A stretch of 47,454 bases of DNA from Bryobacterales bacterium (GTDB lineage: Bacteria; Acidobacteriota; Terriglobia; Bryobacterales; Bryobacteraceae): NCBI GenBank assembly GCA_003167255.1, contig PMTR01000127.1, positions 14,215 to 61,668 of the forward strand, written 5' to 3'. This document shows positions 1-47,454 of this stretch, piece by piece. The position numbers were made by a program, and so were the translations under genes. The notes beneath the pieces are model-generated. The model did no database searches and was not told the origin of the DNA. It saw only the letters and a list, made by a program, of their open reading frames with translations. Numbering within the stretch: position 1 is the stretch's first letter; every line of letters starts with the position of its first letter.

Positions 1-39
1 CGCCTGTCGAGAAATCAACTCCTTTGACCACCGCGAGAC

Positions 40-57
40 GCCGACGCGGGCGTCGGC
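40..57. terminator. Hairpin upstream of the first gene
   Basis: GCCGACG (40-46) and CGTCGGC (51-57) form a perfect 7-bp stem with a 4-base loop. There is no T-run, so it could be a weak terminator for a gene lying left of the window or simply a GC-rich palindrome. The rest of bases 1-165 shows no gene I can support. Confidence 0.3.
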
Positions 58-165
58 CGCAGTCCGGGGGGACCGCCCCACGATCAACGCACGTGTGCGG
101 TTGTGCAAAAAGTATGTCGCATTAAGCGCCGCCTGCGAGAGCGCCTGCTCACTGTACACTGGAAC

Positions 166-1536
166 ATGTCCCAAGCGGCCGAATCGGGGACGGGCCTCAA
201 GCGCGAGATGGGGCTCCGTGACGTCACGCTCTTCGCCATCGCCTGCATTGTGGGCACGCGCTGGATCCCCGCGGCGGCGCACGCCGGGCCCGGTTCCGTC
301 ATGTTGTGGCTGGCCGCGGCACTGCTCTTCGCTTTGCCGCTGGCGGTGGCCGTGGGCGCCCTGGCGGCAAAGTACCCCGGCTGCGCGGGCGGCTTGTATG
401 TCTGGACGCGCGGCGATTTCGGCCGCTGGCACGGTTTCCTTTGTTTCTGGGTGTACTGGATGGGCATCGCCTTCTGGCTCCCCACCGCCGCACTCTTCTA
501 TATGGGCGCCGGCTTCTACGCGCTGGGTCCGCGGTACGCGCATCTTGCCGACAACCGCGCTGCCCTGCTGGCGGCGGCGCTGGTGGCGATTTGGGTGGCG
601 TTGACCACCAACATGCTGGGCGTTGGCATCGGCAAGTGGACCGAAAACGTGGGCGCCGCGGCAACCTGGGTGCTCGGAATTCTGCTGGTCGCGTTGGCGG
701 TGCTGGTGGGGGCGAAGCGCGGCGTGGCCACACGGATCGACGTGATCCCAAAATGGGACTGGGGCACCGTGAGTTTCTGGTCCAGCATTGCCTATGCCAT
801 GTCGGGACTGGAGATGGTTGCCATGATGGGAGCGGAAATCCACAATCCCGTGCGCACGCTCCGCCGCGCCGGCTGGATTGTCTCGGGCTTCGCCACGGTC
901 TTCTACTCGGCCACCACGGTGGCGATGCTGGTGTTGCTGCGGCCGGAGAAGATCAGCGAGTTGAATGGGCTCGCGCAAGCCGGAGAATCGGCCGGCATGG
1001 CGCTGGGCGTCCTGTGGCTCCCGCCGATTCTGGCGGTGCTGGTGATGGCGAGCGCGCTGGGGCAGATCGGCGGGTTGGGAAGCTCCGTCTCGCGCCTGCC
1101 CTTCGCCGCCGGCGTGGACCATCTGTTGCCGGAAGCCTTTGGAAAAGTGCATCCCCGCTGGGGCACGCCGTACGTTTCGATTCTGACATTCGGCGGCGTG
1201 GCGTCATTTCTGTTGGTGGTTTTTCAACTGGGCGACAGCTTGCGCGCGGCCTACCAGGAGCTGATTTCCCTGATGGTCATCACCGGCTTTCTGCCGTACC
1301 TGTACATTTTCGGCAGTGCCTGGAAGTGCGGGAAGCGGTTGAGCGCGCTCTCCGGATGGGCCATCACCATGCTGGCGATTCTATGCTCGGTTGTGCCGAC
1401 GGCGGAGATCACCAACGTCTGGCTCTTCGAAGGCAAGCTGGCGATGGGGACGCTGGCGGTGGTGGCATCGGCATGGCTGGTGTATCGGAGAAGCGCGGCG
1501 CCTCGGTCCGCCCCGGTCCGCATCGATTCCCGATGA
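166..1536 (+). CDS. APC-family amino-acid permease
   Basis: A 456-residue polytopic membrane protein of the amino acid-polyamine-organocation superfamily, expected to move an amino acid or amine across the inner membrane by symport or antiport. About 12 hydrophobic segments run through the protein. The first follows the short cytoplasmic N-terminus (GLKREMGLRDVTLFAIACIVG). The helix-1 glycine motif of the family is present in altered form as VGTRWIPAAAHAGPGS, and a second signature lies around SGLEMVAMMGAEIHNP. I chose the ATG at 166 because the open frame before it begins with TTG and encodes an Arg-rich stretch unlike a membrane protein N-terminus. It ends 6 bases before a convergent gene. 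The substrate cannot be told from the sequence. Confidence 0.82.
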   Translation: MSQAAESGTGLKREMGLRDVTLFAIACIVGTRWIPAAAHAGPGSVMLWLAAALLFALPLAVAVGALAAKYPGCAGGLYVWTRGDFGRWHGFLCFWVYWMGIAFWLPTAALFYMGAGFYALGPRYAHLADNRAALLAAALVAIWVALTTNMLGVGIGKWTENVGAAATWVLGILLVALAVLVGAKRGVATRIDVIPKWDWGTVSFWSSIAYAMSGLEMVAMMGAEIHNPVRTLRRAGWIVSGFATVFYSATTVAMLVLLRPEKISELNGLAQAGESAGMALGVLWLPPILAVLVMASALGQIGGLGSSVSRLPFAAGVDHLLPEAFGKVHPRWGTPYVSILTFGGVASFLLVVFQLGDSLRAAYQELISLMVITGFLPYLYIFGSAWKCGKRLSALSGWAITMLAILCSVVPTAEITNVWLFEGKLAMGTLAVVASAWLVYRRSAAPRSAPVRIDSR

Positions 1537-1542
1537 GCCGCG

Positions 1543-3012
1543 CTATTTCAACTGGATCATCTGGCGGCCTTCGAAGGTATAGATATAGTCGGTCTCGGCT
1601 AACTGTTGCTCGGTCAGTGGACCCTCGGCGCGCACGTGGACCTGTGTGTTGAGATCGTGAACCCATAGTTCAGCCAGACGCCACATATCGATACCGGTTA
1701 GCGGGTCACTCAGAAACGCCACCCGGCTGCCGGGACGCGGGCGCTGGAACTTAGGAAACTGCTGGATCAAATCCCAAGTCTCGAACCCTTGCGAAGCCAT
1801 CGAGTCTCTCACTATGCCTACTTGTAGATGGCGGTTCTCGCGCGCCCACGAAATCGCGATCGCCGCTATCAGGGCCGCTTCCAGGATGCGGCGTGTCAGG
1901 TGATTGAAATGCGCGTAACGCACCATGGCGCGGCCAATCGTCTGGGTCGCGTCCACCAAACTGACTGCCACGAAGATTGCCCAGCCGACCATGAGCAGGC
2001 ACAGACAAGCTTGGGCCTTGCCCAGTAGAAACTCGATGGGTATTGGCACAATTAAGAGGAACCAAAACAGAAAACGCAGAACCGGAAGGTCGCTCCGTAC
2101 CCAAGCGACCAGAGCCAGCGCGACCCATATCGCCAGGATTGCGCCCCTGCCCGGGGACCAGATCCCTGCCGAGAACAGGTCCCGGAAAGACATGCTCTGA
2201 AAGGCGTAGATGCGGCTCAGTGTAAATACCGGATGGTAAGTCTCCGCCTTGGTCATGGCATCGGGTCCGGATATCTTCCCGTAGACATCCAACAGGTCGA
2301 GCACAGCGGCGATCAGCGCCATTCGTGCCGGACCGCGGACCCAAGCCCAAAGATGCTCTGAGGTCAACGCCGCGGGACGGTGATAGCACCATTCATACGT
2401 CAGCACGATCAGAGGGATGGTAACCGCCATTTCCTTGGAGTTCAGAGCGCAAAGGAAGAGAGCCAGGAAGATCGCTGTCTGACCTGGGCCCGGGAGGCGA
2501 TTGTGATTACGAATGCTGAGATAGTACGCCAACGTGGCCAGAAAAAAGAAGCAGCACAACACGTCGAAGACGAATGCTGCATTGTAGTACAGGTTGGCCA
2601 GCCCCGCGTGATAACAGACGGCCAGAGCGGCCAGCAGCGCGGCGGCCTCACAGCACCCCAAGAGCTTGGCGACCCGATAGACCCAGTACACATTGGCCAG
2701 CAGGAGAGCGAGAAGAACCGCTTGATAGGGGACCGGATTCAAACCGGCGAAGTGGTAAATCGGAATGTAGAACAAGCCTCCCATCGGCCGGGGGTCGCCA
2801 CGCCAGGGCAGAAACTGAGCAAGCACCAACCGCCAGGGAGTGATGTTGTGGTAGTGGTCTATATTGCCCACATCGTCGAGCGCAAAATGGACCTTGAGAC
2901 TGCCCAGGTTGAAGTAGAGGAAATAGGCAGTCAGCACAATCGCGGACGCAATTCTGATTAGCCGGTTGGTGGGTTGCGGTCCGTCGCCGGCCCTGTCGGA
3001 TGCTGCTTTCAT
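1543..3012 (-). CDS. Polytopic membrane protein, GT-C glycosyltransferase-like
   Basis: A 489-residue membrane protein with roughly ten hydrophobic segments. After the first membrane helix (RIASAIVLTAYFLYF) there is an acidic pair in a loop (HFALDDVGNIDHYH), and a soluble C-terminal domain of about 80 residues follows the last helix. That layout resembles GT-C glycosyltransferases, which take lipid-linked sugars and transfer them at the periplasmic face, but I cannot name a family. The ATG at 3012 is chosen because the frame upstream of it overlaps the neighbouring permease gene and is Arg/Gly-rich out-of-frame sequence. Its 3' end meets the amino-acid permease convergently. Confidence 0.6.
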   Translation of the reverse strand: MKAASDRAGDGPQPTNRLIRIASAIVLTAYFLYFNLGSLKVHFALDDVGNIDHYHNITPWRLVLAQFLPWRGDPRPMGGLFYIPIYHFAGLNPVPYQAVLLALLLANVYWVYRVAKLLGCCEAAALLAALAVCYHAGLANLYYNAAFVFDVLCCFFFLATLAYYLSIRNHNRLPGPGQTAIFLALFLCALNSKEMAVTIPLIVLTYEWCYHRPAALTSEHLWAWVRGPARMALIAAVLDLLDVYGKISGPDAMTKAETYHPVFTLSRIYAFQSMSFRDLFSAGIWSPGRGAILAIWVALALVAWVRSDLPVLRFLFWFLLIVPIPIEFLLGKAQACLCLLMVGWAIFVAVSLVDATQTIGRAMVRYAHFNHLTRRILEAALIAAIAISWARENRHLQVGIVRDSMASQGFETWDLIQQFPKFQRPRPGSRVAFLSDPLTGIDMWRLAELWVHDLNTQVHVRAEGPLTEQQLAETDYIYTFEGRQMIQLK

Positions 3013-3083
3013 TTCTGAGAATGCTAATGCTAACAGGAATTCGCGTACGGGCCGGTGAAGTGGCGGCTTCTGCCGGTGAGCCG

Positions 3084-5711
3084 TTACGTGTAATGCAGCC
3101 GGCGCGCCACATCCACACGAGCTGCCCGCCACGCCGGCACCACCGCCGCCGCGAATGCGATCGTCATCACGGCGAGAGCGGCGGCGATCATCGTAGCGGG
3201 ATTGCGCGGCGGTATGCCGAAGACCAAGTCCTCCAGGGCGCGCGCCGCCGCCCATCCGCCCACCACGCCCAAAGCCACTCCGATGAGCGCCAGCCGCAGC
3301 GCGTGGAAGCTGGTCCAGCGCAAAATCCTGGAGGGGCTCGCTCCCAGCGCCAGCCGTAGCGCAATCTCCGATTCGCGGCTGGTCACCCAGTAGCTCAGCA
3401 GTCCGTAGATACCGATGGCTGCGAGCACGACCGCCAGGCCCGCGAACAAAGTGAGCAGCAGCGTGGTGAAGCGGCGACGCGCCAGGCCGGCGCCCAGCGA
3501 CTCTTCGAGCGTGCCGAACCGCTGCAGAGGCAGATTGCGGTCGAGCGCCAGAACGCGGGCGCGGATGGCGGTCATCAGGCTGGCGGGATTCCCCGCGGTG
3601 CGGATCACGATGGCCATGGCGCTATAGTTCTGTTGCGCGGCGGGCCGGTAGATCTCGGTCACCGGCTGTGAATCGAGTCCGAATTGCCTCACGTCCCCTG
3701 ACACACCCACAACCTCCAGCGTGTCGCCCTTTTGGTATGGGCCGCCGACCTTGATCTGGCGTCCAATGGCCGACTCATTCGGCCACCACCTGCGCGCCAT
3801 CGCCTCATTCACGACTGCGACCTTCGGACCTGCCGCAAGGTCCGTCTGGTTGAACTCGCGCCCCTGGAGGATGGGAATGCGCATCATCCGAAAATAGCCC
3901 GCTGCCGCGCTATCGAAGAGCGCGATCGGCACTTCGTTCTGAAGGGGCAACGGGCGTCCGGAAATCGAATAGAACCAGTCTCCGCAGTCACCATCGCCGG
4001 GCAGGCAGCTAACCGAGCTGGCGTCCACAACACCGGGCAGCTTATGCAGATCGCTCAGGAGCCCTGTGTAGAAGGCGCTCACGGCCTCCGGAGTCTTATA
4101 TGCCTTGGATGGCAAGCCCAGTAAGAAGGACAAGACACGCTGTGGATCGAAGCCTGGATTGCTTCGTTGTGCGGCGATCAAGCTGCGCAACAGAAGTCCG
4201 GAGCCGAAGGCCAACACGAAGGTGAGCGCCACTTCGGCAATCACCAGACCATTGCGAAATGCCTGGCCCTGCCGGCCCCCGCCAGCCATTCGCGCACCTT
4301 CCTTGAGCGCCGTTGTGAGATCGATCTTGCCAGCCACCATCACCGGCGCGAGACCGGCTAGCAGTCCAGCGGCAAGCGTGATGCCGCACGCGAACAGGAG
4401 CACCTGTAGATCGACCGTGGTTCCGGCGAGGCGCGGGATATCGCTGGGCGCCACGCCGATCAGCAGGCGCAGTCCCCAGTAGGCGAAGGCCACACCGGCG
4501 GCGCCGCCCACCGCCGCAATCACCACGTTCTCCGTGATCAACTGGCGCACCAGGCGAAGGCGCCCCGCGCCGATGGCTTTTCGCAGCGCCAATTCGCTGG
4601 CCCGCGCGGTATTGCGCGCCAGCAGCAAGCTCGCCACATTCGCGCAGGCGATGAGCAGAATCAGCACCGCCGCGCCCATCAGCACCAGCAGAGTTCCGCG
4701 GACATTCCCGGTGATATTTTCCGTGAGGAAACTGCCGGAGCTGCGGTGCTCGCTCTCCGGACCGGGATCGACCTCCGCCAGGTGACGCATGATCGCATCC
4801 AGATCCGCGCGAGCGGCCGCCAGGGAAACTCCGGGTTTCAAGCGCCCAAGAGCGCTCATGGATCCGTGCTGCTGCCGGCCCACGGCAGGCCCGGCAGCCC
4901 AGCCCAGCGGCAGGTAATAATCCACCAGCCACGGTTCCCACAGTGGCGCCGCCACGCCGGTCACCTCGTAGGGAGTACCGTTGAGCGTGAGCGTCGCGCC
5001 GACGACGTTCGGATCTCCGCCGAGCCGGCTTTCCCAAAAGCGGTGATCCAGCACGATGGTGGCGGCCGCTCCAGGCTGGTCATCCGACTGGTCGAACAGG
5101 CGGCCCAGCAGCGAATGCATGCCGAGCAGCCTGAAATAGGGAGCGGTCACCAACATGCCGCGGGTCACCAGAGGGTCGCCGCGGCCGGTCAGCGTGCGCT
5201 CGGTGAATTGGTACGCCGCCATGTCCGCAAAGGTGTGGTTACTCTCGCGCCAATATTTGAAATTGCCCCAGGTGACACTGAAAGACGACTTGGCGTTGGC
5301 CTCGCGGAACCGAACCAGGCGCTCCGATTCGGGGTAGGGCAGGGGCTTCATCAGCACCGCATGAACCACGCTGAAAATCGCGGTGTTCACTCCGACGCCC
5401 AGCGCGAAGGTCAGAATCACCACTACCGAGAAAGCCGGCGCCCGGCGCATCGCGCGGAAGCCGTAACGAATGTCGTTGAGAAAACTCTCCAGCGAAGGAA
5501 ATCCCCAGACGTCGCGGGCTTGTTCCGCTACCAGGGTGCTGTTCCCGAAGTGACTGCGGGCCGCGGCGCGGGCTTGCTCAGGGCTCATGCCTCGCTCGAT
5601 GTTGCTCTCCGTTTCGATCTCGAGGTTGCTGCGCATTTCTTCCGCGAGCTCCTCGGCGATTCCCCGGCGCCCCTTCATCCAGGCGCGAAATCGGGTCAAC
5701 CATTGGCGCAT
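3084..5711 (-). CDS. ADOP-type ABC permease (MacB/FtsX-like, duplicated)
   Basis: An 875-residue permease of the acidobacterial duplicated orphan permease type. In order: a cytoplasmic N-terminal helical region (residues 1-80, with EELAEEMRSNLEIETE), a first membrane helix with the family hallmark LTFALGVGVNTAIFSVV (about 100-116), a periplasmic MacB_PCD-like domain, three membrane helices with an FtsX-like core, then a second copy of the same unit ending with three helices. Such proteins lack their own ATPase and are thought to work as ABC-type mechanotransmission permeases; the substrate is unknown. The start lies 4 bases after the padR stop, with GGAGG about 10 bases upstream of the ATG, so the two genes are probably co-transcribed and controlled by PadR. 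Confidence 0.9.
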   Translation of the reverse strand: MRQWLTRFRAWMKGRRGIAEELAEEMRSNLEIETESNIERGMSPEQARAAARSHFGNSTLVAEQARDVWGFPSLESFLNDIRYGFRAMRRAPAFSVVVILTFALGVGVNTAIFSVVHAVLMKPLPYPESERLVRFREANAKSSFSVTWGNFKYWRESNHTFADMAAYQFTERTLTGRGDPLVTRGMLVTAPYFRLLGMHSLLGRLFDQSDDQPGAAATIVLDHRFWESRLGGDPNVVGATLTLNGTPYEVTGVAAPLWEPWLVDYYLPLGWAAGPAVGRQQHGSMSALGRLKPGVSLAAARADLDAIMRHLAEVDPGPESEHRSSGSFLTENITGNVRGTLLVLMGAAVLILLIACANVASLLLARNTARASELALRKAIGAGRLRLVRQLITENVVIAAVGGAAGVAFAYWGLRLLIGVAPSDIPRLAGTTVDLQVLLFACGITLAAGLLAGLAPVMVAGKIDLTTALKEGARMAGGGRQGQAFRNGLVIAEVALTFVLAFGSGLLLRSLIAAQRSNPGFDPQRVLSFLLGLPSKAYKTPEAVSAFYTGLLSDLHKLPGVVDASSVSCLPGDGDCGDWFYSISGRPLPLQNEVPIALFDSAAAGYFRMMRIPILQGREFNQTDLAAGPKVAVVNEAMARRWWPNESAIGRQIKVGGPYQKGDTLEVVGVSGDVRQFGLDSQPVTEIYRPAAQQNYSAMAIVIRTAGNPASLMTAIRARVLALDRNLPLQRFGTLEESLGAGLARRRFTTLLLTLFAGLAVVLAAIGIYGLLSYWVTSRESEIALRLALGASPSRILRWTSFHALRLALIGVALGVVGGWAAARALEDLVFGIPPRNPATMIAAALAVMTIAFAAAVVPAWRAARVDVARRLHYT

Positions 5712-5715
5712 ACCG

Positions 5716-6066
5716 TCATCCCTCCGGGCTTAGCACGCGGCTCATCGCGACCACGAACCGCTGCCATTTGGAACTCTCTTCCACCAGTTGTTTGCGGCCG
5801 AGCGGCGTTAGCCGGTAATACCTTGCGCGGCGCGCATTCGGCGACATCTTCCACTGCGCCGTCAACCATCGGCGCTGCAGCAGCCGCTGCAAGGCCGGGT
5901 AAAGCGAGCCGTTGTCCACCACGAATTCATTCCCGGATTGCTGTTCGAGAAACTGGCCAATCCCATAGGCGTGATTCGGCTCCGCCTGGAGACTGCGCAA
6001 AATGAGCACCTCGAGCGTACCCTGCAAGAATTCCATTCGTTCCAGTGGATTGTCTACCGTAGACAT
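5716..6066 (-). CDS. PadR-family transcriptional regulator
   Basis: A 116-residue winged-helix regulator of the short (PadR-s1) class. The core follows the family: EFLQGTLEVLILRSL opens the DNA-binding domain, HAYGIGQFLEQ is helix 2, VDNGSLYPALQRLLQRRWL is the recognition helix and wing entry, and ARYYRLTPLGRKQL is the second wing strand and dimerisation helix. PadR proteins repress an adjacent gene and often themselves, releasing DNA when a small ligand binds. It is upstream of and nearly joined to the ADOP permease, the usual arrangement in Acidobacteria. The ATG at 6066 sits on the predicted transcription start of a sigma70-type promoter, so the message is probably leaderless. Confidence 0.9.
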   Translation of the reverse strand: MSTVDNPLERMEFLQGTLEVLILRSLQAEPNHAYGIGQFLEQQSGNEFVVDNGSLYPALQRLLQRRWLTAQWKMSPNARRARYYRLTPLGRKQLVEESSKWQRFVVAMSRVLSPEG

Positions 6067-6072
6067 ACTACC

Positions 6073-6101
6073 TATATATCCTCGCGCCCGGCTGCTGTCA
6101 A
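6073..6101 (-). promoter_or_regulatory. Sigma70-type promoter of padR-ADOP
   Basis: On the minus strand TTGACA (6101-6096), a 17-base spacer and TATATA (6078-6073) form a near-consensus promoter. Seven bases below the -10 box is 6066, the A of the padR ATG, implying a leaderless transcript. The dyad-rich TATATAGGTAGTATGTCTAC that runs from the -10 box into the coding region is a good candidate for the PadR operator, which would allow autorepression. Confidence 0.7.
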
Positions 6102-6186
6102 GAACAAACTCCCGCCAGGCACGCACGCAGGCCGCGTCACATTGTAGAATTGGGGAGCGGAATGCGAAAGACCATTTGCAAACGCC

Positions 6187-6597
6187 ATGGCTGACGACCG
6201 GACGGCGCTCGAGAAAGAAGCGCGCTATTTCCACGCCCTGTTCTTCCGACGCCCGTTGCCCGGTCCGGTTGTGGAGCGGTACGTGGCGGCCAACCACCTC
6301 TGTTTTCCCGCGCTGGACCCTAGAGCGCGGCAAGTGGTGGCGACCATCGTAGCGCGGCGGCTCGATGCGGAGGCCATCGAATTGGCTCTGCGCCTGCGAA
6401 AAGGCAGCGGCGTGTTGACCCGCAAGATTCAAATTCTCTTTTACCTGGTGGAGGTCCGTTCGGAATACTACGGGTACTTCATCAACCAGGTGCCGGGATG
6501 GTGGCGCGCCGTGCTTCGGCTATTCGGAGCCGTTGTGCGCACGGGTTGGAAATGCGTCAAAGGCTTATACCTGGTCTGGAGATACGACTTTGTATGA
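6187..6597 (+). CDS. Small protein coupled to the GMC oxidoreductase
   Basis: A 136-residue protein I do not recognise. It is rich in Arg and Ala, with an N-terminal helical part and a C-terminal segment containing QVPGWWRAVLRLFGAVV, which could be an amphipathic or membrane-associated helix. It has no signal peptide. Its stop lies 8 bases inside the following oxidoreductase gene, so translation is coupled. By analogy with GMC dehydrogenases that carry a small accessory subunit (gluconate 2-dehydrogenase type), it may be a partner or chaperone of the flavoprotein; that is inference from position only. Confidence 0.6.
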   Translation: MADDRTALEKEARYFHALFFRRPLPGPVVERYVAANHLCFPALDPRARQVVATIVARRLDAEAIELALRLRKGSGVLTRKIQILFYLVEVRSEYYGYFINQVPGWWRAVLRLFGAVVRTGWKCVKGLYLVWRYDFV

Positions 6598-8161
6598 TGC
6601 GGTGATCGTGGGCTCGGGCCCCGCCGGCGCCTTCTCGGCCTATGCGCTGCAGGGCCGCAATGTGCTGGTTCTGGACGTGGGTTACCGGCCGCCGGAGATC
6701 CCCGATCTGGCAGGCAATCTGTACGCCTTGCGGCAGCAGCGCGAGGATCTCTTTGAAGAATTGATCGGCTCCAAATTCGAAGGGCTGCACAACGTCTATA
6801 AGCGGAACATCAGTCTCAAGCTCAAGTCGCCGTACATGTCCTACATCGTGCGGGACTGGGCTGAGCTGATGCCGGTGGAATCGCGAAACTTCGAGGCCGT
6901 CGCCAGCTTCGCACTGGGTGGGCTGGCCAATGCCTGGGGTGCGGGCGTCTTCCGCTTCACCACGAAGGATCTTGAGGGATTCCCCATCAACGTCGCGGAT
7001 CTGGAACCCTTCTATGACGAAATCTCCAACCACATGGGGATCAGCGGGGCGAACGACGATCTGGCGTCCTATTTTAGCGTGGAGCCTCACTTGTTTCCGC
7101 CGATGCGTCTCACCAGGCTTGCCTCCGATATACTGGACCGGTTTCGCATTCGCAAAGCCGATTTTGAACGCCAAGGGATTACCATGGGCCGTCCCCGCCT
7201 GGCGGTGCTCACCGAGCCGCATAACGGACGCGCTGCTTATCAATACCATAATCTCGAGTTTTACCGCCCGTATGATCCCGCTATTTACAATCCTGCTTTC
7301 ACCATCGATGAGTTAGTAGCTCGGAATCAAGTCACTCTGCGTACCGGGTATCTGGTTCGTGAGTACAGAGAGCAAGAAGGAGGCGTCGAAGTCACTGCGC
7401 GAAACCTAAGCACCGGCAGTTATGAGACGTTTCTTGGCAAGAACCTGATTCTGGCGGCAGGTACACTGGGGACAAGCAAGATCGTGCTGGAAGCCAACCG
7501 GGATTACGAGAGCCGTCTGCCGATTCTGGACAACCCGATGGCCTGCATTCCGCTGTTTCGGTTGAGCCGCATCGGCGCTCCCCTGGAGATCCATGACAGC
7601 GCTCTAGGTCAGCTCAACCTCATCTACCAGGACGCCAACAGCCCCGGCCTGCTCCAGGGCACTATCTACGGGACCACCGGCCCGCTGCGCTCCGACGTAC
7701 TCTTTGAATTCCCCCTGAGCATCTGGGCAAACCTGACGTGGGCGCGCTACCTGTCTCCGGCCATGGCGCTCCTGATGCTCTTCTATCCCGGCTCGAGCGA
7801 TTCGTCCAACTATGTCCGCCTCAAGCCGGATGGCACGCTCGACATCAACTACGAATGGAAGAGCAACCAGGTCGCGGAGCGCCGGCTGATCCAGGCTTTT
7901 CGCCGGATCGGTTACCTCAGCGCCGCCGCGCTGTGCCAGTATCCCGCCATGGGCAGCAGCCTGCATTACGCCGGCACGCTTCCGATGCAGAGCAATGCAG
8001 GCCGCTATCAGACCGGCGCGGATGGACGGCTGTACGGGACCAAAGCGGTTTATGTCGCCGATGGCGCCTGTTTTAGTGAATTGCCGGCCAAGAATCTGAC
8101 TTTCACGATTATGGCCAACGCGCTCCGCATCGCTCGAAAAGTGAGGGATTCGTTGGAGTGA
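6590..8161 (+). CDS. GMC-type FAD-dependent oxidoreductase
   Basis: A 523-residue flavoprotein of the glucose-methanol-choline group. The dinucleotide-binding motif VIVGSGPAGA starts at residue 5. The C-terminal region carries the expected catalytic His (GSSLHYAG) and the second active-site pattern PAKNLTFTIMANAL, with the FAD-contacting YVADGACF before it. Such enzymes oxidise an alcohol, often a sugar hydroxyl, to a carbonyl. I chose TTG at 6590 because GGAG lies 8 bases upstream and the Rossmann motif then sits at the usual distance from the N-terminus; an upstream TTG at 6533 is possible. It overlaps the genes on both sides, so the trio is an operon. Its setting beside polysaccharide genes suggests a sugar substrate. 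Confidence 0.82.
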   Translation: MYDAVIVGSGPAGAFSAYALQGRNVLVLDVGYRPPEIPDLAGNLYALRQQREDLFEELIGSKFEGLHNVYKRNISLKLKSPYMSYIVRDWAELMPVESRNFEAVASFALGGLANAWGAGVFRFTTKDLEGFPINVADLEPFYDEISNHMGISGANDDLASYFSVEPHLFPPMRLTRLASDILDRFRIRKADFERQGITMGRPRLAVLTEPHNGRAAYQYHNLEFYRPYDPAIYNPAFTIDELVARNQVTLRTGYLVREYREQEGGVEVTARNLSTGSYETFLGKNLILAAGTLGTSKIVLEANRDYESRLPILDNPMACIPLFRLSRIGAPLEIHDSALGQLNLIYQDANSPGLLQGTIYGTTGPLRSDVLFEFPLSIWANLTWARYLSPAMALLMLFYPGSSDSSNYVRLKPDGTLDINYEWKSNQVAERRLIQAFRRIGYLSAAALCQYPAMGSSLHYAGTLPMQSNAGRYQTGADGRLYGTKAVYVADGACFSELPAKNLTFTIMANALRIARKVRDSLE

Positions 8162-9051
8162 AACTCTTTCTCACTGGCGTGGGCGGTTTTCTGGGATCTC
8201 ATCTGGCGGCGCACTGGACGGCGTCGGGGCACCAGGTCTATGGCGCCAGCCGCTCCGGTGCTGTCGTGCCGGAGCTACGCCACGTGGTGCCATTCACGCT
8301 CGGGCAGCCCCTAAGTCCGGAAGATTTGGCGGCCATGGATATCGTGGTGCACCTTGCCTACGACCGCCAGGCCGGCATCGCCGTGAACGTGGAGGGCACC
8401 AAGTTGGTGTTCGCTGCCGCCAGGGCCGCTGGTGTGCCGCGCCAGATCTTTGTCAGTTCTTATTCCGCTCGACCCGAGTCCATCTCCGAGTATGGACGAT
8501 TGAAGCGTCAACTGGAGACGTATTTCCTGGATCGCGGCGAGACCATCGTGCGTCCGGGCTTGGTAGTCGGCAACGGCGGTCTGTTTCTTCGCAACGTGCG
8601 CAAGATCCTCACGAGTCCAGTCATGCCGTTGCTCGATGGGGGGCGTGACTTGCTCCCCGTGGTCGCGGTCGAAGACCTCGGCGTCGCCATGACGATGCTG
8701 CTCGAAAGCCGGGTAGGCGCCTACAATCTTTTCAACCCGGACCTGGTGACCATGCGGCAGTTTATCGAAACAATCAATCGCGCAGGAAGGCATCGGGCTC
8801 TCTATTTCAACATTCCGGTAAGTTGGGCTACCGGCTTGTTATCGCTATCTGAGAAGTTACGGATCAAGCTGCCGATCGATTCGGACAACCTGCGGGCTCT
8901 GAAGCAGAACCAAGAGTGCATTCACAAGTCGGACCTTCGGATGCTGGTGCCCGAGTACCGCTCTTTTGAGGAGATGATCGCGGCGGCTATTGCGGCTACC
9001 GCTCACGGCCCGACACCGAGCCGCGACCGTAAGGGAGCGGAGGGCCCATAG
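8158..9051 (+). CDS. NAD-dependent epimerase/dehydratase (extended SDR)
   Basis: A 297-residue extended short-chain dehydrogenase/reductase. The NAD-binding motif GVGGFLGSH is at residues 7-15. The catalytic stretch is FVSSYSARP...SEYGRLKRQLE; the YxxxK equivalent is YGRLK. These enzymes epimerise, dehydrate or reduce nucleotide sugars. It starts with GTG that overlaps the previous stop by 4 bases. With the upstream GMC oxidoreductase, an oxidation-then-reduction or epimerisation of a sugar is plausible. The last ten codons (SRDRKGAEGP) are made of a dispersed repeat, so the C-terminus has been extended or replaced by repeat DNA. Confidence 0.85.
   Translation: MKLFLTGVGGFLGSHLAAHWTASGHQVYGASRSGAVVPELRHVVPFTLGQPLSPEDLAAMDIVVHLAYDRQAGIAVNVEGTKLVFAAARAAGVPRQIFVSSYSARPESISEYGRLKRQLETYFLDRGETIVRPGLVVGNGGLFLRNVRKILTSPVMPLLDGGRDLLPVVAVEDLGVAMTMLLESRVGAYNLFNPDLVTMRQFIETINRAGRHRALYFNIPVSWATGLLSLSEKLRIKLPIDSDNLRALKQNQECIHKSDLRMLVPEYRSFEEMIAAAIAATAHGPTPSRDRKGAEGP
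9016..9039. repeat. 24-base dispersed repeat, copy 1
   Basis: This 24-base stretch (core CCGCGACCGTAAGGGAGCG) is identical to 43245-43268. Here it lies inside the last codons of the epimerase gene, just before its stop. Confidence 0.75.
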
Positions 9052-9075
9052 CACGCAATCACTCGGTCAAAGCGC

Positions 9076-12000
9076 CTATTCCACGGTGAAGGAATCCAGG
9101 TCGATGAACACACCCGTGGATTTCGGATTGGCCCGGCCCACGACGCGGATCACCGCCACGTGTTTACCGGCCGCAAAGCAGCAGAAGCGCGTGTGCGTTT
9201 GCCATTCGATGCTGGGGGAGTAGAGATCGATGGTGCCTTGGCTGGTGCCATCGATAATCACTTCCGCCAAGCCGCGATTGGGCGCCTTGGTGTACTCATA
9301 CGTCAGCGCCTTTCCCTCAAACACGATCTGCGCCTCGCTACCCGGGATATCGGAATAGCTGATGGTATGGCGGTCCGGACCGTCGAATGAGCTGCTTTTG
9401 GTCCAGTCGCCGCGAAAGAGCAGCGCCGGATCGTAATCGTCATAAAATCCAGGCGAAACTACCACCGGGGCACGTTCCTGTTGAGGGCGGCAGGTTGCTT
9501 CCAGACGCGCCAGGTAGTGATCGCCTAATTCGTACTCTACCTCTGTGCAACGCTCCAACATTTCCCGTAACGCGGCGGGTTGCACATCATCTTTCGCGGA
9601 CGGCTTGGAAGCGATGAAGTACTGCACGCCCCAACTCTGCATCAAGCGCACCATGTCGGGCACGTTCAGTGTATGGCGGATGCTCATCAGCGTATCGTAC
9701 TGTTGCCAGTGGTTCTCGTAGATTGTGCCGTTCAGGCCGGCGATCGCACTTTCGCTTGCCATCAGGACCGTGGAATTCGGATGGCTGTGATTGTAATAGG
9801 CAATCACCTCCCGGACGGGCGCCGCTTCCGCCCGGAAGCGGTCTCTTTCCGCGCGCGAGAAGGGCAGACGCAGGCAGAAATCGCGATGGTAGTAACTGGA
9901 TGAAGGCAGGAAGTAAGTGTTCATCGCGATGCACGCCACCACCAACGCGATCAACGCGCGATAGAGCCGGCGCTGGTCCGCCGCCCATCCCAGCAGCGCC
10001 GCGAACGCCACGGTAAGCAGCGGCAACGCCGTATAGAGGTACCGGGCATTCGGCTGCGAGCGCATGATAAGGAACGAGGCCCCCAGCGCCACCACCGCCG
10101 CGCTCACCGCAGCGCGCCTCCGCAGGAACAGAATCGCCACCAGACCTAGCGGCGCCAGTAACAGGTACTGAAAGCCGAAAGAGCCGTCCCGTCCCTCATA
10201 GGTTTTGCTGGAATGAAAGGTAAGATCGTACGGCGTGTTCCAGGTGAGCGGCCTCTGGAAGCGCGCATCGGTCAGGCCGGCATCGCGAGGCAGCAAGGGC
10301 GACGGAATCTTGTCATACAGAAAGGGGAACAAGGGGTTGCCCGTTTTCGAGTACGCGATGACATAGGGCGGCAGCGCAACCGCGAGCAGCAGCGCCGCCG
10401 CGAGCCCGCAAACCACCGCCGGCTTGGGTCCGAGCGACTTGCGGTGGCTCGCTAGCTCCCACGCCGCGAAGGGCAACGCCAGCGCCACGAAGGGGATGGA
10501 TCCGAACTTGGTGGATAGTGCGGTTCCGCCCAACACCGCGGCAACGTAAAGGAATCGCTTCTCTCCGGTGTCACCGAAGCGCCAGATGGCTGCCATCAGG
10601 CCCAGGATCATGGCGGTCATCAGGTTTTCCACGAAGAGCGAGCCAGTGACTAGTTGTACCAGCGGAGTGGTGGCGAACAGCGCCATCAGAAGGAAGGCGG
10701 CGCCGCGTGTCAGCCAACGGCGCATGGCGTAGTAGAGCAGAGCCTCGATCGCGAGCAGCATCGTGAAATCGATCAGACGCGCTGCGTACTCGCCACCGAG
10801 AAGATAAGTGATGGTGTAAGTGAGGTCGGCGCCCATGGGCATCACCGCCCACAGGAAGCGGTTGGGCTGGTAAGTCAGTGCATGCTTGGCGGCGATGTTG
10901 GCGGGAATTGCCAGGTGCATGGCCAGGCCATCCGCGCCGGTTTCGGGCATAAGAGCCACGAACCAGTGCGCCAGCAGAAAAAAGACCAGGATCGCGAAGG
11001 CCGCGCGCTCGCCCGGGCCACGCAGCTCGGCCGTGCGCAGGAGGTCCACCCAACGGGTCAGTCGCCGCCATGCGCCGCCAAGGTCCATCAGGATAGGAAT
11101 GGCGAGCAGGCCCGCCCAAGCCGCCGCGTAATTCACGGGAAGCCGCGCCAGCAAGTACATCGCAAAGATCCACGCGCCGATTCCGAGTAGCGTGGAAAAG
11201 AGCTGCGACTGCGGGTCGTCGCCATGTTTGCGGCCCAGCAATCGAGAACCGACAGCGCACGAGGAGACCAGGAAGAAGGCCACCGCCAGCAGCGCCTGCG
11301 GGCCCACCGACACGGCTGTGCCGGCCGCGGCGAGCCCGGCGATGAGACCGGCGAAACTCCAAGGCACTAGTAGCAGGACCGGAACGGACACTCCCAGGTA
11401 CATGCCGATGAATCGCGTGAAGCGCTTGATCCCGATGGGCAGCCAGATCTCCTGCGAGAACAGATTGCCGGTGCGGAAACCGTAGGCCTCCATCGCCAGC
11501 ACGCCGAGCGAAATCAGCACCACCACCGTGGAAACCAGGCGGGCCGGAACGGCGCGCGCCGGGCGTGGTTCGGCAGGAGCCGCCGCGGCGCCGTCGGGCT
11601 TGAAAATGAACAGGCGCTGCACCGCGAAATTGACGAAGAAGAGAACCGTCTCCACCACCAGCTTGGCGGAGACCGGGTTGATGCCAAACGCGGCGGAGAG
11701 CAACCGGATGCCGCCGTAGGACGCCGTTCCGCTGGCCAACACCAGCAGCAGGTATTTCGGCAGAACCGTCTTGTGCTGCTGTCGCGTGTAAAACACCGAG
11801 CTGCGCACCATCGAATAATTGAAGCTGACGGCGAACACGCGGCCCAGCACCTGCGAGGCCAGGATGTGGCCCCCGTGGCGATACGCCAGGTAGAAGATCA
11901 GGTTGTCCAGCAGCGCGGTGAGCAGCGAAACCGAGCCGAACCGCAGCAGGACGAAGTAGATCTTCATCGAATCCACGATGGGATTGAAGTGCGAGGACCG

Positions 12001-12633
12001 GTTGCCCGGTTCGTAGATGGTGCGGATGCTTTCCTCCACCACGCGGATGCCGAGCTGGTGCGCGGCAATCAGCATTTCCAGCTCGAACTCGTAGCCCGTC
12101 GCTTCAATCTTCAAAGTGCGCAGCGCGAAAGACACGGGAAGGCCGCGCAAGCCGGTCTGCGTATCGGCCATCTTGCGGCCCATCAGGGCGTGCATGATGG
12201 CTCTGGTGAGAATGTTTCCGAAGCGGCTGCGCAGCGGCACGTCTTCATGAAAGGCGCGGCACCCCAGCACCAGGCTCTGGGGATGCGCCAGCAGCGCTTC
12301 GGCCACGCGCTCTATATCGACGGGGTCGTGCTGGCCGTCGGCATCGGCGGTAACCACGCCCGCCAGATCGGGGATCGTACAGAGCGCGTGATTGATGCCG
12401 GTCTTGAGCGCGGCGCCCTTGCCCAGGTTGGTGGCATGGCGCAGCAGTTGGACGCCGGGAAGCGCGCCGGCGTCCGCGAAAATCTCGTGGAACTCCGGAC
12501 CGCTGCCGTCGTCCACCACCAGGATGGCGGGGAATTGCCGTTCCGCCAGCGCGCGCACCACCTCCACCAGCGCGGCCGACGGCCGGTAGGCGGGGATCAC
12601 GACTGCGAGCCGGTTGGCTTGTTCACGAACCAT
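9076..12633 (-). CDS. GT2 + GtrA + GT39-like membrane glycosyltransferase fusion
   Basis: A 1185-residue multi-domain protein. Residues 8-225 are a polyprenyl-phosphate sugar synthase-like GT2 domain with VVDDGSG (D41, D42) and the metal site DADGQHD (D97, D99). Residues 226-345 are a GtrA-type four-helix domain (LLTALLDNLIFYLAYR ... FVNFAVQRLFIF). Residues 375-520 add more membrane helices. Residues 545-1000 look like a GT39/ArnT-like domain acting on lipid-linked sugar. Residues 1040-1185 form a beta-rich C-terminal domain, perhaps carbohydrate-binding. Known roles of the parts suggest one chain that makes a polyprenyl-phosphate sugar, flips it and transfers it in the periplasm. The ATG at 12633 leads directly into the GT2 strand. 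Confidence 0.82.
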   Translation of the reverse strand: MVREQANRLAVVIPAYRPSAALVEVVRALAERQFPAILVVDDGSGPEFHEIFADAGALPGVQLLRHATNLGKGAALKTGINHALCTIPDLAGVVTADADGQHDPVDIERVAEALLAHPQSLVLGCRAFHEDVPLRSRFGNILTRAIMHALMGRKMADTQTGLRGLPVSFALRTLKIEATGYEFELEMLIAAHQLGIRVVEESIRTIYEPGNRSSHFNPIVDSMKIYFVLLRFGSVSLLTALLDNLIFYLAYRHGGHILASQVLGRVFAVSFNYSMVRSSVFYTRQQHKTVLPKYLLLVLASGTASYGGIRLLSAAFGINPVSAKLVVETVLFFVNFAVQRLFIFKPDGAAAAPAEPRPARAVPARLVSTVVVLISLGVLAMEAYGFRTGNLFSQEIWLPIGIKRFTRFIGMYLGVSVPVLLLVPWSFAGLIAGLAAAGTAVSVGPQALLAVAFFLVSSCAVGSRLLGRKHGDDPQSQLFSTLLGIGAWIFAMYLLARLPVNYAAAWAGLLAIPILMDLGGAWRRLTRWVDLLRTAELRGPGERAAFAILVFFLLAHWFVALMPETGADGLAMHLAIPANIAAKHALTYQPNRFLWAVMPMGADLTYTITYLLGGEYAARLIDFTMLLAIEALLYYAMRRWLTRGAAFLLMALFATTPLVQLVTGSLFVENLMTAMILGLMAAIWRFGDTGEKRFLYVAAVLGGTALSTKFGSIPFVALALPFAAWELASHRKSLGPKPAVVCGLAAALLLAVALPPYVIAYSKTGNPLFPFLYDKIPSPLLPRDAGLTDARFQRPLTWNTPYDLTFHSSKTYEGRDGSFGFQYLLLAPLGLVAILFLRRRAAVSAAVVALGASFLIMRSQPNARYLYTALPLLTVAFAALLGWAADQRRLYRALIALVVACIAMNTYFLPSSSYYHRDFCLRLPFSRAERDRFRAEAAPVREVIAYYNHSHPNSTVLMASESAIAGLNGTIYENHWQQYDTLMSIRHTLNVPDMVRLMQSWGVQYFIASKPSAKDDVQPAALREMLERCTEVEYELGDHYLARLEATCRPQQERAPVVVSPGFYDDYDPALLFRGDWTKSSSFDGPDRHTISYSDIPGSEAQIVFEGKALTYEYTKAPNRGLAEVIIDGTSQGTIDLYSPSIEWQTHTRFCCFAAGKHVAVIRVVGRANPKSTGVFIDLDSFTVE

Positions 12634-12704
12634 GTGCGGAGAACTTCAACTACAGCATGTGAGGGAAAGTAAATGCAACCTTGTGGCCTGGTCCCGCGGC
12701 GACA

Positions 12705-15023
12705 CTATTTCACCGCGACGGTCACCCCGGCCTTGCTGGTCGCCCCGCCGATGGTCACATCCACCGGAACCGCACTTCCTGGAGTGACTCCCATCGGCAC
12801 CAGCACATTGATCTGCAGGACTCCGACGATGATTCCGGGGGCTTCGCCGGCATACCACACTTCGGCGGAGATTCCACCCACGCGCGCCGAGACCTGCGTC
12901 GCTGGAAGCTGCACATAGGGCGGCTGCGCCAGCGTGCCTTCCACTGCTCCGGGCATGGCGCCGCCGCCGGTCGCGTAAATCTGGATCACCGATCCGCGCG
13001 TCGCCGGGCTGGCCCCCGAATTCACCGAGTAGTCCTGATTCAGAATCGCGCCTTCCCCGGTGCCGGATGAATCGTAGGAAAAGATTCCCGGTAGCGATCC
13101 CACCACCGGCAGCGTCGTGGTGTTGGAAATCGTTCCGAGGTAACTCACCTGCACCTGCGTGCTGGATTGGCCTTGCAGGGCAAACGGCGCTACCGCCGCC
13201 ACCTGGCCCGCCGACGCGTAGACCATGGGAGCCGCTACGCCGTTGAACAGCACGCTGGCGCCGCCCGCCACCGCGCCCACCACTCCAGTTGCACTGACCA
13301 AAGGTTTCTGCAGAACCGCCGGTCCTAAATTCGAGCCGAACAGGGTGACTAACTCTCCCGGAGCCACGCCGCCGCCCTGGTAACTCGCTGCGTTCACGGT
13401 TCCCTGTGCTGACAATGTGGGTGGCTGTATTACCGTCACGGATGGCGCAGTCACGCGGGTCCACCACGTCCCCCATTGGCCGCTCTGGCCTTGGGTCGGC
13501 ACCACCGAGTACTCCTGGATCGTCCAGAAAGTGAGATCGTCCGTCGGGTCGGTCCATGTGCGGCTAAAGTCCCCCCAGCGATTGCTCCCGGTTTTGGTGC
13601 CCGCCGCTACGTACGAAGATTTCCCCGCCAGGAACAGCACGTCCGGCTCGAGCGCGCTCGCCGGGTCGGAAGCCAGCCGGAATGAGAATTCCGCGCTGGG
13701 GTAATCCTGAGCGCTGAACCGGTTGTAGCCGATCAACGCGTCGCTGTTCTTATTGACGGCGATGGTCGGGTACGCGTAGAAGTAAGTGTTGCTCGGGTCG
13801 TCAATGCGCCCGCGTTGCAGCACCGTGAGATTTGATGGGTCCACCTGGAACCACTGCACAGTGGAGCGCGTGGGGTTCGACAGCGGAAGAAAGATTGTGT
13901 GCGCGCACCAAATACTACCGCCCCGCAGCAGGCAGTTCTGGACTCGGCTGTCGCCCGCGTCGATTTTGCGCGTCGAGCCGGCCTGCGGCGCGAAATCGGC
14001 GCCGTTGGCTCCTGCGTCGGCCCACGCATCGTTGATCACGATTTCGCCGGCGTTGCCGCCGGCAAATGTCTCCGCCCCTAGCGGCCCCTGCAGTTGACTG
14101 ATTTCAATCGTGCCCACTCCGTCGTGCACTCCCACATCTCCGGCGAAAGTCCGCACGAAGTAGAGATGATTCGGCTGGTTATCGAAGTCCGCCGCTGGAA
14201 TCAGTTCCCCCAGGTCATCGGAAAATGTTGTGTAGGAGCCCTTGCCGTTTTGATAGAGGTCCGACTTGCCGAACACATACAGCGTCGTGTTGACGTAGTT
14301 GCTGCCACGAATCGTGAAGAAGTTGAGAGACACCACGACCCAGTTCCCGTTGAATCCCAGCACCGGATAATCGCCCCAGTTGCCCGACGTCCCGACATTG
14401 ATCTTGTACAGGTTCCACGTCCCGCCCGGATCGCCGGTTTGCGATACCCCCACCAGCATCGCCGATGTGGACTTTTGGCTGTCCACCACCGCGCTGGCGA
14501 TCCAGCGGTCGTTCGCCGCATCGTAGCGAATGTTCGGGTCGAACACATCGGTCGAGGTGGTCGCCGCCGACCAGAAGCCGCCGGTGCCGCCCAGGTTGAT
14601 CGGATAATTCGCCCGCCACGTGCCGTCGCGCGATTGGATCAGCACCTGCGAATTGAGCATCGTCACCACGTGCTGCGGCCCCACGGCGCCTTCGGTATCC
14701 GGTGGAATCACCGTGAAGTTGTCCAGCAGCCCCTGGAACCCGGAATAGACCGGTGTTGCCGCCGCCGGTGCCGGTCCCGGCACCGCGGCCGCACGCGGCA
14801 GGTTCAGGTTCACGCCGGCGTTGGGCCGCCGCCGGATCTCCATCTCCGGATCGAATACTTCGCGCCGCGGCCCGCCCGCCACGGCGTGGCTCGCCGGATT
14901 CTTAGCCAACTCATCCAGGTTGACCGTGGCGCGCGTGTCCGCGGGGCGGCGCGCCGGCGCCGCATCCAACGCGGCCAGCAGCGCGAAACAGAGAATCGGC
15001 AACTGGGCAAGTCGGCGAGTCAT
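12705..15023 (-). CDS. Secreted protein with C-terminal TIGR03437-type domain
   Basis: A 772-residue exported protein. The N-terminus has a signal peptide (MTRRLAQLPILCFALLAALDAAPA). The middle, from about residue 110 to 530, begins with IPPDTEGAVGPQHVVTMLNS and is a propeller-like, repeat-containing beta domain seen in many acidobacterial secreted proteins. The last 230 residues match the Solibacter TIGR03437 Ig-like domain: NAASYQGGGVAPGELVTLFG, then SAGQVAAVAPF, and QINVLVP near the end. The function of that domain is not known; it is found on secreted or cell-surface proteins. The ATG at 15023 is preferred over 15044 because it places the signal peptide at the start. No catalytic motif is evident. 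Confidence 0.82.
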   Translation of the reverse strand: MTRRLAQLPILCFALLAALDAAPARRPADTRATVNLDELAKNPASHAVAGGPRREVFDPEMEIRRRPNAGVNLNLPRAAAVPGPAPAAATPVYSGFQGLLDNFTVIPPDTEGAVGPQHVVTMLNSQVLIQSRDGTWRANYPINLGGTGGFWSAATTSTDVFDPNIRYDAANDRWIASAVVDSQKSTSAMLVGVSQTGDPGGTWNLYKINVGTSGNWGDYPVLGFNGNWVVVSLNFFTIRGSNYVNTTLYVFGKSDLYQNGKGSYTTFSDDLGELIPAADFDNQPNHLYFVRTFAGDVGVHDGVGTIEISQLQGPLGAETFAGGNAGEIVINDAWADAGANGADFAPQAGSTRKIDAGDSRVQNCLLRGGSIWCAHTIFLPLSNPTRSTVQWFQVDPSNLTVLQRGRIDDPSNTYFYAYPTIAVNKNSDALIGYNRFSAQDYPSAEFSFRLASDPASALEPDVLFLAGKSSYVAAGTKTGSNRWGDFSRTWTDPTDDLTFWTIQEYSVVPTQGQSGQWGTWWTRVTAPSVTVIQPPTLSAQGTVNAASYQGGGVAPGELVTLFGSNLGPAVLQKPLVSATGVVGAVAGGASVLFNGVAAPMVYASAGQVAAVAPFALQGQSSTQVQVSYLGTISNTTTLPVVGSLPGIFSYDSSGTGEGAILNQDYSVNSGASPATRGSVIQIYATGGGAMPGAVEGTLAQPPYVQLPATQVSARVGGISAEVWYAGEAPGIIVGVLQINVLVPMGVTPGSAVPVDVTIGGATSKAGVTVAVK

Positions 15024-15089
15024 GGCGTATCGGTCACTTTCCATTATCCCGATTCCTTGGTGGCTCTGGCATACTGAAGATCTGCCTAA

Positions 15090-16310
15090 ATGAACCCGTC
15101 CCCATCATTGATGTCGCGCGCGGCGCTCTGGCTGACCTTCGCCGCGGCCGCGTCGATCGTGCTTTCCATCGCTGCGTTCAACATCCTGATGGCCCTGGCC
15201 CTCGCAGCCCTGCTGTTTTCCGGCGAACCGCTGCGCCTGCCGCCCATCAAGCTGCCCCTTGGCATCTTCCTGCTTCTTACCCTGGCTGCCTGGATCTTTT
15301 CCCCAGATCCCTGGATGGATGGTTTTCCCCAAATCCGAAAGTTTTGGATCTTTTGTATCCTGCTGCTCGTCTTTTCCACCCTGCGCAGTCTATCGGTGCT
15401 GCGATGGCTCTTTCTCGCCTGGGCCGGGCTGGCCTCCATCGCCGCTCTCCGCGGCTTCGTGCAATTCTTCACAAAAATCGAACAGGCGCACCAGGCTGGA
15501 ATTGACCTCTACCAATACTACGTGGCGGAGCGCATCACAGGTTTCACCAGTCATTGGAATACTTACGCGGCGGAAGAGATGTTCGCCCTCCTGATGCTGG
15601 CCGCCATGCTTTTTTTTGGCCTCCGCATGCGCAAATCCTGGATTTGGATCTTGTGCGGCGTTCTGATGGCCGTGGCTTTGTACCTGGGCTGGACGCGCGC
15701 GGTGTGGCTGGCGACCGCCGCCGCGGGCCTCTACCTCGCCTGGTTTTGGAAGCGCTGGATGGTGTTCTCGATTCCGCTGCTCGCGGTGGTGGCCTTCTTT
15801 GTGTCGCCGGCCGTGTTGCGCGAGCGCGTCACGTCCGTGCTGCGGCCCCAGCAGGTGGATTCCAACACGTTTCGCATCATCGCCTGGAACGCCGGCATCC
15901 AGATGATCGAGAAGCACCCGCTACTCGGCCTGGGCCCCGAAGGCCCCAAGTATCACTTCAAGGAGTATGTCCCGGCGGATATTTGGGCTACCCGGCCCGC
16001 GGGCTTCTATGAGCATCTCCACAACGTCTACCTGCAATACGGCGCCGAACGCGGCATCCCTGCGCTGCTGGTTTTTCTCTGGCTGATGATTCGGATTTTG
16101 GTCGATTTCGCGCGCGGCCTTCGTGCGCTCCCGCCCGGTCCCGGCGACCGCCGCTACCTGCTGCACGCCGGCATCGCGGTCGTGATTGCCGCGATGGTCG
16201 AAGGTGTCGCGGAAGTGAACCTGGGCGATTCCGAAGTTCTCACCATGTTTCTGGTCGTGATCGCCGCCGGCTATCTCGCACTGGAAAAGGACCTGGCTAC
16301 CGCCCCATGA
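15090..16310 (+). CDS. O-antigen ligase / Wzy-like membrane protein
   Basis: A 406-residue protein with about 11 membrane helices and one large periplasmic loop, the layout of WaaL ligases and Wzy polymerases. Conserved features are RITGFTSHWNTYA before a central helix, WTRAVWLA, and in the long loop RIIAWNAGIQMIEKHPLLGLG and EHLHNVYLQYGAERG, where HNxxL is the hallmark near the catalytic His. It would join or polymerise undecaprenyl-linked glycans in the periplasm. It ends 14 bases inside the convergent terminal gene of the virion operon; both stop codons lie in the overlap. Confidence 0.83.
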   Translation: MNPSPSLMSRAALWLTFAAAASIVLSIAAFNILMALALAALLFSGEPLRLPPIKLPLGIFLLLTLAAWIFSPDPWMDGFPQIRKFWIFCILLLVFSTLRSLSVLRWLFLAWAGLASIAALRGFVQFFTKIEQAHQAGIDLYQYYVAERITGFTSHWNTYAAEEMFALLMLAAMLFFGLRMRKSWIWILCGVLMAVALYLGWTRAVWLATAAAGLYLAWFWKRWMVFSIPLLAVVAFFVSPAVLRERVTSVLRPQQVDSNTFRIIAWNAGIQMIEKHPLLGLGPEGPKYHFKEYVPADIWATRPAGFYEHLHNVYLQYGAERGIPALLVFLWLMIRILVDFARGLRALPPGPGDRRYLLHAGIAVVIAAMVEGVAEVNLGDSEVLTMFLVVIAAGYLALEKDLATAP

Positions 16311-19053
16311 ATCGTGCCGTGCGCTGGCTCTGCTCGAGTGGCAGCGAGTAACCAATCAGGCAGAACTGATCCAGCGCAAACAGCACCATCGATTCCAGAC
16401 GCGCCCCCAGCGCCATCCGCCGCTCTTTCTGCCACGGCGTGGTGGGATCGCCGATGCCCACCAGGTGGCTGCTCTGCGAGGCCCCAAACCCGAGCTGCAT
16501 CGGTAAGTGAATCGACTGCGCCGCGGCGTTCAAGTCCCGATTGCCTGTGTAGGTGAAGTTCTCCGTCTTCAGGCACGTCAGATTCGCCGGAGTCCAGTCG
16601 CTCTTCGGAAAGTTTACAAGCTGGTTCAGTGCCGTGTTGTTGACGTCCGGCGGATACAGAACCTCGAACCGCGCGTTCGCGTGCGTCTGCCGCACAAAGC
16701 CGCGAATCGTCCGGGTGAACGTGCCGATGAGCCCCGGCAGAAACGCGCATTCCTGCTGGAGCGATGCCGGATCCGCGTACTGGTTTGGGATCACCGTCAT
16801 GGCTCGCCCGTATGTGGTTTGAAAGGTCGAGGTGGTGTAGGCGTCATAGAACGGCATGCCGGGCTCGGAAACCGTCGTGCCCGACGGGCCCGGAAAGTAC
16901 CACCACTCGACTTCGCCAAATTGCAGGTAGGGCGCCACGCCCGCGTTGGCCATCACGTCCGCCATATCCAAATAGACCTGCTGCCAGAAGGCCGTGCTGG
17001 CCGGGCTGAAGTTGGTCTGCAGTGCCGGCGTGTTCAGCCAGGCCGCGTCGCCATTTGGATAGCGCTGTGCGATGCCCGCCTGCGTACTGTCGTCTCCATG
17101 CTGCAATTCCATGCTGAACGACGCCGCCACGTCGATGCCGTATCCCTTCAACGCCTGGAAGAACGCGCCGCTCCAATCGCGCGCCGCGCGGTTGATTCGT
17201 GGAGCCGCCGTGAGGTCCGTCAGCCACTTGCCGTCATTGCCGCCCGCGAGCAATCCGCTCGATTGCGCCGTCAGTGGCGTGGTGTTGTTCTGGGAATTGT
17301 CGGGCACCGCCGAAATCGCCATGCCGCTGCCCGCGCTTCCGATCGTGCGCGACATGATCGTCAAGGTGCTGCCCGCTGCGCTCGCCCATACCCCCGTCGA
17401 GCCCGCGTTGATCAGCAGCGCGAAGCACAGGGCCATGCTGTCCGCCGTGTCGCCGATCAAGTTCACATGCTCAATCACGGTCGGCCCCAGGCAGACCTGC
17501 GTCGTCTTCCCGAACTCCGGATTGCCCCCGAACGTGATCTCCCCCGAAGCATATTGCTGCGTCGGGTTGCACAGCTCGTAAAACCACAAAGCCCCCGCGT
17601 AATGATTGGCGCGGCCATGAAATCCTAGCGTGCCGATCAGCCACGCCGTGCGCTCCGGCGCTAGGGCGATCGAGTGGTCCGTATCCCAGTCGGTCGCGAG
17701 AGTGGTTGTCGGGATGGTGTTGAAGGTGGGCAATGTGCTCGTGGGTAAAGCCAGTTCCAGGAAATCGAAATAGAAATACGAACCGGCGGCTCCGCAATGC
17801 GTGATCTTGACAGTGTGTTGCGTCAGCCCCGGGAACTGGCCCAGCGAGACGCGCACTAGCACGTCTTCGCCCGGGAGCGCCAGGACCACAGTCTGCGGAG
17901 CGTCGCCGTCCACTTGTACCGAGACCTGCGCGCCCGCGTTCGCGCGCCGCGTTCCCAGGTAAAGGGTGTGGTCCGCCCCGGCCGTGTAGGAGCAGGTGAG
18001 TGAAGCACCCGGCGTCGTCGTCCAGTGGATCGAGCCACCCGAAAAGTTGCCCCGTCCCGGGCTCCACTGGTCGAGCGGCGAATATGCGACAACCGAGGCG
18101 TCGTCCTCGATCCGCCGGCTTCCCCCGCCCGCAACCTGGTACACAAGGTTGTTTCCAGTCACCGTCCAGTTGGTGACTACCACCGAATACTCGCCCCGCT
18201 GGAAATCTCCAGGCTGCAGATTGGCTGCCCACGTCCAACGCAGTTTTCGCACGCTGGTCGTAGGAACCGGCGCCAATGTCGTGCGGTCCGGGTCGATGTA
18301 GCCTGTGAGCGCGCTGAAGTTCAGGTTCACTTGCCACTGCCGGGGCGACGCCCCACCGCCGAACGTCGCCGAGGCCGGCGACCACATCTCCGTCCCCGCG
18401 CCGTGCACCGTGCCGTACACCCCAATCCGATTGGCATTCTCGCCGGCTTCCGCCGTGTAAGAGAGCGTGATCTGGGCGCCGCTGGCGGCTGCCGTCACCG
18501 TGCCATCGCCGAACTGATTGATGGCGCCGGCCAGCGCGCTCGCTGCGCTCTGCAGCGTGTCGCCTCCCACCAGGCAGTAGTTGTAATGTTGGTTCAGCCA
18601 CGCCAACTCGATGTAATCTCCCGCTGCCGCCACACCCTGTAGCGTGAATTGTACCGTCGCCGCGACGTAGCCTCCCTCCGCGGCCGTCGCATAGTTTTTC
18701 AGCGGCACGTCGTACAGCGTATCGGTGCCGTTGGTTTCCGTCCAGATGCGCAGATAGGGCCACTCCACCGTTGGGTAGAGCGTGGAGTCCATTGGAACGC
18801 AATTTGTGCGCGCTTCCTGATAGCTGAGCTGAACGCCGCTCAAATCGCCATCCGGAAAATTGCGCAGGGCGGGATGCTCGAACACGTTGTCGCGGTTCCA
18901 TTCCACCACCGTCCAATCGAACTGCTGCCGCCAACTGCCCGACACGGTGAATCCGTTCGCGCTGACCTGGCTAAGCGCCGCCGCCGCCGTCGGTCGCTGG
19001 AAATAGCATTGTAGGTCCCGGTCGGGCCGCAGCTTGGTTAGTTGTTCCGCCAT
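16297..19053 (-). CDS. Terminal tail protein with glycosidase-like barrel
   Basis: A 918-residue protein at the distal end of the virion operon. Residues 1-440 are beta-rich. Two similar segments, about 164-212 (GGDTLQSAASALAGAINQFG) and 534-583 (GDTADSMALCFALLINAGST), follow a pattern common in phage tail and baseplate beta domains. The last 300 residues, from about 610, look like a TIM-barrel glycoside hydrolase: candidate catalytic Glu residues are E714/E716 in QFGEVEWWYF and E831 in CLKTENFTY, placed as in clan GH-A. It may bind or degrade surface glycan, or resemble the TIM-barrel domain found in GTA tail proteins. The ATG overlaps the preceding TAA (TAATG). Confidence 0.6.
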   Translation of the reverse strand: MAEQLTKLRPDRDLQCYFQRPTAAAALSQVSANGFTVSGSWRQQFDWTVVEWNRDNVFEHPALRNFPDGDLSGVQLSYQEARTNCVPMDSTLYPTVEWPYLRIWTETNGTDTLYDVPLKNYATAAEGGYVAATVQFTLQGVAAAGDYIELAWLNQHYNYCLVGGDTLQSAASALAGAINQFGDGTVTAAASGAQITLSYTAEAGENANRIGVYGTVHGAGTEMWSPASATFGGGASPRQWQVNLNFSALTGYIDPDRTTLAPVPTTSVRKLRWTWAANLQPGDFQRGEYSVVVTNWTVTGNNLVYQVAGGGSRRIEDDASVVAYSPLDQWSPGRGNFSGGSIHWTTTPGASLTCSYTAGADHTLYLGTRRANAGAQVSVQVDGDAPQTVVLALPGEDVLVRVSLGQFPGLTQHTVKITHCGAAGSYFYFDFLELALPTSTLPTFNTIPTTTLATDWDTDHSIALAPERTAWLIGTLGFHGRANHYAGALWFYELCNPTQQYASGEITFGGNPEFGKTTQVCLGPTVIEHVNLIGDTADSMALCFALLINAGSTGVWASAAGSTLTIMSRTIGSAGSGMAISAVPDNSQNNTTPLTAQSSGLLAGGNDGKWLTDLTAAPRINRAARDWSGAFFQALKGYGIDVAASFSMELQHGDDSTQAGIAQRYPNGDAAWLNTPALQTNFSPASTAFWQQVYLDMADVMANAGVAPYLQFGEVEWWYFPGPSGTTVSEPGMPFYDAYTTSTFQTTYGRAMTVIPNQYADPASLQQECAFLPGLIGTFTRTIRGFVRQTHANARFEVLYPPDVNNTALNQLVNFPKSDWTPANLTCLKTENFTYTGNRDLNAAAQSIHLPMQLGFGASQSSHLVGIGDPTTPWQKERRMALGARLESMVLFALDQFCLIGYSLPLEQSQRTARFMGR

Positions 19054-19562
19054 TAGAGTCGTACCAGTACCGTGAGATTGGCGCCCGGATTCGTCTGTCC
19101 CACCGACGTAACCGCCGCCGTAACCTGTGCTCCCATGGTCAGGGGAGACAGCGTATTGCCATTGACACTGGTGGAGAGCGTCGCTCCAGGCTGAAACGTC
19201 AGCGCACAGTACAATGCGCCGTTCACGTTCACCTGCACCTGGACCACCGAATCCGCCGCCGTTCCCAGAACCGCGTATACGTCACGCACCGCGTGCGACG
19301 CTTCCATCACAATCGGTGGTGCCACGCACTGTTCCACCGCCAGGTATCCATCCACCTGGATCGAGTACTGCCCGCCCGAAAGCGTACGCAGCCCGTTGTC
19401 ATCGTTGTGGGTCAGGTTAATCGCGGCTGTCGTGCTGTTTCCTACGTCGTTGGTCACGAACAACTCCGCACATGCCACGCGCACGTCCGGCAGTGCCACC
19501 GGATAGCTCCAGTTCCCGCAATACGGGCTGCCAAAAAAGTTCGCGGGAAATGGCGCGATCAC
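19053..19562 (-). pseudogene. Frameshifted C-terminal part of the tail hub protein
   Basis: The frame opens at 19619 and encodes THAAAAAVYHLASQTV, then residues resembling the conserved end of phage hub proteins (APFPANFFGSPYCGNW, LPDVRVACAELFVTND, GNSTTAAINLTH), up to the stop at 19053. It carries straight on from the domain that the 19417-22974 gene is reading (ARGIDGTTAARNEEA) but one base out of frame. Only a GTG at 19562 with no good ribosome-binding site could start it alone, giving 169 residues. The simplest reading is one hub gene broken by an indel of one base (or 1 mod 3) near 19587-19640. A real split protein cannot be excluded. Confidence 0.6.
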
Positions 19563-22500
19563 CGTCTGGCTCGCCAGGTGGTAAACCGCCGCCGCCGCCG
19601 CGTGGGTGGCCCAGGTGGATCACAACGAGGGAGGCTTCCTCGTTCCGGGCCGCGGTCGTGCCGTCGATCCCGCGCGCCACGCTGTACTCGGCGCCGCCGT
19701 TCTCGACCGCCGTCACTCGAAGGATCTCGCCGTCGATTTCGAGAGTGCTCCCCACCACCGCCGGACCTGCCGCCCCCAAGGTCAGCGTCTGGTCACCCGC
19801 TCCCATGGCGCTTGCCAGCAAAGTTGTGGGCGTGCCCAGCAGTTCATTCCAGTAGTACAGAGTCAGTGTGCCCGAAGAAATCGAACTCGTATTCGTCAGG
19901 TCGGTGAATGAAACGCCGCTCAATACCGCGGAGCCGCCGGCCGTTCCCGGGCCCATTCCGAAGAACGGCTGCGGCGGCACTTGCGTGTCGGCTTCGCCCG
20001 AGCCTCCAATCGTCCAACGCGTTACCGTCGAGAGCTCCGGGGAACACTCCACATCGTTGACGTTGGCCGAGCGCCCGGTAATCTGCACCACCTCGCCCGA
20101 CCGGTTGGGAATCGCAAACTGCACCGGGCTGCTCTTGGCCACCGCGCCGAAATGCCACCCCGCCTCGGCCACCGTGAAGAAACTGGTTGCGCCCGGCTCA
20201 ACGGTCCACGGCGGGGAAACCGTTAAGCTCGTCGCGTCGTTCGCCGTTACCGTGCGCTCCTGCCCTGCGCCTGTGCCGCGGGTGATCCGCGCCGTCATCC
20301 CGCGGTAACCGTTCGCCGCCATCTGCAGCGTTCCGTTTGCCACCGAAGCGGGCGTATGCGCGGTCACCGCAATTTCCGGCTGCAGTTCCGAGCGCCAGTA
20401 GAAATTGGCGTGATCGAAATTCGCATCGGGCGGCGCTATCAACTGATCGGCAAGACCCGTATCGGTGAACTGCGCATCGAGCGGTTGGTTCGAGGCGATT
20501 CGGAACATCTGTGCCGGTGTCGTGCCCCGATACACATGAAAAGCCGCGGTCCCCGATGCAAAGCTCAGGCCGGTCAGCGTCACGGAGCTGCCGTCGTTCA
20601 CCAACGCCGCGCGCACCAGGAAAGATAGCGGGCTTTCGTCGCCCGCGCTGTCCTCGCCGGAAACGGCATAGTACAGCGTCTGCCCGCCCTGCAATGTTCC
20701 GCCGCTGCCAACCGCCGGTGAAAGATTCAAGAGCGGCATCCCAGGTCCGGCGCCCACAGCGATGGCCGGTGGTACGAAACTGACCGTCACGCTCGTCTCT
20801 ACCGTGCCATCGCTACTCGCGGTCGCCGTCTCCTCCAATCCAAACTGAATGTTGCCATTGGCGTCCAGCACGCTGCCCACCAGGGGCCGCGGCACGCCCA
20901 CTGCGGAGTTGCCGCCCTGGCTCGTTCCCGATCCCGAGGTTACCTGCCCGTTGGTGTCGTCGTACCAGGCATCGTCGTGGATCTGCGCCGTGATCGTCGT
21001 CGTCCGGTAGTTGGTTGCCGGCGAAATCTTCAAAACCCGGAACGGCTGGCGGTTCAGTCCTTCCTTCTGGTACGTCACCGTGATCAGGTCGCCAGGCCGG
21101 ACTCCGAATACCTTTATGCTCGTCTGAAACTCGATGTAGGTATTCCCGTGAATCGATTTGTCGAGGTTGAATTTCAGCATCCGCGCCGCCTGATCGTACT
21201 GCGGCAGCCCCAGCGCCATCAGCGTCGAGGAAACCTCCTGCCCCACCAGCGCGATATCGTCCGCGTCTACCATCTCGTAGCTGTCCTGCTGGTAACCGTT
21301 GAGCGCATCCTGAAACTCCACCGTCAGGCGGTTCGGAGTGTCGGCGATGCTGCGCGATGTCAGGGTCACGCTCGGTTCCCCGTTCGCCTTCCGCAGAATG
21401 CCGGAGAACCCAGTGCTGCCGTCCCCGAATTCGTAGCTCGGCCACCCGCCATTGAGCGGCTCCGTGCTGTTCGACCCCACCGCTTTGGTCGGCATCTGCA
21501 GCGCCGCCGTATTTTCCACGTTGAGCTGCAGCGCGCCGCCGGCTTCATAGGTCAGGTACAGCCGCGCGCAAGTGCGGACGCCTCGCACCAGGTCGCCCGC
21601 GCTGCGCCGGTTCTGCAGCACCAGATTGCATTGAAAACGCGGCAGGGAGATCGTGTTCCCGTTCGGGTCGATGACGTTGATCGCTTCATCGCAATACGCC
21701 GCCGTCCGCGCGAAGCTGGCGATGTCGATTTCCGCCGCCGCCCAGCCGCTCCGCCGCAGCACGTCCAGTAGGATCCACGCCGGGTTGCTGGAAAACTGGT
21801 CGCTGCTGTAAGTCCCGTCCGCGCCGTAGACCGGCACCAACAAACCCTGTACCAGCACTTTTACACTGGGCAGCGAGTCCCCGTTATTGAGCTGGTTCGG
21901 AACCACCACCGACAGGTACGCCATGCTGCCGTACGGATCGCCGGCCGGATTCCCGCTGGCGTCCGTGAAGTTGGGGTCGAGGCAGCCATCCCGCGTTCCC
22001 AACGTCTCGATGTTGTACCAGCCCGAGCCCGTCATATTCTGTCCGTTGACGCCTCGCGGAATCTCCACTCCGCTCACCAGCACCGTCAGCACGTCTTGCA
22101 TCTGCCCGATGCCCAACAGCACCTCCATGCGGGTCAGGTTTCCGTCGTTGCGCGCAAATACCACGTCCGGCGCACACCAGGCCGTGCCGTATACCATCGG
22201 CACATAGTCGTTGTAACGTGCCTGGTTGACGGACAGGTTGGATGCCGTCCAGTCCTTGCCGTATCCGCGCACTTCGATCACCGGAGGCACAAACTCGAGG
22301 CCGCCGAATCTCGTGAACATTCCTCGCGCCTGGCAATCGGAACGCGTGTACCCGCACGTCGTGTACGGCTCGCCGCCGTTCATGCTCCCGCTGCCTCCGG
22401 CAATGTCTGGCGAGTAGCCGCAGCGGTAATACATCGAGTACTTGCCGTTGGCTCCGCCGCTCAAGGCTTCTGCCCGTTGATCCGCCGTCGCCGGAAAGTC

Positions 22501-22974
22501 CCACGGGCAGCGGCGCTGGATGCGCACTTCCGGCAGCATGAGCCGTTGCAGGTTCATCCGGTTGTTGGCCGTCAACCGGAAAGTCGCTTCCTGGATCTGG
22601 TCCGGCGGGTTGCAGATCCCCTGGAACACCACCGCCGCGTCCGTCAGCGGAGCGTTGTTGCGCAGATCGTAGAACAGGAAGCTCACCGTCAGTACCGCGC
22701 CCTTCCAGCCGCACGAGCGCTCGATCTCCGAAAAGTGCGAATCGGCGTTGGCCAGCACAACCGAAATACGCGGGCTGCCGTCAACCCCCTGGTCGGAGGC
22801 CGTCTGGATGTCGAACGCGCTGTGCTGCAACACGCGCGCCGCGTATGCCGTCTGTCCCACGGTCACTGCATGGGTGCTCCAGCTTTCAAGCTGCCCGTTG
22901 CACAGCCTGCAGTCGAACACCATCAGCGGCGTATCCACTACCGCCTGTTCTTTGAGATCAGAGATGGCTTGCAT
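19417..22974 (-). CDS. Tail tip/hub protein, L-J fusion with probable Fe-S site
   Basis: A large tail hub protein, 1185 residues as read. The N-terminal 230 residues resemble phage tail tip protein L and GTA-type tail proteins. Four cysteines, C156, C185, C207 and C214 (RRCPW, YRCGYS, TCGYTRSDC), precede RFGG; the last pair has the C-x6-C spacing of lambda gpL, which binds a [4Fe-4S] cluster. From about 230 to 700 it looks like the J-type hub core (SSNPAWILLDVLRRSGW). Beta-sandwich modules follow, one with TLYYAVSGEDSAGDESPLS and FHVYRGTTP. The last 50 or so residues, after about VVIHLG, are out-of-frame reading of the next segment. It overlaps the upstream gene by 17 bases. Confidence 0.75.
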   Translation of the reverse strand: MQAISDLKEQAVVDTPLMVFDCRLCNGQLESWSTHAVTVGQTAYAARVLQHSAFDIQTASDQGVDGSPRISVVLANADSHFSEIERSCGWKGAVLTVSFLFYDLRNNAPLTDAAVVFQGICNPPDQIQEATFRLTANNRMNLQRLMLPEVRIQRRCPWDFPATADQRAEALSGGANGKYSMYYRCGYSPDIAGGSGSMNGGEPYTTCGYTRSDCQARGMFTRFGGLEFVPPVIEVRGYGKDWTASNLSVNQARYNDYVPMVYGTAWCAPDVVFARNDGNLTRMEVLLGIGQMQDVLTVLVSGVEIPRGVNGQNMTGSGWYNIETLGTRDGCLDPNFTDASGNPAGDPYGSMAYLSVVVPNQLNNGDSLPSVKVLVQGLLVPVYGADGTYSSDQFSSNPAWILLDVLRRSGWAAAEIDIASFARTAAYCDEAINVIDPNGNTISLPRFQCNLVLQNRRSAGDLVRGVRTCARLYLTYEAGGALQLNVENTAALQMPTKAVGSNSTEPLNGGWPSYEFGDGSTGFSGILRKANGEPSVTLTSRSIADTPNRLTVEFQDALNGYQQDSYEMVDADDIALVGQEVSSTLMALGLPQYDQAARMLKFNLDKSIHGNTYIEFQTSIKVFGVRPGDLITVTYQKEGLNRQPFRVLKISPATNYRTTTITAQIHDDAWYDDTNGQVTSGSGTSQGGNSAVGVPRPLVGSVLDANGNIQFGLEETATASSDGTVETSVTVSFVPPAIAVGAGPGMPLLNLSPAVGSGGTLQGGQTLYYAVSGEDSAGDESPLSFLVRAALVNDGSSVTLTGLSFASGTAAFHVYRGTTPAQMFRIASNQPLDAQFTDTGLADQLIAPPDANFDHANFYWRSELQPEIAVTAHTPASVANGTLQMAANGYRGMTARITRGTGAGQERTVTANDATSLTVSPPWTVEPGATSFFTVAEAGWHFGAVAKSSPVQFAIPNRSGEVVQITGRSANVNDVECSPELSTVTRWTIGGSGEADTQVPPQPFFGMGPGTAGGSAVLSGVSFTDLTNTSSISSGTLTLYYWNELLGTPTTLLASAMGAGDQTLTLGAAGPAVVGSTLEIDGEILRVTAVENGGAEYSVARGIDGTTAARNEEASLVVIHLGHPRGGGGGLPPGEPDGDRAISRELFWQPVLRELELSGGTAGRARGMCGVVRDQRRRKQHDSRD

Positions 22975-23740
22975 AAATGATATTCACCGTGGCGGAATGA
23001 TTATTCACGTCCTCCGTCGTGAAGGTGAGCGTATCGTCGCGCAAGCGCGCGGCTTCATAGACGCCCCCCGTGGTACTTGCTTTGTACTTGGAAGGAGCGG
23101 CCTGCGGCTCCGCCTGCAACCCGTACACATTGATGGCCGCCCCGGCCGGGAGTTCCAACCCGAGCACGATTGACTGCGCTGACGCGTCTCCGCTTCCCGT
23201 GAATGCGATGCGATTCCAACCCGCCTGGACTGGTTTTGTGGAACGGTTCGCTCCGATCAACATCGTCACGGTTGTGGCCGCGGCCGCTTGGACCCACGCG
23301 CTGAGACAGAACAGGTATCCTCCCGGCGCCGCCAGCGTCTGCGTGATGCTCTGCGCACCGGTGCCGGAGTTCGTTAATTGCCAGGCGTTAATCCCGCCCG
23401 CGGGGTCGGCCACGCCTCCGTTCTTGGCGAGGAAAGAGCCGAGGCTCCACACCGCGTTCTCCAGGTGGTCGCTCCACGCGAAGAGATTGCCGGCCGGATC
23501 GAGGAAAGTGAAGCCGTTGAGCGTTCCTTCCGCCGCCGCGAAGAACTGCTGGAGCGCCACCAGTTCGCCGTCGCTCAGTCCGGCGTACTGCAACTGCCAC
23601 TCGTTCAGTAAACCGTTTGGGTCGGCCAGCTTGATGACGCTTCCATCGGCCGCGGTGTTCATCACGGTCCGCCGGCGCCGTCGCTTCAGAATCGGAAACT
23701 GGCTCAGCGCCCCGGTTGTCAATTGTGGGTATACAAGCAT
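22958..23740 (-). CDS. Distal tail protein-like, with added C-terminal domain
   Basis: A 260-residue protein. Its first 90 residues parallel the gene just upstream: a hydrophobic ALSQFPI start, then LLNEWQLQYAGLSDGELVALQQFFAAAEGTLNGFTFLDPAGN, which matches the DESEMAAIEQFFADNQGQFGSFAFTDPWDG segment of its neighbour. This is the pattern of DUF2460-like or distal tail (Dit) proteins at the tail tube-hub interface. Residues 100-230 add a jelly-roll-like domain (SLGSFLAKN ... YLFCLSAWVQAAAATTVTM ... GWNRIAFTGSG) of a kind used for carbohydrate binding. The role as an adaptor between tube and hub is inference from order and resemblance. Confidence 0.65.
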   Translation of the reverse strand: MLVYPQLTTGALSQFPILKRRRRRTVMNTAADGSVIKLADPNGLLNEWQLQYAGLSDGELVALQQFFAAAEGTLNGFTFLDPAGNLFAWSDHLENAVWSLGSFLAKNGGVADPAGGINAWQLTNSGTGAQSITQTLAAPGGYLFCLSAWVQAAAATTVTMLIGANRSTKPVQAGWNRIAFTGSGDASAQSIVLGLELPAGAAINVYGLQAEPQAAPSKYKASTTGGVYEAARLRDDTLTFTTEDVNNHSATVNIIYASHL

Positions 23741-23744
23741 GCGT

Positions 23745-24104
23745 CTATCCCCGGTTCTCCACCACCGTCAGCGATGTCGTGCCGCGCATTTCTGCCTGCC
23801 AGGTCAAATCCAATTCGTCGCTCGCCAGGCTGCAATCCGGGTGTACCGTCCCATCCCACGGATCGGTAAACGCGAAGCTGCCGAACTGGCCCTGGTTATC
23901 GGCAAAGAACTGCTCGATCGCCGCCATTTCGCTCTCGTCCAGCTCGTTGAGCTTGATGATCCAGCGATCGAGCGGCCCGGCGGAATCGCGATACCGTTGC
24001 TCCGTACCGTCCAGGAATCGCAGCGCCTGGTTCTGATACCGCGCCGTCTTCGACGCCGGGTACTGCGCCACGGCGCTCGTCTTGAGCGTGGGAAAGGTCG
24101 CCAT
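23745..24104 (-). CDS. Distal tail protein-like (short paralogue)
   Basis: A 119-residue protein between the tape measure and a longer paralogue. It opens MATFPTLKTSAVAQYPASKT and has the family core WIIKLNELDESEMAAIEQFF followed by FGSFAFTDPWDGTVHPDC. The pattern is that of DUF2460-like tail proteins, which sit where the tube meets the baseplate. The ATG overlaps nothing but lies one base after the tape measure stop. Duplicated distal tail genes side by side suggest two stacked rings or a partly redundant copy. Confidence 0.6.
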   Translation of the reverse strand: MATFPTLKTSAVAQYPASKTARYQNQALRFLDGTEQRYRDSAGPLDRWIIKLNELDESEMAAIEQFFADNQGQFGSFAFTDPWDGTVHPDCSLASDELDLTWQAEMRGTTSLTVVENRG

Positions 24105-24105
24105 A

Positions 24106-24789
24106 TCAGAGGTCGCTCACCACGTCGTTTATCGAACTCATATTCAGCATGGCGTTGCGGACCGCTTGCGCAATCTCGCTGCTGTGATCCAGGAACGATT
24201 GCGAATCCATCGCCTGCACGTTCACGGTGATCTGCGACGCTGGCCACGCCGGCGCCGCCGCCACCGGCGCCGCCGACGGCGAGGCTGGCGACGGCGAGGC
24301 TGGCAACGGCGAGGCCGCCGGCGGCGAGTCTGGCGACGGCGCCGACGAGGCCGTCGGCGACCAAGCCGGCGCCCCACCGTACGGCCTCGGCGTGCCCATT
24401 TGGTCGTAATCCATGTCGCTCGTTCCGCTGCCGGTGTCCGCGCCCTCGAAGTCGATCTTGTCCGGCATCGCGTATTTGGTCAGCGGGGCGGGCGTGCTGT
24501 CGCCGCCGCTGAACAGGCCGATCAGCCCGGTCACCAGCGGGATCACCCCGAGCCCGCTCTCCAACACCGTGGTGGCAATGGATAACGCCTCGCTCGCCGC
24601 GCTCTGCGGCGCGTTCGAACTGGTTTCCGCGGAGTCTTGGGGCGAGGTTCCGCTCATTTGCTGCGTTACCCCCTGCAGCGATTCCGCCAGTTCGTCGCTG
24701 GCGCTGGCGATCGGTTCCAGGGCTTCTGCCTGGCTGCCGGCTGCATTCGAGAAAACATCATAGAGTATGTCTTGTGTTGTGCTGGCCAT
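24106..24789 (-). CDS. Very short tape measure protein
   Basis: A 227-residue protein in the tape measure position, between the chaperone pair and the distal tail genes. It has an N-terminal helical part, a hydrophobic stretch (VLESGLGVIPLVTGLIGLF, residues 75-95), a Pro/Ala/Ser-rich linker of PASPS repeats and a C-terminus (ITVNVQAMDSQSFLDHSSEI) of the type that ends many tape measure proteins. Tape measures set tail length at about 1.5 angstroms per residue, so this predicts a tail of only about 35 nm. The ATG at 24789 with GGAG upstream is preferred over the TTG at 24807. Its start lies inside the frameshifted chaperone gene. Confidence 0.7.
   Translation of the reverse strand: MASTTQDILYDVFSNAAGSQAEALEPIASASDELAESLQGVTQQMSGTSPQDSAETSSNAPQSAASEALSIATTVLESGLGVIPLVTGLIGLFSGGDSTPAPLTKYAMPDKIDFEGADTGSGTSDMDYDQMGTPRPYGGAPAWSPTASSAPSPDSPPAASPLPASPSPASPSAAPVAAAPAWPASQITVNVQAMDSQSFLDHSSEIAQAVRNAMLNMSSINDVVSDL
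24275..24349. repeat. 15-base tandem repeat inside the tape measure gene
   Basis: Five units of 15 bases; 24275-24289 and 24290-24304 are identical (GACGGCGAGGCTGGC) and the other three are degenerate. The period is a multiple of three and encodes PASPS-like repeats, so copy changes would lengthen or shorten the protein without breaking the frame. Confidence 0.75.
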
Positions 24790-25108
24790 CTTCCATCTCC
24801 GCCGCAAGCGCCTTTTCTAAAATGACGAATGCCTCTACCTGCCGCGCGCTCAGCCCTTCCCAGCCCAGTGCTCGCAGGCGCCGCCGCACCAGGAACTCTT
24901 CCACCAGGCTCTGGCTCTCCGCCGTGATCGTCGACTTCGGACACGTTTCCAGCGCGATGTGCTTGCGCGCCCACACCGGCGCCACTTGCTTTCGTTCTCC
25001 ACGCGGCAGCCATCCGCAGCCCCGCTTCTTTTCCAGGCCGGATCTCCGGCAGATATCGCACTTCCAACCGGCCTGGTTGGACAACTGAAAATGGAAGGCG
25101 ACGATCAG
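24758..25108 (-). CDS. Tail assembly chaperone, frameshift extension (T part of G-T)
   Basis: This frame has no convincing start of its own: the first in-frame initiator is a TTG at 25084. It is open back through the A AAA AAC heptamer at the end of the upstream chaperone gene, and a -1 shift there continues directly into it, adding LIVAFHFQLSNQAGWKCDIC and so on. The full product would be 237 residues (121 + 116). The extension has a Cys motif (CDICRRSGLEKKRGC) that could bind zinc and a helical C-terminal half. In lambda-like phages the shorter protein (G) and the frameshifted G-T product both help the tube assemble around the tape measure. Its 3' end overlaps the tape measure start by 32 bases. 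Confidence 0.75.
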   Translation of the reverse strand: MIVAFHFQLSNQAGWKCDICRRSGLEKKRGCGWLPRGERKQVAPVWARKHIALETCPKSTITAESQSLVEEFLVRRRLRALGWEGLSARQVEAFVILEKALAAEMEDGQHNTRHTL

Positions 25109-25114
25109 TTTTTT
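25063..25114 (-). promoter_or_regulatory. Programmed -1 ribosomal frameshift site
   Basis: The heptamer A AAA AAC (25114-25108) lies exactly in frame as CGA AAA AAC, followed at once by the TGA stop of the first chaperone gene. After slippage the next codon is CTG, in the frame of the second part. A perfect 7-bp hairpin (TCCAACC 25081-25075, GGTTGGA 25069-25063, loop of 5) begins 26 bases downstream, farther than the usual 5-9, so it may or may not be the stimulator. The arrangement matches the G/G-T frameshift conserved in tailed phages. Confidence 0.8.
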
Positions 25115-25470
25115 CGTTCGGCCCCGTTGAGTCCCGTCTCCGCCCTCACGGCCGTCAGCGCTTCCCGAAAAAGGTCTTCCGGACCCGCTTCGGCCAGTAA
25201 TTCCGGCGTGGCCTCGACGCCGTCCAGTTCGAGGCCGGATACCGCTCGCAAACCCCAGGTGAGGTACAGGCGGTCGATTTCCACCTGGAGCAGGGCCGCG
25301 TCCATCTTCTCGCCGGGTTCCGGGCCAGCCTCCAGAAACTCCATGCGGCCGGCCAGTTCCCGCACCCGCCGCATCAGCTCCGTGCGCCTGCCGAACGACA
25401 TTCGGGCGACCGTGTATGAAACACCGCTCGCCACGCGCGATTCCACCACCGAGACGCTTTCGTAGTTCAT
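25105..25470 (-). CDS. Tail assembly chaperone (G part)
   Basis: A 121-residue, strongly helical protein starting at the ATG at 25470 (MNYESVSVVESRVASG). It lies between the tail tube and tape measure genes, the position of the lambda G gene. The sequence has a short beta start, then FGRRTELMRRVRELAGRME and two more helices. Its last codons contain the slippery A AAA AAC heptamer directly before the stop, so a fraction of ribosomes should make the longer G-T product. The frame upstream of 25470 overlaps the tail tube gene and is Arg-rich, so that longer start is rejected. Confidence 0.78.
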   Translation of the reverse strand: MNYESVSVVESRVASGVSYTVARMSFGRRTELMRRVRELAGRMEFLEAGPEPGEKMDAALLQVEIDRLYLTWGLRAVSGLELDGVEATPELLAEAGPEDLFREALTAVRAETGLNGAERKN

Positions 25471-25474
25471 GGCC

Positions 25475-26653
25475 CTATCCGAACGCCACGGCGATTTCGT
25501 CGTCGACGGTTCCCTGCGCGCGCGACGGCTGGAACTTCCACTGCAACCGGTTCTTGCTGTCATCGAACTCCGGCACCACCGGGATCACGCTCTTAAGGTA
25601 GACTCCCATAAGCTGTCCCGGTGCATCGCCCAACTGGAACATCACGCTGATGGGCGATTGCTGGCGCGCCGCCTGATAGAGCGCCGCTGTGTTGCTGTCA
25701 TCCTGGCTGTAGAGTTCGAAGGTGGCCGTCGCGCTGCGCTGTCCCGGAGAGATGGCCCGCGGCAAACTGGAGCCGAACTCATTGGTGCGCGCATCCAGAG
25801 CGTTCTTCAATACGATGGAAGCTTTGGTGACCGTGAAAAACTGCGCCGCCGAAGTGCCCAGCCACGCCTCCCCCAGGTTGCCGGGTACGATCGAGTAGTC
25901 GAACGAACCCAGCGCCGGTTCCGCCGGGAAACTGGTAAGCTGTTGCGCCACTCCCGTGCCTGACCCCACGCTGCTGCTGTCCACCACGTCCTGCGCCAGT
26001 CCCTTGAACTGGAATTCGTGGTAATCGCCGTTCACATCGATTGTCAGTTGGTCCACCGCCGCCCCGCACAGGAGCCGCTGCACCGCAGTTGCAGGACTCC
26101 AGTAATCGAAGATCCCAACGCTGGGCAATTCGGTTGCGGGCACATAGGTGATGGCCGGGGCCACCGTCGCGCCAGCCACCGGAAGCGTTGTAAACGGCGC
26201 GTTCAGTTGCACATTCTGGGCATCCACGATCGCCGCCGCGAATCGGATCTCGCCGCCGCATGTCACGGCCTGCCCGGCGCTCAGTCCATGCGCTGCCGCG
26301 AACCCCAGCCGGCCGCCCGCCGTACTGGATGCCACCGAGCCGCCCGCAAACATCAGCGGTTCGCCGCCCAGCGCGGCCTGAAACAGAGGCCCGTAACCCG
26401 GCCCGCCGCCGCTGGTTTGCCAGGAGGTCAGGTAAGTTTGCAACTCGAAATTGGTGCGGCGTCTGCCGCCTATCGGCAGGCCCGCAAACGTGCGGCTGCC
26501 GGTCTTGTCCTTGCGGGTGGCTACGTCGAGTTGCTGCTGCACAGTCAGCTTGACGGCCGGTATCCGATTGCCGGACGTGATCGTTGGGACCTGTCCATAC
26601 GCGCTTTCCAGCGCTGTGTAGAATCGGTTCGCGTTAGAGGAAATGTAGGCCAT
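25475..26653 (-). CDS. Tail tube protein
   Basis: A 392-residue, beta-rich protein just before the chaperone pair, where siphophage tube genes sit. It starts MAYISSNANRFYTALESAYG, typical of tube proteins, then has a conserved RRTNFELQTYLTSW strand and repeated beta segments such as LTIDVNGDYHEFQFKG and RSATATFELYSQDDSN. The length is near twice that of a minimal tube subunit, so it may be a fused double copy or have an added surface domain (about residues 105-165, an Ala/Gly-rich insertion). No sheath gene accompanies it, so the tail is predicted to be non-contractile. The ATG follows the previous stop by one base. Confidence 0.7.
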   Translation of the reverse strand: MAYISSNANRFYTALESAYGQVPTITSGNRIPAVKLTVQQQLDVATRKDKTGSRTFAGLPIGGRRRTNFELQTYLTSWQTSGGGPGYGPLFQAALGGEPLMFAGGSVASSTAGGRLGFAAAHGLSAGQAVTCGGEIRFAAAIVDAQNVQLNAPFTTLPVAGATVAPAITYVPATELPSVGIFDYWSPATAVQRLLCGAAVDQLTIDVNGDYHEFQFKGLAQDVVDSSSVGSGTGVAQQLTSFPAEPALGSFDYSIVPGNLGEAWLGTSAAQFFTVTKASIVLKNALDARTNEFGSSLPRAISPGQRSATATFELYSQDDSNTAALYQAARQQSPISVMFQLGDAPGQLMGVYLKSVIPVVPEFDDSKNRLQWKFQPSRAQGTVDDEIAVAFG

Positions 26654-26654
26654 A

Positions 26655-27155
26655 TCAGTTTTTACTCACTCCCATCTCAAAGGTGATCTTGGCTATCTGA
26701 ATGAAATTCTTGCCGCCGTGCTTCACGGCTCCGAACGCTACCTGGTATTCGCCGGCGTAAAAGTCGCCGTCGCCCCAATCGCCGCGATTGGCTGCCAGAA
26801 CCTGCATCACCGCGTCGGCATAGAGCTCCAGGTTGTCTTGCAGTCCGTCCAGCCGATCCTGCGAATGACGAAGTTCAATTGCCATCTGGACGGTGCCGGA
26901 AAAACTGCGAAATTTTTCCGCCAGGCTGTTGCTGATTTTTTCGCAGTACACATTCAACGATGGGTACTGCATGGTGTTGCTGAGGGCCGCCACGTCGGGC
27001 GCTGCGTTTTGCGAGCGCACTTGCGCCGGGCTGAAGGAGCTCGGCGCGGCCACGCTCCCCTGCGTGAGCGCGGCCAGCACGGAGTTCACGCCCGCTGGGC
27101 CGGTGATCCGTTGCAGCACTTTCGCCGAAATCGCGCTTCCAATCGTTGTAGCCAT
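26655..27155 (-). CDS. Tail terminator/completion protein candidate
   Basis: A 166-residue protein located just before the tail tube gene, where tail terminator or head-tail completion genes lie. Its middle is helical with a beta-rich C-terminus (YQVAFGAVKHGGKNFIQIAKITFEMG). The segment LEKFRSFSGTVQMAIELRHSQDRLDGLQDNLELYADAV resembles ligand-binding or tail-terminator helix-strand patterns only loosely. The ATG at 27155 overlaps the previous stop (TGATG) with a purine-rich AGAGGGG upstream. The assignment rests on gene order, so it is tentative. Confidence 0.55.
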   Translation of the reverse strand: MATTIGSAISAKVLQRITGPAGVNSVLAALTQGSVAAPSSFSPAQVRSQNAAPDVAALSNTMQYPSLNVYCEKISNSLAEKFRSFSGTVQMAIELRHSQDRLDGLQDNLELYADAVMQVLAANRGDWGDGDFYAGEYQVAFGAVKHGGKNFIQIAKITFEMGVSKN

Positions 27156-27919
27156 CAGCCCCTCTGGATTATCCTCGGCGCCGGCCTCAGGTAGCTGGGT
27201 GATTGTCCGCGTCCTGGTCCCCTGCCGCCCGTCGTCACGGTGTTCGGTTGCAGCCAGGTCTGGCCCACCGCGATCGGCGAGCCGTTCTGCAACTCCAGGC
27301 CGTCCAGGTCGGTTCCGGCGTAGACATTCCATCCTGCCGCGTTCGCTGGAGGCGCCACCGGTTGCACCAGCAGTGTGCTCTGCGAAGTGGTGATAGATGA
27401 GGTGACGGCGGGAGCGCCTTCGTCGTTGGTGGAGTTGGTCCAGCTCATGGTCACGTAGTAAGTGTTGTCCGGCAGGCTTCCGGCTGCCGCCACTACGCGT
27501 GGCGCCGCCGCCTGCGGCACGGGCATCCAGGCGATGCCGATACCGGCTGCCGCCAACTGATCGCAGGCTTGCTTGGCCTGCTCGTGAAACTGATCGCGCC
27601 TGGCGGCATACCGGTCGTTCAATTGGCTGGCGAATGCGTCCGCATACACAAGCTCCAGACTGCGAAATGTGTGCCACAACTTCAGCGCTGGCGTCACCAC
27701 CACGCTGCCCAGCGATGGCGGTGCCGCCAGCCAGAACACTTGGTGGACGAAACTCATCCGAGCCAGCAGAGTCGTGAGTTCCAAAGCCAGTTGGTCCTGG
27801 GCCAGCGCCAGCTTCTGCGTCACGTCGATCCCCTCGACGTTCGCCACGTTCAGGAGCTGAGAGTCCTGTGCCGTCAGATCTTCGATGCTCGAGACGGGAC
27901 CGTCTGTGAACAGAGCCAT
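27155..27919 (-). CDS. Head-tail connector region protein with beta-sandwich module
   Basis: A 254-residue protein between the coat region and the tail terminator candidate. The N-terminal 135 residues are helical (LALAQDQLALELTTLLARMSF; FRSLELVYADAFASQLNDRYAARRDQF), as in connector or adaptor proteins. The C-terminal half is a beta module with DNTYYVTMSWTNSTNDEGAP and GWNVYAGTD, a pattern found in several phage tail and fibre proteins and also in the hub gene of this operon. The exact role is unknown; position suggests neck assembly. Confidence 0.55.
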   Translation of the reverse strand: MALFTDGPVSSIEDLTAQDSQLLNVANVEGIDVTQKLALAQDQLALELTTLLARMSFVHQVFWLAAPPSLGSVVVTPALKLWHTFRSLELVYADAFASQLNDRYAARRDQFHEQAKQACDQLAAAGIGIAWMPVPQAAAPRVVAAAGSLPDNTYYVTMSWTNSTNDEGAPAVTSSITTSQSTLLVQPVAPPANAAGWNVYAGTDLDGLELQNGSPIAVGQTWLQPNTVTTGGRGPGRGQSPSYLRPAPRIIQRG

Positions 27920-27928
27920 GTGAGCCGC

Positions 27929-28252
27929 CTATTCCTTTCCGGGCTTGCCGCCCCTGATCCGCTTGAATTCCTCGGTCGTGACCACCGTGACTTGTACCTT
28001 GGCCGCCTCGGCCGCCTCCTGGGCCAGCCGCAGCACCTCCGCCTGTTGCTTGCGGAACTCCCTGGCTTGCTCTTCCGAAGCCTCCTGCGCCGTCCCGTCG
28101 ACCACCATCCGGGCGGCGATCTGGCGCGTCACTTCGGTGAGCACGCCAACCTTGCCGCCATCCCCTGTCTCCCGGCTGACCAGCACCGGATACGGATCCT
28201 TGAAGGCCGCTTCCTTCTCACGAATTTTTTGGTAGTACTGTCTCAGGTCCAT
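27929..28252 (-). CDS. Small charged helical virion-operon protein
   Basis: A 107-residue protein, mostly charged helix (EEFKRIRGGKPGKE at the C-terminus; QAREFRKQQAEVLRLAQEAAEAAKVQ in the middle). It lies directly after the coat protein gene. AAAGGAG sits 7 bases before its ATG. I do not recognise the family. A head accessory or minor connector role would fit the position, but nothing in the sequence proves it. A short heptamer repeat array lies between it and the coat gene. Confidence 0.6.
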   Translation of the reverse strand: MDLRQYYQKIREKEAAFKDPYPVLVSRETGDGGKVGVLTEVTRQIAARMVVDGTAQEASEEQAREFRKQQAEVLRLAQEAAEAAKVQVTVVTTEEFKRIRGGKPGKE

Positions 28253-28266
28253 GCTGTTCTCCTTTT

Positions 28267-28297
28267 GATTCTGGCTCCTAACTTCTAACTTCTAACT
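28267..28297. repeat. Heptanucleotide repeat array in the virion operon
   Basis: Degenerate 7-base units read GATTCTG, GCTCCTA, ACTTCTA, ACTTCTA and a partial ACT on the plus strand. The consensus ACTYCYR is the same as that of the array at 46515-46563. It lies in the 84-base gap between the coat protein gene and the small gene after it. Confidence 0.65.
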
Positions 28298-28336
28298 GGG
28301 GGCGGGACTGTCTTGCCAACCCCGCCCCCCGAGTCA

Positions 28337-29251
28337 CTATGTATTCACCTGCACGCCGGCGGCGTTGCGCAACACGCCGCATCCGTACAGAATGTCGACC
28401 GTGAATTGCTGCGCCAGCGTATTCGGCTGGTAGCTCATCACGACGCGCATTCCGAAATTGCCAAACTCGGCATACTCCGCGATCGCGCCGGTGCCCGGCA
28501 GCGGCTGCGGCAGGCGCCGGATCACCAGACCCAGCGCGTCGCGCGTGAACGCGAGGTTGTGCGTGGTGATGTTGGGGCTCGTGCCCGTCTTCTTGACCAG
28601 TTGCGACCGGAACACGAAGAAGTCCTTGATCTTCCCCACGCTGCCGCCGATCAGCGCCATCAAACCGGCGTCGCCGGCGGTCTGGAATTCGCTGAACCGC
28701 GGAATCTGCCGCCAGGCCGAATAAGCCGCCGCGTCCACCACGATGTATTTCTGTTCCGTGGGCGGAACCTTCGCAAGGAACAGCGCGGTTTCCGCCGCGT
28801 CGATGGTCGGTTCGGTGATGGCCGTGCCCGCCGTACCCACCGCGGCGTTGGCCGTAAAGCCGGCATACAGGTTCAGAAGATCGCTTTCGACCTTCTCGGC
28901 AATCGCGATCACGGCCGGCTGCATGTAAACCTTCAGCAGGTCGGGCACCGCCAGCACTTTGGTCACGTCCGGAATCTGGAATGTTGCCTCAGCGTGCGTG
29001 TTCAGCACGATTTGCGCGTTCCCCAAACTCGGGTTCTGCGCCTGCACCGTTCCGCCCTCCAGGATGTTGTTGGCTTGCATCGCCGGCGCAATCGGCACAT
29101 TGACCGTGTCTCCGGCATTCGCCAGGACCGGCTCGTAATCCCGATTGACCAGGTTCCCCATCACCAGGTTCGACACCAGTGCCGGCAATGCGTCCGCTGC
29201 TACCAGCTTCACAATCGCGCTGGCCACGTTGTTTGATGTAATTGCTCCCAT
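28337..29251 (-). CDS. Major capsid protein, P22 coat-like
   Basis: A 304-residue HK97-fold coat protein, most like the P22 coat (gp5) type. The N-terminal portion LVSNLVMGNLVNRDYEPVLANAGDTVNVPIAP matches the family pattern of an N-arm followed by a GDTVxV strand. The middle has DAAETALFLAKVPPTEQKYIVVDAAAY, a typical A-domain region, and the end FGMRVVMSYQPNTLAQQFTVDILYG is the conserved spine/P-domain strand. It lacks a cleavable prohead protease partner; instead a scaffold gene precedes it. AAGGAG lies before the ATG. It is shorter than P22 gp5 (430), lacking most of an insertion domain. Confidence 0.8.
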   Translation of the reverse strand: MGAITSNNVASAIVKLVAADALPALVSNLVMGNLVNRDYEPVLANAGDTVNVPIAPAMQANNILEGGTVQAQNPSLGNAQIVLNTHAEATFQIPDVTKVLAVPDLLKVYMQPAVIAIAEKVESDLLNLYAGFTANAAVGTAGTAITEPTIDAAETALFLAKVPPTEQKYIVVDAAAYSAWRQIPRFSEFQTAGDAGLMALIGGSVGKIKDFFVFRSQLVKKTGTSPNITTHNLAFTRDALGLVIRRLPQPLPGTGAIAEYAEFGNFGMRVVMSYQPNTLAQQFTVDILYGCGVLRNAAGVQVNT

Positions 29252-29297
29252 TCTTTCTCCTTATTGACTGTTTTTGCCGGCCAGTTTGCCGGTACTG

Positions 29298-29849
29298 CTA
29301 CATGCCCCGGAGGGACTGTGATGCAACCCGCACGATCTCCTCACGTACCCGCTGCATCTGTTCCGCGCTCATACCTGGGCGGATTTGGTCGATACTCACT
29401 GCTTCTCTGCCCACCACCGGGGCCTTCAGGGTTGCCGTCATCCCGGTTCCCCCCGCAATCCGAGCCGGCAGAAACTCCGGATTCTCGTTGACGAAATTGG
29501 TGAGGTATTCCTTGACCGGTATTTCGCCGCTCTCGGCCCGCGCCACCAGGCGTCCGTCTTCGGTACGCACGATGCCGTCCTGTACCGCTTTGAACGCCAG
29601 ATCGATCTTCGCCACGCCGAGGCGTTGCAGTTCGGCTCTGACGGTCGAGCCGCGTTCCGCCTCTTCCGCCGCCTGCCGGCTGCGTTTGTTCTCCGCCACC
29701 AGCTCATTCATCCGGCGTTCCAACTGTTCCCGCCGCTTGCGCTCTTCCAGCAGCTCCGCCTTGTAAGCCGGCTCGCTCTTGCTCTTTTCGTCTTTGACGA
29801 ATTCTTGAACCGCTTGGCGCACGATCGCTTGAATATCCGTTCCTTCCAT
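29298..29849 (-). CDS. Scaffolding protein
   Basis: A 183-residue, highly charged helical protein between portal and coat genes, the classic scaffold position. The region of residues 25-70 is a coiled coil (KAELLEERKRREQLERRMNE then LVAENKRSRQAAEEAER). The C-terminus has VREEIVRVASQSLRGM, short and basic, as in P22-type scaffolds that contact the coat protein. AAGGAG lies 5-6 bases before the ATG at 29849, which fixes the start. No protease domain is visible, so assembly is likely scaffold-directed without maturation cleavage. Confidence 0.75.
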   Translation of the reverse strand: MEGTDIQAIVRQAVQEFVKDEKSKSEPAYKAELLEERKRREQLERRMNELVAENKRSRQAAEEAERGSTVRAELQRLGVAKIDLAFKAVQDGIVRTEDGRLVARAESGEIPVKEYLTNFVNENPEFLPARIAGGTGMTATLKAPVVGREAVSIDQIRPGMSAEQMQRVREEIVRVASQSLRGM

Positions 29850-29857
29850 AGGTCTCC

Positions 29858-31222
29858 TTATTGCTGTTCGATCTCCTCGGCGACCCGGTTTTTGATCTCC
29901 TGTCGCGCATCGCTGAGGTACTTGAGGGCCAGTTTCTTGAAGACCTGCTTTTTCAGCGTCTCCGACCCGATTCCCAATTCCAGCAGCTTCTTGGCATCGT
30001 CGAGCTCTGTGCCGAGATCGTTGATGTCGAACTCGTCCATGCCCGCGACGTCGATCGTGACGCCGTCCTGCCGCGCGGCCGCCACGGCCCACAGAATCTG
30101 CCGCAAGGTCTCCTTAACCGCGTCTCCGTAGGCGCGCAGCACTTCCTCGGTAGTGCTGAATTCCATCTGCTTGCTCAGCGCGGACTGGCGCGCGTTGCCG
30201 CCGTCGCCGGCCTGGCTCATCAGATAGCAGACGCGATAGATTTCGTCTTTCAACTGCTCCAGGTTGTCCGCCGCGATCTGATAAACCTTGCCCTCCGGCT
30301 CGGTCCATCCGAAGCGGTCGTTCGGCCCCATCTGGATGTAATAGGATTCGCCCACAATCTGGTTCCACTCCCGGTCGGAGTAGATCACGGGGGTGGCGAA
30401 CAGCCCCATGGTGAGCGCCCATGCCAGCGCGTTCGACTTATTAAAGTGCTCTAACTGCAGCAGCGCTGACTTATTCATCAGCCACAGGCCTTCCGTCACT
30501 TTCACCTGGAAAACCGGCACGCGGTGGAGCGAAGCCAGAGCGTGGGGCCCTTGGTCGATCAGTTCGATCGGGCTCTTCTCGCCGGCCTGGCGGAAGATCC
30601 GGAAGTTCTCGCGGTCGTAGTAAATCCACCGCGTCTCGCTCTCCCACCGGGCGTCCGTCACCCGCGATTGCTGGAGGCACGATGTCCGAATGACAATCCA
30701 TTCCAGTCCGCCTGTCTGGTTGAAGTTCCAGTTGATGACTTCGTCCGGGCCGTAATCCACCAGGTAGGCCCGCGACTGTCCGGAGGCGTCCTCTTCGGCG
30801 CGGGACCGCGCGGCGCCCGCCGTCTTCGGGAAGTCCACTACTATGTAACTGGACCCGCAGACCGCCATCTGGACGAACCTTTGCCGGAAGAATTCGGGCA
30901 GGCTGGTTCCTTTTAGGTCGCAGTCGTCGTACAGCAGGCTGTAGAAGTCTTTGGCCGCCGCATCGTTGCCCTCGAACATAAGGACTGGTTCGCGGTGCAT
31001 CAGCGTGGCCGCGTACCAATCGATGATCGAGCCAATGTAATTCTGGTAGAAGACGCGGCTCAGCCGCTCCTGGTAGATTGGACCGGGCTCCTTGTGGCGG
31101 CGCATCAGGTAGTCGAAGGCGCTCAAGCGAAACTGCTCGCCGCCTGCATAGAGGTCCTTGTACTGTTTCCACATCCCCTTGCGGGCGATGTATTCAGGAT
31201 GTTCCCGGTTGATGTTTTCCAT
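29858..31222 (-). CDS. Portal protein (DUF4055-like)
   Basis: A 454-residue portal protein that would form the dodecameric DNA entry ring at one capsid vertex. The N-terminal part (RKGMWKQYKDLYAGGEQFR, SRVFYQNYIGSIIDWYAATL) is the start of DUF4055-type portals. The core includes WIYYDRENFRIFRQ and a helical region LLQLEHFNKSNALAWALTMG, and the C-terminal wing/stem has EFSTTEEVLRAYGDAVKETLRQI. It lies between large terminase and scaffold, as expected. The stop of the terminase gene (TAG) lies two bases before the ATG, so translation is coupled. Confidence 0.82.
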   Translation of the reverse strand: MENINREHPEYIARKGMWKQYKDLYAGGEQFRLSAFDYLMRRHKEPGPIYQERLSRVFYQNYIGSIIDWYAATLMHREPVLMFEGNDAAAKDFYSLLYDDCDLKGTSLPEFFRQRFVQMAVCGSSYIVVDFPKTAGAARSRAEEDASGQSRAYLVDYGPDEVINWNFNQTGGLEWIVIRTSCLQQSRVTDARWESETRWIYYDRENFRIFRQAGEKSPIELIDQGPHALASLHRVPVFQVKVTEGLWLMNKSALLQLEHFNKSNALAWALTMGLFATPVIYSDREWNQIVGESYYIQMGPNDRFGWTEPEGKVYQIAADNLEQLKDEIYRVCYLMSQAGDGGNARQSALSKQMEFSTTEEVLRAYGDAVKETLRQILWAVAAARQDGVTIDVAGMDEFDINDLGTELDDAKKLLELGIGSETLKKQVFKKLALKYLSDARQEIKNRVAEEIEQQ

Positions 31223-31224
31223 GG

Positions 31225-32529
31225 CTAAAAAATTCGATTCTGCTTCTCACCGATCGTGGGCCCGATCATGCACTCCTGCCACAGCACGTATCCCAGGGCA
31301 TCGGAGGAATGCGTTCGCATGCGGTCCCGCTCTTTGTCCACATGGGTGGAATCAGTCTTGTAAGAAACCTGCTCAAAATCCTGGATGAGTTCCTTGCACT
31401 TCGGGTCCACCAGTAAAGTAGTGTTGCCGGAGGCGGACTTTAGCCTGGCGTTGGTCAGATTGATGCGGTCGCGAACACCCGGGTTCGAGGGAGGTACCTT
31501 GTAGTTCACGTTGGTCATGCCCTTTTCCTTGAATCCATCGCGGACCATCTGGTAGTCGGTAACGCCCGACGTCTTTAGGTTTTGGCCCGAAGCATCCCCG
31601 TACACCGTCACGCCCAGTGCATGCGTGGGGTACCGTGCGGTGAACGCCTCCACCGCCTCCGGTGTAGTCGCGTGCCGAAGCACGATTTCATCCAACACCC
31701 GGAATATTCCGCCGTTGTACTGCGCGACGATCGAAGTCATCGGGTCCACGTTGAAGTCCAGCGCCCACAGCAGCGGCACGTTCAGATCGACTGCCAGAGG
31801 CTGCACGTGCACCTTACGGTCGAACGCGCCGTACACCCGGCTGCCATCCAGGCTCAGGTAGTCGCCCAGAGCTTCCTGGGCGAAGAATCGCTCGTCGTAG
31901 ATGTCTTTCAGCCGCTCATAATAGTCCGGCACCTGCGCCAGCAGATGTTTGTTCTCGTTCGGCTGGGCCAGGATGGCGACGTAGTTGGCCACCTTCGTGT
32001 GGTCGATGAACCGCCGGTAAACCCAGTCGTAGCCTTTCGGGGTCCAGGCGGCAAAGCCGCAGAGCCGCTGCGCCTTGGGGTCCCGTAGCCGGGCTAACAT
32101 TCGCTCCCACGCTTCCTCGGCCGTGTAAGTCAGCTCGTCCAGGCCGAACCATGCCAGGTTCGATCCCCGCAGCCTTTCGTAGTCCTCCATCGAGCGAAAC
32201 AGGATCTTGGATTTGCTGTCTTTCAGGATCAGCGTGTTTTCGCTCTTGTTATGCTCGAATGGGATCTCGTTTTCGTCCAGGATCTCGAACAGCGCGGACT
32301 GCGTGGCATCGCGTAACATCGAATAAGTGGGAGCGCCCAGTAACCCCGTGCGCCCCGGATTCTGATATGACAGCCGGATGGCCTCCTGGCAGACCGCCTG
32401 GCTCTTGCCGCTTCCCACCGGTCCGGAAAACCCCTTGAACCGCGCTCCACATTCGTGAAACAACTTCTGCGAGGGCAGCGGATCGTACTCTATCTCTCTT
32501 CTTGTAATACTGTGTTGGGTCCGACCCAT
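31225..32529 (-). CDS. Large terminase subunit
   Basis: A 434-residue packaging motor and nuclease. The ATPase has Walker A GPVGSGKS (residues 36-43), Walker B WFGLDE (D131, E132 catalytic) and a coupling motif AAWTPKG. The nuclease domain has the RNase H-like acidic set: D258 in LDFNVDP, D312 in VYGDASG and D410 in HSSDALGY. All key residues are present, so the enzyme looks able to pump and cut DNA. The ATG at 32529 has GGAGG 10 bases upstream and lies inside the preceding small gene. Length is normal for the family. Confidence 0.93.
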   Translation of the reverse strand: MGRTQHSITRREIEYDPLPSQKLFHECGARFKGFSGPVGSGKSQAVCQEAIRLSYQNPGRTGLLGAPTYSMLRDATQSALFEILDENEIPFEHNKSENTLILKDSKSKILFRSMEDYERLRGSNLAWFGLDELTYTAEEAWERMLARLRDPKAQRLCGFAAWTPKGYDWVYRRFIDHTKVANYVAILAQPNENKHLLAQVPDYYERLKDIYDERFFAQEALGDYLSLDGSRVYGAFDRKVHVQPLAVDLNVPLLWALDFNVDPMTSIVAQYNGGIFRVLDEIVLRHATTPEAVEAFTARYPTHALGVTVYGDASGQNLKTSGVTDYQMVRDGFKEKGMTNVNYKVPPSNPGVRDRINLTNARLKSASGNTTLLVDPKCKELIQDFEQVSYKTDSTHVDKERDRMRTHSSDALGYVLWQECMIGPTIGEKQNRIF

Positions 32530-32762
32530 GTGACTTGTACCTCCGTATCCTGTAGTTCGTCTTCTAAGTCTTTTTCAAGTTGGAGAAGTTTGAGGTATTC
32601 CGCGATAGTTGGCTTAAAGTCCACGTCCTGTAGTTTCTGGTCATAGCTGGCGATCGCCTTGTCGAGCAGTTCCTGTACCCTCACGTGCTCTCGAATGGCG
32701 TCCCAATTGCTGCATTGTTTGCAGTCTGGTTTTCGGTCTGTCTTGGATTCGGTCTTGCTCAT
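32490..32762 (-). CDS. Small protein at the small-terminase position
   Basis: A 90-residue protein, the first gene of the operon. It has a Cys pair (DCKQCSNWD) near residue 15 and then a mainly helical, acidic region (EYLKLLQLEKDLEDELQDT). It overlaps the large terminase by 40 bases. Small terminases are usually 100-180 residues with a helix-turn-helix; none is clear here, so it is either a divergent small terminase or an unrelated leader protein. The ATG at 32762 was chosen over the upstream frame because of the usual SD-free operon start and the hairpin that precedes it. Confidence 0.5.
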   Translation of the reverse strand: MSKTESKTDRKPDCKQCSNWDAIREHVRVQELLDKAIASYDQKLQDVDFKPTIAEYLKLLQLEKDLEDELQDTEVQVTWVGPNTVLQEER

Positions 32763-32783
32763 AAAGAGTCCGTAAAATGCAAA

Positions 32784-32810
32784 CGGCCTCGCGTTGTTTG
32801 CGCGAGGCCG
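32784..32810. terminator. Perfect 10-bp hairpin in the virion operon leader
   Basis: CGGCCTCGCG (32784-32793) and CGCGAGGCCG (32801-32810) pair perfectly around a 7-base loop. On the minus strand it is followed by TTTGCATTTT, so it could act as an attenuator or terminator 21 bases before the first gene of the virion operon. On the plus strand no T-run follows. I see no convincing sigma70 promoter in the remaining bases up to 32905. Confidence 0.6.
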
Positions 32811-32905
32811 CATAATTCTTTACCCGATTTGAGAGTAGCATCCGCCCCGAACCATCGAGGCTAAGTCAAACTGCTAAGTATTTGAAAACAAACCGAAGAT
32901 AGTGA

Positions 32906-34768
32906 TTAAAAATTTGTGAACAGGTATTTGCCGCCCGATTCTTTTACCGGAAAGAGCCGATTTCCCGCCAGTTTGCTGAGGCGCGTCACTTGCGGAGCTT
33001 CCGCAACCAGGTAATAGCGGGCAGGGGAGGCCCAGAGCCGTGCGAAATCACTGTCGGCGATGAAGACATCCTGCGGCGCATCCGGAGCGTAAGAGCCGTA
33101 AACCAGGTTGTTGACGCGTCCGTTGAGCAACAGCGCGCGGCGATTGGTGTAAAAGAAAACGGAAGAGAATGTGTAATACTGATCGTCCACAATCAACTTG
33201 CCGGGAGGCGCATCCAGCAGCGCCTGGGCCAGCGGGCGGGACCCCATATAGGGATCGAATACCACCAGCGCGATGCGCGCCGCGTGAAAGAACAGAACCA
33301 TCATCGCGGTGAGTGCCACCACCGGCACCACGCCGCGCCGCGCGCCGCGCCACGCGCCGATGGCCCCGATGCTGAACGCAATCCCCGCCACCGCAAGCGG
33401 CAGCCGCAGATAAGCGAAGGCGCGCAGAGTGAGGTCTGCCATGTGGCCCAACGAGAGCGTATAGAGTTCCGGATTCTGGTTGAGCGCCACCGCGATATCG
33501 CCCGGCGCTGGCATGCCGCGCACCATCCAGAGAATCGCGCCGATGACGATTGCAGCCAGCGCCGCCACCGCCGCAATCACGCGCGTGCCGTAGCGCAGCC
33601 AGGGGTGGCCCCGGTCGATCGCCCAGCCGAGCAGCAGCGCCAGGGCCGGGTAACACGGCATCGAATAGTATTCCTGCGTGGTGGAGAGCGTGAAGAAGAC
33701 CAGAATGAAACCGGCCCAGCATAGGATCAGCAACCGCGTGCGGGATGCGCGCGTCTGCGCCGCCTCAGCGGCGCTGCGCCGCCACGCGCACGCCGGTAGA
33801 TAGACGCTCCACGGGAACAGCCAGAGTAGGTGAAACAGCCAGAAGTAGAGCCGCGGCACCGTGTTGTAATCGCGCGGGTACCGCAGGTTCAGGAACCGCA
33901 GCACGTGCTCGTTGATGAAATAGAACCAGAAAAAGCCGTGGTAAGAGCCCCGCTCGCTGTGCATCGTGAAATCGAAATACGGCGGATTCCGAATCGTGGC
34001 CAGCACGTGCCACGGCGCGGCGACCAGCAGGAAGAGAAGAATTCCCCAAAACAGTCGCAATCGCGTCCAGGTCTCGCGCCGCAGCAACTGACGGCTGAAG
34101 CCCAGGTATAGCAGACCGCCCGCGATCGGGAAGAGAGCGGCGATCAGCCCCTTCAGGAGGAGTCCAACCGCCATCGAAGCCCACATCAGCATGGCCCAGC
34201 GCGCCGGGTGCGGCTCATCTTTGTCGAGCGCGCGCAGCAGGCTCCACATCGCCAGCGTGACGGTCAGCGTAAGGCTGGCATCCGGCAGCAGGATACGCGT
34301 AAACAGAAACAGTCCGACGCAAGTGGCCATCACCAGGCCGGCCAGCAGTCCCGCGCGCCGCCCGAATGCCCAGGCGCCGAAGCGCGCCGTAATCCAACAC
34401 AACGCCACCACCGACAACGCCACCGGAATCCGCGCCGCCCAATCGTACGGCCCGAAGACCAGGAACGAAACCGCGATCATCCAGTACTTGAGGGGCGACT
34501 TTTCAAGATACGCAACGCCATCCAGGCGCGCCGTCGTCCAGTCGCCCGATTGCACCATGTTGCGGGCAATCTGCGCCTGCACGGAGTCTACGTCGTCCAT
34601 CAAAGCGGGCGGACTGAGGATGCAACCCACGAAAACCAGGACTGCGATTGCTATGACGATTACTTGATAGCCACCAGCCGCGCGGGCCCTGCCTGTGCCC
34701 TTCTCGCCATTGGCTGGGCTTGGACGTTCCACCGCTTCATCCAAAGGAAAAGAGTCAGCAGGCCCCAT
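32906..34768 (-). CDS. GT39/ArnT-like dolichyl- or undecaprenyl-phosphate sugar transferase
   Basis: A 620-residue membrane glycosyltransferase of the ArnT/PMT group. After the first helix (VIVIAIAVLVFVGCILS) comes the catalytic acidic pair in MDDVDSVQAQIARNM, then YLEKSPLKYW, a hallmark of the family. About 12 membrane helices and a C-terminal periplasmic domain (QDVFIADSDFARLWASP) follow. These enzymes transfer a sugar from polyprenyl phosphate to lipid A, a protein or another glycan. I use the ATG at 34768 because it leaves the first helix intact; this makes it overlap the asparagine synthase-like gene by 109 bases. It would act with its neighbours in surface glycan assembly. Confidence 0.85.
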   Translation of the reverse strand: MGPADSFPLDEAVERPSPANGEKGTGRARAAGGYQVIVIAIAVLVFVGCILSPPALMDDVDSVQAQIARNMVQSGDWTTARLDGVAYLEKSPLKYWMIAVSFLVFGPYDWAARIPVALSVVALCWITARFGAWAFGRRAGLLAGLVMATCVGLFLFTRILLPDASLTLTVTLAMWSLLRALDKDEPHPARWAMLMWASMAVGLLLKGLIAALFPIAGGLLYLGFSRQLLRRETWTRLRLFWGILLFLLVAAPWHVLATIRNPPYFDFTMHSERGSYHGFFWFYFINEHVLRFLNLRYPRDYNTVPRLYFWLFHLLWLFPWSVYLPACAWRRSAAEAAQTRASRTRLLILCWAGFILVFFTLSTTQEYYSMPCYPALALLLGWAIDRGHPWLRYGTRVIAAVAALAAIVIGAILWMVRGMPAPGDIAVALNQNPELYTLSLGHMADLTLRAFAYLRLPLAVAGIAFSIGAIGAWRGARRGVVPVVALTAMMVLFFHAARIALVVFDPYMGSRPLAQALLDAPPGKLIVDDQYYTFSSVFFYTNRRALLLNGRVNNLVYGSYAPDAPQDVFIADSDFARLWASPARYYLVAEAPQVTRLSKLAGNRLFPVKESGGKYLFTNF

Positions 34769-36582
34769 AGGTGATATCCGACATTGATGCGCCTTTCCAT
34801 ATGATCGCGAATCAGCGAATGGATTGCTCGCGAATCGAATACCCCGGTGGCGTCGATTGCCTGGGGCGTCAGCGTATCCATGAGCAGAGTGCGCAGGGGG
34901 CCGCGGAACCATTCGTGCGTGGGAATGTCGAACCCCGATTTCTTGCGATCGAGAACGAAATCCGGCAGTTTGCCCCGCATCAGTTCCTTCAGGATGAACT
35001 TTTGCTTGAAGCCTCGGATCTTCAGCTTCTGGGGTAGCGAACGCGCAAATTCGACGATTCGGTGGTCGAGGAACGGCGGACGCACTTCGAGCGAGTGCGC
35101 CATGCTCATGCGGTCCGTCTTATATAAGATGTCGTCCGGCAGGTAATAGGCCTGGTCCACCTGCAGGTAGCGATCGATTGTTCCGCTCCGCTCAATGCCC
35201 AGACGGTCCACCAGCATGCGCAGACCGCTGCCGTTGGCGCCGGGCCGAATCTGTTTGCGCTCCGCGGAAGAAAATGTCCCATTCCAGAAAAAGTGCGCTT
35301 CGTCCGGATGCAGAAAGCTTCCATCCACCCAACGCTTCAATTTGTATTCGAGGCTGATTTTGTCGTCCGAAACCGGCAGCCAGCGGTCCATCACCCCCCG
35401 CGCCAGGTGCCGCAGCGGCCCGGGCGTCGCGCGGAACGGCCGCGCCAGTCGGTCCGCAATGTAAGTGAGATAGCCTCCGAACAATTCATCGGCGCCTTCG
35501 CCCGACAAAGCCACCGTCACCTGCTGCCGGCACATCCGCGAAAGGTACCAGATCGGCAGCGCGCCGGCATCCGCACTGGGTTCATCCGAAAAGTACGCGA
35601 AGTCCTCGATGGCGCTTTCCAGCTCCACCGCGGGGTTGAGATCGAACTCGTGGTGGTCCGTTCCGTAGATCCGCGCGATTTCCCGAAAGTAGCGGCTCTC
35701 GTCGCACGACCGCCCGGCGAACGAGACCGAAAAGGTCTTCAGGCGCCCGGCCGTTTGGCCTGCGGCGTAGTGCAGGATCGTCGAAGAATCGAGGCCCCCC
35801 GATGCCCATACTCCCAGCGGAACATCCGACACCAGGTGCTCCCGGACGGAGTCGCTTAGCAGCCAGTCCAATTCTTCTTTCGCCGACTCCAGGGAACAGC
35901 CCTTCCGCCAGACCGTCGCCGGCTTGTACCAAGGCTCCAGCCAGAGCTTGCCGTGGCGCCATTCCAGCAATTCTCCCGGCCGCACTTTCTTGATGCCTTC
36001 GATCAGGGTGTGCGACCCCGGCACATAATTGACCGAAAGATAGCTGTCCAGCGCGTCCAGATCCAGTTGCCGCGGAATCTCGGAATGTTCCAGAATGGCT
36101 TTCAGTTCCGAGCCGAAGTAGACGTCATCGCCGTGCCGGTAATAATACAGCGGCTTGATGCCCATGCGGTCCCGCACCAGCACCAGCCGTTTGCGCGATT
36201 CAGTCCACAGCGCCACCGCGAACATGCCCCGCATGCGCTCGAAGCATTTCGTGTCCCATTGTAGAAAGGCATGCAGCACGGTTTCCGTGTCGCAATGCGA
36301 ATGGAAACAGTGGCCCAGCTCTTCCAGCTCCGCCCGAATGTCCAGATGATTGTAGATCTCGCCGTTGAACGCAATCGCGGTGTCGCCATCATCGCTCACC
36401 ACGGGTTGATCGCCGCCTTCGAGATCGATGATTTTGAGGCGAACCGCGCAAAGAGTCGCCACGCTGCCCTCGTAGATACCCTGTTGGTCGGGACCCCGAT
36501 GGTACAGCGTTTCATTAATCCGGCGGGCCAGATTCCAATCTAAATTGCCATTGAGATGTGTAAATCCTGCAATACCACACAT
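34660..36582 (-). CDS. asnB: Asparagine synthase-like glutamine amidotransferase
   Basis: A 640-residue class II amidotransferase. The N-terminus MCGIAGF supplies the nucleophilic Cys2, the glutaminase domain has YHRGPDQQG and FNGEIYNH, and the synthetase domain has the ATP-binding SGGLDSS (PP-loop) in GVWASGGLDSSTILHYA and the later GEGADELFGGYL. Both active sites appear intact. It would make asparagine from aspartate and glutamine, or, as in many polysaccharide clusters, amidate a sugar acid. The ATG at 36582 has a good promoter 41 bases upstream. The context beside glycosyltransferases favours a glycan-modifying role. Confidence 0.9.
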   Translation of the reverse strand: MCGIAGFTHLNGNLDWNLARRINETLYHRGPDQQGIYEGSVATLCAVRLKIIDLEGGDQPVVSDDGDTAIAFNGEIYNHLDIRAELEELGHCFHSHCDTETVLHAFLQWDTKCFERMRGMFAVALWTESRKRLVLVRDRMGIKPLYYYRHGDDVYFGSELKAILEHSEIPRQLDLDALDSYLSVNYVPGSHTLIEGIKKVRPGELLEWRHGKLWLEPWYKPATVWRKGCSLESAKEELDWLLSDSVREHLVSDVPLGVWASGGLDSSTILHYAAGQTAGRLKTFSVSFAGRSCDESRYFREIARIYGTDHHEFDLNPAVELESAIEDFAYFSDEPSADAGALPIWYLSRMCRQQVTVALSGEGADELFGGYLTYIADRLARPFRATPGPLRHLARGVMDRWLPVSDDKISLEYKLKRWVDGSFLHPDEAHFFWNGTFSSAERKQIRPGANGSGLRMLVDRLGIERSGTIDRYLQVDQAYYLPDDILYKTDRMSMAHSLEVRPPFLDHRIVEFARSLPQKLKIRGFKQKFILKELMRGKLPDFVLDRKKSGFDIPTHEWFRGPLRTLLMDTLTPQAIDATGVFDSRAIHSLIRDHMERRINVGYHLWGLLTLFLWMKRWNVQAQPMARRAQAGPARLVAIK

Positions 36583-36622
36583 TTACGGCATAATCCCCGT
36601 TCCTTCGACCAGGAACCTCACA

Positions 36623-36651
36623 TTATCCATACCGCTGATGGATTTGTGAAC
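36623..36651 (-). promoter_or_regulatory. Sigma70-type promoter upstream of asnB-like gene
   Basis: TTCACA (36651-36646) and GATAAT (36628-36623) are separated by 17 bases, each matching 5 of 6 consensus bases. The transcript would start near 36616, giving a leader of about 34 bases before the ATG at 36582. Confidence 0.6.
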
Positions 36652-36824
36652 GACTATAACATAAATAGCTCTAAAGAGTTTTGGCCCAAGCCGTATTTTT
36701 GGAACTGCGACCGGCGAATCACGGAATACCCCATCACACCGCGCCGTGGGTTCCCAGTACAATCCCGCCCGAAAATCCTATCAACCATTTCGCGCGTTTC
36801 GGCGTCTAACCTCCGAGAACCATT

Positions 36825-37868
36825 ATGAAGCGTTGGATTTGCGTCCTTGCGACAGCGGTTTCGGCCGTGGTTCTTGTTTCCTGCGAACGTCCGGCGCCCT
36901 CGGTCCGAGCAGCCACGACCCCCGCTGCAACAGCCGAGGCGCCGGACGTAAAACACGAGGCTCGCGTCACCGGCGTCGTCCAGGCCGTGCACAATTCGAA
37001 GGTTTTGGTGCCCCAGATCACCGGGAATTACAACAATATGACCCTGACCCGGATCATTCCCAACGGGACCCTGGTCAAGGAAGGCGACCTCATCGCCAGT
37101 TTTGACGCCACTGCCCAGATGGACGCCGCTCGTGACGCCCAAGCCAAGGCTGACGACCTGGGCCACCAGGCCGACCAGAAGCACGCCCAAAACCGCGCCG
37201 ATCTGGAGAAGCGGGCCACCGACCTGAAACAGGCCGAGGCCGACCTCGCCAAGGCCGAACTGGAGTTGAAGAAGGGCCCGGTGCTGAGCGACATCGATCG
37301 TCTCACCAACGAAGAAAAGGCGCGGATTGCCAGGCTCCACGTGGAAAGCGTCAAGAAAGCCAATGCCCTTCGCGACAAGTCCGATGTCGCGGCTTTCCGC
37401 ATCCTCGAACTGCAGCGCGACCGTCAGAAGGTGGCCATGGACCGGGCCCAGGCGAACATCTTGAAGCTTGAGGTCAGGGCTCCCCTTGCCGGAATGGTGG
37501 CCCAGGACCTGACACGCCGGGCAAATTCCATGGGACATGCGCAGGAAGGGGATCAGCTCTATCGCGGCCAGCCGCTGCTCAGCATCTTCGATCCCTCCGA
37601 AATGCAGGTGCGTTGCATGGTGGGTGAGCCCGATATCGCCGCCGTCCTGCCCGGGACCAAAGCCACGGTTTACCTGGACGCCTATCCCGATCTGGCCCTG
37701 CCGGCCCACGTCGAATACGCCAGCCCGGTGGCTTCGGCTGGTCTGGGCAGCCCCATCAAGTCGTTTCCCGCAGTCTTTAGGATTGATAAATCCGACTCGC
37801 ACCTTCTCCCCGATCTCTCCGCCGCCGTGGTTCTTGAGCCAAAACGCTCCCCAGGAGGCTCCAAGTGA
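36825..37868 (+). CDS. HlyD-family periplasmic adaptor, lipoprotein
   Basis: A 347-residue membrane fusion protein. The signal peptide ends in a lipobox (VLVSC, Cys20), so it is probably a lipid-anchored protein. Then come a lipoyl/barrel-sandwich half (GVVQAVHNSKVLVPQ; IIPNGTLVKEGDLIASFD), a long coiled-coil hairpin (about residues 95-205, with ADLEKRATDLKQAEADLAK), the second lipoyl half (LEVRAPLAGMVAQ) and a beta-barrel. Such adaptors link inner-membrane transporters to an outer-membrane channel. It is the first of four genes overlapping by 4 bases. No clear promoter is visible in the 242 bases upstream, apart from the divergent asnB promoter. Confidence 0.85.
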   Translation: MKRWICVLATAVSAVVLVSCERPAPSVRAATTPAATAEAPDVKHEARVTGVVQAVHNSKVLVPQITGNYNNMTLTRIIPNGTLVKEGDLIASFDATAQMDAARDAQAKADDLGHQADQKHAQNRADLEKRATDLKQAEADLAKAELELKKGPVLSDIDRLTNEEKARIARLHVESVKKANALRDKSDVAAFRILELQRDRQKVAMDRAQANILKLEVRAPLAGMVAQDLTRRANSMGHAQEGDQLYRGQPLLSIFDPSEMQVRCMVGEPDIAAVLPGTKATVYLDAYPDLALPAHVEYASPVASAGLGSPIKSFPAVFRIDKSDSHLLPDLSAAVVLEPKRSPGGSK

Positions 37869-39121
37869 GCGCGCGCGGCAAGCGCATCCGCTTCTGGACC
37901 ACCTTGGTGATCGTGCTTCTGGTTGTCAGCGGAGCGGGCGCCGGAGTCTACCGCTTCAGCCAGGTTCAGGCCAGCGTGACGTTTCCCGTGGCCCAGGCTC
38001 GCCAGGCCGATTTCCTGGTGATCATTCGATGCCGCGGCGAATTGCGGGCCCACCGCTCGGTTGCCATCTATACTCCCATCGTTCCCGGGTTGCGCATCGC
38101 CTGGATGGCCCCATCGGGAGAAAATGTCAACGAGGGTGATTCGATCATCCGCTTTGACTCCAGCCAATCCCAACAGCAACTGGCTCAGAAGGAAGCGCAA
38201 CTTCGCCAGGCGCAGGCGGCGCTGGACCAGTGGGTAGCCCAATCGCGCATTACGGTGGAACAGGACAAGAGCGACCTCTCGGACGCGAAGTTCGCGGTTG
38301 AGCGCGCGCGCCTGCAGGTCACCCGGATGCAACTCAAGAGCCAGATTGATGGAGACGAGGCCAAGGTCGATTTGGGCCTCACCGACCAGAAGCTGAAGGT
38401 CGAGGAAGCCACCATCGCCCTCCACGCCGTTGCCGACCAATCCAAGTTGGCTTCCCTCACCCGCGTGCGCGATCAGGCTCAGGCCGATGTGGAACTCACC
38501 AAGTCGCGTATCTCCCAGATGGAGCTAAGGGCGCCCATTACCGGCTTTCTCAGCTTTAACATGAACTATTCGGGCGCCATGAGCATGAGCGATGTCAAAC
38601 CCTATAAGATCGGTGACAACGTCTTTTCGGGCATGAATCTGGGCGAGATACCCGACCTCAACACCCTGGAACTGGAGGGCAAGATCGAAGAAACCGATCG
38701 CGGCCGCATCGCCCTCAAACAGGACGTGATCGTCCGTATCGATTCGCTCCCCGAACTGACCCTGCAGGCCAAGGTCAACCAGATTTCTCCCCTGGCGGAG
38801 GTCAGCTATACCGAATATCCGTACACCCGCAGTTTCCGGGCTTCCGCCAGCGTTCTGCACCCGGATCCGCGCTTGCGTCCCGGAATGAATGGCGGCATGG
38901 ACATCGTGATCAGTCGCATTCCCAAGGCCATCAGTATACCCGCTAAGGCGCTCTTCACGCGCGCCGGAAAGCCCATTGTGTATCTGGCCGGGAGAAACGG
39001 TTACAAGCCCGTGGAAGTCAAAGTGGAAGCACGCAATCCCGACGAGGTAGCTATTTCGGGGATCGCCGCCGGATCCACTATAGCCCTGGTGGATGTAGAG
39101 AGGAAGGACCAGAAGAAATGA
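37865..39121 (+). CDS. HlyD-family periplasmic adaptor
   Basis: A 418-residue membrane fusion protein with one N-terminal membrane helix (FWTTLVIVLLVVSGAGAGVY) in place of a lipobox. The lipoyl halves (APSGENVNEGDSIIRFDS and ELRAPITGFLSF) flank a coiled-coil hairpin of about 130 residues rich in Gln and Ala. A barrel domain and a membrane-proximal domain (SIPAKALFTRAGKPIVYLAG ... VKVEARNPDEVAISG) complete it, so it is a full-length RND/MacA-type adaptor. The start is GTG, overlapping the previous stop. Together with its neighbours it should build a periplasmic conduit for the permease encoded downstream. Confidence 0.85.
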   Translation: MSARGKRIRFWTTLVIVLLVVSGAGAGVYRFSQVQASVTFPVAQARQADFLVIIRCRGELRAHRSVAIYTPIVPGLRIAWMAPSGENVNEGDSIIRFDSSQSQQQLAQKEAQLRQAQAALDQWVAQSRITVEQDKSDLSDAKFAVERARLQVTRMQLKSQIDGDEAKVDLGLTDQKLKVEEATIALHAVADQSKLASLTRVRDQAQADVELTKSRISQMELRAPITGFLSFNMNYSGAMSMSDVKPYKIGDNVFSGMNLGEIPDLNTLELEGKIEETDRGRIALKQDVIVRIDSLPELTLQAKVNQISPLAEVSYTEYPYTRSFRASASVLHPDPRLRPGMNGGMDIVISRIPKAISIPAKALFTRAGKPIVYLAGRNGYKPVEVKVEARNPDEVAISGIAAGSTIALVDVERKDQKK

Positions 39122-40404
39122 AGCTGCGCCTTCTCCTGTTCGCCGTGTTACTGGCCGTGCTCGGTGCCATTGCCTGGGGCGCCATGCGGCTGGTCAAAGC
39201 GGCGTCCACCACGGTCGCCGCCGAACTGCCCACCACCAAGGTAAGGCGCGGCCGGGTCAACATCTCGGTGGCCGCCCGCGGGGAATTGGTTGGCGGCAAC
39301 ACCGAAATGCTGGTAGTGCCGCCCACCGGCGCCGACAGCGCCGCCATCACTTTCCTCCGCGAACCCGGCGAACACGTGGAAGCGGGCGATACGGTTGTAG
39401 AATTCGATACCACCCAGGCTGACTACAATTTGCGGGAGGCCCAAGCCGACCTGGCCGAAGCCGAGCAGCAGGTGATTCAGGCGGAAGCCACCGGCCAAGC
39501 CACCGATGAAGAAACCCGCTATTCGGTGGTGTCCGCGGAATCCGACGTCAAGCTTGCCGAACTTGCCGTTCGCGCCAATAAAGTGAAGTCTGCCATTGAA
39601 GCGCGCCAGAACGACATCGCTCTGGAGGCGGCGCAAGGCCGTTTGCGCCAGGCCCAGCAGAATCTTGCCAACAAGAACGCCACATCCGCGGCCGCCGTCA
39701 ACATTCAAAAAGCCGTGCAGATGAAAGCTAAAGTGACGGCCGATATGGTCCAAAAGCTCATCGAAGGCATGACTGTCAAAGCCAAGACCTCCGGCTATGT
39801 CAACATTCAGCCCAATCCCAGAGTCAGTTTCATGTTTACCGGCATGACTCTGCAGCCGGTTCAGCTTGGCGATACGGTGTACTCGGGCATGCCGGTGGCG
39901 CAAATCCCGGATCTGGAAAGCTGGGAGGTGAGCGCCCGCGTGGGAGAGTTGGACCGCGGCCACCTCGCGGTGGACCAGAAAGTGACTATTTCCGTTGTGG
40001 CGCTTCCCGGTAGATTGTTCCCCGGCCATATCAAATCTTTGGGCGGCACCAGCGGTCCTAACTGGGACCGCCGCTTCGATTGCCGGATTCAGTTGGAGGA
40101 ACCGGCGCTTGAGATGCGTCCGGGCATGACTTCGAACATGGTCATTACCGCCGAATCCCTCGACAACGTCACCTGGGTTCCATCCCAGGCTCTGTACGAG
40201 AGCGACGGCAAGGCGTTCGTTTACCTCAAATCGGACAAGGGTTTCATGCCTCGCGACGTGAACCTGGTCAACCGTAGCGAAAGCCAGGCGGTCATCAGCG
40301 GCCTCAACGAAGGGGACGTGGTAGCCATGTCCAATCCCACCCAGCAGCAGAGTAAGCCCGGCTCCAGCGGGCAGAATGGCGCCATGAAGGCCCTCCAGAA
40401 ATGA
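39118..40404 (+). CDS. HlyD-family periplasmic adaptor (third copy)
   Basis: A 428-residue adaptor with an N-terminal membrane helix (LLLFAVLLAVLGAIAWGAM). The lipoyl segments are FLREPGEHVEAGDTVVEFD and MTVKAKTSGYVNIQP, with a coiled-coil hairpin between (about residues 100-220). The C-terminal MacA-like domain holds WVPSQALYESDGKAFVYLKS and SQAVISGLNEGDVVAMS. It starts at an ATGA overlap with the second adaptor and ends in an ATGA overlap with the permease. The sequence is clearly different from the other two, so these are old paralogues rather than a recent duplication. Confidence 0.85.
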   Translation: MKLRLLLFAVLLAVLGAIAWGAMRLVKAASTTVAAELPTTKVRRGRVNISVAARGELVGGNTEMLVVPPTGADSAAITFLREPGEHVEAGDTVVEFDTTQADYNLREAQADLAEAEQQVIQAEATGQATDEETRYSVVSAESDVKLAELAVRANKVKSAIEARQNDIALEAAQGRLRQAQQNLANKNATSAAAVNIQKAVQMKAKVTADMVQKLIEGMTVKAKTSGYVNIQPNPRVSFMFTGMTLQPVQLGDTVYSGMPVAQIPDLESWEVSARVGELDRGHLAVDQKVTISVVALPGRLFPGHIKSLGGTSGPNWDRRFDCRIQLEEPALEMRPGMTSNMVITAESLDNVTWVPSQALYESDGKAFVYLKSDKGFMPRDVNLVNRSESQAVISGLNEGDVVAMSNPTQQQSKPGSSGQNGAMKALQK

Positions 40405-41642
40405 TCTTCTCCGATGTCGCCCAGGCGCTGGCCAACTTGCGCGCCCAGAAGACCCGCACCATGCTCACCGCGCTGGGCATGGTGTTCGGTGTTGGATCGG
40501 TCATCGGCATGCTGGCCATCGGATCGGGAGCCAAGGAGGAGTCCTTGCGCTTCATCGAACAACTGGGCGTGCGCAACGTGCTCATCGACGCGCGCCAATC
40601 CGCCAGTCAGGAGGAGTTTCAGCAGCGTCGGCGCTCGTCGCCGGGTCTCTCCGAGCGCGACGTCCGTATCCTGCGTGCGAACATCGAGTCACTGGAGCTG
40701 CTGTCCGCGCGTCGCACGCTGCACCCTGCCCGAATGCTTCCCAAACCCGCGCGGGATATTCCCGAGCTCTATGGTGTGGATCCGGCCTTCGCCCCGATTC
40801 ACAGCCTGCGCATGGCGGAGGGCACCTTCTTTACCGAGACCGATAACGATTCGAGCGCCACCGTCTGTGTGCTGGGAGAGGGCGCCAAGGTCAACTTGCT
40901 GGGATATGGTCCCGCCGTTAACAAGGCCGTCAAAGTGAATGACACGTGGCTCGAGGTAGTGGGCGTTCTGAACGAGCAACTCATGGCCGGCTCCACCAAC
41001 ACCGGTGGCGCCATGCAGGACATCAACAACATCGTCTACATCCCGCTGAATACTTTCCAGTACCGGTTTTACGACAGCAACTCCTACATGAAGGACGATC
41101 TGGACGGCATTGAAATACGCCTCAAGCCGGATGCCGATAGCATCGAAGTGGCCAAAGTGGTGACTTCGGTCTTGAACCACACGCACCACGACGTGCAGGA
41201 CTTTTCGGTGACCATCCCCGCCGCGCTGCTGGCGCAGCAACAGCGTACGCAAACCATCTTCACCTACGTGATGGTGGCCATCGCGGCGATTTCCCTGCTG
41301 GTGGGCGGCATCGGCATCATGAATATCGTTCTGGCGACGGTCATGGAGCGGACGCGCGAGATCGGCATCCGCCGCTCGGTGGGCGCGCGCCGCTTCGACA
41401 TCGTCCGCCAGTTCCTCACCGAATCGGTCCTCATATCGATGGGCGGCGGCCTCATGGGAATCGGCTTCGGTTTCTTTCTTGCCTGGCTGATCGCGCGTAC
41501 CGCGGAGTGGAAGACCATCGTGACCACAACATCCGTGGTGATCGCGTTTGGCGTTTCGGTCTTCGTAGGCATCGTCTTCGGCATCTACCCCGCGGTAAAA
41601 GCTTCGCGCATCAACCCCATCGACGCCCTGCGCTACGAATAA
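40401..41642 (+). CDS. MacB-type ABC permease lacking its own ATPase
   Basis: A 413-residue permease of the MacB/LolC type. The first helix (MLTALGMVFGVGSVIGML) is followed by a periplasmic MacB_PCD-like domain (about residues 45-275) and three helices of the FtsX core, with the conserved LLVGGIGIMNIVLATVMERTREIGIRRSVGA stretch split over residues 295-325 and the C-terminal YPAVKASRINPIDALRYE. There is no nucleotide-binding domain in the protein and no ATPase gene in the operon, so an ATPase must come from elsewhere or the permease works as an orphan. A perfect dyad follows its stop. Confidence 0.85.
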   Translation: MIFSDVAQALANLRAQKTRTMLTALGMVFGVGSVIGMLAIGSGAKEESLRFIEQLGVRNVLIDARQSASQEEFQQRRRSSPGLSERDVRILRANIESLELLSARRTLHPARMLPKPARDIPELYGVDPAFAPIHSLRMAEGTFFTETDNDSSATVCVLGEGAKVNLLGYGPAVNKAVKVNDTWLEVVGVLNEQLMAGSTNTGGAMQDINNIVYIPLNTFQYRFYDSNSYMKDDLDGIEIRLKPDADSIEVAKVVTSVLNHTHHDVQDFSVTIPAALLAQQQRTQTIFTYVMVAIAAISLLVGGIGIMNIVLATVMERTREIGIRRSVGARRFDIVRQFLTESVLISMGGGLMGIGFGFFLAWLIARTAEWKTIVTTTSVVIAFGVSVFVGIVFGIYPAVKASRINPIDALRYE

Positions 41643-41652
41643 CGCCGCAAAA

Positions 41653-41699
41653 CCGGGACTGCTACCAATTCCGGCCTTTGGAATTGGTAGCTGTACCGG
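41653..41699. terminator. Long hairpin between convergent genes
   Basis: GCTACCAATTCC (41661-41672) pairs perfectly with GGAATTGGTAGC (41680-41691) around a 7-base loop; the flanking CCGG segments extend the fold to about 18 pairs with a few mismatches. It sits between the permease and the convergent OsmC gene and fits a bidirectional terminator, although T-runs are weak. Confidence 0.65.
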
Positions 41700-41729
41700 C
41701 TTTGCCCCCCGTGCGTACCGCCCTTGCCC

Positions 41730-42158
41730 CTAGCCCTCCAACACGGCCGTCAGCGTAATATTCGCCTTATACAGCTTCGACACCGGGCAACCTGTCTTGG
41801 CCGCCTGCACCGCCGTGTCGAACGCCGCCTGGCTCGCGCCGGGAATCTTGGCCTTCAGGTCCAGATGGCTCTCTGGGATCCCGAATCCATCCGCACCCTT
41901 TTCCAGGCTGATCGTGCAGGTCGTCTCCAGCTTTTCGGCGGTCAGCCCTGCGCCCGCCAATTGAGCGGAAACAGCCATGGTAAAACAGCCCGCATGCGCT
42001 GCCGCCAGCAGTTCCTCTGGATTGGTCCCCTTGCCATCCTCAAACCGCGTGTGGAACGAATAATTGGTGTTCGAAAGCACGCCGCTCGCGGTGGAGATGG
42101 TGCCGGCCCCGGATTTGAGATCGCCGCGCCATTGCGCAGTAGCTGTACGTTTCATCAT
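41730..42158 (-). CDS. osmC: OsmC-family peroxide-detoxifying protein
   Basis: A 142-residue OsmC/Ohr-type thiol peroxidase, which reduces organic peroxides with two redox Cys. The first is in [12 protein letters not shown] (residue 58 or so) and the second in [14 protein letters not shown] near the C-terminus, both in the expected places. The N-terminal [29 protein letters not shown] is also characteristic. AGGAGG lies 4 bases before the first ATG and 7 before the second, so the true start may be 42155. It is divergent from the HEAT-like gene. Confidence 0.9.
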
Positions 42159-42232
42159 TGGCCCTCCTGAGGCCCGACGATTGGATGCACCCGGCCTGGG
42201 AAAAGTGGCAGATTCGCCGCTATTCTGGAGTC

Positions 42233-43219
42233 ATGCCGCATCGTAAGGTGGAAGAGGATATCGAGGCCCTGAACCGCCTCCGCGAAGCTACAGCCGCCGA
42301 TGCTGCGCCGGCCTTGCGCAAAGCCCTGGCCGATCGCGTCAACCTGATAGTCGCCAAAGCCGCCAAAATCGCCGCCGAACGCCAACTCCGCGACCTTGTC
42401 CCCGATCTCCTGTGCGCCTTCGACCGCCTCTTCGAGAAGCCCGTCGCGCGCGACCCGCAATGTTGGGGCAAAAACGCCATTTCCCAGGCGCTGGTCGCCA
42501 TGGAGCACCGACAGGTCGCCCCCTTCCTCCGCGGTCTGCGCCACGTCCAACTGGAACCGGTCTGGGGCGGGGAAGAGGACACCGCCTCCACCCTGCGCGG
42601 CACCTGCGCTCTGGCGCTCCCCGCCTGCCTCGACATCGAACGCGGACTCGTGCTGCGCCACCTCGTCGACTCCCTCGCCGATCCCGCCCTCCCCGTGCGC
42701 GCCGACGCACTTCGCGCCCTCGCGCAAATGGAAGGCGACGAGGCCATCCTCGTATTGCGCCTCAAGGCCCGCCTGGGTGATGAAGAATCCCAAATCGTCG
42801 GACAAGTCTTCGACCACCTGCTGCAACTGGAAGGCCGGCAGGCGCTTGATTTCGTTGCCGGCTTCCTCTTGCATAAGAGCGAAACCGTGCGCGAGGAAGC
42901 CGCTCTGTCCCTCGGCTCGTCCCGCCTGCCGGAGGCGGTCGAACGGCTAACCAATGCCTGGAACCGCGAGCGCGATCCGCAATTCCGCCTCGTGCTGCTG
43001 CGCGCGCTGAGCGCGACCCGCCAGCCGGATTCGCTCGAATTCCTCTTGAATCTGCTGCGCATCGGCCGCATCCCCGACGCCGCCGCAGCCGTGGAAGCGC
43101 TAGGCCTGCATCGCGATTCGCCGGAGATCCGCCGCCAGGTGGAAGAGGCCGCCCGCCTCCGCGAGCCCGAAGTACGCCGCCAGCTCCAACAATCCTTCGC
43201 TCGCCCTGAGCAGGCCTGA
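42233..43219 (+). CDS. HEAT-repeat-like protein
   Basis: A 328-residue all-helical protein with repeated segments of about 30 residues such as LRHLVDSLADPALPVRADALRALAQME, VREEAALSLGSSRLPEAVERL and RLVLLRALSATRQPDSLEFLLNLL, the pattern of HEAT or PBS-lyase-like repeats. Such solenoids act as protein-binding scaffolds; no enzyme motif is visible. The ATG at 42233 is followed by a normal N-terminus; an in-frame ATG at 42185 is possible but has no better ribosome-binding site. GGAG is only two bases from the chosen ATG. Function unknown. Confidence 0.65.
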   Translation: MPHRKVEEDIEALNRLREATAADAAPALRKALADRVNLIVAKAAKIAAERQLRDLVPDLLCAFDRLFEKPVARDPQCWGKNAISQALVAMEHRQVAPFLRGLRHVQLEPVWGGEEDTASTLRGTCALALPACLDIERGLVLRHLVDSLADPALPVRADALRALAQMEGDEAILVLRLKARLGDEESQIVGQVFDHLLQLEGRQALDFVAGFLLHKSETVREEAALSLGSSRLPEAVERLTNAWNRERDPQFRLVLLRALSATRQPDSLEFLLNLLRIGRIPDAAAAVEALGLHRDSPEIRRQVEEAARLREPEVRRQLQQSFARPEQA

Positions 43220-43244
43220 CAACGCACCGAGCCGCGACTCCAAT

Positions 43245-43268
43245 CCGAGCCGCGACCGTAAGGGAGCG
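43245..43268. repeat. 24-base dispersed repeat, copy 2
   Basis: Identical to 9016-9039. A partial copy (CCGAGCCGCGAC) lies just before it at 43227-43238. Here it falls in the 105-base gap between the HEAT-like gene and ada. Confidence 0.75.
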
Positions 43269-43324
43269 AATTCCACCGCAACCTCCGGATAGATCGAAAA
43301 TGAAAAGTGCGCCAAGCTGGCAAT

Positions 43325-44377
43325 ATGATCTCAGAAGAGCAATGTTGGAAAGCCCGCGAGAGCCGCGACCCTAGTTTCGATGGCCGCTTTTTCATCGGCG
43401 TGATCACCACCGGAATCTACTGCCGTCCCTCCTGCCCGTCGCGCCGCGCACTGCGCCAGAATATCCGCTTCTACCAAACGGCCGCCGAAGCCGCAAAGGC
43501 CGGTCTGCGGCCCTGCCTCCGTTGCAAGCCCTTAGAAAGCCCCTCCGCGGTCATCCAGGATCTCTGCCGCTACATCGAAAAACATTCCGGCGAGCCCCTC
43601 GACCTCGCGGCCCTCGCCGCGCACGCCGGCCTCAGCCGATTCCATCTGCAGCGGACCTTTAAGGCGGCCGTCGGATTGACCCCCAGGCAGTACCTCGAGG
43701 CCCGCCGCCTGGAGAAACTCAAGGCCGGACTCCGCCACGCCAAAGATGTCACCGAGGCCGTCTACGCTTCCGGCTTCGGTTCCGGGAGCCGCGTCTACGA
43801 GCGCGCCGATACCCGTCTCGGCATGACGCCCGGCCAGTACCGTCTGGGCGGTGACGGCGTCACCATCACGCACACTACCGTGAAATCGCCGATTGGCCTC
43901 ATCATGTTGGGAGCCACCGACCGCGGCCTCTGCTTCGTCCAATTCGGCGACTCGCCCGAAAATCTAATGGATCTCCTGCGGCGCGAGTATCCTGCCGCCC
44001 GCCTGGAGCCTATGCGCAAGCCGCACGCCGCCGGCTTCCGCCGATGGATCCAAGCCCTCAACCGTCATCTCGCAGGCGTCCAGCCCGGCTTGGCGCTTCC
44101 CCTCGACATCCGCGCCACCGCCTTTCAGATGCGCGTCTGGAACTACCTGCAGACCATTCCCTACGGTCAGGTGCAGTCATACAGCGAGGTTGCCGCCGGC
44201 ATTGGCCAACCCGCCGCCACTCGTGCCGTAGCGCGCGCTTGCGCCGCCAACACGGTGGCGCTGGTCATCCCCTGCCATCGCGTGATCCGCGGCAACGGCG
44301 AACTGGGCGGATACCGTTGGGGCCTCGATCGCAAGCGTGCCCTCATCGATCTGGAGCGGTCTCGCCGCGCCGGCTAG
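43325..44377 (+). CDS. ada: Ada: bifunctional methyltransferase and AraC-type regulator
   Basis: A 350-residue Ada protein. The N-terminal domain has the four zinc Cys: C33 and C37 in GIYCRPSC, C64 and C67 in RPCLRCKP; C33 is the equivalent of the Cys that accepts methyl groups from phosphotriesters. Residues 75-175 are an AraC-type DNA-binding domain (LAAHAGLSRFHLQRTFKAAV). The C-terminal O6-methylguanine-DNA methyltransferase has the active site VIPCHRVI with C317. Together it repairs alkylated DNA and, when methylated, activates its regulon. The ATG at 43325 is preferred over the TTG-type start before it. It ends before a cluster of hairpins. Confidence 0.93.
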   Translation: MISEEQCWKARESRDPSFDGRFFIGVITTGIYCRPSCPSRRALRQNIRFYQTAAEAAKAGLRPCLRCKPLESPSAVIQDLCRYIEKHSGEPLDLAALAAHAGLSRFHLQRTFKAAVGLTPRQYLEARRLEKLKAGLRHAKDVTEAVYASGFGSGSRVYERADTRLGMTPGQYRLGGDGVTITHTTVKSPIGLIMLGATDRGLCFVQFGDSPENLMDLLRREYPAARLEPMRKPHAAGFRRWIQALNRHLAGVQPGLALPLDIRATAFQMRVWNYLQTIPYGQVQSYSEVAAGIGQPAATRAVARACAANTVALVIPCHRVIRGNGELGGYRWGLDRKRALIDLERSRRAG

Positions 44378-44395
44378 ATGTATTTCCCCCGTGGC

Positions 44396-44434
44396 GCACG
44401 CACTCATGCGTGCCGCGTCGACTCGTGTCGACGC
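44396..44434. repeat. Two tandem hairpins beside the cloverleaf element
   Basis: GCACGCA/TGCGTGC (44396-44402 with 44407-44413, 4-base loop) and GCGTCGAC/GTCGACGC (44415-44422 with 44427-44434, 4-base loop) are both perfect and separated by one base. They lie two bases before the four-way junction fold and are probably part of the same repeat element. Confidence 0.7.
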
Positions 44435-44436
44435 TC

Positions 44437-44505
44437 AGTGGGGCAGGATGGTATCCTGCGCACCGATTGTCAATCGGTGCAACCGGGCGAAGCCCGGTCC
44501 CCGCT
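44437..44505. other. Perfect cloverleaf (four-way junction) element, 69 bases
   Basis: Three perfect hairpins follow each other with at most one unpaired base: 44443-44449/44453-44459 (7 bp), 44460-44468/44472-44480 (9 bp), 44482-44488/44492-44498 (7 bp), all with 3-base loops. AGTGGG (44437-44442) pairs with CCCGCT (44500-44505), one G.U included, and closes them into a four-way junction. It is not a tRNA: loops are too short and no CCA, anticodon or T-loop exists. It may be a dispersed repeat or a bidirectional terminator between ada and leuD. Confidence 0.7.
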
Positions 44506-44508
44506 GTT

Positions 44509-45117
44509 TTACCCCAGCGTATTCACCGACCCCACCCGCCGTGCCTCGTACCCCGCAATCGCCGCTTCCTGGCTCAGGATGTACCCTAGCTCATCCACGC
44601 CCTCCACCATGCAGTGCTTCGAGAAGGCATCCACCGGAAACTCCACCCGTCGTCCGCCCGGCGTGGTCAGCGTCTGCCGCGCCAGATCGATCTTCACGGT
44701 GGCCCCGGGGTCCTTCTCCACCGCCCGAAACAGTTCCGCATGGACATCCGCCGGCACCACAATCGGCAGCAGCGAGTTCTTCAGCGAATTCTGCGTGAAG
44801 ATATCCGCGAACGAAGTGCTGATCACCGCGCGGAAACCGAACTGCGTCAACGCCCACAGCGCATGCTCCCGCGAACTGCCGCAACCGAAGTTGTCGCCGG
44901 CCAGCAGCACCTGCGCCCCTTTCACTCGCGGCTGGTTCAACAGGAAGTCCGGCTTCGGATTCCCTTGCGCATCGTAACGCCAGTCGTTGAAAAGATGCTG
45001 GTCCAGGCCCTGCTTCGAAGTAGTCTTTAGAAACCGCGCCGGAATAATCTGATCGGTATCCACATTGTTTCTCGGCAATGGCGCCATCCGGCTTTCGAAA
45101 TTCGTGAATGGCTTCAT
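44509..45117 (-). CDS. leuD: 3-isopropylmalate dehydratase small subunit
   Basis: A 202-residue subunit that, with LeuC, isomerises 2-isopropylmalate to 3-isopropylmalate in leucine synthesis in the cytoplasm. The start has [21 protein letters not shown] and the swivelling-domain signature [20 protein letters not shown], both strongly conserved. The length is normal. The ATG overlaps the leuC stop by four bases (ATGA), so the two subunits are translated together. It ends 4 bases before the cloverleaf element, which may terminate the leu operon. Confidence 0.95.
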
Positions 45118-46514
45118 AACAAGGTCCTCACATCCGTCACCACTCCAGTCAAAGCGCTGGCCGCCGCCGTCATCGGGCTCGCCAGGAACGTCCGCCCTCC
45201 CGGCCCCTGCCGTCCTTCAAAGTTGCGGTTGCTCGTCGACACGCTATATTGCCCCGGCCCAAGCTGATCGCCGTTCATCGCGATGCACATCGAGCAGCCC
45301 GGCTCGCGCCATTCGCAGCCCGCCGCCCGGAAAATCTCCGGTAGCCCTTCCGCTACGGCCTGCCGCTTCACTTCCTGCGATCCCGGTACCACCATCACCC
45401 GCACCTTCGGATTCACCTTCCTCCCCTTCAACAGCGCCGCCGCGCTCCGTAAATCCGAAATCCGCGAATTCGTGCAGCTTCCGATGAAGACTACGTCGAT
45501 CGGGTGCCCCAGCAGCGGCTTTCCGCCTTCCAGCCCCATGTACTTCAGCGCCTTCGCGATGGAATCGCGCGCCATCGGGTCCGCCACATTCGCCGGGTCC
45601 GGCAGCGCCGCGCCGATCGCCATCCCCATCCCGGGATTGGTGCCATAGGTAATCATCGGCTCCAGCGTGTCCGCCTCAATCGTCGTGCTGCGATCGTAAC
45701 TCGCGCCCTCATCCGTCGGCAGTTCCTTCCACCGTGCCACCGCGGCGTCCCATTCCTTACCCTTCGGAGCGTGCGGCCGCGTGCTGAGGTATTGGAAAGT
45801 CGTGTCGTCCGGCGCCACCATCCCGGCGCGCGCCCCGCCTTCAATCGACATGTTGCACACCGTCATGCGCTCTTCCATCGTCAGTGAGCGAATGCCGCTG
45901 CCGGTGTATTCGAACACGCTGCCCGTGCCGCCGCCTATCCCGATCCGCGCAATCAGCGCCAGAATAATGTCCTTGGCCGAAACGCCGGCTTTCAGCTTGC
46001 CCTCCACCCGCACCTGAAAGCTCTTCGACTTCCGTTGCAGCAGGCACTGCGTCGCCAGCACGTGCTCCACTTCGCTTGTCCCGATGCCGAACGCCAGCGC
46101 GCCGAAAGCCCCGTGCGTAGCGGTGTGGCTGTCGCCGCACACCACCGTCATCCCCGGTTGCGTCAGCCCCAGTTCCGGCCCGATCACGTGCACGATCCCT
46201 TGCCCTTCGCTGTGAATCCCCAGGCAGCGGATTCCGAATTCCTTGCAGTTGGCTTCCAGTTGCGCCAGTTGCTTCGCCGCAATCTCATCCACAATCGGCA
46301 GCGAACGGTCCGTCGTGGGAATGCTATGATCGGCCGTCGCGATCGTCAGGTCCGGCCGTCTCACTTTGATCCCGCGTTCGCGCAGCCCCTGAAACGCCTG
46401 TGGCGAAGTCACCTCATGCACCAAATGCAGGTCGATGAACAGCAGCGTCGGTGCCCCCGCCTCTTCATGCACCACATGCGAATCCCACAGCTTCTCAATA
46501 ATCGTCCGCCCCAT
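45114..46514 (-). CDS. leuC: 3-isopropylmalate dehydratase large subunit
   Basis: A 466-residue aconitase-type subunit carrying a [4Fe-4S] cluster. The cluster Cys lie in [14 protein letters not shown] and [12 protein letters not shown]. Other marks are [21 protein letters not shown] and TYGTNPGM. The ATG at 46514 is preceded by a heptamer repeat array that supplies several GGAG sequences, one 8 bases upstream. The open frame continues upstream to 46949 but that part is an out-of-frame reading of leuB and is rejected. Ends in an ATGA overlap with leuD. Confidence 0.95.
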
Positions 46515-46563
46515 ACTTCTGACTCCTGACTCCCAACTCCCAACTCCCAACTCCCAACTCCTC
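46515..46563. repeat. Heptanucleotide repeat at the leuC ribosome-binding site
   Basis: Seven units of 7 bases: ACTTCTG, ACTCCTG, four identical ACTCCCA and ACTCCTC on the plus strand. The minus strand reads GGAGTTG-type units, so every copy carries a GGAG Shine-Dalgarno-like core just before the leuC start. It occupies half of the 100-base leuB-leuC gap; the other half is pyrimidine-rich and shows nothing else. Confidence 0.8.
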
Positions 46564-46614
46564 CTATCCTCTCTCTTCTCCGCGTCTCCGCGCCTCCGCG
46601 GTGAAGTCTTTTCT

Positions 46615-47454
46615 TCACCCGATCGCCGCGCACACCGCCCCGCCCACTTCCTCCGTCGTCGCCGGCACACCCGCCGGCCGCAAGTCCGCGGTAACGCGTC
46701 CGCTCCGCAGTACCGCTTCGATCGCCGCTTCCACCGCCGCCGCTTCCTCCTGCAATCCAAAACTGTACGACAGCATCGCCGCCACCGACCCGATGGCCCC
46801 CAGCGGGTTGGCTTTGTTCTGTCCCGCGATGTCCGGCGCCGAACCGTGTACCGGCTCATACAACCCCACCCACGCTCCCGACGGCCGCCGGTCGCCGATC
46901 GAAGCCGAGGGCAGCAGCCCGATCGATCCTGCCAGCACCGCCCCTTCATCGCTCAAAATGTCCCCGAACATGTTCTCCGTCAACACGACATCGAACCGCC
47001 GCGGGTTCAGGATCAACTGCATCGCGCAATTGTCCACCAGCATGTGGTCCAGTTCGATCTCCGGATACTCCGACGACATTTCCGTCACCACCCGCCGCCA
47101 GAGCTGTGAGTTCTCCAGCACGTTCGACTTGTCCACCGACGTCACCTTCTTGCGCCGCGCCCGCGCCAGGTGGAAGGCCATGCGGCTAACGCGCTCGATT
47201 TCCGCGCGCGTGTAGGTCATGGTATTGACCGCCCGCTCCTCCGCGCCGGTACCGGTAATACCGCGCGGAGTTCCGTAATAGATCCCGCCCGTCAGTTCGC
47301 GGACGATGATCATATCGGCGCCTTCCACTATGGTGTTCTTCAGGGGCGAAGAATCGAGCTGCGACCGATAGGCGCGCACGGGGCGCAGGTTCGCGTAAAC
47401 CCCCAGCGCCTGGCGAATCCCGAGCAGTCCTTTTTCCGGCCGCTTTTCGGGCGG
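46615..47454 (-). CDS. leuB: 3-isopropylmalate dehydrogenase, 5' end outside window
   Basis: The C-terminal 279 residues of LeuB; the frame is open to the last base ([28 protein letters not shown] continuing across 47379, split here only by the window edge). The enzyme oxidises and decarboxylates 3-isopropylmalate with NAD. Conserved parts are [41 protein letters not shown], and [12 protein letters not shown]. Active-site Tyr, Lys and Asp residues are in these motifs. It is the first visible gene of a leuB-leuC-leuD operon. Confidence 0.95.

Follow-up and report, generated by a model that had tools for sequence, protein, structure and literature searches.

The window analysed here, a stretch of 47,454 nucleotides from a Bryobacterales genome, carries a head-and-tail operon that most likely encodes a gene transfer agent (GTA); we put at about 70% the probability that it is a domesticated, mostly vertically inherited cluster making a small siphovirus-like particle of this kind. 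An independently domesticated GTA-like system is the best reading of the cluster, which is known here from its genes alone and for which the name GTA denotes a function that we infer. The original prediction had proposed such a domesticated particle, and synteny, distribution, congruent trees and dN/dS ratios support it. In keeping with what defines a GTA, head genes with terminase and portal lie in one conserved cluster, no self-replication or lysogeny genes accompany it (in 18 flanking open reading frames (ORFs), ten cluster contigs, 32 cluster regions and the cluster edges), and its inheritance appears to be long-term, mostly vertical and under purifying selection.

Profile searches with PHROGs and Pfam gave phage-family matches along positions 16297–32813, all on the minus strand and in the order TerL to g16, at the place where a single-strand head-and-tail operon had been predicted. 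The large terminase TerL (31225–32529; phrog_2, 3.9e-37; Terminase_6N) is followed by the portal (29858–31222; phrog_145, 4e-51), a protein that we call scaffold-like from its position between portal and coat (29298–29849; 37–96% identity in relatives) and a major coat protein of P22 type (28337–29251; P22_CoatProtein, 1.7e-15; phrog_283, 1.8e-41). The predicted P22-like coat was thus recovered, the predicted scaffold is assigned by position, and no protease was matched in the operon. Two genes whose position is kept come next: g6, a small head or neck protein (27929–28252; 35–91% identity in relatives) with no confident family in profile searches, and g7, a candidate neck protein (27155–27919) with a weak match to phrog_8040 'head closure Hc3' (8.9e-05). 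Portal, coat and g7 were all unmatched in NCBIfam. The residues of TerL that we take to be its Walker A, Walker B and nuclease acidic motifs do not vary in any of 31 rows, from 30 clusters and one prophage, in agreement with the predicted intact catalytic residues.

The small-terminase slot is occupied by a 90-residue protein, counted from its second ATG (32490–32762), that overlaps the start of TerL. All 31 cluster-bearing genomes have an ORF there with a related C terminus (27 recognised by motif; G004, G008, G044 and G057 by eye), with start codons chosen by hand and longer starts (175–191 residues) possible in G016, G032 and G033. The protein was unmatched in Pfam and PHROGs, and its AlphaFold2 model from a 29-row alignment consists of two helices at low confidence (pLDDT 68.9, pTM 0.34). 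Descent from phage TerS was considered and found unsupported, with a probability of 0.4% in a profile comparison using 26 of the 27 sequences (G034 contains N and was left out). In four phages PHROGs matched the N-terminal or the central part of TerS, for which no counterpart was seen in the short cluster protein, its starts being uncertain; where identified, the small terminases of temperate relatives have 188–216 residues and the cluster protein is shorter. According to the available part of PMC6854486, the TerS of RcGTA is without the N-terminal DNA-binding domain and has been proposed as a GTA type, to which the cluster protein may possibly belong.

The tail genes begin with g8 (26655–27155), which had no sequence family in profile searches and is a predicted tail terminator: its AlphaFold2 model (pLDDT 89.6, pTM 0.86) has Foldseek matches that include lambda gpU (3fzb, 8.6e-4) and chain 4A of the native GTA particle (6tba, 4.8e-4). 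A candidate tail tube protein (25475–26653) matches phrog_290 'minor tail protein' (3.4e-16), its major-tail role being suggested by position. The next gene, g10 (25105–25470), has no PHROGs match and is a putative tail assembly chaperone G, as its position and a frameshift signal at its end suggest; it measures 120–135 residues in 25 of 28 clusters. The signal is the heptamer A AAA AAC (25108–25114), suited to −1 frameshifting and in the right phase in g10 in 27 of 28 clusters, whereas A6C occurs only 34 times in total on the cluster strand (445,562 bases). The −1 frame extension (the GT part, 24758–25113) is open for 75–140 codons in all 26 clusters that were examined; because several of them have an open +1 frame as well, openness alone is weak evidence. 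The protein that follows (24106–24807) is the tape measure, with C-terminal similarity to tape measures of phage relatives. As predicted, it is short: 183–235 residues in 26 clusters and 181 in G008, four- to fivefold shorter than the 869 and 945 residues in two phage relatives. The cluster of G015 has no tape measure gene and no room for one.

At the tail tip lie a DUF2460 distal tail protein (23745–24104; PF09343, 3.3e-10), g13 (22958–23740), a J-like tail hub (19417–22974; phrog_31, 4.5e-28; PF13550) and g16 (16297–19053), a tail protein with a TIM-barrel domain (PF23845 TIM-barrel_NCTSP, 1.7e-16). g13 combines a DUF2460-like match under the Pfam cut-off (PF09343, 2.6e-4) with a GTA spike-fibre domain over its cut-off (NF048003 GTA_spike_fiber, 5.6e-16, residues 83–225). 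In relatives with the whole gene on the contig, J has 1284–1312 residues and continues in frame through what in the window is 'g15' (19053–19562), an orphaned C-terminal part of J cut off by a net 40-base insert at about 19612–19651. The insert is absent in the sister genome G001 and in the IMG/VR loci L269 and L270 and present in L268; part of it is found at two places on contig C49. The original prediction had described a complete head-to-tail order, to which one correction applies, in the hub: since J is frameshifted, the window copy may be partly defective.

Around the operon, the 18 flanking ORFs searched against Pfam were either chromosomal genes or unmatched, with neither a recombinase nor a lysis gene among them; the two edges share no exact direct repeat longer than 10 bases, a chance-level length, as expected from the predicted lack of lysogeny genes, lysis genes and att repeats. 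The GC content of the operon (62.2%) is that of its flanks (62.3 and 61.9%), and GC3 likewise matches.

From these genes we envisage P22-type heads that would be filled by TerL and joined to a short tail with the J-like hub. The packaged DNA would be that of the host, picked up with no defined starting point, the particle would carry it from the cell to relatives, and lysis and control genes would reside elsewhere in the chromosome. The same gene content would be expected of a PBSX-like particle, likewise domesticated and packing random host DNA, that kills rivals rather than delivering genes. TerL matches TIGR01547, the family of PBSX TerL, below threshold (2.2e-12; 47 bits, where the cut-off is 105), and the receptor-binding end is elaborate (J, the g13 spike domain and g16, the last missing in some genera). 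We consider this account unlikely, with no immunity gene noted among the 18 flanking ORFs in a search not targeted at one, but nothing decisive stands against it, killing and transfer being inseparable by sequence.

The distribution of the cluster argues for its long residence in one family, probably Bryobacteraceae. TerL was found in at least 183 of 237 genomes and 66 of 76 genera of that family, in single copy in all carriers but G032 and G473, and among the matches listed none has an internal stop codon, a defect that the original prediction had named as contrary evidence. The three hits among 396 genomes of a phylum sample all fall within the family; outside it, only three genomes in a class sample of 399 carry the portal, and transfer of the cluster into their families is possible. 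One genome without a portal match, G553, nevertheless has J and g16 beside the same flank. It was therefore rejected as a candidate empty site, of which none was found, and the numbers for TerL and portal are to be read as minima.

Of 36 TerL-positive genomes in the survey, we fetched the clusters of 31 (G012, G017, G024, G039 and G060 were left out). The gene order, for which synteny across relatives had been proposed as a check, is kept in these 31 as far as their contigs extend, with few exceptions, and 25 reach J. The TerL-to-J run is also present in five genomes of one to four contigs; locus L377 keeps portal to J with no adjoining TerL, and g16 is missing in five relatives whose contigs extend beyond J. 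An integrase with att sites, or different positions in relatives, had been named as a refutation: no integrase of the cluster's own was found in the window or, with six recombinase queries, in 32 cluster regions, but the chromosomal neighbours do differ between many genera.

Phylogenies of host (rpoB and rpoC) and cluster (12 genes) were compared for 26 of the 31 genomes (G001 and G004 are without rpoB, G016, G020 and G035 have under eight genes, and the C144 prophage was left out). The trees share 14 of 23 splits, against at most 3 shared splits in 1000 relabellings. All nine strong host splits are recovered by the cluster tree, and 13 of 14 strong cluster splits occur in the host tree, the grouping of G008 with G013 (98) being absent from it; of the nine host splits absent from the cluster tree, most are weak. 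Against G001, dN/dS of cluster genes is 0.07–0.36, which indicates purifying selection and none of the relaxation that would have spoken against the prediction, with the value for J possibly inflated by its frameshifted end; that of the tape measure reaches 0.51 in other comparisons. These comparisons covered the genomes G001 and G002 and seven loci from IMG/VR, among them L026 and L270, which are the same contig, and L022, which does not differ from the window. Synonymous divergence from G001 is 0.20–0.39 for cluster genes and 0.25–0.32 for four flanking genes, with the exception of TerL, which is 76% identical to that of G001 and recombines.

Temperate phages also exist whose gene order, as far as it can be read, is that of the clusters: those of the IMG/VR records L274 (G653), L275 (G654), L277 (G656) and L279 (G657), and the prophage C144, whose genome, G032, holds a cluster as well. 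Order is as in the clusters in G653 (g8 unmatched) and G656, though the temperate relatives carry extra genes at two places, separating TerL from the portal and g7 from the tail protein. The coats of G653, G654, G655, G656 and C144 are 69–84% identical to that of the cluster, whereas portals of relatives and cluster are 26–35% identical. The relatives are records of 26–66 kb with an integrase, and the cluster has none of its own; related L276 and, on our reading, C144 encode a DNA methylase. Integrases occur in four of six phage-relative records and two of ten cluster contigs, these sixteen records having been assigned as phage or cluster by TerL identity and tree; in both cluster contigs the integrase lies in foreign DNA interrupting a cluster gene. 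Six recombinase queries (three of seven integrases and three serine recombinases) had no match in the 32 cluster regions (912,922 bases). In a portal tree rooted on six phages, cluster portals form one clade (100/100). Phage and cluster coats interleave in their tree, and therefore parts have been exchanged between them; the coat tree was dropped as a monophyly test. A TerL tree with three named phages as outgroup would place the temperate phages inside the cluster group, but its outgroup branches are too long and it was not used for direction.

These phages, with their shared order, close coats and one genome in common with a cluster, could suggest a prophage or satellite lineage that persists and repeatedly re-infects the family. 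We give this little credence, given the congruent trees, dS equal to that of neighbours, host-like GC and GC3, and the single portal clade; an active temperate prophage would have its own integrase or recombinase and att sites, and neither was found with the cluster. A decayed prophage in the window genome only, the alternative offered originally, is very improbable: the frameshifted J fits and may be described by it, but with the cluster conserved family-wide in order and its remaining genes open and under purifying selection by dN/dS, it is refuted as a general account.

A fuller version of the GTA reading, to which we give even odds, is that a separate Acidobacteriota GTA became fixed in one family, probably Bryobacteraceae, from a still-existing temperate-phage lineage by shedding the phage's early genes, giving up specific packaging and shortening its tape measure four- to fivefold, and that it still swaps coat genes with its ancestor's living relatives and moves chromosomal DNA in soil. 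If so, a family-wide cluster of soil Acidobacteria would extend GTAs to another phylum, with phages of the same gene order as an outgroup from which the steps from phage to particle could be read gene by gene.

Few GTAs are known outside Alphaproteobacteria, as the available parts of PMC11841831 and PMC12946183 indicate. The latter describes FpGTA of Faecalibacterium, a GTA-like element beyond that class which, being podovirus-like, in two operons and in another phylum, is set apart from this cluster by description. Our literature search, with thin coverage of subscription journals and bioRxiv, found no GTA in Acidobacteria, Acidobacteriota, Bryobacter or Solibacter, and the accessible part of PMC6172770 has nothing on this point. 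Clusters 140 and 153 of PMC5900883, given there as acidobacterial 'prophages', may include this element, and so may the Acidobacteriaceae-like Sphagnum contig of PMC12142844. IMG/VR holds at least 592 confirmed stretches with a related terminase, and ten longer contigs carry such clusters by TerL, so these are probably counted there as viruses. Among named phages, cyanophage KBS-S-2A and others have the nearest TerL (about 32–33%), with at most 30% identity for the coat, about 26% for the portal, about 25% for J and no match for g16. RcGTA carries DUF2460, Phage-tail_3 and spike-fibre domains, has a short tape measure, and combines an HK97-type coat with a protease. This cluster has the same DUF2460 and Phage-tail_3 tail-tip domains and the GTA spike-fibre domain but differs in its P22-type coat, in having no matched protease and in its phylum. 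It therefore falls outside the RcGTA-like group, defined by HK97-type coat, protease and head-gene homology, and the match of the RcGTA megatron to it (18 bits, the cut-off being 800) indicates no close sequence relation. On the available part of PMC10883770, RcGTA is a single cluster of 17 genes inherited mostly vertically, and this locus likewise forms one cluster with mostly vertical inheritance.

Family and profile matches and AF2/Foldseek comparisons define a head-and-tail operon at 16297–32813 on the minus strand of the window, bearing out the place and the one-strand organization given in the original prediction. Its order is a protein in the small-terminase (TerS) slot, TerL, portal, a scaffold-like protein, a P22-type coat, g6, g7, the tail terminator (g8), a tail protein, the chaperone g10 with a −1 frameshift extension, a short tape measure, two DUF2460 proteins, a J-like hub and a TIM-barrel tail protein (g16), the scaffold, chaperone and tape measure being named from position, frameshift signal and likeness to phage relatives. 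TerL catalytic residues are conserved in this operon and its counterparts in relatives (hereafter clusters), in line with the original prediction. Pfam assigned the 18 flanking ORFs, a few without a match, to chromosomal genes such as O-antigen ligase, PMT_2 glycosyltransferase, asparagine synthase, MacB and HlyD proteins and aconitase, and operon GC and GC3 equal the flank values. No direct repeats above chance join the two operon edges, in keeping with the predicted lack of att repeats, and a tRNA and Rfam scan of the window gave zero matches.

The cluster is widespread within the host family. At E 1e-10, at least 36 of 61 near relatives had TerL, with one weak match of 28% among them, and at E 1e-60 the gene was matched in at least 183 of the 237 family genomes, covering 66 of 76 genera, and 123 of 148 good-quality ones; phylum-wide, the same threshold gave a minimum of only 3 of 396 genomes, all three in the host family. 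In the class, at least 86 of 399 genomes have the portal, and 83 of the 86 belong to the family. These counts are lower bounds because one genome without a portal match (G553) carries J and g16, and another without a TerL match (G497) keeps portal to J. At the latter locus (L377, G497:C3:2896000-2915500) no TerL lies upstream of the portal, and the gene may be lost or located elsewhere; three genomes of the same genus (G498, G499 and G502) likewise had a matched portal and an unmatched TerL. The named relatives are 36 MAGs labelled Bryobacterales, Bryobacteraceae, Solibacteraceae, Terriglobia or Acidobacteria, with 7 of the 36 Acidobacteriaceae. TerL to J is also present in five genomes of 1–4 contigs (G576, G577, G523, G623 and G630), and the cluster is therefore no binning artefact.

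The synteny comparison proposed in the original prediction showed an identical gene order in 31 fetched genomes as far as contigs extend, 25 of which reach into J. The exceptions are five genomes whose contigs run beyond J and lack g16, around 3.5 kb extra between the tape measure and the first DUF2460 gene (g12) in G044, and the apparent loss of the tape measure gene in G015 (L148), where the g10–g12 gap is just 356 bases and is taken up by the −1 frame extension. Both cluster flanks are common to G000, G001 and G002. The O-antigen ligase gene also adjoins g16 in G553, G457 and G595; in the remaining genomes with a match, out of 17 compared, it lies elsewhere or on a different contig. In seven fetched genomes of other genera a gene of 402–410 amino acids follows the cluster; the one copy read and the gene at the same place in L377 both encode ABC ATPases, and that of L377 has a Wzt_C domain (Pfam). 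As neighbours differ between genera, the cluster has moved at times. Surface-polysaccharide genes are frequent among these neighbours (O-antigen ligase at 15090–16310 in the window, the ABC ATPase in several genera).

Cluster and host histories largely agree. A 12-gene cluster tree and an rpoB+rpoC host tree, with 26 genomes in both, have 14 of 23 splits in common, as against no more than 3 in 1000 relabellings. The cluster tree recovers each of the 9 strong host splits. Of its own 14 strong splits, 13 also occur in the host tree, and only G008 with G013 does not. Distances correlate at 0.71, whereas 2000 permutations gave no value above 0.60. In the dN/dS comparison that had been proposed, cluster genes gave 0.07–0.36 against the sister genome G001, with dS of 0.20–0.39, similar to the 0.25–0.32 of four flanking genes; TerL was the sole outlier (dS 0.845) and was probably exchanged. 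Tape measure dN/dS reached 0.51 in more distant comparisons.

Some copies are disrupted. A net 40-base insert (19612–19651) frameshifts the J gene of the window, so that the particle of this strain may be altered or non-functional. The insert overlaps a 23-base stretch that recurs on contig C49 of the same genome, as a perfect copy at C49:259258 and with 2 mismatches at C49:261531, as if C49 had been its source. An IMG/VR contig that shows no other difference from the window over the compared genes also has this insert, which speaks against an assembly error unless both derive from one sample. In two metagenome contigs, foreign DNA encoding a large serine recombinase (Pfam Resolvase and Recombinase domains) splits the coat gene near residue 278, with both halves present (L361, G659:C1:1-17000, around 7170), or interrupts g16 near residue 495, with the far end off the contig (L362, G661:C1:11000-23201, around 4805). 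Each insertion also carries a tyrosine integrase.

No named phage is close (TerL 32–33%, coat at most 30%, g16 no match). The relatives are uncultured temperate elements, namely a prophage (G032:C144) and four IMG/VR records with an integrase (G653, G654, G656 and G657); G653 and G656 have the TerL-to-g16 order of the clusters with additional genes interspersed. When six phage portals root the portal tree, the 30 cluster portals form a single clade (100/100). Within it, G057 and G044, which belong to a different family of the class and a different family of the order, respectively, fall outside the host-family clade (99.5/100), and the exact position of G057 is weakly supported (54/93). Unlike portals, coats of phages and clusters mix, and so have been exchanged: phage G654 groups with cluster G008 (92/99) and with G655 (98.8/100), and C144 and G653 with cluster G032 (98.9/96). 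Genome G032 holds both a cluster (C149) and the prophage (C144; L134–L137), and their grouping with G653 suggests coat exchange between the two kinds. Phages would fall inside the clusters in a TerL tree with three distant outgroups, where the root is unreliable.

Gene content, conservation and selection are established for the operon. We consider it likely (roughly 70%) to encode a GTA-like particle, for which we infer DNA packaging, release and delivery as putative steps. The main rival, a PBSX-like killer particle, appears unlikely; the sequence as such cannot discriminate between the two.

Compared with their phage relatives, the clusters, as putative makers of GTA-like particles, are changed at several points. 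The tape measure spans 183–235 amino acids in 26 clusters and 181 in G008, against 869 and 945 in the two phages readable there; with the P22-type coat, this agrees with the original prediction. The TerL catalytic residues are retained, and so is the slippery site A AAA AAC, which stands in the correct phase of g10 in 27 of 28 clusters (A6C occurs just 34 times in 445,562 bases of cluster strand) and is followed by an open −1 frame. Frameshifting between G and GT serves long-tail assembly. An ORF overlapping the TerL start fills the TerS slot in all 31 cluster genomes, encoding 71–132 amino acids with the chosen starts (a few could begin further upstream and be longer), as compared with 188–216 for the small terminases identified in 5 of 7 phage relatives. 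All four phage TerS scanned, of five found, matched PHROGs small terminases, three over the N-terminal part. The AF2 model of the slot protein is weak, with two helices only, and homology to phage TerS is unsupported; in its shortness the protein resembles the 'GTA-type' TerS of RcGTA, which PMC6854486 describes as being without its DNA-binding domain.
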